A stretch of 64,000 nt of DNA, taken from NCBI GenBank assembly GCA_027627225.1, contig JAPFQT010000151.1, forward strand, positions 1 to 64,000, read 5' to 3'. The position numbers were made by a program, and so were the translations under genes. Source of the DNA: Congeria kusceri (Eukaryota > Mollusca > Bivalvia > Myida > Dreissenidae). Positions 1 to 64,000 of this stretch are shown here, in pieces; positions within the stretch are counted from its first letter, which is position 1, and every line of letters begins with the position of its first letter. Below the pieces are notes generated by a model, which was not told the origin of the DNA, ran no database searches, and saw only the letters and a list, made by a program, of their open reading frames with translations.

Positions 1-429
1 ACTTTGTTAGATATTTTTACTCTAAGCCATTTTGATAATGTATTTTTTGTGTATTTTTTTTAAAAATCACCCCAAAAATGTAAATTTAATAGAAAAAAAA
101 TTCCAATTTCATCCAAGACAATTAACAAATTAGTCAAAATGGGAGATCAAAGATACTTTGAAGTGTAGAAATCAATCAGCTTCCAGTAATTGCTTGTTTC
201 AAACCAATAAAGTGTAAAATCTTTAAAGCACCTTGCTTGTCGCAGCCTCTTTAATTACAGGCCACCAATTATATATTCTAGTATATAATGTCATGAGTGC
301 CTTTAAACTGCAGCAGGTGGTCAATTTGCATTGCCTGCTCACATTTAGAGGTTTAAGGGAATACAAAATTGCATATTTTGGGCACAAAATAAGTACTTTG
401 ACTTTTTTTAAGGTGGCAATCTGGTCAAA

Positions 430-2374
430 ATGGGGTTCATAACCAAGCAAAAGAAAAAGTTGCTCAATGTTGGTTTTAAACGAGGTGGGACTAGTCCGGT
501 GAAGGGGAAAAAACATAATTATGAAAGAAGGTCAAATTCCAACACAACCTATGTAAGGTTAGAAAGGTCATCCTTTGAAGCACGGGTAGCTTACAATGAC
601 AAGGTTCTTACTTTTCGGGATGTAGACGGCTCTCAAACCCCAGCTAAGCCCTTGCGTCCGAGAGCGAACAAGATTCGCTATGTAGACCTGTTACGGGTTC
701 CTGCTCCATCAAAAGTCCATCCCGACTTACTTACGAACAAGGTCTATGTCCCCGCCCTACTCCAGTCTATGATGTCCTCTGAAAATAGAAAGCATAGGTT
801 AAGAAGTGATAAATGTAGGGGCGACTTGGTAATTGACGGCAGTGCTTCCATAAAGTGGGGCTTAGGCTGGGAGGAAAGGTTAAAATGTACAAGATGCAGA
901 TATGTAGGCAAGCATTATAAGCTTTACAATGAGGTTCCATCAAGTACCAGGGGCAGAAAGGCAGCTCAGATCAATGTAGGCTTCCAAATAGGTGTTGCAA
1001 GTACTTCTACTGGGAACACAGGTTCCCGCAGAATTCTCAACACAACCAATATCATTGCTCCCTCTCCACTTGCTATGCAAAAACAAGCAAATAAGGTCAA
1101 TACTGCCCTTAAATCCCTAAATGAGAGAAGCATGTACCAGATTAGAGAAAACTTAGTTGCTGAAAATGCCAAAATTGGTCAAAAAGATCCCTCTAAGGTA
1201 AATGTTGAAGGGGACACTTGCTACAACAATCCAATTTTTAACTCTGACGCGACACCCTTTCAAGCCGGAACTATTGCCATAAGCACTATGTGTGAAAACA
1301 ATACCAGAAACAAGCAAATTGTAGGGGTACAAGTAGCAAATAAACTATGCAGGACTGCATCAATGCTTAGGAATAAGGGTAAACCTGTTCAGTGCCCCAA
1401 TCATAGGGGGCATTGTTCTGCAAATGTTTCAGAGAGGGAACCAATAGGTGATGAAGGCAAATGGAATAGGTTGTTAGGTGACCAGATCTCTAAGGACATC
1501 AAAATAGCAAATTTCACTTGTGATTGGGACAGTAGGGCATTCCAAGGTGTTCGTAACTCTCACGGTCACAATGTGGGTCATCTTAAGGGATCTGAGGCAC
1601 CTAGGCAACTCGCTGAAGCGCGAGCTCAACAAAGCGCCTTTCTCAAAGGGCATGCTCAAGGGTCATTCCAAGTCTAATATCAGGAGTCGGTTCGCTCTCT
1701 CGGTCAAAGCTAGGTGTATGGCTGAGCTTAAAGCTGCCCACAATAAACACCAGGGTGACATCAAGGTTCTAAAGAAGGTCATGGTTGATGTAATCGCAAC
1801 CATTGTTCTATGCTTCAGTGGTTACTGCGGTACTCATTGTGCAAAGTACAGTTATGTCTGTGCTGGTACAAATAGGCAAGCTAAGAATTTCATGCCAGAC
1901 AATGTCAAGGTTAAAATGGTTGACAGTGACAAATGCATTGAAATGGTTTTAGGTCCAGCTGCTCTTGACGCTACCAAACTTTTAACCACAACCCAAAAAA
2001 GTGAAGCAGTAAACAGGTCGTACCAAGCTGTCAATCCTAAAACTGTGACTTTCTCACGCAACTGTGTAGGTCGAATTCACGGGCAGGTTCACAAATTAAA
2101 CAATGGCTATGCTGACTCTGTAATTGCAAAAACCACTGAACTAAATGCTAACCTTACCCAGGGGTCAAAGATTATTAAGCAGATAGCATATGAGGACCGC
2201 AACGACCTTAACCGAAAGCAAACATCCGCTACCAACAAAGCACGAGCTTTACGTGCCAGGACGCGGAATTATCGATACAAACTGCATGAGGAATTACACT
2301 ACGGCAAGGGCATGAGTGACCCCAAACCTGATTATGACAGTCTTCCACACCTTAAGCATCATAAATATGCTTAG
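430..2374 (+). pseudogene. Mutator-like transposase, unit 1, one frameshift
   Basis: This is the unit 1 copy of the transposase described at 7991-9934. An extra G in the GGG run at 1587-1589 shifts the frame after codon 386, so it reads as a 415-codon frame followed by an overlapping frame to 2374. Everything else matches the intact copy. The change lies in a homopolymer, so a sequencing or assembly error is as likely as a real mutation. Confidence 0.85.
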
Positions 2375-2550
2375 TTGATTGTGTACCTGATAATAAATTG
2401 TTATTATTACCTGTTTTGGCATAAGAGACCTCTAACAAGTGGCCCTCGCGTCAGCATCAGGCGTTCCTCTACCTGAAAAAGGCAAAAATACCCAATAGAA
2501 ATAGATATAAAATGAAAAAAAACATGCATTTATGTATTTTAAGTGTATTT

Positions 2551-2982
2551 CTATGAATAAAAGGAAGTGATAAAGCTTGTTGTATTCATGTTTTTACCAA
2601 ATATGCAGGCTGGCTCAGTTCCATGCCCGCTGCACTGTCCGAACTGTAAACATGTCCGCCGTTCCATGTTGGTGGAATGGGGCTCTATGTTTAAATGTTC
2701 AGGCTTAACACACAAGCGATTGTTGCATAAGTGGCTCACAGAGTCCCTGGCGTTCAATTCTGACTTCATGTAGCACATTAACGCTACACGGTGAACCAAG
2801 TATGTCTCTGATTTTATGTCCGAAGGCAATTTAGCCCTCATTCGGCCATAATAGGGTAAGGAACTATTTGAAATACAACCATTCCAGATCAAACAATCTG
2901 AATAGATGCATTTAATGCACTTATTTTCTACTCTTTTGCTCAGAAATGACCAAAAATCTGCTTTCTCATCCATATTTTGCAC
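2551..2982 (-). CDS. His-Cys box (His-Me finger) endonuclease, unit 1
   Basis: A 143-residue endonuclease identical in sequence to the unit 3 copy, which is described at 10111-10542. It converges on the unit 1 transposase. Confidence 0.85.
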   Translation of the reverse strand: MQNMDEKADFWSFLSKRVENKCIKCIYSDCLIWNGCISNSSLPYYGRMRAKLPSDIKSETYLVHRVALMCYMKSELNARDSVSHLCNNRLCVKPEHLNIEPHSTNMERRTCLQFGQCSGHGTEPACIFGKNMNTTSFITSFYS

Positions 2983-3257
2983 TTGCAGACGATATTTTAT
3001 TTTAACCCAAAGTCAGTTTAGGTCACAATATACTAAAAGATTTCCTTAACAAATTCAATGTAAAAGCAATAAATTCAACAAAAAATAAACTCAACATTTT
3101 GCGCGTAGAGACCCTCATAACCATACCTTTTCTTAAACAGCATTCCGAGCCGAATTGATTTAGACAATAAAAAAGATAGGTCATGTGATATGTAAGAAAG
3201 AACTCGACGCGAATCAAAGTTCACTGTTTTACGGCCATCTTTTTACCGGCTACTCTC

Positions 3258-3281
3258 CAGTTGAAGGTATACTGCCAACTG
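3258..3281. other. 24-bp interrupted palindrome, unit 1
   Basis: CAGTTG-N3-GTATAC-N3-CAACTG, set within a wider inverted repeat whose 11-bp arms (TTCACTGTTTT / AAAACAGTGAA) lie at 3220-3230 and 3317-3327. It is in the divergent spacer between the start of the endonuclease and the next transposase. It could be two joined terminal inverted repeats, a nuclease target, or a regulatory site. Confidence 0.6.
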
Positions 3282-4209
3282 TCAAAGTCTCGTCATGTAG
3301 TCTCCAACCTTCAAGCAAAACAGTGAATTTTTAGTACACAACAATGTTTTTCCTACCACACGTACAAAGAAATATTCAAAAATAAAGTCATGGCAAGTGA
3401 CTATACAGAAAATTGTGTCTTCAAATAAATGGTGTTGATTTATTTAGAGAGTATAGCATTGCACACCTGAAATATTTAGTATACTGTAACCTATAAGAGA
3501 AATTTGTTCTCATTAAAATTAGTTTTTCTTGCATATAATTATCTTCCCATGCATATTGCACCAATATATTAAGTTTGGCTTGTATATCTGTCCATTTGGC
3601 CATTTTATTTCATATTTTCAAACACAGGTGATTTTGGTCGGAAGCCGGTGATTTCAAGCGTCTTGAAGCTTAAATGTCCCTCTAACAATTAAAGCTGATA
3701 TTTGCAATATTTGTGACAAAATACCCAAACAAACCAAACAAACATGTATGGGGGACTTATGTGGGGTGAGGAGAGAATGACTTTGTTAGATATTTTTACT
3801 CTAAGCCATTTTGATAATGTATTTTTTGTGTATTTTTTTTAAAAAATCACCCCAAAAATGTAAATTTAATAGAAAAAAAATTCCAATTTCATCCAAGACA
3901 ATTAACAAATTAGTCAAAATGGGAGATCAAAGATACTTTGAAGTGTAGAAATCAATCAGCTTCCAGTAATTGCTTGTTTCAAACCAATAAAGTGTAAAAT
4001 CTTTAAAGCACCTTGCTTGTCGCAGCCTCTTTAATTACAGGCCACCAATTATATATTCTAGTATATAATGTCATGAGTGCCTTTAAACTGCAGCAGGTGG
4101 TCAATTTGCATTGCCTGCTCACATTTAGAGGTTTAAGGGAATACAAAATTGCATATTTTGGGCACAAAATAAGTACTTTGACTTTTTTTAAGGTGGCAAT
4201 CTGGTCAAA

Positions 4210-6154
4210 ATGGGGTTCATAACCAAGCAAAAGAAAAAGTTGCTCAATGTTGGTTTTAAACGAGGTGGGACTAGTCCGGTGAAGGGGAAAAAACATAATT
4301 ATGAAAGAAGGTCAAATTCCAACACAACCTATGTAAGGTTAGAAAGGTCATCCTTTGAAGCACGGGTAGCTTACAATGACAAGGTTCTTACTTTTCGGGA
4401 TGTAGACGGCTCTCAAACCCCAGCTAAGCCCTTGCGTCCGAGAGCGAACAAGATTCGCTATGTAGACCTGTTACGGGTTCCTGCTCCATCAAAAGTCCAT
4501 CCCGACTTACTTACGAACAAGGTCTATGTCCCCGCCCCTACTCCAGTCTATGATGTCCTCTGAAAATAGAAAGCATAGGTTAAGAAGTGATAAATGTAGG
4601 GGCGACTTGGTAATTGACGGCAGTGCTTCCATAAAGTGGGGCTTAGGCTGGGAGGAAAGGTTAAAATGTACAAGATGCAGATATGTAGGCAAGCATTATA
4701 AGCTTTACAATGAGGTTCCATCAAGTACCAGGGGCAGAAAGGCAGCTCAGATCAATGTAGGCTTCCAAATAGGTGTTGCAAGTACTTCTACTGGGAACAC
4801 AGGTTCCCGCAGAATTCTCAACACAACCAATATCATTGCTCCCTCTCCACTTGCTATGCAAAAACAAGCAAATAAGGTCAATACTGCCCTTAAATCCCTA
4901 AATGAGAGAAGCATGTACCAGATTAGAGAAAACTTAGTTGCTGAAAATGCCAAAATTGGTCAAAAAGATCCCTCTAAGGTAAATGTTGAAGGGGACACTT
5001 GCTACAACAATCCAATTTTTAACTCTGACGCGACACCCTTTCAAGCCGGAACTATTGCCATAAGCACTATGTGTGAAAACAATACCAGAAACAAGCAAAT
5101 TGTAGGGGTACAAGTAGCAAATAAACTATGCAGGACTGCATCAATGCTTAGGAATAAGGGTAAACCTGTTCAGTGCCCCAATCATAGGGGGCATTGTTCT
5201 GCAAATGTTTCAGAGAGGGAACCAATAGGTGATGAAGGCAAATGGAATAGGTTGTTAGGTGACCAGATCTCTAAGGACATCAAAATAGCAAATTTCACTT
5301 GTGATTGGGACAGTAGGGCATTCCAAGGTGTTCGTAACTCTCACGGTCACAATGTGGGTCATCTTAAGGATCTGAGGCACCTAGGCAACTCGCTGAAGCG
5401 CGAGCTCAACAAAGCGCCTTTCTCAAAGGGCATGCTCAAGGGTCATTCCAAGTCTAATATCAGGAGTCGGTTCGCTCTCTCGGTCAAAGCTAGGTGTATG
5501 GCTGAGCTTAAAGCTGCCCACAATAAACACCAGGGTGACATCAAGGTTCTAAAGAAGGTCATGGTTGATGTAATCGCAACCATTGTTCTATGCTTCAGTG
5601 GTTACTGCGGTACTCATTGTGCAAAGTACAGTTATGTCTGTGCTGGTACAAATAGGCAAGCTAAGAATTTCATGCCAGACAATGTCAAGGTTAAAATGGT
5701 TGACAGTGACAAATGCATTGAAATGGTTTTAGGTCCAGCTGCTCTTGACGCTACCAAACTTTTAACCACAACCCAAAAAAGTGAAGCAGTAAACAGGTCG
5801 TACCAAGCTGTCAATCCTAAAACTGTGACTTTCTCACGCAACTGTGTAGGTCGAATTCACGGGCAGGTTCACAAATTAAACAATGGCTATGCTGACTCTG
5901 TAATTGCAAAAACCACTGAACTAAATGCTAACCTTACCCAGGGGTCAAAGATTATTAAGCAGATAGCATATGAGGACCGCAACGACCTTAACCGAAAGCA
6001 AACATCCGCTACCAACAAAGCACGAGCTTTACGTGCCAGGACGCGGAATTATCGATACAAACTGCATGAGGAATTACACTACGGCAAGGGCATGAGTGAC
6101 CCCAAACCTGATTATGACAGTCTTCCACACCTTAAGCATCATAAATATGCTTAG
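4210..6154 (+). pseudogene. Mutator-like transposase, unit 2, one frameshift
   Basis: The unit 2 copy of the transposase. An extra C at 4535-4538 (CCCC where the intact copy has CCC) ends the first frame after 117 codons. A 542-codon frame beginning at 4526 then carries the whole DDE core and the C-terminus. The break precedes every recognised catalytic residue. A homopolymer error is possible. Confidence 0.85.
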
Positions 6155-6330
6155 TTGATTGTGTACCTGATAATAAATTGTTATTATTACCTGTTTTGGC
6201 ATAAGAGACCTCTAACAAGTGGCCCTCGCGTCAGCATCAGGCGTTCCTCTACCTGAAAAAGGCAAAAATACCCAATAGAAATAGATATAAAATGAAAAAA
6301 AACATGCATTTATGTATTTTAAGTGTATTT

Positions 6331-6762
6331 CTATGAATAAAAGGAAGTGATAAAGCTTGTTGTATTCATGTTTTTACCAAATATGCAGGCTGGCTCAGTT
6401 CCATGCCCGCTGCACTGTCCGAACTGTAAACATGTCCGCCGTTCCATGTTGGTGGAATGGGGCTCTATGTTTAAATGTTCAGGCTTAACACACAAGCGAT
6501 TGTTGCATAAGTGGCTCACAGAGTCCCTGGCGTTCAATTCTGACTTCATGTAGCACATTAACGCTACACGGTGAACCAAGTATGTCTCTGATTTTATGTC
6601 CGAAGGCAATTTAGCCCTCATTCGGCCATAATAGGGTAAGGAACTATTTGAAATACAACCATTCCAGATCAAACAATCTGAATAGATGCATTTAATGCAC
6701 TTATTTTCTACTCTTTTGCTCAGAAATGACCAAAAATCTGCTTTCTCATCCATATTTTGCAC
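6331..6762 (-). CDS. His-Cys box endonuclease, unit 2
   Basis: An intact 143-residue copy, identical in protein sequence to units 1, 3 and 4. Confidence 0.85.
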   Translation of the reverse strand: MQNMDEKADFWSFLSKRVENKCIKCIYSDCLIWNGCISNSSLPYYGRMRAKLPSDIKSETYLVHRVALMCYMKSELNARDSVSHLCNNRLCVKPEHLNIEPHSTNMERRTCLQFGQCSGHGTEPACIFGKNMNTTSFITSFYS

Positions 6763-7037
6763 TTGCAGACGATATTTTATTTTAACCCAAAGTCAGTTTA
6801 GGTCACAATATACTAAAAGATTTCCTTAACAAATTCAATGTAAAAGCAATAAATTCAACAAAAAATAAACTCAACATTTTGCGCGTAGAGACCCTCATAA
6901 CCATACCTTTTCTTAAACAGCATTCCGAGCCGAATTGATTTAGACAATAAAAAAGATAGGTCATGTGATATGTAAGAAAGAACTCGACGCGAATCAAAGT
7001 TCACTGTTTTACGGCCATCTTTTTACCGGCTACTCTC

Positions 7038-7061
7038 CAGTTGAAGGTATACTGCCAACTG
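7038..7061. other. 24-bp interrupted palindrome, unit 2
   Basis: The same CAGTTG/GTATAC/CAACTG palindrome as in unit 1, unchanged. Confidence 0.6.
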
Positions 7062-7990
7062 TCAAAGTCTCGTCATGTAGTCTCCAACCTTCAAGCAAAA
7101 CAGTGAATTTTTAGTACACAACAATGTTTTTCCTACCACACGTACAAAGAAATATTCAAAAATAAAGTCATGGCAAGTGACTATACAGAAAATTGTGTCT
7201 TCAAATAAATGGTGTTTGATTTATTTAGAGAGTATAGCATTGCACACCTGAAATATTTAGTATACTGTAACCTATAAGAGAAATTTGTTCTCATTAAAAT
7301 TAGTTTTTCTTGCATATAATTATCTTCCCATGCATATTGCACCAATATATTAAGTTTGGCTTGTATATCTGTCCATTTGGCCATTTTATTTCATATTTTC
7401 AAACACAGGTGATTTTGGTCGGAAGCCGGTGATTTCAAGCGTCTTGAAGCTTAAATGTCCCTCTAACAATTAAAGCTGATATTTGCAATATTTGTGACAA
7501 AATACCCAAACAAACCAAACAAACATGTATGGGGGACTTATGTGGGGTGAGGAGAGAATGACTTTGTTAGATATTTTTACTCTAAGCCATTTTGATAATG
7601 TATTTTTTGTGTATTTTTTTTAAAAAATCACCCCAAAAATGTAAATTTAATAGAAAAAAAATTCCAATTTCATCCAAGACAATTAACAAATTAGTCAAAA
7701 TGGGAGATCAAAGATACTTTGAAGTGTAGAAATCAATCAGCTTCCAGTAATTGCTTGTTTCAAACCAATAAAGTGTAAAATCTTTAAAGCACCTTGCTTG
7801 TCGCAGCCTCTTTAATTACAGGCCACCAATTATATATTCTAGTATATAATGTCATGAGTGCCTTTAAACTGCAGCAGGTGGTCAATTTGCATTGCCTGCT
7901 CACATTTAGAGGTTTAAGGGAATACAAAATTGCATATTTTGGGCACAAAATAAGTACTTTGACTTTTTTTAAGGTGGCAATCTGGTCAAA

Positions 7991-9934
7991 ATGGGGTTCA
8001 TAACCAAGCAAAAGAAAAAGTTGCTCAATGTTGGTTTTAAACGAGGTGGGACTAGTCCGGTGAAGGGGAAAAAACATAATTATGAAAGAAGGTCAAATTC
8101 CAACACAACCTATGTAAGGTTAGAAAGGTCATCCTTTGAAGCACGGGTAGCTTACAATGACAAGGTTCTTACTTTTCGGGATGTAGACGGCTCTCAAACC
8201 CCAGCTAAGCCCTTGCGTCCGAGAGCGAACAAGATTCGCTATGTAGACCTGTTACGGGTTCCTGCTCCATCAAAAGTCCATCCCGACTTACTTACGAACA
8301 AGGTCTATGTCCCCGCCCTACTCCAGTCTATGATGTCCTCTGAAAATAGAAAGCATAGGTTAAGAAGTGATAAATGTAGGGGCGACTTGGTAATTGACGG
8401 CAGTGCTTCCATAAAGTGGGGCTTAGGCTGGGAGGAAAGGTTAAAATGTACAAGATGCAGATATGTAGGCAAGCATTATAAGCTTTACAATGAGGTTCCA
8501 TCAAGTACCAGGGGCAGAAAGGCAGCTCAGATCAATGTAGGCTTCCAAATAGGTGTTGCAAGTACTTCTACTGGGAACACAGGTTCCCGCAGAATTCTCA
8601 ACACAACCAATATCATTGCTCCCTCTCCACTTGCTATGCAAAAACAAGCAAATAAGGTCAATACTGCCCTTAAATCCCTAAATGAGAGAAGCATGTACCA
8701 GATTAGAGAAAACTTAGTTGCTGAAAATGCCAAAATTGGTCAAAAAGATCCCTCTAAGGTAAATGTTGAAGGGGACACTTGCTACAACAATCCAATTTTT
8801 AACTCTGACGCGACACCCTTTCAAGCCGGAACTATTGCCATAAGCACTATGTGTGAAAACAATACCAGAAACAAGCAAATTGTAGGGGTACAAGTAGCAA
8901 ATAAACTATGCAGGACTGCATCAATGCTTAGGAATAAGGGTAAACCTGTTCAGTGCCCCAATCATAGGGGGCATTGTTCTGCAAATGTTTCAGAGAGGGA
9001 ACCAATAGGTGATGAAGGCAAATGGAATAGGTTGTTAGGTGACCAGATCTCTAAGGACATCAAAATAGCAAATTTCACTTGTGATTGGGACAGTAGGGCA
9101 TTCCAAGGTGTTCGTAACTCTCACGGTCACAATGTGGGTCATCTTAAGGATCTGAGGCACCTAGGCAACTCGCTGAAGCGCGAGCTCAACAAAGCGCCTT
9201 TCTCAAAGGGCATGCTCAAGGGTCATTCCAAGTCTAATATCAGGAGTCGGTTCGCTCTCTCGGTCAAAGCTAGGTGTATGGCTGAGCTTAAAGCTGCCCA
9301 CAATAAACACCAGGGTGACATCAAGGTTCTAAAGAAGGTCATGGTTGATGTAATCGCAACCATTGTTCTATGCTTCAGTGGTTACTGCGGTACTCATTGT
9401 GCAAAGTACAGTTATGTCTGTGCTGGTACAAATAGGCAAGCTAAGAATTTCATGCCAGACAATGTCAAGGTTAAAATGGTTGACAGTGACAAATGCATTG
9501 AAATGGTTTTAGGTCCAGCTGCTCTTGACGCTACCAAACTTTTAACCACAACCCAAAAAAGTGAAGCAGTAAACAGGTCGTACCAAGCTGTCAATCCTAA
9601 AACTGTGACTTTCTCACGCAACTGTGTAGGTCGAATTCACGGGCAGGTTCACAAATTAAACAATGGCTATGCTGACTCTGTAATTGCAAAAACCACTGAA
9701 CTAAATGCTAACCTTACCCAGGGGTCAAAGATTATTAAGCAGATAGCATATGAGGACCGCAACGACCTTAACCGAAAGCAAACATCCGCTACCAACAAAG
9801 CACGAGCTTTACGTGCCAGGACGCGGAATTATCGATACAAACTGCATGAGGAATTACACTACGGCAAGGGCATGAGTGACCCCAAACCTGATTATGACAG
9901 TCTTCCACACCTTAAGCATCATAAATATGCTTAG
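7991..9934 (+). CDS. Mutator-like DDE transposase (intact, 647 aa)
   Basis: Probable DNA transposase acting on the ends of its own element in the nucleus. What is seen: a basic N-terminus; a CxxC pair at C153/C156; a block around residues 165-220 with the RGRKAA motif; an EGDTCYNN block with D262; a CDWDS block with D365 and D367; a cysteine cluster at C461, C466, C470 and C477; then EAVNRS (E525), NPKTVTFSRN and GRIHGQVH. A basic tail follows. From family knowledge, this order resembles the Mutator-like transposase domain (PF20700) common in mollusc genomes, in which the second block normally reads DGDS; D262, D365/D367 and E525 are my candidate catalytic acids. The start ATG sits in a good context (AAAATGG). 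An AATAAA lies 18 bp past the stop. The gene is convergent with the endonuclease. W366 replaces the usual G of the family motif, so activity is uncertain although the frame is open. Confidence 0.8.
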   Translation: MGFITKQKKKLLNVGFKRGGTSPVKGKKHNYERRSNSNTTYVRLERSSFEARVAYNDKVLTFRDVDGSQTPAKPLRPRANKIRYVDLLRVPAPSKVHPDLLTNKVYVPALLQSMMSSENRKHRLRSDKCRGDLVIDGSASIKWGLGWEERLKCTRCRYVGKHYKLYNEVPSSTRGRKAAQINVGFQIGVASTSTGNTGSRRILNTTNIIAPSPLAMQKQANKVNTALKSLNERSMYQIRENLVAENAKIGQKDPSKVNVEGDTCYNNPIFNSDATPFQAGTIAISTMCENNTRNKQIVGVQVANKLCRTASMLRNKGKPVQCPNHRGHCSANVSEREPIGDEGKWNRLLGDQISKDIKIANFTCDWDSRAFQGVRNSHGHNVGHLKDLRHLGNSLKRELNKAPFSKGMLKGHSKSNIRSRFALSVKARCMAELKAAHNKHQGDIKVLKKVMVDVIATIVLCFSGYCGTHCAKYSYVCAGTNRQAKNFMPDNVKVKMVDSDKCIEMVLGPAALDATKLLTTTQKSEAVNRSYQAVNPKTVTFSRNCVGRIHGQVHKLNNGYADSVIAKTTELNANLTQGSKIIKQIAYEDRNDLNRKQTSATNKARALRARTRNYRYKLHEELHYGKGMSDPKPDYDSLPHLKHHKYA

Positions 9935-9951
9935 TTGATTGTGTACCTGAT

Positions 9952-9957
9952 AATAAA
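9952..9957 (+). promoter_or_regulatory. Polyadenylation signal AATAAA of the transposase
   Basis: A canonical AATAAA 18 bp after the transposase stop in unit 3. It is present at the same place in every unit (for example 2392-2397 in unit 1) and lies within the 177-bp gap between the convergent genes. Confidence 0.5.
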
Positions 9958-10110
9958 TTGTTATTATTACCTGTTTTGGCATAAGAGACCTCTAACAAGT
10001 GGCCCTCGCGTCAGCATCAGGCGTTCCTCTACCTGAAAAAGGCAAAAATACCCAATAGAAATAGATATAAAATGAAAAAAAACATGCATTTATGTATTTT
10101 AAGTGTATTT

Positions 10111-10542
10111 CTATGAATAAAAGGAAGTGATAAAGCTTGTTGTATTCATGTTTTTACCAAATATGCAGGCTGGCTCAGTTCCATGCCCGCTGCACTGTCC
10201 GAACTGTAAACATGTCCGCCGTTCCATGTTGGTGGAATGGGGCTCTATGTTTAAATGTTCAGGCTTAACACACAAGCGATTGTTGCATAAGTGGCTCACA
10301 GAGTCCCTGGCGTTCAATTCTGACTTCATGTAGCACATTAACGCTACACGGTGAACCAAGTATGTCTCTGATTTTATGTCCGAAGGCAATTTAGCCCTCA
10401 TTCGGCCATAATAGGGTAAGGAACTATTTGAAATACAACCATTCCAGATCAAACAATCTGAATAGATGCATTTAATGCACTTATTTTCTACTCTTTTGCT
10501 CAGAAATGACCAAAAATCTGCTTTCTCATCCATATTTTGCAC
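10111..10542 (-). CDS. His-Cys box (I-PpoI-like) homing-type endonuclease
   Basis: Predicted zinc-bound His-Me finger nuclease that would make double-strand breaks in DNA. Seen: C30xxW33xG35, YGR (45-47), HR (64-65), then SHLCNNRLCVKPEHL at 83-97, N105, and C111, C117, H120, C126. From family knowledge, I-PpoI uses His98 and Asn119 for catalysis, binds one zinc with C41, C100, C105 and H110, and another with C125, C132, H134 and C138. Subtracting 14 maps H98, C100, C105, H110, N119, C125 and H134 exactly onto H84, C86, C91, H96, N105, C111 and H120. C117 and C126 are off by one and two residues, and C30 would stand for C41. At 143 residues it is close to I-PpoI (163). All expected residues are present, so activity is plausible. 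It lies opposite and convergent to the transposase, and its own target is unknown. PF05551 (zinc-binding loop of homing endonucleases) is the expected family. Confidence 0.85.
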   Translation of the reverse strand: MQNMDEKADFWSFLSKRVENKCIKCIYSDCLIWNGCISNSSLPYYGRMRAKLPSDIKSETYLVHRVALMCYMKSELNARDSVSHLCNNRLCVKPEHLNIEPHSTNMERRTCLQFGQCSGHGTEPACIFGKNMNTTSFITSFYS

Positions 10543-10817
10543 TTGCAGACGATATTTTATTTTAACCCAAAGTCAGTTTAGGTCACAATATACTAAAAGA
10601 TTTCCTTAACAAATTCAATGTAAAAGCAATAAATTCAACAAAAAATAAACTCAACATTTTGCGCGTAGAGACCCTCATAACCATACCTTTTCTTAAACAG
10701 CATTCCGAGCCGAATTGATTTAGACAATAAAAAAGATAGGTCATGTGATATGTAAGAAAGAACTCGACGCGAATCAAAGTTCACTGTTTTACGGCCATCT
10801 TTTTACCGGCTACTCTC

Positions 10818-10841
10818 CAGTTGAAGGTATACTGCCAACTG
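10818..10841. other. 24-bp interrupted palindrome, unit 3
   Basis: The same palindrome, unchanged. Confidence 0.6.
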
Positions 10842-11770
10842 TCAAAGTCTCGTCATGTAGTCTCCAACCTTCAAGCAAAACAGTGAATTTTTAGTACACA
10901 ACAATGTTTTTCCTACCACACGTACAAAGAAATATTCAAAAATAAAGTCATGGCAAGTGACTATACAGAAAATTGTGTCTTCAAATAAATGGTGTTGATT
11001 TATTTAGAGAGTATAGCATTGCACACCTGAAATATTTAGTATACTGTAACCTATAAGAGAAATTTGTTCTCATTAAAATTAGTTTTTCTTGCATATAATT
11101 ATCTTCCCATGCATATTGCACCAATATATTAAGTTTGGCTTGTATATCTGTCCATTTGGCCATTTTATTTCATATTTTCGAAACACAGGTGATTTTGGTC
11201 GGAAGCCGGTGATTTCAAGCGTCTTGAAGCTTAAATGTCCCTCTAACAATTAAAGCTGATATTTGCAATATTTGTGACAAAATACCCAAACAAACCAAAC
11301 AAACATGTATGGGGGACTTATGTGGGGTGAGGAGAGAATGACTTTGTTAGATATTTTTACTCTAAGCCATTTTGATAATGTATTTTTTGTGTATTTTTTT
11401 TAAAAAATCACCCCAAAAATGTAAATTTAATAGAAAAAAAATTCCAATTTCATCCAAGACAATTAACAAATTAGTCAAAATGGGAGATCAAAGATACTTT
11501 GAAGTGTAGAAATCAATCAGCTTCCAGTAATTGCTTGTTTCAAACCAATAAAGTGTAAAATCTTTAAAGCACCTTGCTTGTCGCAGCCTCTTTAATTACA
11601 GGCCACCAATTATATATTCTAGTATATAATGTCATGAGTGCCTTTAAACTGCAGCAGGTGGTCAATTTGCATTGCCTGCTCACATTTAGAGGTTTAAGGG
11701 AATACAAAATTGCATATTTTGGGCACAAAATAAGTACTTTGACTTTTTTTAAGGTGGCAATCTGGTCAAA

Positions 11771-13716
11771 ATGGGGTTCATAACCAAGCAAAAGAAAAAG
11801 TTGCTCAATGTTGGTTTTTAAACGAGGTGGGACTAGTCCGGTGAAGGGGAAAAAACATAATTATGAAAGAAGGTCAAATTCCAACACAACCTATGTAAGG
11901 TTAGAAAGGTCATCCTTTGAAGCACGGGTAGCTTACAATGACAAGGTTCTTACTTTTCGGGATGTAGACGGCTCTCAAACCCCAGCTAAGCCCTTGCGTC
12001 CGAGAGCGAACAAGATTCGCTATGTAGACCTGTTACGGGTTCCTGCTCCATCAAAAGTCCATCCCGACTTACTTACGAACAAGGTCTATGTCCCCGCCCT
12101 ACTCCAGTCTATGATGTCCTCTGAAAATAGAAAGCATAGGTTAAGAAGTGATAAATGTAGGGGCGACTTGGTAATTGACGGCAGTGCTTCCATAAAGTGG
12201 GGCTTAGGCTGGGAGGAAAGGTTAAAATGTACAAGATGCAGATATGTAGGCAAGCATTATAAGCTTTACAATGAGGTTCCATCAAGTACCAGGGGCAGAA
12301 AGGCAGCTCAGATCAATGTAGGCTTCCAAATAGGTGTTGCAAGTACTTCTACTGGGAACACAGGTTCCCGCAGAATTCTCAACACAACCAATATCATTGC
12401 TCCCTCTCCACTTGCTATGCAAAAACAAGCAAATAAGGTCAATACTGCCCTTAAATCCCTAAATGAGAGAAGCATGTACCAGATTAGAGAAAACTTAGTT
12501 GCTGAAAATGCCAAAATTGGTCAAAAAGATCCCTCTAAGGTAAATGTTGAAGGGGGACACTTGCTACAACAATCCAATTTTTAACTCTGACGCGACACCC
12601 TTTCAAGCCGGAACTATTGCCATAAGCACTATGTGTGAAAACAATACCAGAAACAAGCAAATTGTAGGGGTACAAGTAGCAAATAAACTATGCAGGACTG
12701 CATCAATGCTTAGGAATAAGGGTAAACCTGTTCAGTGCCCCAATCATAGGGGGCATTGTTCTGCAAATGTTTCAGAGAGGGAACCAATAGGTGATGAAGG
12801 CAAATGGAATAGGTTGTTAGGTGACCAGATCTCTAAGGACATCAAAATAGCAAATTTCACTTGTGATTGGGACAGTAGGGCATTCCAAGGTGTTCGTAAC
12901 TCTCACGGTCACAATGTGGGTCATCTTAAGGATCTGAGGCACCTAGGCAACTCGCTGAAGCGCGAGCTCAACAAAGCGCCTTTCTCAAAGGGCATGCTCA
13001 AGGGTCATTCCAAGTCTAATATCAGGAGTCGGTTCGCTCTCTCGGTCAAAGCTAGGTGTATGGCTGAGCTTAAAGCTGCCCACAATAAACACCAGGGTGA
13101 CATCAAGGTTCTAAAGAAGGTCATGGTTGATGTAATCGCAACCATTGTTCTATGCTTCAGTGGTTACTGCGGTACTCATTGTGCAAAGTACAGTTATGTC
13201 TGTGCTGGTACAAATAGGCAAGCTAAGAATTTCATGCCAGACAATGTCAAGGTTAAAATGGTTGACAGTGACAAATGCATTGAAATGGTTTTAGGTCCAG
13301 CTGCTCTTGACGCTACCAAACTTTTAACCACAACCCAAAAAAGTGAAGCAGTAAACAGGTCGTACCAAGCTGTCAATCCTAAAACTGTGACTTTCTCACG
13401 CAACTGTGTAGGTCGAATTCACGGGCAGGTTCACAAATTAAACAATGGCTATGCTGACTCTGTAATTGCAAAAACCACTGAACTAAATGCTAACCTTACC
13501 CAGGGGTCAAAGATTATTAAGCAGATAGCATATGAGGACCGCAACGACCTTAACCGAAAGCAAACATCCGCTACCAACAAAGCACGAGCTTTACGTGCCA
13601 GGACGCGGAATTATCGATACAAACTGCATGAGGAATTACACTACGGCAAGGGCATGAGTGACCCCAAACCTGATTATGACAGTCTTCCACACCTTAAGCA
13701 TCATAAATATGCTTAG
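11771..13716 (+). pseudogene. Mutator-like transposase, unit 4, two frameshifts
   Basis: The unit 4 copy of the transposase. It has an extra T in the run at 11815-11819, just after codon 15, and an extra G in the run at 12552-12556, just before the first catalytic Asp block. The longest open pieces are 258 and 390 codons. Both changes lie in homopolymers. Confidence 0.85.
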
Positions 13717-13892
13717 TTGATTGTGTACCTGATAATAAATTGTTATTATTACCTGTTTTGGCATAAGAGACCTCTAACAAGTGGCCCTCGCGTCAGCATC
13801 AGGCGTTCCTCTACCTGAAAAAGGCAAAAATACCCAATAGAAATAGATATAAAATGAAAAAAAACATGCATTTATGTATTTTAAGTGTATTT

Positions 13893-14324
13893 CTATGAAT
13901 AAAAGGAAGTGATAAAGCTTGTTGTATTCATGTTTTTACCAAATATGCAGGCTGGCTCAGTTCCATGCCCGCTGCACTGTCCGAACTGTAAACATGTCCG
14001 CCGTTCCATGTTGGTGGAATGGGGCTCTATGTTTAAATGTTCAGGCTTAACACACAAGCGATTGTTGCATAAGTGGCTCACAGAGTCCCTGGCGTTCAAT
14101 TCTGACTTCATGTAGCACATTAACGCTACACGGTGAACCAAGTATGTCTCTGATTTTATGTCCGAAGGCAATTTAGCCCTCATTCGGCCATAATAGGGTA
14201 AGGAACTATTTGAAATACAACCATTCCAGATCAAACAATCTGAATAGATGCATTTAATGCACTTATTTTCTACTCTTTTGCTCAGAAATGACCAAAAATC
14301 TGCTTTCTCATCCATATTTTGCAC
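13893..14324 (-). CDS. His-Cys box endonuclease, unit 4
   Basis: An intact 143-residue copy, identical in protein sequence to units 1-3, although the neighbouring transposase has two frameshifts. Confidence 0.85.
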   Translation of the reverse strand: MQNMDEKADFWSFLSKRVENKCIKCIYSDCLIWNGCISNSSLPYYGRMRAKLPSDIKSETYLVHRVALMCYMKSELNARDSVSHLCNNRLCVKPEHLNIEPHSTNMERRTCLQFGQCSGHGTEPACIFGKNMNTTSFITSFYS

Positions 14325-14599
14325 TTGCAGACGATATTTTATTTTAACCCAAAGTCAGTTTAGGTCACAATATACTAAAAGATTTCCTTAACAAATTCAA
14401 TGTAAAAGCAATAAATTCAACAAAAAATAAACTCAACATTTTGCGCGTAGAGACCCTCATAACCATACCTTTTCTTAAACAGCATTCCGAGCCGAATTGA
14501 TTTAGACAATAAAAAAGATAGGTCATGTGATATGTAAGAAAGAACTCGACGCGAATCAAAGTTCACTGTTTTACGGCCATCTTTTTACCGGCTACTCTC

Positions 14600-14623
14600 C
14601 AGTTGAAGGTATACTGCCAACTG
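14600..14623. other. 24-bp interrupted palindrome, unit 4
   Basis: The same palindrome, unchanged. Confidence 0.6.
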
Positions 14624-15551
14624 TCAAAGTCTCGTCATGTAGTCTCCAACCTTCAAGCAAAACAGTGAATTTTTAGTACACAACAATGTTTTTCCTACCA
14701 CACGTACAAAGAAATATTCAAAAATAAAGTCATGGCAAGTGACTATACAGAAAATTGTGTCTTCAAATAAATGGTGTTGATTTATTTAGAGAGTATAGCA
14801 TTGCACACCTGAAATATTTAGTATACTGTAACCTATAAGAGAAATTTGTTCTCATTAAAATTAGTTTTTCTTGCATATAATTATCTTCCCATGCATATTG
14901 CACCAATATATTAAGTTTGGCTTGTATATCTGTCCATTTGGCCATTTTATTTCATATTTTCAAACACAGGTGATTTTGGTCGGAAGCCGGTGATTTCAAG
15001 CGTCTTGAAGCTTAAATGTCCCTCTAACAATTAAAGCTGATATTTGCAATATTTGTGACAAAATACCCAAACAAACCAAACAAACATGTATGGGGGACTT
15101 ATGTGGGGTGAGGAGAGAATGACTTTGTTAGATATTTTTACTCTAAGCCATTTTGATAATGTATTTTTTGTGTATTTTTTTTAAAAAATCACCCCAAAAA
15201 TGTAAATTTAATAGAAAAAAAATTCCAATTTCATCCAAGACAATTAACAAATTAGTCAAAATGGGAGATCAAAGATACTTTGAAGTGTAGAAATCAATCA
15301 GCTTCCAGTAATTGCTTGTTTCAAACCAATAAAGTGTAAAATCTTTAAAGCACCTTGCTTGTCGCAGCCTCTTTAATTACAGGCCACCAATTATATATTC
15401 TAGTATATAATGTCATGAGTGCCTTTAAACTGCAGCAGGTGGTCAATTTGCATTGCCTGCTCACATTTAGAGGTTTAAGGGAATACAAAATTGCATATTT
15501 TGGGCACAAAATAAGTACTTTGACTTTTTTTAAGGTGGCAATCTGGTCAAA

Positions 15552-17521
15552 ATGGGGTTCATAACCAAGCAAAAGAAAAAGTTGCTCAATGTTGGGCTCA
15601 ATGTTGGTTTTAAACGAGGTGGGACTAGTCCAGTGAAGGGGAAAAAACATAATTATGAAAGAAGGTCAAATTCCAACACAACCTATGTAAGGTTAGAAAG
15701 GTCATCCTTTGAAGCACGGGTAGCTTACAATGACAAGGTTCTTACTTTTCGGGATGTAGACGGCTCTCAAACCCCAGCTAAGCCCTTGCGTCCGAGAGCG
15801 AACAAGATTCGCTATGTAGACCTGTTACGGGTTCCTGCTCCATCAAAAGTCCATCCCGACTTACTTACGAACAAGGTCTATGTCCCGCCCTACTCCAGTC
15901 TATGATGTCCTCTGAAAATAGAAAGCATAGGTTAAGAAGTGATAAATGTAGGGGCGACTTGGTAATTGACGGCAGTGCTTCCATAAAGTGGGGCTTAGGC
16001 TGGGAGGAAAGGTTAAAATGTACAAGATGCAGATATGTAGGCAAGCATTATAAGCTTTACAATGAGGTTCCATCAAGTACCAGGGGCAGAAAGGCAGCTC
16101 AGATCAATGTAGGCTTCCAAATAGGTGTTGCGAGTACTTCTATTGGGAACACAGGTTCCCGCAGAATTCTCAACACAACCAATATCATTGCTCCCTCTCC
16201 ACTTGCTATGCAAAAACAAGCAAATAAGGTCAATACTGCCCTTAAATCCCTAAATGAGAGAAGCATGTACCAGATTAGAGAAAACTTAGTTGCTGAAAAT
16301 GCCAAAATTGGTCAAAAAGATCCCTCTAAGGTAAATGTTGAAGGGGACACTTGCTACAACAATCCAATTTTTAACTCTGACGCGACACCCTTTCAAGCCG
16401 GAACTATTGCCATAAGCACTATGTGTGAAAACAATACCAGAAACAAGCAAATTGTAGGGGTACAAGTAGCAAATAAACTATGCAGGACTGCATCAATGCT
16501 TAGGAATAAGGGTAAACCTGTTCAGTGCCCCAATCATAGGGGGCATTGTTCTGCAAATGTTTCAGAGAGGGAACCAATAGGTGATGAAGGCAAATGGAAT
16601 AGGTTGTTAGGTGACCAGATCTCTAAGGACATCAAAATAGCAAATTTCACTTGTGATGGGGACAGTAGGGCATTCCAAGGTGTTCGTAACTCTCACGGTC
16701 ACAATGTGGGTCATCTTAAGGATCTGAGGCACCTAGGCAACTCGCTGAAGCGCGAGCTCAACAAAGCGCCTTTCTCAAAGGGCATGCTCAAGGGTCATTC
16801 CAAGTCTAATATCAGGAGTCGGTTCGCTCTCTCGGTCAAAGCTAGGTGTATGGCTGAGCTTAAAGCTGCCCACAATAAACACCAGGGTGACATCAAGGTT
16901 CTAAAGAAGGTCATGGTTGATGTAATCGCAACCATTGTTCTATGCTTCAGTGGTTACTGCGGTACTCATTGTGCAAAGTACAGTTATGTCTGTGCTGGTA
17001 CAAATAGGCAAGCTAAGAATTTCATGCCAGACAATGTCAAGGTTAAAATGGTTGACAGTGACCAACAAGTCCTTAAAAAATGCATTGAAATGGTTTTAGG
17101 TCCAGCTGCTCTTGACGCTACCAAACTTTTAACCACAACCCAAAAAAGTGAAGCAGTAAACAGGTCGTACCAAGCTGTCAATCCTAAAACTGTGACTTTC
17201 TCACGCAACTGTGTAGGTCGAATTCACGGGCAGGTTCACAAATTAAACAATGGCTATGCTGACTCTGTAATTGCAAAAACCACTGAACTAAATGCTAACC
17301 TTACCCAGGGGTCAAAGATTATTAAGCAGATAGCATATGAGGACCGCAACGACCTTAACCGAAAGCAAACATCCGCTACCAACAAAGCACGAGCTTTACG
17401 TGCCAGGACGCGGAATTATCGATACAAACTGCATGAGGAATTACACTACGGCAAGGGCATGAGTGACCCCAAACCTGATTATGACAGTCTTCCACACCTT
17501 AAGCATCATAAATATGCTTAG
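15552..17521 (+). pseudogene. Mutator-like transposase, unit 5, B-lineage frameshift
   Basis: One C is missing in TGTCCCGCCC at 15881-15890, ending the first frame after 117 codons. The second frame (539 codons) starts at the ATG at 15902, which overlaps the first stop as ATGA, so a two-protein arrangement is conceivable. The second part contains the CxxC pair and the whole catalytic core. It reads CDGDS at the second Asp block, closer to the family than the CDWDS of units 1-4. It also has five extra residues (QQVLK) before the CIEM motif, and a 4-residue LNVG duplication near the N-terminus. Confidence 0.8.
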
Positions 17522-17697
17522 TTGATTGTGTACCTGATAATAAATTGTTATTATTACCTGTTTTGGCATAAGAGACCTCTAACAAGTGGCCCTCGCGTCA
17601 GCATCAGGCGTTCCTCTACCTGAAAAAGGCAAAAATAGCCAATAGAAATAGATATAAAATGAAAAAAAACATGCATTTATGTATTTTAAGTGTATTT

Positions 17698-18129
17698 CTA
17701 TGAATAAAAGGAAGTGATAAAGCTTGTTGTACTCATGTTTTTACCAAATATGCAGGCTGGCTCAGTTCCATGCCCGCTGCACTGTCCGAACTGTAAACAT
17801 GTCCGCCGTTCCATGTTGGTGGAATGGGGCTCTATGTTTAAATGTTCAGGCTTAACACACAAGCTATTGTTGCATAAGTGGCTCACAGAGTCCCTGGCGT
17901 TCAATTCTGACTTCATGTAGCACATTAACGCTACACGGTGAACCAAGTATGTCTCTGATTTTATGTCCGAAGGCAATTTAGCCCTCATTCGGCCATAATA
18001 GGGTAAGGAACTATTTGAAATACAACCATTCCAGATCAAACAATCTGAATTGATGCATTTAATGCACTTATTTTCTACTCTTTTGCTCAGAAATGACCAA
18101 AAATCTGCTTTCTCATCCATATTTTGCAC
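17698..18129 (-). CDS. His-Cys box endonuclease, unit 5 (B variant)
   Basis: An intact 143-residue copy with three substitutions against the A lineage: Y27N, R89S and N133S. R89S falls inside the zinc loop between C86 and C91 but touches no metal ligand or catalytic residue. Confidence 0.85.
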   Translation of the reverse strand: MQNMDEKADFWSFLSKRVENKCIKCINSDCLIWNGCISNSSLPYYGRMRAKLPSDIKSETYLVHRVALMCYMKSELNARDSVSHLCNNSLCVKPEHLNIEPHSTNMERRTCLQFGQCSGHGTEPACIFGKNMSTTSFITSFYS

Positions 18130-18404
18130 TTGCAGACGATATTTTATTTTAACCCAAAGTCAGTTTAGGTCACAATATACTAAAAGATTTCCTTAACAAA
18201 TTCAATGTAAAAGCAATAAATTCAACAAAAAATAAACTCAACATTTTGCGCGTAGAGACCCTCATAACCATACCTTTTCTTAAAGAGCATTCCGAGCCGA
18301 ATTGATTTAGACAATAAAAAAGATAGGTCATGTGATATGTAAGAAAGAACTCGACGCGAATCAAAGTTCACTGTTTTACGGCCATCTTTTTACCGGCTAC
18401 TCTC

Positions 18405-18428
18405 CAGTTGAAGGTATACTGCCAACTG
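18405..18428. other. 24-bp interrupted palindrome, unit 5
   Basis: The palindrome is unchanged in the B lineage, while the outer right arm has an A-to-G change that shortens it to 10 bp. Confidence 0.6.
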
Positions 18429-19356
18429 TCAAAGTCTCGTCATGTAGTCTCCAACCTTCAAGCGAAACAGTGAATTTTTAGTACACAACAATGTTTTTCC
18501 TACCACACGTACAAAGAAATATTCAAAAATAAAGTCATGGCAAGTGACTATACAGAAAATTGTGTCTTCAAATAAATGGTGTTGATTTATTTAGAGAGTA
18601 TAGCATTGCACACCTGAAATATTTAATATACTGTAACCTATAAGAGAAATTTGTTCTCATTAAAATTAGTTTTTCTTGCATATAATTATCTTCCCATGCA
18701 TATTGCACCAATATATTAAGTTTGGCTTGTATATCTGTCCATTTGGCCATTTTATTTCATATTTTCAAACACAGGTGATTTTGGTCGGAAGCCGGTGATT
18801 TCAAGCGTCTTGAAGCTTAAATGTCCCTCTAACAATTAAAGCTGATATTTGCAATATTTGTGACAAAATACCCAAACAAACCAAACAAACATGTATGGGG
18901 GGCTTATGTGGGGTGAGGAGAGAATGACTTTGTTAGATATTTTTACTCTAAGCCATTTTGATAATGTATTTTTTGTGTATTTTAAAAAAAAAATCACCCC
19001 AAAAATGTAAATTTAATAGAAAAAAAATTCCAATTTCATCCAATACAATTAACAAATTAGTCAAAATGGGAGATCAAAGATACTTTGAAGTGTAGAAATC
19101 AATCAGCTTCCAGTAATTGCTTGTTTCAAACCAATAAAGTGTAAAATCTTTAAAGCACCTTGTTTGTCGCAGCCTCTTTAATTACAGGCCACCAATTATA
19201 TATTCTAGTATATAACGTCATGAGTGCCTTTAAACTGCAGCAGGTGGTCAATTTGCATTGCCTGCTCACATTTAGAGGTTTAAGGGAATACAAAATTGCA
19301 TATTTTGGGCACAAAATAAGTACTTTGACTTTTTTTAAGGTGGCAATCTGGTCAAA

Positions 19357-21314
19357 ATGGGGTTCATAACCAAGCAAAAGAAAAAGTTGCTCAATGTTGG
19401 TTTTAAACGAGGTGGGACTAGTCCAGTGAAGGGGAAAAAACATAATTATGAAAGAAGGTCAAATTCCAACACAACCTATGTAAGGTTAGAAAGGTCATCC
19501 TTTGAAGCACGGGTAGCTTACAATGACAAGGTTCTTACTTTTCGGGATGTAGACGGCTCTCAAACCCCAGCTAAGCCCTTGCGTCCGAGAGCGAACAAGA
19601 TTCGCTATGTAGACCTGTTACGGGTTCCTGCTCCATCAAAAGTCCATCCCGACTTACTTACGAACAAGGTCTATGTCCCGCCCTACTCCAGTCTATGATG
19701 TCCTCTGAAAATAGAAAGCATAGGTTAAGAAGTGATAAATGTAGGGGCGACTTGGTAATTGACGGCAGTGCTTCCATAAAGTGGGGCTTAGGCTGGGAGG
19801 AAAGGTTAAAATGTACAAGATGCAGATATGTAGGCAAGCATTATAAGCTTTACAATGAGGTTCCATCAAGTACCAGGGGCAGAAAGGCAGCTCAGATCAA
19901 TGTAGGCTTCCAAATAGGTGTTGCGAGTACTTCTATTGGGAACACAGGTTCCCGCAGAATTCTCAACACAACCAATATCATTGCTCCCTCTCCACTTGCT
20001 ATGCAAAAACAAGCAAATAAGGTCAATACTGCCCTTAAATCCCTAAATGAGAGAAGCATGTACCAGATTAGAGAAAACTTAGTTGCTGAAAATGCCAAAA
20101 TTGGTCAAAAAGATCCCTCTAAGGTAAATGTTGAAGGGGACACTTGCTACAACAATCCAATTTTTAACTCTGACGCGACACCCTTTCAAGCCGGAACTAT
20201 TGCCATAAGCACTATGTGTGAAAACAATACCAGAAACAAGCAAATTGTAGGGGTACAAGTAGCAAATAAACTATGCAGGACTGCATCAATGCTTAGGAAT
20301 AAGGGTAAACCTGTTCAGTGCCCCAATCATAGGGGGCATTGTTCTGCAAATGTTTCAGAGAGGGAACCAATAGGTGATGAAGGCAAATGGAATAGGTTGT
20401 TAGGTGACCAGATCTCTAAGGACATCAAAATAGCAAATTTCACTTGTGATGGGGACAGTAGGGCATTCCAAGGTGTTCGTAACTCTCACGGTCACAATGT
20501 GGGTCATCTTAAGGATCTGAGGCACCTAGGCAACTCGCTGAAGCGCGAGCTCAACAAAGCGCCTTTCTCAAAGGGCATGCTCAAGGGTCATTCCAAGTCT
20601 AATATCAGGAGTCGGTTCGCTCTCTCGGTCAAAGCTAGGTGTATGGCTGAGCTTAAAGCTGCCCACAATAAACACCAGGGTGACATCAAGGTTCTAAAGA
20701 AGGTCATGGTTGATGTAATCGCAACCATTGTTCTATGCTTCAGTGGTTACTGCGGTACTCATTGTGCAAAGTACAGTTATGTCTGTGCTGGTACAAATAG
20801 GCAAGCTAAGAATTTCATGCCAGACAATGTCAAGGTTAAAATGGTTGACAGTGACCAACAAGTCCTTAAAAAATGCATTGAAATGGTTTTAGGTCCAGCT
20901 GCTCTTGACGCTACCAAACTTTTAACCACAACCCAAAAAAGTGAAGCAGTAAACAGGTCGTACCAAGCTGTCAATCCTAAAACTGTGACTTTCTCACGCA
21001 ACTGTGTAGGTCGAATTCACGGGCAGGTTCACAAATTAAACAATGGCTATGCTGACTCTGTAATTGCAAAAACCACTGAACTAAATGCTAACCTTACCCA
21101 GGGGTCAAAGATTATTAAGCAGATAGCATATGAGGACCGCAACGACCTTAACCGAAAGCAAACATCCGCTACCAACAAAGCACGAGCTTTACGTGCCAGG
21201 ACGCGGAATTATCGATACAAACTGCATGAGGAATTACACTACGGCAAGGGCATGAGTGACCCCAAACCTGATTATGACAGTCTTCCACACCTTAAGCATC
21301 ATAAATATGCTTAG
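19357..21314 (+). pseudogene. Mutator-like transposase, unit 6, B-lineage frameshift
   Basis: The same missing C as unit 5 (at 19676-19683) splits it into a 113-codon N-terminal frame and a 539-codon frame from 19695, overlapping as ATGA. Sharing by two copies argues for inheritance rather than a random sequencing error. It has CDGDS at the second Asp block and the 15-bp insertion of the B lineage, but no LNVG duplication. Confidence 0.8.
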
Positions 21315-21490
21315 TTGATTGTGTACCTGATAATAAATTGTTATTATTACCTGTTTTGGCATAAGAGACCTCTAACAAGTGGCCCTCGCGTCAGCATCAG
21401 GCGTTCCTCTACCTGAAAAAGGCAAAAATAGCCAATAGAAATAGATATAAAATGAAAAAAAACATGCATTTATGTATTTTAAGTGTATTT

Positions 21491-21922
21491 CTATGAATAA
21501 AAGGAAGTGATAAAGCTTGTTGTACTCATGTTTTTACCAAATATGCAGGCTGGCTCAGTTCCATGCCCGCTGCACTGTCCGAACTGTAAACATGTCCGCC
21601 GTTCCATGTTGGTGGAATGGGGCTCTATGTTTAAATGTTCAGGCTTAACACACAAGCTATTGTTGCATAAGTGGCTCACAGAGTCCCTGGCGTTCAATTC
21701 TGACTTCATGTAGCACATTAACGCTACACGGTGAACCAAGTATGTCTCTGATTTTATGTCCGAAGGCAATTTAGCCCTCATTCGGCCATAATAGGGTAAG
21801 GAACTATTTGAAATACAACCATTCCAGATCAAACAATCTGAATTGATGCATTTAATGCACTTATTTTCTACTCTTTTGCTCAGAAATGACCAAAAATCTG
21901 CTTTCTCATCCATATTTTGCAC
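21491..21922 (-). CDS. His-Cys box endonuclease, unit 6 (B variant)
   Basis: An intact 143-residue copy identical to unit 5, complete although the unit is truncated about 500 bp further right. Confidence 0.85.
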   Translation of the reverse strand: MQNMDEKADFWSFLSKRVENKCIKCINSDCLIWNGCISNSSLPYYGRMRAKLPSDIKSETYLVHRVALMCYMKSELNARDSVSHLCNNSLCVKPEHLNIEPHSTNMERRTCLQFGQCSGHGTEPACIFGKNMSTTSFITSFYS

Positions 21923-22197
21923 TTGCAGACGATATTTTATTTTAACCCAAAGTCAGTTTAGGTCACAATATACTAAAAGATTTCCTTAACAAATTCAATG
22001 TAAAAGCAATAAATTCAACAAAAAATAAACTCAACATTTTGCGCGTAGAGACCCTCATAACCATACCTTTTCTTAAAGAGCATTCCGAGCCGAATTGATT
22101 TAGACAATAAAAAAGATAGGTCATGTGATATGTAAGAAAGAACTCGACGCGAATCAAAGTTCACTGTTTTACGGCCATCTTTTTACCGGCTACTCTC

Positions 22198-22221
22198 CAG
22201 TTGAAGGTATACTGCCAACTG
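22198..22221. other. 24-bp interrupted palindrome, unit 6
   Basis: The same as unit 5. The array ends 212 bp beyond this site. Confidence 0.6.
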
Positions 22222-22433
22222 TCAAAGTCTCGTCATGTAGTCTCCAACCTTCAAGCGAAACAGTGAATTTTTAGTACACAACAATGTTTTTCCTACCACA
22301 CGTACAAAGAAATATTCAAAAATAAAGTCATGGCAAGTGACTATACAGAAAATTGTGTCTTCAAATAAATGGTGTTGATTTATTTAGAGAGTATAGCATT
22401 GCACACCTGAAATATTTAGTATACTGTAACCTA

Positions 22434-22995
22434 CAGCATACCGCATTCTTTGTGCGTTTTAGTTTAAATAAGCTTGATTATATTTGTTTAATGAACACGT
22501 GTATAAAGAATACGTGTAATACATAATTATATTTCTTAACTATTTATAGTTGTACTACTATATTGTAATGTATGGAACAATGCATATACACGAATACAAT
22601 TGAATTAGGAAAAAAAGAATTATATTGTACTTTTTCTGTTAAAATTGGTAGTGATGAAAATGGGTGTTATAGACGTAAATAGCGATAATTTAAGCCATAA
22701 ATGATCATGATGATGACGTTTTATTATTACTACTATTATTATTATTATTATTGTTATCCGGATGATGAAATGATGCTGCTGCTGATGATGATTACGTTAT
22801 TTATGAACATAGAGTTAGCGATTAAAAATGTACACTTTTCATGGGTTTTCACGTATCCTTATTGGACGTAATGATCTTAATTTCACGCAACAGTAATGCT
22901 ACTGTTTTACAACCTAACAACAGCTTTATTGTGTACACGTATGCAATAGTACATTTTATTTTAAATCCGTAATTTTGTGTTCGAATTATAATATA
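22434..22995. other. Non-coding flank of the array with ATT/ATG microsatellite
   Basis: AT-rich unique sequence. An imperfect trinucleotide tract of ATT and ATG/CTG repeats spans about 22705-22792. No gene is seen. Confidence 0.7.
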
Positions 22996-23102
22996 AAGGT
23001 CGTTGCGATTGTTGCGGGCGCAAACATCCCCGAGTTGTCTCCTGTCGACATTGTTCGAGACATGAAGAGGCTGTGCGAAAAAGTTCACTCTACAAACCCG
23101 AG
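22996..23102 (+). other. Exon-like fragment ending at a GTAAGT donor
   Basis: Thirty-five clean codons containing AGANIPELSPVDIVRDM and ending in CCGAG|GTAAGT, a strong splice donor at 23103. The frame stays open for some distance upstream, with no clear acceptor. It may be the last readable exon of an old gene or of the adjacent decayed transposon. I do not recognise the family with confidence; the GAN-IP spacing vaguely recalls SGNH-type hydrolase fragments. Confidence 0.3.
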
Positions 23103-23229
23103 GTAAGTTATATAAACTTCTAAAATACCAAAGATGTCAAAATCAAAATTGTGTGTTATTATGGACAGAGAAATAGGGATTGTTAACGCATTCAATAATT
23201 GCCTCACAACTAGTAAAGTTTTAATATGC

Positions 23230-25260
23230 TAGAACCACATTTTGAAAGACTTAAAGTGTTGGCTTACTAATCATGGTGCTAAAGTGGATGACAAATTGAT
23301 CTATGACAAAGACGTTCGATCTCTTTTAACTTGCGAGTCTAAGGAGCAATTCAAAAATAAATATGATGACATTAAAATTAAATGGAGTGAACCGATGGTA
23401 GAATATTTTGTACAAAACTTGCGCGATACTATAGAAGAACACGCGGGTAGATGGATTCTTGAAACGTGTGATAATTACAACCCGTATTCCGGCGTTACGA
23501 ACAACAGCGCAGAATCAATCAATGCAGAATTTAAGCGACTTACTGATTTTATAGGGACTAGATAGTATAGTTTTATTTCTTAACTACTTGCAAGCGAACA
23601 AGGTAACTGAACTTTTACGTGGATTTTGTGGAGAAACTGAATGGTATTTACTACCGCGATTTCATCGTACAAAGAAAGCCTCGATAAGGTCGAACTTTCT
23701 AAAGCATGTTGCCAACCGGACACAATAATTGATTTCGTTAAGGCAAACATAGCCGCTTTTATTCAGCCGACATCTATTCCCAGTATGTCAGAACAAACGG
23801 TCAAAAACGTGGAGACCTCCGATAAAGAAGTTCCAGATCAATTACAAAAAGAAAGTCGTTCACAAGTTTCATTGGCCATCTATACACTTAATAACAACGG
23901 CATTGTTATAGTACCAGAAATGGGCGCTTTCATGGTAAAGGGATCCAAAAAAAGCACACAGTAACATTATTTCCGAACGAAACACGTAATTGTCGATCAA
24001 CTACGTGCTGTTACCTCATAATAGGCGCTATGCTTCCCATCGGAATGCCTATACCGAATGAAAAAAAAGACGTATAATCTAAGTCAACTTAGACGAAATG
24101 CTCGTCCAAAACACAACAAAAATTGTAGGTCGAAAAAGGGCAGGAAAGGCGATCGTGACACTGAAGAAGAAATAGTTTCAGCCCCTGATTCCGCAGTTAA
24201 AAAAATATTCATTAGTAATGACCGAAACTCGAAAAATGAAACAAATAATTCAGAAACTGTGCGTGATATTTATAGTACAGCTAAAACGTCCTTATTATTT
24301 CGGGAATCTACTCCGAAATCGTTTTTTAAGAAACGCTAAGAACATAATTGTCTGTCTCGTAAATCTGAAACGAAACGGAAACTAACTTTCCAAGAAAATT
24401 TGGAGTCGCAACAAGAACAAATCCCCCAAATTAATATTGATGATAAAATAGTTGATGATTTATTTGAATTAACGTACAAATATAACTTAAGAGTCACAAC
24501 TTAAAGCATTCCAAATGCTGATATTGAAAAAAACGTCGTTGACGATTTAGTTGAATTAAACTTTAGTCCAGACGATACAGTAATGAAGTTCAGCACTGGA
24601 AAAAAATCTCGAATTAACTGAAAAAGACAAATATGAAGTAGTAAACAATAAAAATCTTAATTCTCATCACATGCAAGCAGTCAATATTTAACTTCAGAAA
24701 CAATTCCTTAATATTAACGGTTTTCAATTAACGGAAAAAGTTCCAGCAATCATGGAAAATTCGAATCGGTGGGTTACCAATGTCCCAATGAAGCCAGTTA
24801 CTGCACCTGCATGTCAGATCCATCACACACATAGAGATCATTGGGTTTCCACTTTCCTTATCAATAAGAAAAAATATTGTTTGGACAGCTTAGGTATCGA
24901 ACGGTCTGACGATGCTATAATTCCCGATGGATTGGATTGAAAATTCAGTTATCTGATATTTATGGTTGCCACAAGAAACAAATTTGTATTGAAGTACCCG
25001 AAGTTATGCCGCAAAACAATAATGCCAACTGTGGGCTATTTGCCATAGCATTCATTACTGCATTCTGTTTTCGTAAAGATATTTGTACTGACCTGATATT
25101 TGATACAACAAAAATGCGGAGTCACCTACTTTATTGCTTAGATAACGAAAAAATGGTACAATTTCCTTTAACTAATAAAACAATTAGTGGAAGAAGACAA
25201 AAACAATGTAAAACAATTATAATTAAAAACAATTGTGTTCACCGGCAGATATTTCATTAG
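23230..25260 (+). pseudogene. Decayed MULE transposase with SWIM and ULP1-like protease
   Basis: Remnant of a long transposon protein broken into several frames. 23242-23565 carries the late part of a MULE transposase (GRW, then GVTNNSAESINAEFKRL). 23641-23964 continues it after a frameshift. Around 23965-24057 a SWIM-like zinc motif is readable as NCRSTTCCYLIIGA, with its first Cys and its His lost. 24058-24339 is a basic linker. 24752-25260 has a C48/ULP1-type protease layout: DHW (His), LDSLG (Asp), then QNNNANCGLFA (Gln and Cys), with one frame break near 24937. Stops and frame shifts separate every block, so it is not functional as a whole. MULEs carrying a ULP1-like protease are known in plants and animals. 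Confidence 0.7.
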
Positions 25261-25862
25261 AAAGTTTGGATTTTACATGCAATAGGTGTTAAGTACACTT
25301 AAGAGGAAATATGATGAAATACGTGCGTGATGAAATGGTTGCTTTAAAATTAATTCATTTACACCGATATAACCACCAGAAGCTCATCTTCATGTTTACT
25401 GTTTACATGCCCAGCCTCGTTATTTATAAATTTTCTATATAGCACATCTCTTTTTCACAGTCCCTGAAAAAAAGTTATTTCGCTACTACTGCATTCTTTT
25501 TGTTGAATGTTTTTGTTTCTGTAATTTTAATCTAAATATTTGACTTTACTTTTCATACTGGCTACTGTTATCGTTATTAGTTACTACACTATATGATAAT
25601 AGAATTGCTATATACACTGTAAGTTATAGAGACTCACTGCAATATCAACGTAAGAATGTTAATATTTACAATGTGTTAGTATATACTATACAGTGTTGTA
25701 TGATTTTATCTCTGTTATTATATTTATTATTGTTGATGATGGAATATAAGAAATAAATTATGAAATATTTATTTGCATTTATTTTATATTTTATTAATAC
25801 ATATGTAATAAACTATAAATGCCCGTACCCACGTACGTGCGCATGTGTGTGTATAGTTGCAC
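25261..25862. other. AT-rich intergenic DNA
   Basis: Very AT-rich, with no reading frame or repeat structure that I can support. Confidence 0.6.
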
Positions 25863-25892
25863 AATTCGTCACCTTAGAGCAAGAACTGATTA
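25863..25892 (+). repeat. Left terminal inverted repeat
   Basis: Thirty bases that pair perfectly with 30399-30428. Confidence 0.85.
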
Positions 25893-26602
25893 AGTGCAAA
25901 TTTTCACATTTTCACTTTTTTGCTGAAAATGGTCCATAATGATGTGACACATGTCTAGAAAAGGTATTAGAAATAACGTCTGCTGTTAAAGAGAGTTTTG
26001 GTATTGAAAATCAAAACTAAATATCTGCAATGATATAAATGTTTGGTAGAAAAAGTGAATAATGGCACTTATTTACTTTTACCCCAACATATTTTGTACA
26101 TTCTAAAAATATATTGGTGCAGAAAGTAAATATTGGCAGATATTTACTTATTGCTCCAAATCATTTTCAGCTTTTTTTTTTATAGATATTTGAGTGTAAG
26201 ATGTCAAACTTAAACTCATTATGACAAAATATATGACATCATCATGATGTAAAACTATCTGTTTTTAACTGGAATATGCAGAAAATTCTTGGAACTCAAG
26301 ATCAACTTGAAGATCTTGGTTATTCATATTTTGGGCAAGTAATTGTATCACAATATAATAATCTTAAATACCCAGTAATATTTTGTCAATAAATAAGGCT
26401 ATAAAGTTTTTTATAAATAAATAAATAATTACATAAATAAAAATAAAATAAATAAATATAATGACAATAAGAAAGAAACTATTTTGTAAAAAGAAAAAGA
26501 GAAGGTATTTCATGAATGTATTTTATAACTGTGGAAAAAGTATTTAATATGAAAAGTTCCTTATGAATTCCATACTTAGTCTTATCAGTAACAAGAACTG
26601 TT

Positions 26603-26953
26603 ATGTTTCTTTTTCTTATTCTCATTTTATCTATATGTAAATATTTTTGGATGTTAACAATGGCTTACATTGTTTGTTTGAATGCTAAAACAATCCAAAT
26701 AAGCAGGCAACGCTTGGGAAATGCTGACATTCATGTTCTTGCAAAGCCCTTTGTAGGTAAAAATTATGCACGTCGTTCACACCAAGGAAATTCAAAAATC
26801 CAGTCAAATGGCAGAAGCTGCATGACAAATTCAGTTGCTGCAATTATTGTGTCAATGATAACCCATATGGTCACATATGGTCAGGAGATACATTGGACCA
26901 GATTCTTGAAAGGGGGGATGAACTTTATAAGCACAGAATCATACCACTCATAA
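26603..26953 (+). pseudogene. Cysteine-peptidase-like fragment of the TIR element
   Basis: The frame contains NGRSCMTNSVAAIIV, resembling the Cys-containing block of OTU/viral-type peptidase domains found in large animal transposons. After a frameshift the sequence reads WSGDTLDQILERGDELY in another frame (about 26878-26928), the expected continuation of such a domain. The His of the active site was not found, and stops follow. The family assignment is tentative. Confidence 0.4.
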
Positions 26954-27600
26954 TTATTGTTAGAAGATTCTAAACAGGAGTGCAATGGTTTTTATCATTC
27001 TCTTTGTTTTGGGGATGTTTTGATGGGAAGGACTAGAAGCTGCACAAGAAGCTCTCAGCATGAATAATCTGTTTGTGCAGCTTGCTTTGATTTGCAGAAA
27101 TTTATGAAGAAATGTATGGAATGAGACTGTTGCAAACTGGGCATCATGTGAGGTAGCCTCTCATGTGTATTTAATTTCCTAAAGACTATGGCAGGGAAAA
27201 ATAAAAAAGTATGTTACTACAGTTTCAGATAATTGTTCTGGCCAAAATCGCAATAGATTTTTTTTAACAATGCTCTGGTACAGTATTAAAGCGCTGAATT
27301 ATTATTACTTGTGCCATCAGTACCTTGAACGTGGACACACACAGAATTAAATATTTAGTTCATCTTACTTTTGATGTTGTTGTTTTTTTTTTCGCCATTT
27401 TAACAGTATTTCAGTCATACCACGGCGGTCAGTTAACCTACTCACACTTTTCCTGGTCAAGCTTAGCCGATCTAAGCGGTTTACCAGTACTAAGTGCACA
27501 TACCTATGCCAGTAACTGACAACTGCCCTATTTAAATCAGAGGTAGGGGGAGAATGGCCGCAGAAATAATTTCATGACTTATCCCCACACAAGTTATGTG

Positions 27601-27672
27601 GCCAGGCAGGGGTTCGAACTCACGTTCCCCGGATTAACAGTCTAGAGTTCTGCTAACTGAGCTAGCCGGGCC
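27601..27672 (-). repeat. tRNA-Asn-like SINE head
   Basis: On the - strand it reads GGCCCGGCTAGCTCAGTTAG (A box), an anticodon loop with GTT, and GTTCGAACCCC (B box). The anticodon stem has a mismatch and the acceptor stem is poor, so this is a SINE head rather than a working tRNA. Confidence 0.6.
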
Positions 27673-27825
27673 CAGCGTTCTACTGTAGAAAGGGCTTCTA
27701 AAAATATATCCATTTACAGCACTTCCCAATGGGTAACGTGCATACATATGGCTAGACGCTCCATAACATACTTTGTAACAGAAATAGATGATGCTCAGTT
27801 TTATTACTTCAAAGATCTCAGTTAA

Positions 27826-28543
27826 GCCTCAGTCACACATTCCCGATTTTTCCTGCCGTTCTTGAGCCGACAGCGTCCTGAATCAAATATGTCAAAAGTC
27901 GGGACAATATTCTGATATTCGGGGCTTGAAATTCAATTTTTGTATCAAAAGAACAAATATGTCCCGACAGCGTCTCGACAGAGTCCCGATTCTCCCAAAT
28001 GCGATCCGACGGTGTCCCGACAGCGTCCAGACAGCATCCCGACATTCCCGACTTTTATTATTAGCGCTGTCAGGAGGCTGTCACGAGCCATAATCGGGAA
28101 GCATTCATGGTGGACCGAACAAAGTTCTGTCCATTAATGACGAGCACAAACAAACACGCACAAAACACACGCTATACACCATACTTGATATATGTATATA
28201 TAATTGTTTATGTAATATCATTCCTGTTCCACCGGATATTGTCCTGACACCATCCCGACACCATACCGAATTTGATCCGATACAGCTGAATCTATCCCGA
28301 CAGAGTCCCGACTATACAAATTCGGCTGAGTCTCCCGAATGTTAAGGGACAACTTAAACGGTCGGGAGTGCTTGGCCGATCACGCAGAGCATGTCCCGAT
28401 GATTCCGGATTCTCAGGACAACGTCCCGAAAGCGTCCAGACAGCTCCCGACAGCGTTCCGATATTCCCAATTTTTGTACTTTTTGTATCGTAGCGCTGTT
28501 GGGACACTGTCGGGAGCCATAATCGGGAAAGAGTGACTGAGGC
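27826..28543. mobile_element. 718-bp GC-rich foldback element nested in the transposon
   Basis: Its ends GCCTCAGTCACACATTCCCG and CGGGAAAGAGTGACTGAGGC form 23-bp inverted repeats with two mismatches. The interior is full of CCCGACAGCGTCCCGAC-type motifs in both orientations. No clear target duplication is seen. The frames inside are by-products of the repeats. Confidence 0.65.
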
Positions 28544-28569
28544 ATTACAAAGTATGCAACCTAGATACT

Positions 28570-28888
28570 GACAGTCAATGGTTAAAAATAAAATGGTTAG
28601 AAATTAAGACAGTTTCATATAGCAGTGCGTCTCCTGACACTGCAGCTATTCAATATGACTAAGATGGTCCGTTTATATACTTGAATGTTCAGCCTAGCAT
28701 GAGAAACAATGACAATACATTGCCAACGCTCAAAACTCTCTTTACAAATGGAAACCAGCCCAAAATTTCCATATATAAATATGAGAATCTCAAAAAGTTG
28801 TGTGACAAGGACATTATTCCCAAAGCATATAACTTGTTCTACAAGACTTTGCCAGTTGATATGTACATGCAGAAACCCCAGAAATGAT
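28570..28888 (+). pseudogene. C-terminal protein remnant of the TIR element
   Basis: Readable pieces WLEIKTVSYSSASPDTAA, then after a stop DGPFIYL, then from 28681 a frame ending in YENLKKLCDKDIIPKAYNLF and KTLPVDM. These look like one decayed protein tail that follows the peptidase-like region after the nested element. Function unknown. Confidence 0.4.
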
Positions 28889-30398
28889 GGATTATGATTG
28901 ATACTTACATATTAACATGTAATATAAGTTACGGTTCATTCATTGTTAATGTAGTTTGAAGAACATGTCTGTCTTTAATACTTTAAAAACTTGTAAAATA
29001 TGTTTTTACAATATAAATTATTGTTGAAATTGCAATAGTTTTAAAGAGCTTGTCTAATGTGAAATGAAATTGCCAAAAATAATTAAAAGGCAACAGTTTA
29101 GATTTTCAAAAGGCTTTGCTGTGATGAAATTTTAAAAAATCAAAATGAGGCTTAAATTGTCTTAAATAATAAAAACTTTCCTGATGTTTTCTTTCCGATC
29201 ATACATACTATAAGATTTAATATGGTATGTGAGCATCCATATAACGTCAAACAAAAAATGATAAAGGGTAAATTATAACTTTTTTTCTTTAACTTTTTTT
29301 TCTTCGCCGCATATTCACCACACAGTTTAAGTATATTGGACTGCATGTAAAATGTTTAAATGCCTCCCAACAAAAAAACTGTACCTAAACTATAAATAAG
29401 GTCATAGAGAAAGATATTTCTGGCAAGAAACTTATACTATCAGCGAAAACTGCACTTTTTTTCCCGAAAATCAGAAAAAGTTAATGATTTATAGGCAAAA
29501 AACATTTATGGTCGGCAGAAAAAATTAGGGGGGATCGGGTTAGCGGAAACAAACAACTTTTTTAACGCCTAAATAACACTGTAGATCAACATTAATTTTA
29601 TGATACCTTAATATTGTTGAATAGACTAAACTTTGGAAACATATAATATTATTATATACTACATAATTATTGCATTATATTGTATTTTAGCAAATATTGT
29701 ATAAAATTATTTAATATTATAATAATTTGTGTTATATTTGTTCCAAATTTGTTACATAAAACTAGTATTTTACGACTTGCCATTCACTTATTGTTCATTG
29801 AAATACAATCAATTTATGTTAGTAGTTTACACTAAATGTATATATATATATATATTACATAGAACTAAGTTAATTAATGTTACTTTTGGAGAACTTAGTA
29901 AACAAAATAAAATTTATGTCATTTTTATGGAAGATTACCAGTCTTGTCACAATATATTTAGAGGAATTTCTATTAATGTGACAGCTATACATATATATTG
30001 GTAACAGTGTTCTTTAAAAAGAGTAACCTAAATCATATTGTACTATTTTTGATGATCTGTTATTTCACAATAATAATTTAACAAATTAAATGCATATAAT
30101 AATTGTTTATTTATTAGAAATAATGAATATAACTGGTTCTTGCACCAAAAATACTTATTGCAAAAACATGATAAGAGCACTTATGCAGTTTTTACACCAA
30201 AAAATTTTAGCCTCAAAAACTGGTAAGTGCTATTGATCAAAATATCTCTTTCCTTTGTTGCATTTAATAAAATTTAATATTTAAAAATGCATACATTAAT
30301 GGTTTGATTTAATAAAATACAATGTATATGGAAAACAGTAAATTTTTGAAAACAATATTCAGTTTTTGGCATCTCCTGTAAAATTAGAAAATTGCAGA

Positions 30399-30428
30399 TA
30401 ATCAGTTCTTGCTCTAAGGTGACGAATT
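30399..30428 (-). repeat. Right terminal inverted repeat
   Basis: Exact reverse complement of 25863-25892. Confidence 0.85.
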
Positions 30429-30834
30429 ATTCGTAATAAATAATTAAAGCAAATTTTAAAAAGAGGTCTATTAACAAACAAAATGCAGTTTTAACGTTTT
30501 CAATATTTGTATCGAAATAATATGTATAATTCATAAATATCATTATCTTCTAATACAATTTTTCAATATTATTCAACGCAGTAATATGTCAAACATATGG
30601 TTTATAAATATAAATAATAATCCGACCACCAGTAAATAAGAGTTAATTTCAGAATGCTAAATACATTCAATTGTTTACAAATTGTTCCAAATTTACTAAA
30701 TTCCATTTACAATTTTAAACTAAATATTTCTATCTTAAATGACAAGTTCATTTTTCAAAACATTCTGCAATTTTCAATAACGTTTTTCTGAATTAATTCT
30801 AATTAACGAATGCAAAATAACAACCCGGTCCGTT
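30429..30834. other. AT-rich intergenic DNA
   Basis: Nothing recognisable. Confidence 0.5.
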
Positions 30835-30845
30835 TTCCTTTTTTG

Positions 30846-31513
30846 TCTATATTGGCTGCGCTAAAAGCTGCGTTTTCCCTATATATCTATAATGGTTGCG
30901 CTAAAAGCAGCGTTTTCCTATATATCTATATTGGCTGCACTAAAAGCTGCGTTTTCCCTATATATCTATATTGGCTGCACTAAAGGCTGCGTTTTCCCTA
31001 TATATCTATAATGGCTGCGCTAAAGGCTGCGTTTTCCCTATATATCTATATTGGCTGCGCTAAAGGCTGCGTTTTCCCTATATATCAATATTGGCTGCGC
31101 TAAAAGCTGCGTTTTCCCTATATATCTATAATGGCTGCGCTAAAGGCTGCGTTTTCCCTATATATCTATATTGGCTGCACTAAAAGCTGCGTTTTCCCTA
31201 TATATCTATATTGGCTGCACTAAAAGCTGCGTTTTCCCTATATATCTATATTGGCTGCGCTCAAAGCTGCGTTTTCCCTATATATCTATATTGGCTGAAC
31301 TAAAGGCTGCGTTTTCCCTATATATCTATATTGGCTGAACTAAAGGCTGCGTTTTCCCTATATATCTATATTGGCTGCGCTCAAAGCTGCGTTTTCCCTA
31401 TATATCTATACTGGCTGCACTAAAAGCTGCGTTTTCCCTATATACCTATATTGGCTGCGCTCAAAGCTGCGTTTTCCCTACATATCTATATTGGCTGCAC
31501 TAAAAGCTGTGTT
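30846..31513. repeat. Minisatellite, 40-bp unit, about 17 copies
   Basis: The unit contains TTGGCTGCGCTAAA and GCTGCGTTTTCCCTATATAT. Copies differ at a few positions (AAAG/AAGG, CGC/CAC). The array ends in a degenerate copy at its right side. It is not coding. Confidence 0.9.
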
Positions 31514-32235
31514 TTATATCCACCCACAATTCTATCATAAATCGGTCTCGAGACATTTCGGTAAAAAGATAAATCCAACATAGTGTTGAAAAACATACGA
31601 GCCAGCCATTGTCCAATTTAGATTAATATCATATAACCACCTAAGAACTGCCTAGATTATATCAATCATTTTCAATGATTCGTACATATGTTAAGATCTT
31701 GGTGAATTCTGATTGGACAAAGTGGACGAAACAGAGCAGGTTCTAATTGTTCTGATTAGCACCTCAGCAGCAACCCTAATTTACGAGGTATGTTGTAGCT
31801 GATCTGCTAAGACAGAAATGTAAGAGCAGACTGTGTAAACTGGGCTGAAGGCAGATTAATATTATATTGGCCTAATACATTAATTATAGCCAATTTATTG
31901 ACTGGTATTTTTATTACACAATTGATGGGACAATAACAACGTACTATACAGATACTTAGCACGGCTTAAATATACTAAGTAAAATAAATTTAGCAACAAC
32001 TAGGATATCAGCAAATCTAAAATGCATCCTAAAGTGGAAACTCAACATCATTTATGTGTCATTTTACTATAACATTGTGACATTTATACCTGACACGATG
32101 ACCCGTACTATAAGAAGAAATGAAATGCTATTCATTTAATGATAAGTCAATGAAATATATTAAGTTTTATTGTTGTTGCAGAACCTATTTTACTTAGTAT
32201 GCATGTAACCGATGAGATTTTGCATAAAAAATGTA
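31514..32235. other. Unannotated AT-rich stretch
   Basis: No gene or repeat supported. Confidence 0.4.
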
Positions 32236-32236
32236 G

Positions 32237-32686
32237 AAGCCTGTTGGTCATGTTTGGAAGCCAGTTGGTCATGTTTGGAAGCCAGTTGAGAATGTTTGAC
32301 AGCCTGTTGGAAATGTTTGGCAGCCTGTTGGAAATGTTTGGCAGCCATTTGGAAATGTTTGGCAGCCTGTTGGAAATGTTTGGCAGCCTGTTGGAAATGT
32401 TTGGCAGCCAGTTGGAAATGTTTGGCAGCCTGTTGGAAATGTTTGGCAGCCTGTTGGAAATATTCGGCAGCCTGTTGGAAATGTTTGGTAGCCTGTTGGA
32501 AATGTTTGGCAGCCTGTTGGAAATGTTTGGCAGCATGTTGGAAATGTTTGGCAGTATGTTGGAAATCTTTGGCAGCCTGTTGGAAATGTTTGGCAGCCTG
32601 TTGGAAATGTTTGGCAGCCTGTTGGAAATGTTCAGCAGCCAGTTGGAAATGTTTGGCAGCCTGCTGGAAATGTTTGGCAGCCTACA
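32237..32686. repeat. Minisatellite, 21-bp unit, about 21 copies
   Basis: The unit is close to GCCTGTTGGAAATGTTTGGC. Because 21 is divisible by three, frames stay open on both strands and give heptad peptides such as LLEMFGS. These frames are most simply a consequence of the repeat. Confidence 0.9.
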
Positions 32687-32764
32687 GACTTAGGGTAGAT
32701 TTTTCAGTCCCTGCAGTTCATTGTAAAATTAAGATTTATTTATTTATTTATCAGTGTTTATGGG

Positions 32765-32890
32765 CATATGAACAACAATTTGGAGTTCCGATGCGTAGGA
32801 ATTAAACCACGAGGGTGTTAGCCCGAGTTGTTTAACAGCCACGCATCAGAACAACAAAGAGTTGTTAATTGGCCGATAAACAACAATAAT
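32765..32890. repeat. Foldback (MITE-like) element, copy 1
   Basis: Similar to 43880-44010, with GGAATTAAACCA-GAGGG and GTTGTTAATTGGCCGATAAAC. Its other arm is poorly kept. Confidence 0.5.
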
Positions 32891-32919
32891 GCGAAGAATC
32901 GAAGAACAGTGTATACAAG

Positions 32920-33326
32920 ACAGCGAAATAACAATATGGACATAGAAATATAGTGTAAATAGTAAATACCGTTTTGTTGATGGGTAATCATTAGTTGAAA
33001 CTGACAACATTATAAAGCATTTATAATGCTAAACGATGGATTAATTTGGAGTGTTTGTTGTATTCATTAAAATTGTTGACAACACATTAATCACATAAAG
33101 TCAATAATGCAGGGCTTTACATAGACATCGGAATGACAGAGTGGTTATGGTGATAGCCTTTTAAACAGGATGTCCCGCTGGGACTGAATTGTTTTCTATT
33201 CTTTAAAAAAAATCCTTTTGTTGCTATCATACTTTATCTCAATATTTCCGATGCTTAAATCTGTCAAGTTAAGACATTTAATGGCATACTTCTAGAATAC
33301 AAAAATCTGTAAACAAGTTCCTTTAA
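32920..33326 (+). mobile_element. Non-autonomous TIR element with tRNA-Lys-like insert, partial
   Basis: Homologous to the outer parts of 45572-47769 and to the DNA at 47473-47769. It contains AATTGTTGACAACAC, a degenerate tRNA-like segment (about 33137-33185), and a right end AAATCTGTAAACAAGTTCC. The left end was not located. Confidence 0.5.
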
Positions 33327-33822
33327 AGCATCTGTAGTTGTGGGCCTAATGACAACACTGTGTGCCATTATTATTACTGCTTATTGTGTTTTTTTTTCTG
33401 GCACTCTTCATCATCAACTCAGGACCCTCTCTGGAGTCGTGGGGACTCGGGCCTTGCAAGAGGCCAGAGTTCGATGTTTTTCTACAATTTTGGGGAACCA
33501 AGAGAATAATGTTGACAGAAAATTAACTTTTAAATGCAGATGATATTAATGCTATTCGATGACCAGCAATACTTATGATCAGATTATGAAGTTTAATTCC
33601 AATTTTAATATATTTGCAACTTTAAACTGCCTCTTCTTCAAACATTGGAGAATTTTTCACTGAAACAGGGGCAAAAAAATCTGCCCAACAAGGAGAATGG
33701 GACGTTTATTTGGCCATCATCCCAGTCAATTTATTTTAAAATTCTTCCATATTGGCCAAAATAATGCTTTCTACAAAAAGTTCATTCTTTAAGTGTGACA
33801 TTGGAACATTGATATTTTGGCA

Positions 33823-34125
33823 GACACTAAGAACTGGTTCTACACAGGAAATGGACTTTCTAACAGATACTAAACAATGGTTTTACCCAGGAAACAGACT
33901 TTCTTTGACAATGAAAAAACTGGTTCTCATCTGGAAATGGACTTTCTAACAGACACCAAGAACCGAATCTAACCAGGAAATTTTTTTCTTTACATACACC
34001 AAGAACTGGTTCTACCCAGAATATGTACTGGCTCACAGACATTAAGAACTGGTTCTACCCAGGATACGGGACTTACTCTCTGACGCCAAGAACTTGTTCT
34101 TCCCAGGCAATGGACTTTCTCATAT
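33823..34125. repeat. Degenerate minisatellite, about 42-bp unit, 7 copies
   Basis: Repeats of AAGAACTGGTTCTACCCAGG followed by AAATGGACTTTCTAACAGAC with heavy divergence. Related single copies appear near 43520 and, inverted, near 45430. Confidence 0.7.
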
Positions 34126-35285
34126 GTGAACAAGACAAGAGTTATGAAAAATGAAAATCTCTAATCTCGAACGCATATATCAAACTGAAGCAATGGAAAA
34201 ATTCATTATCACACATCAGTCTGAGACTATTATTGTGCAGAACCGAACACACAAATGGACACTGACAATACTCTTTAGCATCAGCTGAAGCAGAATTCAG
34301 TTTTCAGAAACCATCTGTAAGCATTATATCATGCTAAGATGACCACAAATCTTCCTGGTTTATCAACACAAATAACTAATCCCTTGTTCATTCTCAAATA
34401 ATTCTGTTACAAATCTGTTACAAATAATTATGGCACATGTATGGTATATATTTTGTTAAATGTTTTTATTAATCATAGGCATTTTGGAATTATTCATAGC
34501 CACAGCAATGTATGTAGCAGTCAAACACATCAATCAAGGAACAAAATGTACTTTGGAACAGTTTCATGTATAATAGTATAAGTATAATTTATGAAACTAG
34601 ACTGAACTATCAAACTATTGACAACATACTAATTATGCTGGATAGGTACAAATAGTGGCCAAATTATTTTTGCCACTAAATGGACCCGTTTATCACAAAC
34701 AGTGGAAATACTGCACCCTTACTTTGTTGGTCACAATACTGCCACCAAATGTGCTTAGTTATGCCTTATTTGGCACTCTGTTTTTTTTCTCAAAAGCAGC
34801 TCAGCTCAGGCAACTTTTCAGAAACTTTATCAAATCAAATGTAATGGAAAATACGCAGGAAGTAGTCTCAAATTAGTTATACCATTTGTTTCCATTATAT
34901 GTCAGTTTGCATTATTGAGCACACAGTTACTCGCAAAGTAGTCCCAAAGTTTAAACATTGGTTAAAAATGCTAAACTGTTCTAAAAAAAAATTAAACATG
35001 ATGTAGTAGGACAGATTAGTATAGACCAATTTGAGTTCCAATATGGTTTCTGACAATTACTGGCTCTGTGATTTACTTTACATAATGCCCAAGAACTGAG
35101 ACAGCAAATCTATTGATTACCTCAAGTATTTCAAATGTACACTACCATGCACTTATCTGTTGTGAATTTAAAATATTTATATAAGAACAATAGTTTTCTC
35201 ATGTGACTTCACTCCTATGAGTAAAAGTCACCCATGATTGACCCAACCAGTGTGATTATTTAGTTTCTGAAACTGAGTTCTGCTG
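34126..35285. other. Unannotated AT-rich stretch
   Basis: No supported gene or repeat. Confidence 0.4.
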
Positions 35286-35291
35286 CAGCTG

Positions 35292-35540
35292 ATGCTAGAG
35301 AGCGCTGACAGTGTTCATGAGCGACTCATTTCCAATTCCTCCAAGACTGCTATTTGTGATGCATGCTGTGCTTCTTCTGACGGGTCAGAGTATTCCAGAT
35401 TATTGCTGTGTTATGTTCACAACACAAGTCTTCTTAGAAGACATCCCATATGGACTGCACAAAGTCGCATTCTTACAAAAAACGTCATCACCCTGAATGA
35501 GTTGCACAGTATAGTTTTAAAGCTGCTACGTCACAGATAA
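35292..35540 (+). other. Possible coding remnant, two overlapping open frames
   Basis: Two + frames are open together. One (35311-35496) reads like a conserved protein, with LLLTGQSIPDYCCVMFTTQ and FLEDIPYGLHKVAFL. The other is open to 35540. A CTGCTGCAG acceptor-like site precedes them, with no donor after. Family not recognised; it may be a chance frame. Confidence 0.2.
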
Positions 35541-35838
35541 ATACTACAAAAATTAAAAAATGTTTCCAATCTAGTAAATGACTATATTATTTGATACAAC
35601 TGACTGAAATAACATTGTTGACACATTAACACCATTTTGAGACACATGGGTTTATTGAATACGACGCATTGTTTCAACCCCATTTCAAAAGCGTCCCAAG
35701 ACGCTTTCCAACTATTTATAACTCTTAGGTTGTTGTTGTAATATGATCCATTTAGCTAATCGAAATCGCTTCCGCATTTCCATAGTTTACAAAACACAAG
35801 TATCATTAAGAGCTTTCCAAACCATGTGAACATGTTTT

Positions 35839-35893
35839 GCATCGGGGTTAGAGTGTCTGCCTCTCACGCAGAGGACCCTGGTTCAATCCCCCG
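35839..35893 (+). repeat. tRNA-Glu-like SINE head
   Basis: Reads GGGGTTAGAGTG, TCTGC-CTCTCAC-GCAGA (anticodon CTC, a perfect 5-bp stem) and GGTTCAATCCC. The acceptor stem is missing. Confidence 0.6.
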
Positions 35894-36149
35894 AAAGAAC
35901 TCGGGACTTTTTTGCTTAAAATTTAGTTTGTACAACATTTTCCAATATATTTTATATAATAATTTAAAAGGAAATATATCAATGAACGGAAATAAAAGAA
36001 AAACAGTTCAAATATCATAGAATCTTTCTTTTAAATTCTTCAATATCACACACCAAACAGTGGTATTTTTAGATGGGCTTTCCCAAACGAGTCGTTAATT
36101 CGTATTTATACGTATACCCTGTTTCATCAAAATAAGTTAAGTACTTTTT

Positions 36150-36700
36150 GAGTTATTGCAGGAACCAGGTTTAGGGGACGGACAGACAGACGGATGGACA
36201 AACATATGGACGAACAGATAGAGAGACAACAGACGGATGGCAAACCTATAGTTCAATCTTTGTACCAAGTTTCATGGTCAAATCTTGGAATTATAACAGT
36301 ATTTAGTTTATTTCTATTTTTAGTAACAGTCATGTGACCTTTGACCTCTGGTGAAATATAAAAGGTCCTGCATAAGCCTCACAATGCCGATTATATGTAT
36401 ACCACATTTCATTGAAATATCTTCAGTACTTTTTGAGTTATCGCAGGATCAAGTTTGTTTTAGCTTATTTCTATTTTTAGTAACAGTCACGTGACCTTTG
36501 ACCTCTGGTAAAAAATAAAAGGTCGTGCATAATACTCACATTGCCGTTTATATGTATACCAAGTTTCATCGAAGTACCGTCAGTACTTTTTGAGTTATCG
36601 CAGGAACAAAATTTTGCGGATGGAAGGCGTGACAGACAGACAGACGGACGGACGGCAAACCTATAGTCCCCTCTGGTGAAACACCGGTAGAGGACTAATT
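36150..36700. repeat. Dispersed repeat with duplicated 150-170-bp module
   Basis: The modules TTAGTAACAGTCA-GTGACC and TACTTTTTGAGTTATCGCAG recur two to three times and end in a GACAGACGGACGG run. Confidence 0.7.
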
Positions 36701-37398
36701 ATCCCAAACTCCCACAAAATTGCCATTGGTGATTACTGGTTATATAATAAAATAATTAATGTTGTTCAAATGTTTATAGAAACAAGACCATCATATTTAG
36801 AAATGTTTTTATATTTATCCTCTGTAAATTAACTTTATTTTGCAATGTTACTGCTGACATACTGTCAATATGCCCCTCTTAAGAAAATACTTTGCACAAA
36901 TGTGCTGCAATGGTAGCAAGGAAGACAATCATTGATCAGTTAAGTAAACAGGTCAAATGGATGATCTCCCTTGTTCAAATATAAGTTGTTGTTTTTTGGC
37001 CAAATGCTCCTGTAACTATGATGTTGTGTAGTCCAGTTTTAACTCAGTCGAGTTTCTGATACTTGAACAAAATGGTTAGCCACACGTACATGTTGAGAAT
37101 GACAATTACAAATGTGCAACTGTGCAAGTATGTATAAAAAAGGTACAAGATGGAACACATTTTAATCCCAATAGTGCAGTGTTTACAATTGCAATATGCT
37201 ACATTCCAAGTTGTTTGTGAGACATCAAATGTTGGAGATTGAAAATAAAATAAAACACTTAAAATGTCATGCTGCAATAGCCTCAACAAAGAAACATTTT
37301 GTTAAATTCTAGTAGTTAACGACAAGAATTATATAATGCTACAGTATCTATCCGCATTTGGTTGCTAAAAGGTGTCACAGGGTGAGAACTTTGTGCAG

Positions 37399-37471
37399 CC
37401 AGTCAGGGACTTGAACCCGGGTCCTCTCACTTACATGGCGAGTGCTCTCCCGACTGAACAAACCCGGCAGG
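37399..37471 (-). repeat. tRNA-Thr-like SINE head
   Basis: On the - strand it has GTTCAGTCGGGAGAGC, a stem CTCGC/GTGAG with TGT in the anticodon position, and GGGTTCAAGTCCC. The usual T33 is lost, so it is not a working tRNA. Confidence 0.55.
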
Positions 37472-37859
37472 AACACAATCTCTCCCCTATAGTGATCAAT
37501 TTGAAGGAAGGTGTAAAACAATATACAGCAACATAAATTATTCCTTTTTTAATGCATTACAGCAAGGATGCAAAAGAGAACAATGTTGTTTTTTTAATGT
37601 CTGCATTACCTGCAACTCATGTTTCTTGCCCTTTACTAGTGAACAAATTGTGGTCATATATGAGCGCCTTTGAATTGGTAAAAACTGGATAAGAATAATG
37701 TTGACTAACCATACCCCAGTTTACTAGTGACCAAACATTGTGTGCTTGTTTCTCAGTATGAAATCACTGTATCTTCCCTTTCATGATGACAGGATAAAAC
37801 AAGGATATCAGTAACACTGACAGATGCTCACCAATGCGCTTTGTCAAGCAATATAAACG

Positions 37860-38490
37860 CAATGAGAAGGGAAAAGATTTCAAAATGACACCAAAACTGT
37901 TTTATTGACATCTGGCCAGTGGTTGGTGAGAAATAGCCCAGACAATAATCGTAAATTACGAACTAGTTTCTGAAATCTTTAAAGTCCCATAACTTCGAGA
38001 AAAATCATTGAAGTAGAACATCCTGGTAATATGCTGACCTCCTCGTGGTACTGAGGCTTCCCATAAAGTTTCATTGAAATCTGGCCTGTGGTTGCTGAGA
38101 AATAGCCTGGACAGGAATTGTGCACTAAATACTATATTTCAGAAATTGTCAAAGTCCCATAACTCCAAAAAAAATCTTTGAAGTGGAACATCCTGCTAAT
38201 ATGCACACCTCCTATTGGCAATAAAGCTTCTAATGACATTTCATTATAATCTGGACAGTAGTTGCTAAGAAATATCCGGAACAATAATTTATAAAGTATA
38301 TACTGATTTCAGAAATCTTCAAAGTCCCATAAAAAATCATTGAAGCAGAACGTCGTGGTAGTATGCACACCTCCTCTTGGAAATGAAGCTTCCCATAAAG
38401 TTTCTTTGAATTCCGGCCAGTAGTTGCTGAGAAATAGCCCAGAGAAGAAAAAGGGACGGAAGGACGGACGGACAAAGCGGTGACTATATG
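37860..38490. repeat. Dispersed repeat, four modules of about 160 bp
   Basis: Modules of ATCTGGCCAGTGGTTG-TGAGAAATAG-CC recur four times and end in GACGGAAGGACGGACGGAC. Confidence 0.75.
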
Positions 38491-40970
38491 CTGGTAAAAC
38501 ATTTTCTGGGAGCATAATAAACAGAATCAACTTGTAACTGTACTGGGAAATATTTCTGCTTGCAAAATATCATTGAGTTTTTGTACATTATAAAACGATA
38601 AATTAAAAATGGTTCTCACTTCTAAAGAAAATATTGAAAAATCTTAATTGTTTGTGTTACTTTCAAAGCAATTTGCAACATCTTTAGTTCTTGAGCTTTT
38701 TAATTAGGACACATGCTTACTACATATGATATAAGGATACATAAAGTAGGAATGGCTATGTATATCGATTGTACTTATTGCCAATTGTTACCAAGCCAGA
38801 TTTAAAAAATTTATTAGGTCAAATTACAAACAATGAAATCATATGTATATCTCTTGTAGGACCATATCACTTATGAATGTCTTGGTTTTTACGACCAGAT
38901 TGTTTGAAACTGTATGCACTTTATATTGATTTTTTCAACCATTTTTTTGGAACAGATTTAACTTGTGACTGATTTGCTTTGGGACCAATTAGTTTTGCTA
39001 CTGAACTGTCTTGACAAACTCCTTTTTGCACTTACTTTCCCTATCAGTTAACAGTAACGACTGCCGTCACAAGTCAATTCCTTCCAAATCTGGAATGATT
39101 ATGTTTTTTTACAATCTTTTCTTATTTAACGGAACCAAGTGTGCAATTTTCTTCATTATTGGAATTTTATACCTCATTTACAGTCAATAATGAAAAAGGG
39201 AAAGAAAAATTAACAACTAATTTAAACCATTTATAATAACGACAAGATTTTAATTGACCAGCATAAATTGGTTTTGTATGACAGCATGGATTTGATTGAG
39301 CTATGCTTGGAACCAGTCATATCTCTGCGTTGCTGTCTTGAAACAGATTTGTCTTGTGACCGATTTGTGTTTTGACAACTTGCCATGAAACCAAACTGAT
39401 TTCAAACAAATATGTCTTCTAACATATTTGTCTAGAGACTGATTTGAATTGTGTAAGATTTCACATGGAACCAAAGAAATTTGGAACCAATTTTTTCTAG
39501 GATTTAGAACAAAAATTACAGTTATTTCAAATGTCAAGGTAAATATGAATGTCTCATATGTTGGTTCAGCATGTTACAGTCCAGACTGCAGCAGCTTACA
39601 AGGTCTGTTTCAGGGCCACAGCAAACATTTAGAGGCCAATCGAGGGTAAACTGAACAGAAAATGAGAGAAAACCTGAGAAAACTTTAGATTCTTTACATC
39701 GCGATATTAATAGGAGTAGGAAGTGAGACTTGAAGAAGAGACAAACAAGTGGGTGTTCGCAAAGATCAATGACTGTGGAGATCAAACAATTATGCAATTA
39801 TAAAAATACTCTATTCAGAAATAACATGTAAACAAAAGCAAAATTATCTTGAAATAAATATGTGTGCGGACATATATATTAGTGTAATCCTTATACATTT
39901 CTATGACTAGCCCTACTTAAAGATGGAGCATCTTTGAGTCCTTTGGAAAAAGAACACATTGAAGTAGTAACAGTGCATTGCACCATAAATATTTGGTTGG
40001 ATGTAAAGATTGTAGGAAACAGAGGTGTTTAAAATACTAGTATGTTTCTCTCATTTGGAGAATGTGTGAATTTTCAGAGCCCTCACAACTTAATTTCCAG
40101 GCAACAGAAATATGCTTCAGAATTAACATGTGCTGGGTCAAAACATATTTTATAAGCATTCTCAAGTAGGTACATTCAGTAGAACCAGTGCTTTATGTCG
40201 TTAGGAATGTTTCAATACAATATTTCAAAGATAAATTTTGTCGCATATAATGTGTAAGGACCCCAAATATAACTTGCATCTTTAATCTTTTCTTATCAGT
40301 GTTATTGTACATTACGGACTTTTTGTTTGAGTATTTAACCAACTAAATCTCATGAACAACCAACTCTTTATAAGTAATGTAGGGGAGATCACTGTTGTAG
40401 TTTCAGTTTGAGGAGTCCAACAGAGTTCTCTCCCTTGAATAATAAAAGTTATTTGCTATATGAATTGCAGCCACATTCAAACTCATATTTCTAGCTGCTT
40501 ACTGCTTTATACTTATTGGATTCACTAAATAAAAATGTGAAGCCTCTTTTTAAATGTGTGAAGTGTATTTAAGTATACATGAATCCAAACTGCAGTGCAC
40601 ATTGATATGTTAGTGTTGACAACACAATAGTTGTATGTGAAATGCTTTGCTTGTGAAAATATTGAAAATAAAAATATAATGAAGTTTTTATGCTCTCTCT
40701 TTTGTCTTTTTGTTCTCTTTTGTTCAAAATTCATTCATTAAATTATGCAACGATTCAAAGTTCCAAGTTAGCTATATAGCTATAAGAGACCACACTTATT
40801 TTCATTATTTGTCTGGGTGACATCTTTTCTTTTGACAACATTATAACATTTGCAGCACTGTATCTTTCCACTCAATATAATAAGTATTTTGAACAATCCT
40901 TATTAGAACAAGAAAAGACAACGACTCCCATTCCAGTTTGCTTGCTTAATTACTGACAGCTTTCACTGTC
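38491..40970. other. AT-rich stretch with weak degenerate repeats
   Basis: Short degenerate motifs such as GAAACAGATTTGTCTTGTGAC recur at 38880-39480. No gene is seen. Confidence 0.4.
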
Positions 40971-40973
40971 AGA

Positions 40974-41233
40974 CTACATTCCGCAATACACAAGGTTTGT
41001 TTTAAGTTTCTTCAACAGAGCGACAACAAAATGATTTTCCATGCAGACTATGATAGTGCCCTGATAGAAAGAAATTAATTTCACCAAACTTGCATCACAT
41101 TCAAACTGTTGAAGCCTCAACAACTTTAGCTCTGAGGAAGAGCAATTGGCTGGAATGGGAGCGTCACTTCGTATTGGGTCAATATTTTTAATGCATACAT
41201 GGACAGGGATCATGGACACAAATAACAGTACCT
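40974..41233 (-). CDS. Possible terminal exon, unknown protein
   Basis: Behind a good acceptor (GCTGCTTTTTCAG) a frame runs 85 codons to a TAG. It has natural-looking composition, with RSDAPIPANCSSSELKLLRL and an ending KTNLVYCGM. No upstream exon was found before the minisatellite at 42.5 kb. Family unknown. Confidence 0.35.
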
Positions 41234-42110
41234 GAAAAAGCAGCTCATTTGTGTGTCACAAAACACATATTGCTTAGACATAGCAGATGACACCTTTCTG
41301 CACTTGGCGTAAAACCAGTCTTTATTTTTAACTTCAACTAACACTTCAGATCAGCAGTTGAACTAGCAGTTACAATATAAACGCTACAAATTCTACAGAA
41401 CTAAGGCAACACCATACTATATTTTAATAACATATAATTAAATTTTGTCACATCTCGGGGGACAATGTACTGATTTGTCATCTTTACTTCAAACACCACA
41501 CCAAGACATGCATCCAGAATAGTACTCGCCCAGTCTACAACACGACAACAGAAATCTGCCTCAGACTCACATCAACAACAAGATAGCAGTTGTACAGAAA
41601 TGAATCACTCACTGAAATGTTTGCTCACACAAAAATGCATCCATACTTTTGATAATTTGTTTTTATTGCTTATTAAGAATAGGACAAGACCTACACACGC
41701 ATGATGTCCTGGCTCTTACTTACTTTAACTAGTCTGATATGGGCCACAATCAAACTTACTGTACGTGAGAATGATTGGATTGTCATAAACAAGCTGCGCA
41801 TGAAATTGGCGAAAAAAATCATATTTCACCAAATAACTGGTATTGCTTGTCCAATCTGACATGCTATCGAGATCTCAACTACTAGTATGTGTGTTGTGTA
41901 AGGATTAGCTGAAACATTAGGTCTTGAATGTGCTAAAGACAATTTGGTGACGGACAACGGTCAATATAGGAGAGGTTCCGTATACCGATAGCTTACCAAA
42001 CACTTTGTAAGGTAAGCTTAATTGTTAATAAGAACACACTTTAGTTCAGCTTTTTGATAACCATATAGTATGTTCCAGACAGTTCTGAACAATTCTTACC
42101 TCAACTTGTA

Positions 42111-42193
42111 CAAACCCCCACCAGGACTTGAACTTCAGTGTCTCCAGTCAGCACCCTGTCTGCCTGTCAGTGACTCCCACTGAGCTGATATGG
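42111..42193 (-). repeat. tRNA-like SINE head
   Basis: On the - strand it has ATCAGCTCAGTGGGAG (A box) and AAGTTCAAGTCCTGG (B box). The anticodon arm is degenerate. Confidence 0.5.
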
Positions 42194-42507
42194 TTTGCAC
42201 AAGGACCCCATGCACTGCATTCCTACTTTCTTGCTGTGCAGCTAAATAATTAAGTAAACAACATGCAACAACAATCAAATACAATGCATGCAAGCTATTT
42301 TATGTTTAATACTTCTACTCAGTTTACCTTAGGTAGGTGTGATTAAATAATTACATGTTTGTACATGTAATAGATCAAGAAAAAGTATGTTTGGAAGGAA
42401 AAACCATACAAATGGAAACTACTCTATAAATACTGAATATAACACCAATCCTGGTATTCTCCTCTTAATTGCAAAGACCTCATTGAAATTAGTGTTCAAG
42501 CTTCGCA

Positions 42508-43205
42508 AAAATGGGACCTGACGGACAGATAGTCTAATGCAAAATGGGACCTGACGGACAGATAGCCTAATGCAAAATGGGACCTGATGGACAGATAGCC
42601 TAATGCAAAATGGGACCTGACGGACAGATAGCCTAATGCAAAATGGGACCTGACGGACAGACAGCCTAATGCAAAATGGGACCTGACGGACAGATAGCCT
42701 AATGCAAAATGGGACCTGACGGACAGATAGCCTAATGCAAAATGGGACCTGACGGACAGATAGCTTAATGCAAAATGGGACCTGATGGACAGATAGCCTA
42801 ATGCAAAACGGGACCTGATGGACAGATAGCCTAATGCAAAATGGGACCTGACGGACAGATAGCCTAATGCAAAATGGGACCTGACGGACAGATAGCCTAA
42901 TGCAAAATGGGACCTGACGGACAGATAGCCTAATGCAAAATGGGACCTGACGGACAGATAGCCTAATGCAAAATGGGACCTGACAGACAGATAGCCTAAT
43001 GCAAATTGGGACCTGACGGACAGATAGCCTAATGCAAAATGGGACCTGACGGACAGATAGCCTAATGCAAAATGGGACCTGACGGACAGATAGCCTAATG
43101 CAAAATGGGACATGACGGACAGATAGCCTAATGCAAAATGGGACCTGACGGACAGATAGCCTAATGCAAAATGGGACCTGACGGACAGATAGCCTAATGC
43201 AAAAT
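42508..43205. repeat. Minisatellite, 33-bp unit, about 21 copies
   Basis: The unit includes GGGACCTGACGGACAGATAG and CCTAATGCAAAAT, with very low divergence between copies. As 33 is a multiple of three, the - strand frames of 270 and 238 codons stay open through the array; the peptide repeats are 11 residues long (for example PFCIRLSVRQV). Confidence 0.9.
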
Positions 43206-43879
43206 CCAACATTCTTGCACATTTTCAACAACAGTAAGCGAAATACAGGGAAAAAAAAGAAAAATGTTTCACTTACCTATTGAACACATTTTGAGTGTGA
43301 CACCCAGACCAGGACACTTTATGGCTGTGCAGGCATGCAGGTTCCTAACCTAATTTTTGAACAAATGTGAGTAGTAAAACCAGCACTATCTTATAATTCT
43401 ATATTGCCAGGTAAATTATGCAGTTACTCTGTCATGGTGAGGAAATGGTTGTGGTATCCAGCTATAGCTTCCGAACTCAATTAATTATGTTAGTATTCCC
43501 ACACGTAATCTTTCTTAATGTCACCAAGCACTGGTTCTATTTGAGAATGCGGCTTGAATGAGTCTTAAAGAGCCACAGCTATCAATACAACCAAGTCACA
43601 AAATAATTAGCTTCAAGCGCACGATTTAAAACAACACTAAATACTAACAATCAACTCATTCAACATTTTTTATGAATAGATCAACAAATAAACATGACCA
43701 AAACAAACAATAAAATCATTTAATTTCACAAGTGTCTAAATATCATGCATTTTTGAAAAATGGTCCATTCTTAAACTCATGCACTCTTTGTACATATTTC
43801 TAATATTCCTGCAAAAGGAAAATCATATTATTTTAATTTTTTTAATGTGTGACTTAAGAAATAATTATCGATTTATAGT

Positions 43880-44010
43880 GGTTTATCGGCCAATAAACAA
43901 CGATTTGGAGTCCTGTTGCATAGGAATTAAACCATGAGGGCTTTAGCCAGAGTTGTTTTATAGACACGCATGATAACGACAAAGAATTGTTAATTAGTCG
44001 ATAAACAATG
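43880..44010. repeat. Foldback (MITE-like) element, copy 2
   Basis: Starts GTTTATCGGCCAATAAAC and ends GTTAATTAGTCGATAAAC, giving inverted ends of about 18 bp around a 95-bp centre that matches copy 1 at 32765. Confidence 0.65.
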
Positions 44011-44379
44011 ATAATGCAAAAATTATTTTGATACTAACATGATTCTACATATATTTTTGCAATTGTAATTGGAACTACATTTTACCGTGCTAAGCTCATA
44101 ATTGGGACTTCTTTTTGCGTTGTTTATTGGGAAGTTTAACAATGATAATTTTGTGTTTTGCTCACAGAAAAATTAACAAGTATTCTTTTAGAATACACTT
44201 TCTATCATTTCTAAAACATTAAGTTTTATTTCACTTTATCAAAGGCCCCCTCGTTGTGTACTTAAACTGCACAAAACATAACCCAACATTTGTCCGCAAA
44301 ATAAACTAGATGCCTGTTGCAACATTTTGAGCCCGTTGTCAAGAAAGCAACTTGTATCATAGTTATTTAAAATCTCATT

Positions 44380-44720
44380 TTCTAACAAGCAGATCTTTTC
44401 CTTTGACGTATTAGCGTGACCTTGACCTTTGAGCTAGGGAAACAGGTATTGCGTGCAACACGCCATCTCGACATGGTGAACATTTCTGTTAAGTTATTTT
44501 AAAATTGCCTGACGAATGATGAAGTTACATTCTGAACAAGCTGTATTACGCCCATATTTGATCTTTGACCTTTAAGTGTGACCTTAGCCTTTGAGCCAAG
44601 GACACAGGTCTTGCGCGCGAAACGCCTTCTCCACATAGAGAACATTTGTGGCAAGATATTTTAAAAAACTGCCTGATCAACGAGGAAGTTACGATCCAGA
44701 CAAGAACGGACGGACGGACG
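44380..44720. repeat. Dispersed repeat, two related modules ending in GACGGACGGACG
   Basis: Two diverged modules with TTGACCTTTGAGC and GGAAACAGGT/GGACACAGGT, the second ending in an ACGGACGGACG run. Confidence 0.6.
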
Positions 44721-44932
44721 CACTCATTCACACACATACACCAAACTGCCATTCTGGCAACTAAGTCGAGCTGACCGCAGGCGGGCTCAACAAAAAGCAG
44801 TATTTTAACATCGGGTCTAAAAGATAAAAAATTGCAAAGTCAGCGCAAACTAGACCACTGTGAAATAAAGTGATTTAACAGCTAACGTGTTATTCCACAT
44901 CTACAAGTACACCACCAATTACGCCAATTCAT

Positions 44933-45145
44933 ATGGTATTGTTTTGTCTGCACTGTTTACCAGTAAATGGCGTATTACAATGCACAGGTTCAAAGATGGT
45001 GTATTGGCCGAGTACACTTATTGATGATCACACGCACATGTTCTGTATTCACGACATTTGCAATGTGGTCTGGAAAACAGTGATGGCAGCTTTTTATGTA
45101 TCCTTAGGAAAAGAAAATAGTGAATTTACCTTAAGTTCACACTAA
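44933..45145 (+). other. Small open frame, weak coding candidate
   Basis: Seventy codons including STLIDDHTHMFCIHDICNVV and KTVMAAFYVSLGKE. It looks more protein-like than its surroundings, but no splice sites or family are recognised. It may be a transposon remnant. Confidence 0.2.
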
Positions 45146-45489
45146 ATCTATGATAATATAATGACGGACACAGGGCTATAAGAAAATACTTAATTCTGCG
45201 ACATGTCGTGCCAAACTTGCATGTGCAATAAAAATATATTGTGTTTCATATAATTAGAAATATTTTACAAATTTGATTCGAGATTTACCTTTTGTTTCAT
45301 ACTTTACGGGCTAACTCATTTTTAGTATATGCCACTTTGACTGCACGTAATTAGTTTTGTTTAAACCTATGTATTTTAGCTCGATTGCATCGAAAGCCTA
45401 AGGCTTATTGAGACACTCTCGAGTCTGTATCCTGGGTAGAACCAGTACTTGGTGTCTTTGGGGGATATCTTGAGTACGTTACAAGATTG

Positions 45490-45553
45490 TGGATCGAACC
45501 CGGGACATCCCGGTCGCGAGGCGGACACCATATCCACTACGCCACCCCGACCT
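45490..45553 (-). repeat. tRNA-like SINE head
   Basis: On the - strand it reads GGGGTGGCGTAGTGG, CTCGCGA in the anticodon loop (CGC), and CGGGTTCGATCC. Stem pairing is incomplete. Confidence 0.55.
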
Positions 45554-45690
45554 CAATGTAATGCATGTAATTAAAGGGACTTGTTCACAGATTTTTGCAT
45601 TTTTTGAAGTATGCAATTAAATGTCTTAACTTGACAGATTTAAGCATCGGAATTGAACAGCTAAAGCATATTAACAAGAAAAGCATTTAG

Positions 45691-46227
45691 AAACAAGATT
45701 CTGTGTTTGATCAACACACATGCCCCCGGTTGGTGCCGGGTAGTCTATTTCTTAGTCCAAATTAGGCGAAGGTCAAAGTGAGGTTGCGTGATATGGTGGA
45801 TTGGGAATGGTCATAAATAACAACAATGTAAATATCCAAGTGTTGTAGTAAGCGGTTTGGTGCTAGACAAAATGGTAAAATCTAGTTAACCCAGAAACAG
45901 ACCATTTGAATTATTATAAGTGCAAATTAGGTCAAGGTCAAAGTGAGGTTGGGTGATATGGGTGGATAGGGAATGGTCATAAGCAACAAAGTATTGTAAT
46001 AAGCGGTTTTGGTGCTATACTAAACGGTAAAATCTAGTTAACCAAGAAATGGCACTTTTGAATTATTATAAGTCCAAATTAGGTCAAGGTCAAGGTGAGG
46101 TTGGGTGATATGGGTGGATAGGGAATGGTCATAAGCAACAACGTGTTGTAGTAAGCGGTGTTGGTGCTAGACGAAACGGTAAAATCTACTTAACCTTGTC
46201 ACGGACGGAAGGATGCCGGGGACATAA
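45691..46227. repeat. Dispersed repeat with about 150-bp modules (copy 1)
   Basis: Starts AAACAAGATTCTGTGTTTGA and repeats GGTCAAAGTGAGGTTG-GTGATATG three times. It ends in a short GGACGGAAGGATGCCGGGG. It matches 55383-56190. Confidence 0.75.
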
Positions 46228-46241
46228 AAAGAAAGAAAAAC

Positions 46242-47466
46242 AAGAGGGCCATAAGGCCCTAGGTTGCTCACCTGAGGGGCTAAGGAACTACTGTTCTAAG
46301 CAAGTTTAATGATGATTTGGCTAAAAACGTGGCCTCTAGAGTGTTCACAAGCTGTTTTTGCAATTTTGCCTGGTGACCTAGTTTTTGACCCCACACAGGC
46401 TGTCAACCAAGTTGCACAGAAAATATAGGAACAATATAGAAATATTTTTTTCATCTAAAATACAGAACTTTTGGATGATTTTTTTGGACAAAATATATTA
46501 ATTTGATGGTAAAAATACTTCATCTAAATGAAAATATGGGATCATATTCTAGCCTGACAAGTCTTCCAGCTTGCGTTTTAATGAACAAATTATTTGCTAA
46601 ACATTTTCATGCTCATCTATTGGCAACTGAGACATGTATGCTATGATCTAACAATAATCTGAGTATTTAAGTTTGATGCAAGCGAAGCGAGCGAGAAAAA
46701 ATCAAAATATAGGTTCCCGATATACCGTTCACGGACCAATTTCAGAAGCGTGAATGACAAAATTTCCTAAAAATATAGGATACAATTCTTAAATATGGGA
46801 AAATAAAGGAAATATAGGTTTTTCAAAATATAGAATTTCTTTCCAAATTATAGGAATATAGGAATTGGTTGACAGCCTGCCCACATGATCCAGTACGAAC
46901 GTGTCCCAGATATTATTTGGACAAATGTTCTTAGAATTTTGAATGATGGTTGGGCTATAAATGTGGCATCTAGAGTTCACGCTTTTTTTCAATTGTTCCA
47001 GGTGCCCTATTTTTTGACCCAACATGAGGTTGTTTCAAACTCATCTGTGAAATCATTGAAACACGTTCTGAACAAGTTTCAAGAATATTGTGACTTCTAG
47101 TGTTCACAAGCTTTTTCTTCAATTTGCCCTAGTGAGCTCGTCCGAGATATTATTGAAACAAATGTTCTGAGTGAGTTTCAAGATGATTGGGTAAAAAATA
47201 TGACTTCAAGAGTGTTCACAAGCTTTTTATTCAATTTGACCAGGTGATCTAGTTTTTAACTCCACATGACCCAGTTATGAAATCGTCCAAGATATCTTTG
47301 GGACAAATGTTCTCAGCAAGTTTCATGAAGATTGGGCAACATATGTAGCCTCTAGAGTGTTCACAAGGTTAATGTTGACAACGAACGACGAACGATTCAC
47401 GGCGCACTACCGTCAAAAGGCGATCACAAAAGCTCACCATGTGCATGTTGTGCTCAGGTGAGCTAA
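46242..47466. repeat. Dispersed repeat bounded by CTCACCTGAG / CTCAGGTGAG
   Basis: Begins GGGCCATAAGGCCCTAGG-TTGCTCACCTGAGG and ends TTGTGCTCAGGTGAGCTAAA. Internal modules carry GTTCACAAGCTTTTT and ACCTAGTTTTTGACCCCACA. Confidence 0.75.
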
Positions 47467-47472
47467 AAAATT

Positions 47473-47544
47473 GATCTCACCCGGATTTGAACCCGGGACC
47501 TCCGGATTAAAAGGCTATCATCTTAACCACTCGGTCATTTCGAC
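47473..47544 (-). repeat. tRNA-Lys-like segment
   Basis: On the - strand it has GACCGAGTGGTTAAG, CTTTTAA as anticodon loop (TTT), and CCCGGGTTCAAATCCGGGTG with a perfect T arm. The acceptor stem does not pair, so it is most likely part of the 45572-47769 element rather than a tRNA gene. Confidence 0.55.
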
Positions 47545-47942
47545 TTTATTACTTATTTAGGTAAGTGTTTTACGTGTTGTCAACAATTTCCACGAAATTA
47601 ACAGAAACACTCGTTTTAATTCCATTGTTTAAACTAAAACATTTTGACAGTATATTTCTAGGTCCATAGCGTTATTTTGCTTCTTTGTATACACTGCACT
47701 TTTATTTTCGGAATTGGTGTCAAAAGTTGAACAATTTTCAATTCGTCTCTCTGTGAACAGGTCCCTTTAATGTAATCATTATCTGAAGATTAATACCTTG
47801 TCAAACCACAATATAGCAGTTGTCACATATGTGTTTTCAATGTTTATGAATAACATCAAAGACAAAGGTGAAATAATCGAAGTTTTATTCACACTCAAAC
47901 TATAAAATGTTTCTATTTTAGATAACAGATAACAAATATTAA

Positions 47943-50938
47943 CAAGAGAGCCACAAGGCCCTAGGTCGCTCACCTGAGGGGCTAAGAAACTTTACTGTTT
48001 TGAGCAGGTTTCATGAAGATTTAGCCAAAAATTTGGCTTCTAGAGTGTTTAAAAGCTTTTTTTTCAATTTGACCTGGTGACCAAGCTTTTTACCCCAAGT
48101 CACTTGGTTTCGAAATTGTTGCAGATATCATTGCGACTAATGTTCTAAGCAAATTTTGTGGTTATTGGCCATTAAATGTGGCCTCTAGAGGGTTCACAAG
48201 CTTTTTCTTTAATTGGGCCTGGTGACCTAATTTTTTACCCCACATGACCCAGTTTCGAACTCATCTGAGATAACATTGAAATAAATAATTTGCCCTCGTT
48301 ACCTAGTTTTCGACCCCAAGTGACCCAGTTTTGAACCCATCTGAGATATCATTGGGACAAATGTTCTAAGCAAGTTCCATGATGATTGGGCTATTAATGT
48401 GGTCTCCAGAGTGTTCACAAACTTTTTTCTTTAATTGGGCCTGGGGACCTAGTTTTTAACCCCACCTGACCCAGTTTCAAACTTATCTGAGATATCATCC
48501 TGGTGTCCTAGGTTTTGACCCTAGGTGACGAAGTTTCAAACTTGTTTGAGATATTATTCAAACAAATGTTCTGAGTAAGTTTTAAGAAGATTGGGGTAAA
48601 AAATATGACTTCTTGGGTGTTCACAAGCTTGTTATTTAATATGACCTAGTGATCTTGTTTTTGACCCCCCATGACCAAGTTTCAAACTCGTTCGAGATAT
48701 TATTAGAAGAAATGTTCTGGGCAGGTTTCATGAAGATTGGGCAATAAATGTGGCCTCTAGAGTGTCCACAAGCTTTTACAAGTTTTCAATATATAGCCAT
48801 ATAAGGAAAACTGCCTCGTTCCCTGGCAACCGTTTACTTTCAACGTAGCAAAACCACTCTCGAATTCAGCCGAGATATCATAAGACCAAATGTTCTGAGC
48901 AAATTTCATGTTGACTGAGCAAAAAATGTGACTTTTGGAGCATTCACAAGCTTTTTCTATAGCCCTAAAAGGAAAACTGCCTCGCCCTCTGGCGGCCATG
49001 TTTTTCAACGGAGCGGAACCATTTTCGAATTTGGCCTATATATTATAAGAACAATGTTCTGAGCAAGTTTCATGTTCATTGGGCTAAAAATGTGACTTCT
49101 AGAGTGTTCACAAGCTTTTTCTTCAATTTGACCTAGTGACCTAGTTTTTGACCCCACATGAAACAGTTTCAAACTCATTCGAGACATCATTGGGACAAAT
49201 GTTCTGAGCAAGTTTCACGAAGATTGGGCAATAAATGTGGCCTCTAGAGTGCTCACAAACTTTTTAAAGTTTTCAATAGAGCCATATAAGGAAAACTGCC
49301 CCGCCCCGTGGCAGCCATGTTTTTCAACGAAGTGGAACTGTTTTCGAACTCGGCTGAGATATCATAAGAACAAATGTTCTGAGCAAGTTTCATGTTGATT
49401 GGGCCAAAAATGTGACTTTTGGAGCGTTCACAATCTTTTTCTATAGGAAAACTGCCCCGCCCCCTGGCAGCCATGTTTTTCAATGGAGCGGAACTATTTT
49501 CGAATTTGGTCTAGATATCACAAGAACAAATGTTCTGAGCAACGTTCATGTTCATTGGGCTAAAAAAAATGTGACTTTTAGAGTGTTCACAAGCTTTTTC
49601 ATCAAGTTGAATATTGACCTAGTTTTTGACCCCACATGACCCAGTTTCGAACTCCTTCGAGATATCATAGGGACAAATGTTCTGGGCAAGTTTCAAGAAG
49701 ATTGGGCACTAAATGTGGCCCTTAGAGTGTTCACAAGCTTTTTAATTTTCAATATAGCTAGCTATATAAGGAAAACTGCCCCGTCCCCTGGCAGCCATGT
49801 TTTTAAACAGAGAGGAACCATTTTCGAACTCCGCTAAGATATCATAAGAACAAATGTTCTGAGCAAGTTTTATGTTGATTGGGCAAAAAAATGTGATTTC
49901 TAGAGTGTTAACAAACTTTTTCTATAGCCATATAAGGAAAACTGCTCCGCCCCCCTGGTGGCCATGTTTTTCAACGAAGCGGAAAATTTTAGAAAGCGAC
50001 AGAGATATCATAAGAACAAATATTCTGAGCAAGTCTCATGTTGATTGGGCAAAACATGTGCTTTCTGAGTGTTCACAAGCTTTTTCTTCAATTTGACCTA
50101 GTGACCTAGTTTTTGAACCCACATGACCAAGTTTCGAATTCAACTGAGAAATCATTGGGACAAATGTTCTGGGCAAGTTTCATGAAGATTGAGCAATAAA
50201 TATGGCCTCTCGAGTGTTCACAAGCTTGTCAAAGTTTTCAATATAGCCATATAAGGAAAACTGCCCTACCCTGTGGCATCCATGTTTTTCAACGGACAGG
50301 AACAATTTTCGAACTCGGCTGAGATATCATAAGAAAAAATGTTCTGAGCAAGTTTCATGTTGATTGGGCAAAAAATGTGACTTCTGGAGTATTCACCAGC
50401 TTTTTTCTATAGCCATATAAGGAAAACTGCCCCGCCCCCTGGCAGCCATGTTTTTCAATGGAGCGGAACCATTTTCCAACTCGGCCGAGATATCATAAGA
50501 ATGAATATTCTGTGCAAGTTTCGTGAGGATTGGTTAAGAAATGTCATTTCTAGAGTGTTCACAAGCTTTTTCTAAAGCTATATAAGGAAAACTGCCCCAC
50601 CCCCTTGCAGCCATGTTTTCAATGGACCGGAGCCATTTTCGAACGCGGCCAAGATATCATTAGAACAAATGTTCTGAGCAAGTTTCACGTTGATTGGGCA
50701 AAAAATATGTGTTCACAAACTTTTTCTTCAATTTGACCTAGTGACCTAGTTTTTGACCCCACATGACCCAGTCTCAACCTTGGCTAAGATATCATTGGGA
50801 CAAATGTTCTGGGCAAGTTTCATGAAGATTGGCCAATAAATGTGGCCTCTAGGTAAATGTTGACGACGTACGATGCATGACAAACAAAAGGCAATCACAA
50901 AAGCCCACCATGAGCACGTTGTGCTCAGGTGAGCTAAA
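47943..50938. repeat. 3-kb dispersed repeat, expanded internal modules
   Basis: Bounded like 46242-47466 (GCCACAAGGCCCTAGG at left, CTCAGGTGAGCTAAA at right). Inside, modules of about 200-270 bp recur with AAGGAAAACTGCC-CG-CC and GGCAGCCATGTTTTTCAA. Small frames inside are by-products. Confidence 0.75.
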
Positions 50939-51729
50939 AATAACAATAGAACAATAATCACATAATGACGTCAACAATGCATATTACGTAAATGATTAAA
51001 TTTAATTTATATAAACATACATCATTTATATAGAACAGAAAATTCATAGGAAAAGAAATGTACAAACATGCATGAACATGAGAAAAGGCAATATACAATG
51101 AATATAATATATTAATATGAATCATATAGCTACATGTAATACCGGTTAATATTTTAGTCGTAAAGTTTTCACTAATATATAAGCAAAGGTCCATCTTTGA
51201 AGCTGTCAAATCACTGCAAAAATTCTCAGCTATTCTTAATTTTTTATAGTTCAAATACAAGTATTTATACAACAATACAGTGTCATGTTTTCAAGTAATT
51301 GACCAAATAAATTTCTAACATGTACGTAGAAATGACAGTCAGTCTAAAAATAGCAAGTGTCATGTACATGTATATTTATGTACAAACATTAACTCCTAAA
51401 CAAAAATAGTTTTTGTCATTTTGGCATACAGTATATGTTAACTCGTTGAGTTGTGTAAAATGCAACATTAATTATGTAAGACACAGACGGTAGAATATAA
51501 TTCACAATGTCCAAAAATACACTGTCATTTTAAGATAAAAATATTGTTTACACAAACATATTGTAGATCCTAAACCACAATTGTGTTTTGAAACATAACA
51601 CAATACACAATACATAAATTTGACAAATAATACATTACACAATACATAAGTTTAAATATAAATACACAAGATCATTTTAAGATAACCATATTTGTTATTA
51701 TACAAATGTCTGATACATGTAAAAGTAAG
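50939..51729. other. AT-rich 3' flank of the NHL-type gene
   Basis: No gene is seen. It may include the 3' untranslated region of the - strand gene. Confidence 0.4.
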
Positions 51730-54053
51730 CTATTGCACTGTGAACACCAGGATGTTGTTGTCACATTGTCCCACAATGATGGAGGCTGTGTGCCTGTTGT
51801 AGCAGACTGAGTATGGGTACTCCACTCCATCCCTGTCTGTAGCCAGAGTGGCCAGCTTCTTCCTGCCCTCCCTGTCCACCTGTATGATAGTCTGGGACCC
51901 CCCTCCACAGACCAACACCTGGCCTGCAGGTGTCACATGTACAGCACCTGGGTATAGTAGTTCAGGGTCCTCCAATGTAGAGAGTACAGACCCATCCCTG
52001 GCCAGGGTGAGGAGCTTGTGCTGGTAGAGGTTGGTGATGTATATACGATCCCCAGTGGGACTCACAGCACACCTCCATACTGCAAAACAGAGTCACATCA
52101 AGATATTAAATTACTTTAAATGTTTAATAATGTTAATACACAAACTGCAGTGACATCGTATTATTAATGCGTCGTTAAACAGACAATTACGCGTCTTAAA
52201 GATCTGCATAAAATCCAATAATAATAAATATTTTAGTGTGACAGGAAGGTTCTGTATCAGTTTATTGCCTAAAAGTTTGACACGTTGACTGGTGAGTTAG
52301 AATTGAAGTCTACCACAAATACACAGATGGAAACAATTACACGGTACAGTGAACATGTACGCATGAATGTGTAACTATATGCAGTAATAACGGATTTCCT
52401 ATACATGTATACATGAATGTGTCAGCTGATGCAACTATGGCATATGCAGTATTAATAGATTTTCTATACATGTATACATGATTACTGACATCTGTGTTAT
52501 TCTACAGCTGACACAGGCTGACATATTTATAAAATGTACATGTACATTATAATAACAGAAGTTAAGCTTTTACAACAGGAAATATGTTTCAAAACAACAT
52601 GAAATGAAACTTCTCTTTTGTTCTTCTACACAAGTAACACAAGCCAGTTGTTATTTAAACAATTTTACAAATACAAATCTATTAAATTTCAACTACAACA
52701 ATTTAAAGTTTATTTACTTCATATAACGTTTGGAAACACGATGAATTATGAAACAATAATGTATGTATATTTACTCGAAAACCACAAAATATAAACAGCA
52801 GGTCACAGAGTGTGTCATTGATTTGCACTCACTGTCTATTTATAGACATGCCATGAAGTCAGAAGTGACAGTCAAAATGCCTGATAACTTATATATATAA
52901 ATCAATAATACTGAAAATCATTCTTAACTGCTGTTGTAAACTTAAACTGACGCATGTACATTCTACAACTATGCAGTCTTACAATTACTTTATGATACAT
53001 ATTTCTAATAATATCCGGATGAACCCGCCATGATTCTAACCTGTCAGACTACCGGATGTACCCTCATACAGCTTGCTGACCAGTTGCCCACTCAGCGTGT
53101 ACTTGTCAGTGCTCTACCATCAGTGACATACAGCTTCCCCTGGTGGTGGGCGATACCTTCACAGCGATGTTGTAACTGAAGCTTCCTGCCCTTCACCAGC
53201 TGCCCATTGTTGACAGAGATAAACTGGATCCCACGTGTGTTAGCATCATTCACAGTAACAGCAACTTCACTGTGTGTTATATGACATATGTCCAGTGGAG
53301 AAGTAGACACATCACAATGAGTAAGCACCCTGTACTGCAGGTCCAGCAGCTTTAATTTCTTATCACTGTTGTCTACAACAAGAATCTGGCCATCAGGGAG
53401 AACACATATGCCATTGATACAGCATGCTGATGAATCACTTGGTATGCTCACATCATACTCTGACTGTCCTTTAACAGTCAATACTTGGTCTGGGTTTCCC
53501 TGCACTGTCAATGGCTGGGTACTGTGTACAATCCTCCCCAGACCTGACAGTTTGGACAAGTACTGCTCAATGTCACTGTTAGGCTGGAATGTTAGTGAAT
53601 GTTCAACCTGAACAGAGTTCTCTTGCAGATATGTTTCAGACTGTTGTATTTTATCATTACATTTCTTGCTCACTATGAAGGAGAGTTCCTCTTTGCTCTT
53701 ATCACTTATGTCCTGTATGGTCTCATGAAGTTTTTTCAATTGATCCCGAAGTCTGATGCAGTTCTCAACATCTGTCTTGAGAGAAGTTTTGGAGGCTCGT
53801 CAGTGTTGCTTTCATTTCATTCAAGGTGTTTGTTTCTATCTTGTCTAAAGCTGCATTTATTTTTCGGCGTGTTTCTCTGACATATCGTAATTGTTCATCA
53901 TATGACCCCTGCACAGACTGCATGCAGGCCTCCTGTTTCTTCTGCAGGCTTTTCATTACTTCCATAATAGTTTGGAGCGAGCCAGAAAGTTGCTGCAGGT
54001 CAGTGGACTGTGTTTTGACTGACTCAGAAATGAGTGTCACTTTAGTGCACAGT
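51730..54053 (-). pseudogene. TRIM/NHL-type protein, C-terminal exons, two frameshifts
   Basis: Coiled-coil and NHL-propeller part of a TRIM-like protein (scaffold or ubiquitin ligase families, greatly expanded in bivalves). Exon A 54053-53041 follows an acceptor (TTTTTCAG) and ends at CTGACAG|GTTAGA. Exon B 52079-51730 follows TTTGCAG and ends at TAG; the frame joins as ACA-GTA across the 961-bp intron. Exon A encodes a coiled coil (KSLQKKQEACMQSVQGSYDE region) and then propeller strands such as NGICVLPDGQILVVDN and GKLYVTDGRAL. Exon B continues with SPTGDRIYITN. Two single-base shifts break exon A: an extra base near 53784-53790, and one missing base near 53109-53115. No RING or B-box exon was found to the right. 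Pseudogene or sequencing errors are both possible; the second break is not in a homopolymer. Confidence 0.7.
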
Positions 54054-54169
54054 CTGAAAAACAAAACGACAGTATATATATTAAAGCACAAATAGATGAA
54101 ATTAAATTTATATTCAGACAAGATGACAATTCTTATTTCAAAGCATGTACGATGGGAATGTCATATATA

Positions 54170-54420
54170 CAATAACAAGAGCCGTCAGTAAAACAGTTAT
54201 GCCCCATCTCTGTTAAAAGCAAATCATTAATACACATCGAACATGTATTGAATGTTACAGAAAATATGTGTAGTTTATTACTAATTACATATTACAGATG
54301 TGCATGAAAAGACGAGCATAACGTTCTATTGAATAAGCACCAACATTCAGTTCGTGATCTGGCACCTCACAAATGGACACAGGTTTCCAGCGTTCACTGT
54401 CTCTGTTTTTTCCTGATCAG
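54170..54420. repeat. Partial dispersed repeat (AAAACAGTTATGCCCC family)
   Basis: Begins AACAAGAGCCGTCAGTAAAA, like 58585, and then diverges. Confidence 0.45.
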
Positions 54421-55382
54421 TCAGTTTACATTAAGAGACATTTGATGCATACATCTCGAATATTTTACCTACATGTTCATTTTTGTCCTAATTATTTACT
54501 CTCGTATATTTGTCATGGCTGTACTACTCACTAATAAAGTGCTCGCATGGCATCGCAAAAACGTTTTTGTTTCGTTTTTATAAAAACAGGTATTTAGCAC
54601 AGACTGAGTGCCAAATGGCACGCGCCTTTCTGATGCTCTCCATCAGGAAATAAAATATAACGAGTATCGGTAGGTGGAGCGTTTTGCTTCATAGACAATT
54701 AAATAAGAAGAACTTTTTTAATTCAGTGCAAAGTTGTATTATATTTGTTTGTTGTCATAGACAACATACATTTTCACTCGTTGCTGCCCACTGGTGATTT
54801 TTTTTCTATAACAAAATTTGCAACAAACTACAATCTTAAACTGAATTCAGAAACGAATACACAATATTATTGTTATGATATGACCACAGTTTAACCTTCA
54901 TTATTTTATCGTACATTTTCGATTATATACACTCACAATTTAGTTCACTGGTATATGTGCCCACAATATTTTTTACTACCGGAGGTTCCGTTAAAAGTCA
55001 TGACGATTAAGAGTCACATAGCAGGATTTTAGTGCCATGAACTGTTTCGTACTAAATAAACGCGTTAAAAAGTCATTGCATATATTTATGTAAAAGAAGG
55101 TGAGCAATATTTCGAATTCTCCTTCCTATTTAGTTTCAGATATGCCCTTATTGCATATTGCAAGCAACAATGGTATTCCATATATAACCGATGGTATATT
55201 ACCAATCAAAATATATGATATATTATTGAAGTATACTTTTGGAGGAAGACACCTAGCTTTTTGGCAAATATAATGTCTGTTCTGAACCCGCACGCGAATG
55301 ATCAGAGTCCTTGAAATATCGCTAAATGCAAGATTCATCGTGGATGTGGTCATCACGTGTGTACAAACACAAATAAATGGAA
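54421..55382. other. Unannotated AT-rich stretch
   Basis: No exon or repeat that I can support. It was searched for B-box exons of the neighbouring gene without success. Confidence 0.4.
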
Positions 55383-56190
55383 AAACAAGATTCTGTGTTT
55401 GACAAACACACATGCCCCCAGTTGGCGCTGGATAGCCCATTTCTTAGTTCAAATTAGGTCAAGGTCAAAGTGAGGTTGGGTGATATGCGTGGATTGGCAA
55501 CGGTCATAAGTAACAAATGTGTAAATATCATAGTCTTGTAGAAAGCGGTGTTGGTGCTAGACGAAACGGTAAAATTTAATTAACCAAGAAATGGCACTTC
55601 TGAATTATTGTCCAAATTAGATCAAGGTCAAGGTCAAAGTGAGGTTGGGTGATATGGGTGGATCAGGGATGGTCATAAACAACAACTGTGTAAGTATCCA
55701 AGTGTTGTAGTAAGCGCTGTTGGTGCTAGACAAAACGGTAAAATCTAGTTAACCATGGAACAGCCAATGAATTATTCTAAGTGCAAATTAGTTCAAAGTC
55801 AAGGTCAAAGTGAGGTTGGGTGAAATGGGTGGATTGGGAATGGTCATAAGTAATAACTGTCTAAATATCCAAGTGTTGTAGTAAGCGGTGTTGGTGCTAG
55901 ACCAAACGGCAAAATCTAGTTAACGACGAAACGGCGCTTTTGAATTATTATAAGTGCAAATAAGGTCAATGTCAAAGTGAGGCTGGGTGATATGGGTGGA
56001 TAGGAAATGGTCATAAGCAACAACTGTGTAAGTATCTAAGTGTTGTAGTAAGCGGTTTGGATGCTAGACGAAACAGTAAAATCTACTTAACCTTGTCACG
56101 GATGGACGAAAGGACAGACGGACGGAAGGATGGACGGACGGACAGGACAATCACTATATGACTCCTGCATCAAGATGCCGGGGGCAAAAA
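55383..56190. repeat. Dispersed repeat with about 150-bp modules (copy 2)
   Basis: The same family as 45691-46227, with four modules, ending in a GACGGACGGAAGGATGG run and GATGCCGGGGGC. Confidence 0.8.
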
Positions 56191-57675
56191 AATAACTACA
56201 CATGTATATTTTATATTCAGGTATATACATTACGAAGTGATAAAACTCATTTTAAGTGTAACTTAATTGTAAAATCATAAAGCTTAAATATATAAACCTA
56301 TTGATCGCGCTACAACCTTACTGTAATTATAGGACAGTTATATGACATAATAGAATCATCACAATAATTGGAAAATAATTTCTGACGTAGATATTAAATC
56401 AACTGACAAAGAACTTTAAACTTAGTTGGAAAAAAACAACAGATTGAATGTGTGAGACATTGGATCTATGGTATCAGATGTTTCGATAAAACTTTACAAA
56501 TGCCATTATTTATAAATATTTGACATAATTTTCTCTAAATGAAAAGAAAATGGAGTGTAAAGGCTACAGTGTGTTAGTGTACATGTATGTCCTGGCTTCA
56601 ATACGTTGTATTTCTTGTATTTCGAGCTATGTCATGGAAATTGGAATGGTAAATGTGCTGGTAAATGCCGTATTTGGAGCAAGGAAAATCACAATTCTAT
56701 TAATTGAAAAGCATCTCCAACTTACAAGTATGTACGTGTGTGCTACAAAATCTGATAGATCTATAAGTAATGCATGTTGTATTATATTAAATCAGATTTA
56801 TCTAGATGTTTTAGCAGCTCTAAGCTCTAGCAAGTATTTACGTTAAAAAATATAAACCAATATGTGACAATAAAAGCTAGACGAATCTACCGGTAATGCT
56901 CTTGATTGATTTAGTAGCAAAAGTACATCCGTGCAAATAGTCGATTGCCACGGTTGAATGCACTTGAGTTTTGGCTGGAATGTTTTGGTGGGGTACTGGT
57001 GTTGAGCTCATAAACCATTGACAAGGATTTGCTAGTGAGTTGACATATCTGTGCCACGTATGTCAAGTTGTCTGTTTAATAATTAAATCAAAATTTGTTA
57101 CCAACAGCGCATGCGTTGACCAAAAATATAACAACAATTTCAAAAAGACAAACCAAAATAATTCATTTATTTGACAAAATCATTTTGGTTAATACATAAG
57201 CTGATAGCTAAATTTGACAACAAATGTGATAAAATATACCAAAAATCGTTGTTTTCGAAGAAACGCATACTCGCTGTGGTTCGATAGCCATGTCAACATT
57301 ACGGGTATGTCATGATTTAACTATATGCACCAATGATTCTGTTAGTAAATAAAATTTAAAAATTGTCAATTTTATAGGCAAAATTCGACCCTTAACGGAC
57401 CTTGTTCTTTCATTGTACAACTATACCTTTTTACATGCAAATAACAAAAAAATAAATAATAATGTTAACATTAAAATGTTGTTGTCTTATATACTCGATT
57501 TAACATATAAAAAAGAATGTACATTTTTACAGGAAAATGATCTTTAATAAAAAATCTTGATAACCCAAACACCTCTGAAAACCGAACGATCGGCCCACTC
57601 CCGACGCTGTTCAGTTTAGACAGGTTCTACTGTATACCCTTATGTAAATAACAGGAAATTGTCTCGTTTTAATAT
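56191..57675. other. AT-rich stretch, nothing recognised
   Basis: Low coding potential. The 98-codon frame at 56550 has no recognisable feature. Confidence 0.4.
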
Positions 57676-58142
57676 ACAGCTGAACTTCGATATCTCAAAG
57701 TCGCCGAGAGCTCACAAACGACTTCGAGATATCAGCAGTTCCAAAAAGAGACTTTTAATAAGTATTTTGTCTAAATATTCACGAAATTGCAATATGACAT
57801 TGCAATCCGGTATGCATATACTGAACTGTAAAACAGTTGTAAATAATTCAATTAAAGTTCACAAATACTTATTAAAATGTGTTGAGATGTTTGTGACGTG
57901 AGACAAACTTGGTTGTGGCTCGATACTGTCACAGGCGTCAACACTTCGATAAACAGATAGAAATAAGTGTGAAAATACTTGTAAGGACAGAAAACCTCTT
58001 CAACATAACCAGAAATTCATGTTAAAACTTCTAGATAACAATATTTATTTTATAGAAATTAAGAAGGAAAAAAGATGGCAATTATTTTAGAGATATCCTG
58101 AACTTTATTTTTAAAGTGAGTTTGAGATTACAAAGTTCAGCT
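57676..58142. mobile_element. MITE-like element with GAACTTCGATATCTC ends
   Basis: The left end AGCTGAACTTCGATATCTCA and the right end TTTGAGATTACAAAGTTCAG form diverged inverted repeats about 470 bp apart. A second internal CTTCGAGATATC lies near the left end. Flanks are TA-rich. Confidence 0.45.
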
Positions 58143-58584
58143 CTATGTATATATACAATGCAATTTTCAATATGCCCCTTTAAATCAAAGGTACACAAAC
58201 AATATTATTTAATTTTGGCATGAATGTTCAGGTCTTGAATAGGTGGTGAAGCGTAGTAGACACTGAAAGCATTCAATTCATTGTATTTCAAAAAGTAAAT
58301 GGTAAATTTGCTAGTGAACAAACCTCAGACAATATAAATGCTTTATTTTATTGATCAGGGGCCATATTACAGAATACATCTTAAATATTTTCAATGTTCA
58401 AATTTTGGAAATGTTATATTTCTAAAACCGCAGACACAGTTGTGAATTTCTTTACAGATAAATAATTAATAATGAATAATATAACTGATTACAATGAAAC
58501 GAAGAACACGATCATAAATGTTAAATAATGGTTATTAGAGACAAGAAAAGGTGGTGGATAAAATCAACACACCACAGTTAATAA
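58143..58584. other. AT-rich stretch, nothing recognised
   Basis: No gene or repeat supported. Confidence 0.4.
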
Positions 58585-59610
58585 CAAGAGCTGTTTGTAA
58601 AACAGTTATGCCCCCTCTAGGTTAAAAGCAATCTTTTAAATATCAAGTTTCATGGTGATCGGATGAGAACTGTTGGACATACTGAGCAAAAACTGCTTAA
58701 AAGGATAATTTTAGATAAATCAAGGGCCATAACTCTGCAGTTCCTGGGGTAGTTTGGTCATCATCGAACTTGGCAAAGATATAATAACCTCAAACATTTT
58801 CATAAAGTTTCATGAAGATTAGATGAAAACTGTTGGACTAATGCCTAGGTCACAAACAGAACGGGCGCCACAGGATTGTAGATGACTGCAACTAAAATGT
58901 ATTGAAAAAGGTATCCAGTCAATGTAAGTCAGCCGGCCGCCGCCCAACAAAACAGGGGCCGACGTCTGGTGACTGTAAGGCACTGCCCGATGCCCTGAAA
59001 TAACTGATCATCGGTCGGTGCCTTTCCGGACGCCCACACGTTTGCCGTTGAAATTGGAGGATGTTTTTAAAGTTGAAAAATTGTATGGCCACCCCCGATC
59101 CAAGAAAATGCCGTCCAGCAATCGGACGGCGCCAACGTGTTTTCGAACTCCCTGACCCAAAAATAAATTGCAAAGTCGCCATTAACTTTCTAAGTATTTC
59201 TTGAACTTCGATGGGCGGTGGCCGATGAGCAAAATTTTCAGCTGCCACCCCCCAATTGCAACGGCTTCCTGGCGAGCACTGTCCGATTTTGGATAAAACA
59301 GATGCAGTCTGGCGGCAATTCCTTATTTGTGACCGGGGAATTAGAGAGTGTAACCGCTAAAACGGCAAATTTTATATAATTCACGAGCCATAGCTCCATA
59401 AATCCTGGGGCGATTTGGCTGATTATTGAACTTGGCCTAGATTTTATGCCGATAAAATTTTTCATGAAGTTTGGTTAAGATCGGATAAAAACTATTGAAC
59501 TTAGAGAAATGAAAACCAGAAACGGAAACGGAAGTGGTCTACCAACCAATCGACAGACAGACCGACATTAAACCAATATACCCCGCCATCTTCGATGGGG
59601 GGCATAACTA
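58585..59610. repeat. Dispersed repeat (AAAACAGTTATGCCCCCTCT family) with an insertion
   Basis: Starts ACAAGAGCTGTTTGTAAAAC and ends CCATCTTCGATGGGGGGCATAAC. It is interrupted between TGTTGGACTA and GGGGAATTAGAG by the element at 58848-59334. Confidence 0.7.
58848..59334. mobile_element. 487-bp GC-rich element nested in a repeat
   Basis: The ends GGTCACAAA and TTTGTGACC are 9-bp inverted repeats. The GC-rich interior (GCCGGCCGCCGCCCAAC) stands out from its surroundings. The 109-codon - frame inside is not supported as a gene. Confidence 0.5.
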
Positions 59611-59634
59611 CTGTATATGTGGTAGATGTTGTTG

Positions 59635-60640
59635 TTACTATACTAAATTACTGAGGCGACAGGACCGTAAATTTTTATAATTAAATGGCTAATACCGTGT
59701 TTGTCCATTGTTGTTTCTCATATAGGAATACTGCTGGCAAATTGCTACACAAAATGACCATAAAGGGAGCACTTTGGTTGTCATGGGACAATAATTCTGG
59801 TCTCGTGTATTATATAGGTCTTTGTCATTTTTCTATACAGTAAAGCAAACAATTTACTATCTGTGGTCTAAGTCGGATAAATCTGTTGTAGCATATGAAA
59901 GAGCCAGTAATTTACATTGCCATTTAGAAGAGACATTAAACTATGGCCAGTCTTCTTAAATATCCTTGAGCAAATATTTAAACTTAAGGAGTGCATTTTA
60001 TGTATAAGTTTGCAACAATAAATCGATTTATGTTCACAAAGTTGCAAAAGTTTATTTTGATCTCAAAATCAGGAAAGAAAACACACAAACTTGACCCAAT
60101 TATAAAGCAGTAAATTTTTAATCAAACACATTTATTCATAACCTGTAAGTAACTTACATTTCACGAACATACCAAGGTATTACAAATCTATTGTCTAGTT
60201 TAGCAGGACAATTTTACACAAAGGGATTCGCTGGGGAGGGCTATCACATTTGTCAAGCTATTCGAAATATTGTAGTGTCTACTAATTTGTTTTCAAACTC
60301 AATAATAATTTGTTGGATCATAGACAGTTTTAAAGCATTGTTTGGCTTTGTTTTCCACTGAAAGGGTCAAAGACGCACTGATTACTCTGTGCCAAAGATC
60401 TATTACAGAACAATCTGTTAAGGGATTTATTATTGTGGTTTTGTATGTTGACATTTGTTTTATCATTCCGCTTCAAAACTGTAGTGTCATTAGCAAGAGA
60501 TATGATATCATTTACGCCTGAATTTCTTTAACAGTACTTATATACACCAATCAAGATAAGAATAAATTGAACAAGTAACAAACAGAATTTATACGCTTTC
60601 ATGCCCATTAAACAATACAAGATTAAAATACACTCAAACA
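59635..60640. other. AT-rich stretch, nothing recognised
   Basis: No gene or repeat supported. Confidence 0.4.
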
Positions 60641-60645
60641 TAATA

Positions 60646-62457
60646 CAAGAGGGCCAAAGTAGCCCTGGGTTGCTACCCTGAGTTGTCACAAAAGTAGATT
60701 GAGGGCAAGAGCCCTGTGTGATACAATGAATGTCTAACCTCAAACTAGGGATATGTTACTTCCAATTTCGTAGCCAAAACTCTAATGTATCTATTCTCCC
60801 CTCAAGAAATTATCTTAGAAATTTAATTGACAATTGTTTTTATTTTATTTTTTTATCTTACACATATCTGCTAGCATTTAATTTTATTTTGTCTAGTTTG
60901 TGACTTCTTATATTTTTAACAAAATGGCAGGTTACGAAGCTTAAACTGAATTTTATTATTTTAAGGAATTCGGTAGCAGGTCACGCAAGGAACATTTTTG
61001 TTAAATTATTTTTAAAGTAAGCTAGTTTTTCAAGCTTTTGGTTGCCAGAGTTGTACTGATACTCCTTAAAATTGAAGGAAAATGGTAAAGGATCAAACCA
61101 TGATCGCATTTTGCACTCTGGACTCTTAACGTTTATGCCTACTGATCAATACAAATACAATACAAATAAAAAATTCCGTTGAACCTCATCAGTCATCCTG
61201 GCCAATAATAACGACATTCGATCTAAACATTTCATCATTGTATTTTAGACCCAGAAAAATATAAAGTTGTCAAAATAGCAAAATAAAAGCATTTGATTTT
61301 GTGTTTTTAAATTAGTAAAAGATAAATGGTAAAATATTGCTACAAAAACGAGCATGGGCTTGGGTTAATTGTGATTTCCAAATGCATGGCGTTTACTAGA
61401 GAAACTGAATGTATAACTGGCAACAGTAAACAACAATGCTCACAATGTACAAAGTGAAACTGAAGTCTGTCTACAAGCAGTCGTTTTTGTTTTTTAGTGG
61501 CCGACAACTACAAGGAGCGAATTGGTACTTTTTATAAAATTCATAACTTGACACTGTGCAGATGTTAGATCACGTATCAGGTCGTACCATCAATGTAGAC
61601 AATTAAAATATTTACTTGTATGGATTTTCTCTATTACCCAAGGAAGATTTCTGTGTGATTTGGTTGAATTCTGCCCAGTGTATTGAGTGTTAACTGAAGC
61701 GTTGACACAGGCACAAACATCGGACGAAATTCTTCATGGGCTTTAAACAATTTTTTTTAAACATGTCTGGTGGAAAAGCAGGAGCCCATCACTTAATAAG
61801 TAAGCCACAAGTCACTAAATAATAATTGGACAGGAATTCTGCCCAGTGTTGAAGGTGTTAACTGATTCAATGACACACGCACACACAACGGGCGAAACAC
61901 ACAAAATAATTAATGGACTTATCACAATTTCTGTTTAAACATGTCTGGTTAGAAAGCAGAGGGCCACAAGTGACTAAATAAGGAGGCCACAAGTCACTAA
62001 ATAATCGTTGGAACATGCTTATGCGCAACAAGGCATGGTACTGAGTGCTAAGTACTTCAATTCATTACAAGAAGTTGCAGAGAACAAGAACAGACAAGTA
62101 ATTTTCATCAAACAACTCACTCAGAATTATTAGATTAGAACTTGACAATATAATGCACAATTTGGCTGGTACTGGCTTTCATTGGACCAAGTTACTAATG
62201 GCATTACAATGAATAATTTTCTAAAAACACACTGTCTGATCCAAGTGACAACACATAGTATCAAATGTGGATTCCTACGCAATTCTGTGAAGACTGAACA
62301 TATACGACCAGTTTTTTCAACTTCCATTCAGCGGTTACAGAGAAGTTGTTTCATGCGAAAGGTTAATAACAAACGACAGACAACAAACAACTGACGACAA
62401 ACCATGACTGGCCAAAATAGCTCACCCTAGCGCACTTCAATCTCAGGTGAGCTAAAA
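60646..62457. repeat. Dispersed repeat of the CTCAGGTGAG family, mostly unique interior
   Basis: Begins AAGAGGGCCAAAGTAGCCCT and ends CAATCTCAGGTGAGCTAAA, as in the 46-50 kb copies. The interior is mostly unrelated to them, with a local duplication of ATTCTGCCCAGTGT near 61669 and 61836. Confidence 0.5.
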
Positions 62458-62579
62458 CTTGTCACATGAGTGACGGATATACCCCCACAATATGGCCTTG
62501 TCACAAAACTATGGCATCCATTAGAAAGAAATGGACACAATGAGAATGCTTTAATTTGTGCATGTTTAACTGTGTTTTT

Positions 62580-63108
62580 GGAGAAATTTAATTTCAATAT
62601 GAGCCATAACTCTGTCAACCTTTAGTGGTTTGCAACAAAAGTCGAACCTGACCTGTATTTTATGGTGTTACACCTATGTACCAAAAATAATTTAAATATG
62701 TTGAGCCTTTCATGAGTTCTGAAACCATGTTTTTAGGGAATTTAAGTCAAAAAGAGGCCATAACTCTGTCAAAATTTAGTGTTTTGTAACAAAGTCGAAC
62801 CTGTATTTTATGATGCTAAATACCAAAACTTATTTGAATATGTCAAGCAATTCTTGAGTTATCGTCCGGAAACCATGTTTTTAGGGAATTTAAGTCAAAA
62901 TGGGACCATAACTCTGTCAAAATTTAGTAGTTTACAACCAAAGTCAGCATCACTTGTGTTCTATTATGATACAAATGTGTACCAAGAATTGTTTGAATAT
63001 GTCAAGCCTTGCATGAGTTATCATCCGGAAACCATGAAAACCAACAGACCGACAGACCCACAAGCTCACTCCTATATACCCCCCTAAACTTCGTTTGTGG
63101 GGGTATAA
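62580..63108. repeat. Dispersed repeat, three 170-bp modules
   Basis: CCATAACTCTGTCAA-TTTAGT recurs three times. It ends with TATACCCCCCTAAACTTCG and GTGGGGGTATAAAT, which form a stem. Confidence 0.75.
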
Positions 63109-63180
63109 ATATGTTAATTGCAACCATACTACATTTGGACAGCATGACAGCAACTATTGTTGACATCAATGTCAACTTAC

Positions 63181-63359
63181 CTTGGCCAAACTTTGGGTTG
63201 CAATCCCTGACTTGACAACTATCCCAACCTCTGTCACTTCCACTTCGGCAGGAGGGAGGTCAGTACAGGTCCAGTGTCTGGCTCGAGTTCCATTGCTGCT
63301 GCTTACTGAACTTGAGTTGCTGGCTGACCAATTTGTCCTCCATACATCAACTGTGTATT
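63181..63359 (-). CDS. Internal exon of an unrecognised protein-coding gene
   Basis: A 179-bp open exon with an acceptor ACACTTGTAG before 63359 and a textbook donor CCAAG|GTAAGT after 63181, entering with two bases of a split codon and leaving in phase 0. It encodes YTVDVWRTNWSASNSS, a Ser-rich turn, then RHWTCTDLPPAEVEVTEVG and ends IATQSLAK. Codon use and splice sites are unlike the surrounding repeats. Neighbouring exons must lie beyond the right edge or in unrecognised stretches to the left. Family not identified. Confidence 0.6.
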
Positions 63360-63869
63360 CTACAAGTGTATAATACGACATTCATGTGGATATTGTAATA
63401 TATAGGCAGTTAAATATATTGCACCCAGAGGAGACTGATGTCAACCGAGGCCGAACGGGGGCAATATTTACTATACCCCTAAATATGCCTGCGATATCTA
63501 TTTTATTATACTGAACAAAAATACTGTATTTCAAAGAACAATTAAATCGTACATAGTAAACTAAAGTTTAATATTGGAAAATCAAGAGCTCATAGACTTA
63601 GATTTTTTATATTTATTTTAATAAGCGCCTACTGATTATTAGCTAATACGGATTTCTCTGAAAACATATACGCTGTGTATATTTTGGTCCACGCGCAGGA
63701 TATTATTAACAATTATACCCCCACCCCTCACGGTAAATTACTTTCCAACGCCATGGTATATTAAAAATATGCAGGGATGGGTATATGGGATTTTATAATG
63801 AGAAAACGAAGCGAGGTATAATAATGGTAATTAAACAAAACAACTTCTGGGGTCAAATTCCACAAACTC

Positions 63870-64000
63870 TTAAGTAACTAGACATGTGTCCGTAGGACAC
63901 GGATGCCCCCACATTCCGCTGATTGTCACAAAACTCTGCTGATGTCGGAAAAAACTGTGCCAAAATACCCAGGTGCACAAGTTTACATGGTGATGAATAT
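63870..64000. repeat. Start of another dispersed repeat
   Basis: GACATGTGTCCGTAGGACAC followed by GGATGCCCCCACATT is similar in style to the other dispersed repeat heads here. It runs off the window. Confidence 0.35.

Follow-up and report, generated by a model that had tools for sequence, protein, structure and literature searches.

The window, a stretch of 64,000 nucleotides from Congeria kusceri whose first base is also base 1 of its contig (C151:1-64000), opens with a tandem array. By self-comparison of the window, direct repeats were found across positions 1-22433, with an identity of 98.9-99.6% and a spacing of 3780-3805. In positions 1-22432, six internal regions (INTs, ~3.3 kb) were annotated, all complete but the first, and joined via six direct repeats (LTDRs), neighbouring units being INTs with one LTDR in common. 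The tandem array claimed in a sequence-only reading of this DNA was thereby borne out, including its five complete units; the additional unit described there as truncated (unit 1 below) is cut by the contig start, and the proposed ~3.78-kb units without spacers agree with the repeat spacing but are actually INTs sharing one LTDR between neighbours. Since the window begins at base 1 of C151, the array continues beyond the contig end.

All INTs and LTDRs of the array lie on the + strand. The partial INT of unit 1 (1-3019), which carries the DWD allele of the transposase, is followed by LTDR 1 (3020-3492). The INTs of unit 2 (3493-6799) and unit 4 (11053-14361) each have a broken transposase frame with the DWD allele and an open nuclease frame. 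Between them, bordered by LTDR 2 (6800-7273) and LTDR 3 (10580-11052), lies the INT of unit 3 (7274-10579), in which a KolobokP-type transposase frame is open over 647 aa (7991-9934, +). LTDR 4 (14362-14834) leads into the INT of unit 5 (14835-18166), a mosaic of two subtypes in which the transposase is frameshifted and 12 bp are duplicated at alignment column 769, and LTDR 5 (18167-18639) into that of unit 6 (18640-21959), which belongs to the second subtype and is also frameshifted in the transposase. Unit 5 is the junction between the two subtypes of the array, and its subtype switch falls within the INT, not within an LTDR. The right end is formed by LTDR 6 (21960-22432), whose ends form a 19-nt inverted repeat (21959-21977 and 22415-22433, arms 89% complementary). 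The window LTDRs measure 473 bp, except LTDR 2 with 474 bp, and each has its own inverted ends. Variant 119C was found in window LTDRs 1, 3 and 4 and in LTDRs of equal length on C310 and C935, two LTDRs of differing length (window LTDR 2 and one in L026) being set aside in this comparison; LTDR 5 carries variants 298G and 460A. Private single-base indels near contig ends, seen in window units 1, 2 and 4 and in others, are possibly sequence errors.

The transposase frame of unit 3 matched PF20700 (Pfam, 1.6e-40), as the sequence-only reading had proposed. In an alignment of 14 transposases (the window protein and 13 of its 35 matches), D262, C307/C322/H325/C329, D365/D367, D387xRH, C461/C466/C470/C477 and E525 were invariant in all 14; putative catalytic residues among them can be assigned from the description of KolobokP (Kojima and Bao, 2022, Mob DNA 13:24, PMC9587614). 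Unit 3 deviates between the two invariant aspartates, where W366 replaces the G of the aligned relatives, and a full-length frame with the conserved DGD motif was found in 0/6 window units. By comparison, the 647-aa frame with DGD was present in 16/16 INTs drawn from single sites and from short multimers on chromosomes; these were among the best-scoring matches to a window query and are all of the same subtype. The subtype more frequent on C1 (spacing ~3794) was examined by the in-frame marker alone. The DWD allele was located at 19 places, all on C151, C310, C797 and C935, and the frameshift allele at 41 places, 38 of them on C76, C151, C486, C813 and C912; the in-frame form occupies 2,012 places. 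Judged from conservation, both array-linked alleles probably inactivate the transposase; transposase from intact copies could act on the array units in trans. The alleles lie mostly on small contigs, which are maybe pieces of one or two loci, and may therefore reflect few independent events.

On the opposite strand, each unit carries a His-Cys box nuclease, convergent with the transposase and open as a 140-aa frame in 6/6 window units; it was read from its ATG at 13893-14315 (-) in unit 4, 17698-18120 (-) in unit 5 and 21491-21913 (-) in unit 6. The frame at 21491-21922 (-) matched PF05551 (Pfam, 1.2e-10), which substantiates the earlier claim of an I-PpoI-like endonuclease. Residues S97, H98, H110, E114 and N119 of I-PpoI, numbered as in PMC9587614, correspond at a constant offset to S83, H84, H96, E100 and N105 of the nuclease P0002, and these His-Cys box residues were invariant in 3/3 sequences. 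A single-sequence search of the PDB with the nuclease at E values up to 1 did not match I-PpoI; its sole match, a DNA primase chain (E 0.64), was taken as chance. The AlphaFold2 model, built from 3 sequences, reached a mean pLDDT of 32 and was set aside. The best nuclease match among proteins was an unnamed one with 79% identity. No stop was found in 150/150 scored nuclease matches, many of them in arrays; being the best 150 of 5,013 candidates, these are biased toward intact frames. Open nuclease frames in arrays would also be expected from the youth of the family alone.

The units of the array form a young family within KolobokP, an animal transposon known from earlier work, and together they make up a KolobokP multimer of the form (LTDR-INT)n-LTDR. 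KolobokP, of which 228 families are published, has the structure LTDR-INT-LTDR, with a transposase on the direct strand and a His-Me finger nuclease on the other (PMC9587614). All nine fetched single-site copies were LTDR-INT-LTDR elements of 4,252 bp with both genes and a 473-bp LTDR at each end, which falls in the published class of ~450 rather than ~660-bp long direct repeats flanking the internal region. The LTDRs have their own TIRs and 5'-RR...YY-3' ends (here a GG...CC core), insertions bear short TTAA-like target-site duplications, the DDE transposase contains C/DxxH, a CCHC finger after the first D and a second finger before the E, and the His-Me finger nuclease lies downstream on the opposite strand. 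The pairing of a PF20700 transposase with a convergent PF05551 nuclease between LTDRs is thus not new, and the statement that no named animal element has such a gene pair was wrong: the KolobokP described in PMC9587614 has both the pair and tandem multimers. In the literature searched, which held no preprints and few subscription papers, KolobokP was named nowhere beyond PMC9587614; a later report of such arrays is possible. Two alternatives raised with the sequence-only reading likewise failed: a single unit duplicated in assembly, since the genome holds many units, and a chance pairing with dispersed copies of just one gene, since 9/9 single-site copies carry both.

Genome-wide, ~2,000 INTs were estimated at roughly 590 sites. 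Among the first 100 INTs listed, 66 lay within 8 of 42 sites, the largest site holding 23. The family is young, with 0-3 differences from the majority per 3.3 kb in each of 16 chromosomal INTs sampled. Both outer ends were read at 17 sites, eight further sites with just one outer end in reach being left out of the duplication count. Equal 4-bp flanks outside the GG...CC core were found at 12/17 (TTTA 4, TTAA 3, TATA 2, TTGA 1, TGTA 1, ATAA 1), and two others had direct repeats of 5 and 7 bp; at 3/17, one of them a trimer, a matching duplication was absent. Multimers also occupy single insertion sites, as 3/4 with both ends read have matching flanks: an 8-INT array on C1 (ATAA/ATAA) and dimers with TGTA/TGTA and TATAA/TATAA. 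In 4/17 insertions TATAA, the start of the INT, stands directly outside the right LTDR. True solo LTDRs appeared to be rare: by spacing and flanks, the 28 LTDR starts on C1 with no INT on their left included one, besides one LTDR-LTDR pair. Six single LTDR matches on C1 had been taken for solo LTDRs from the pattern list, and five proved joined to an INT once their flanks were read.

Runs of up to 10 INTs abut without any LTDR. INT-INT junctions were sought in seven fetched stretches, one of which (L068) gave none; at C8:14129568-14156126 nine follow each other. Spacings were 3279-3280, 3288, 3318-3322 and 2922-2924, each array having its own unit length. In the array at C1:15.46-15.54M, two junctions 46 kb apart carry one identical LTDR-excision footprint, and C1:95.1M, C1:112.9M and C2:50.5M each show another one. 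The C1:15.46M footprint recurs at C1:52.0M, and footprints are therefore not locus-unique.

Taken together, these results make it quite probable that arrays are built in place after one insertion, by local copying of adjoining units without a transposase in cis. A single LTDR-INT-LTDR element inserts with its short TTAA-like duplication, as the sites above document, and the array would then expand by misaligned copying between adjoining units, either as unequal exchange or as repair of a break templated by the sister chromatid. Such growth is supported by array-linked alleles, and by footprints of LTDR excision, that recur along an array. Units with a broken transposase appear to join in and LTDR-lacking blocks to expand too; growth would therefore require neither transposase from the unit itself nor an LTDR between every two INTs.

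Two processes could underlie this growth in place. Passive unequal exchange between direct repeats, involving neither protein, has a nearly even chance of being the whole explanation: any direct repeats can expand in this way, transposase-broken alleles do expand, and INT-INT arrays have unit lengths of their own. On its own it leaves the scarcity of solo LTDRs on C1 unexplained, for which the youth of the family together with chance could account. Since solo LTDRs are what simple unequal crossover yields as its reciprocal product, their apparent rarity speaks for a second and rather doubtful explanation, in which new units arise when a cut by the His-Cys nuclease in the unit is repaired out of register from a neighbour. 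As proposed in PMC9587614, the nuclease may make the initiating break; here it would then have to cut elsewhere than inside the LTDR alone. The nuclease frame is open in all six window units while the DGD transposase frame is intact in none, and the stop-free matches in arrays agree with this, but their selection favours intact frames. The unit was scanned for a conserved target resembling that of I-PpoI, but none is claimed: the best match, 11 of 15, is no better than chance, being equalled in 168/300 shuffles. The I-PpoI-like core TTAAGGTNGC, also rejected, occurs in 15/300 shuffles.

Circular LTDR-INT intermediates that reinsert into resident LTDRs, the translocatable-unit route, seem improbable. 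The mixture of two subtypes joined by unit 5 and the TATAA outside right LTDRs would suit them, but the subtype switch lies inside an INT, and adding LTDR-INT circles yields no LTDR-less INT-INT runs with one footprint. An assembly artefact from collapsed or repeated reads might be suspected because C151 begins inside the array and private 1-bp indels lie near contig ends; it is very hard to reconcile with multimers inside chromosome-size contigs, some with both flanks read, and with array-linked alleles.

In the sequence-only reading, a satellite being born from a transposon was considered, which is reasonable. In its stronger form, an emerging protein-coding satellite in which transposase-less units and LTDR-less blocks multiply in place via nuclease cut and misaligned repair, we put it forward only tentatively. 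If true, tandem growth would give a DNA transposon a second life mode independent of transposition, powered by the nuclease through a cut site outside the LTDR. A homing-type nuclease would then have become a driver of tandem amplification, offering transposons a path to becoming satellite DNA. As the family is young, with several hundred sites by estimate and marked alleles, the models of array growth predict different, testable outcomes.

The nuclease shares residues with I-PpoI and other His-Cys box homing endonucleases, but is borne by a DNA transposon and not by a group I intron. In Dreissena polymorpha, the transposase DPMN_176061 is 87% identical to the window protein over 100% of the query, and the nuclease DPMN_054156, a separate match, is 72% identical over 94%. 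With KolobokP as described in PMC9587614, the family has in common the ~450-bp LTDR class with its own TIRs, RR/YY ends and short TTAA-like duplications, as well as multimers and INT-INT junctions missing a few bases. Multimers were published there together with nuclease-induced unequal crossover, proposed as speculation (Fig. 5c). Solo LTDRs are rare on C1 here, whereas Table 2 of that paper, which counts solely insertions with duplications, mostly has more solo LTDRs than multimers. The Congeria kusceri genome adds array-linked alleles with a seemingly broken transposase, of which arrays are composed here, larger arrays, with 23 INTs at one site, and LTDR-less runs of up to 10 abutted INTs, compared with LTDR-(INT)4-LTDR as the longest abutted run named in the part of the paper at hand.

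Self-alignment of the window revealed head-to-tail repeats from base 1 to 22433, with identities of 98.9-99.6% and a spacing of 3780-3805. The right border of the array lies at 22432, and its left side runs off contig C151 of the 1.549 Gb assembly (1,071 contigs). The sequence-only reading had described five complete units and one truncated unit; the head-to-tail array was borne out, but since the window (C151 bases 1-64000) begins with the first bases of the contig, the truncation reflects the contig edge. A 19-nt inverted repeat whose arms (21959-21977 and 22415-22433) are 89% complementary marks a 473-bp block, the long terminal direct repeat (LTDR), which closes the array on the right. Six copies of this block, between the units and at the right end, start at 3020, 6800, 10580, 14362, 18167 and 21960. 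The internal regions (INTs) between them measure 3,306-3,332 bp, and in every complete INT of the window the + strand holds the transposase region and the - strand encodes a 140-aa nuclease, including a transposase open frame at 7991-9934 (+, PF20700, 1.6e-40) and a nuclease at 21491-21922 (-, PF05551, 1.2e-10). Unit 5 switches between two subtypes within alignment columns 584-805 of the INT and harbors a 12-bp duplication at column 769. Elsewhere in the window, minisatellites were found at 30831-31515 (40-bp unit, about 17 copies), 32238-32683 (21-bp unit, about 21 copies) and 42508-43205 (33-bp unit, about 21 copies, 97% matches), the latter two open in a reading frame. Frames at 23242-25260 (+ strand) resemble what we take to be a decayed transposon, one of them with an NCGLFA motif, presumably as in Ulp1-type proteases, and frames at 51730-54121 (- strand) resemble what are presumably pieces of a coiled-coil/NHL-repeat (TRIM-like) protein.

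The same reading knew of no named animal element with this gene pair, which however already belongs to the published DNA transposon class KolobokP. In the sections of the KolobokP paper available to us (Kojima & Bao, 2022; PMC9587614), the class is described as having LTDRs of ~450 or ~660 bp with short terminal inverted repeats (TIRs), an INT encoding a DDD/E transposase and, on the opposite strand, an I-PpoI-like His-Me nuclease, TTAA-like duplications and multimers of the form (LTDR-INT)n-LTDR; INT-INT junctions with few bases lost are also reported there. The window elements share every feature of this description that was tested (LTDR/TIR structure, gene pair, duplications, multimers). 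In an alignment of the window protein with 13 of 35 database matches, the first D, the CCHC finger, both D of the DGD motif, DxRH, the second finger and E of the transposase were invariant, and the nuclease residues S, H, H, E and N stand at the I-PpoI spacing given in those sections. The closest named relatives of both proteins are from Dreissena polymorpha (87% and 72% identity), which points to a bivalve as the probable host. The identity is settled: element and array are of an already described kind, here in a form both extreme and informative.

A 1,629-base query from the transposase region, run against the genome that contains the window, retrieved both single copies and arrays (40 scored out of 67 candidates). 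Dispersed single copies and their ends, which the earlier reading had proposed to look for, were thereby recovered, and all nine fetched single-site copies have the 4,252-bp structure LTDR (473)-INT (3306)-LTDR (473). With the LTDR core taken as GG...CC, both outer ends were read at 17 sites; eight more, with one outer end in reach, stand outside the duplication count. Identical 4-bp flanks were detected at 12 of the 17 (TTTA four times, TTAA three times, TATA twice, TTGA, TGTA and ATAA once each), one dimer has TATAA on either side and one monomer a 7-bp repeat. Matching flanks were absent at three of the 17, namely the fetched stretch L014, the C2 trimer and the solo LTDR at C1:91.33M. TATAA, the start of the INT, lies directly outside the right LTDR at four of these insertions (L014, L015, the C12 dimer and the C2 trimer; L018/L019, L022/L023), two of which are without matching duplication; a donor multimer may have left it behind, although TATA is a likely target as well. 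The 16 chromosomal INTs compared, which are among the best-scoring matches and all of one subtype, show 0 to 3 changes from their majority in 3.3 kb, and this sampled subtype is young. Both LTDRs are identical in nine of nine monomers, one of them with a private variant in both, and a private variant is common to all three LTDRs of the C4 dimer; such likeness would be expected of monomers excised from a homogenised array. The C12 dimer is a counter-case, as two of its three LTDRs each have their own variant.

Genome-wide, the first 26 bases of the LTDR occur 2,493 times (≤1 mismatch; 0 in the reversed control) versus 1,902 occurrences of the INT|LTDR junction (≤1 mismatch), leaving about 591 LTDR starts without a preceding INT as a rough insertion number. 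An exact 31-base marker in the transposase gene has 2,012 matches, which sets a lower bound on the number of INTs. The first 100 marker matches listed cover C1 and a portion of C2 and fall into 42 clusters, 34 of them single INTs and 8 multimers with 66 INTs (the largest, at C1:15461272-15538603, with 23), although some 'single' INTs may belong to multimers whose neighbours are without the exact marker. A five-LTDR run at C1:75.13M carries no marker match. On C1, 28 LTDR starts are without an INT on the left; by spacing, and by the flanks where a case was doubtful, one was judged a true solo LTDR and two others a pair of abutted LTDRs. In L059 (C1:101822485-101823414), an LTDR pair is directly abutted without INT, with TTTA at either flank.

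A G-to-T change common to window units 1-4 turns the DGD motif into DWD, with W between its two invariant D at a position occupied by G in all 13 aligned relatives. A 29-base exact DWD pattern yielded 19 genome-wide matches (C151 4, C310 5, C797 1, C935 9). Units 5 and 6 have the same single-base frameshift close to codon 110, a form with 41 exact matches (C813 12, C76 11, C912 10, C486 3, C151 2, C2, C3 and C750 1 each) versus 2,012 of the in-frame form; the single match on C2 adjoins a multimer. All four INTs from C549 and C705 carry the same insertion of four bases within the transposase gene. The 647-aa frame with DGD was found in all 16 checked INTs that stem from single sites or from short multimers on chromosomes, in none of the six window units and in none of nine INTs checked from arrays on C310, C549, C705 and C935. 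The nuclease measures 140 aa in 15 of those 16 (139 aa in one), is an open 140-aa frame in all six window units, and measures 140 aa in eight of the nine (119 aa in the ninth, which lies close to a contig end). The DWD, frameshift and insertion forms are best read as alleles that were multiplied locally and hardly dispersed, with the transposase probably inactive. Few independent events may lie behind them, because the contigs that carry them are small and could derive from one or two loci; sequence errors may account for the private indels in several of these array units. At C10:2304949-2312847, four nuclease genes at 2,490-bp spacing form an array whose shortened units retain the nuclease.

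One form of INT-INT junction without LTDR has at least 184 matches (≤1 mismatch), nine of them consecutive on C8 (14129568-14156126). Footprints differ at other places, where a junction was present in six of seven fetched stretches: with the LTDR core GG...CC as reference, four left-hand bases were lost at C1:15.46M and C1:15.51M (both in one array) and at C1:52.0M, four right-hand bases at C1:95.1M, three left-hand bases at C1:112.9M and five right-hand bases at C2:50.5M. Within the C1:15.46M array, INT-INT runs are mixed with INT-LTDR-INT runs. The simplest account would be one LTDR excision, after which that junction was copied along the array. At an array end in L029 (C549:36501-40500), INT position 3003 abuts LTDR position 306, as would result from a deletion.

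Insertion with duplications, multimers at single sites, and alleles and footprints linked to arrays were all observed, and we infer that arrays grow in place by misaligned copying. Whether passive exchange or repair started by the nuclease would drive this growth is undecided: the open nuclease frames in arrays do not discriminate between the two, because the arrays are young, and a search of the unit for an I-PpoI-like site gave a match at chance level. The point of interest is a possible role of the nuclease in driving tandem growth outside the LTDR. In the available sections of the KolobokP paper, the longest run of abutted INTs named is four, whereas 10 are abutted on C8, and Table 2 there mostly has more solo LTDRs than multimers (PMC9587614), an order that looks reversed here, at least on C1.
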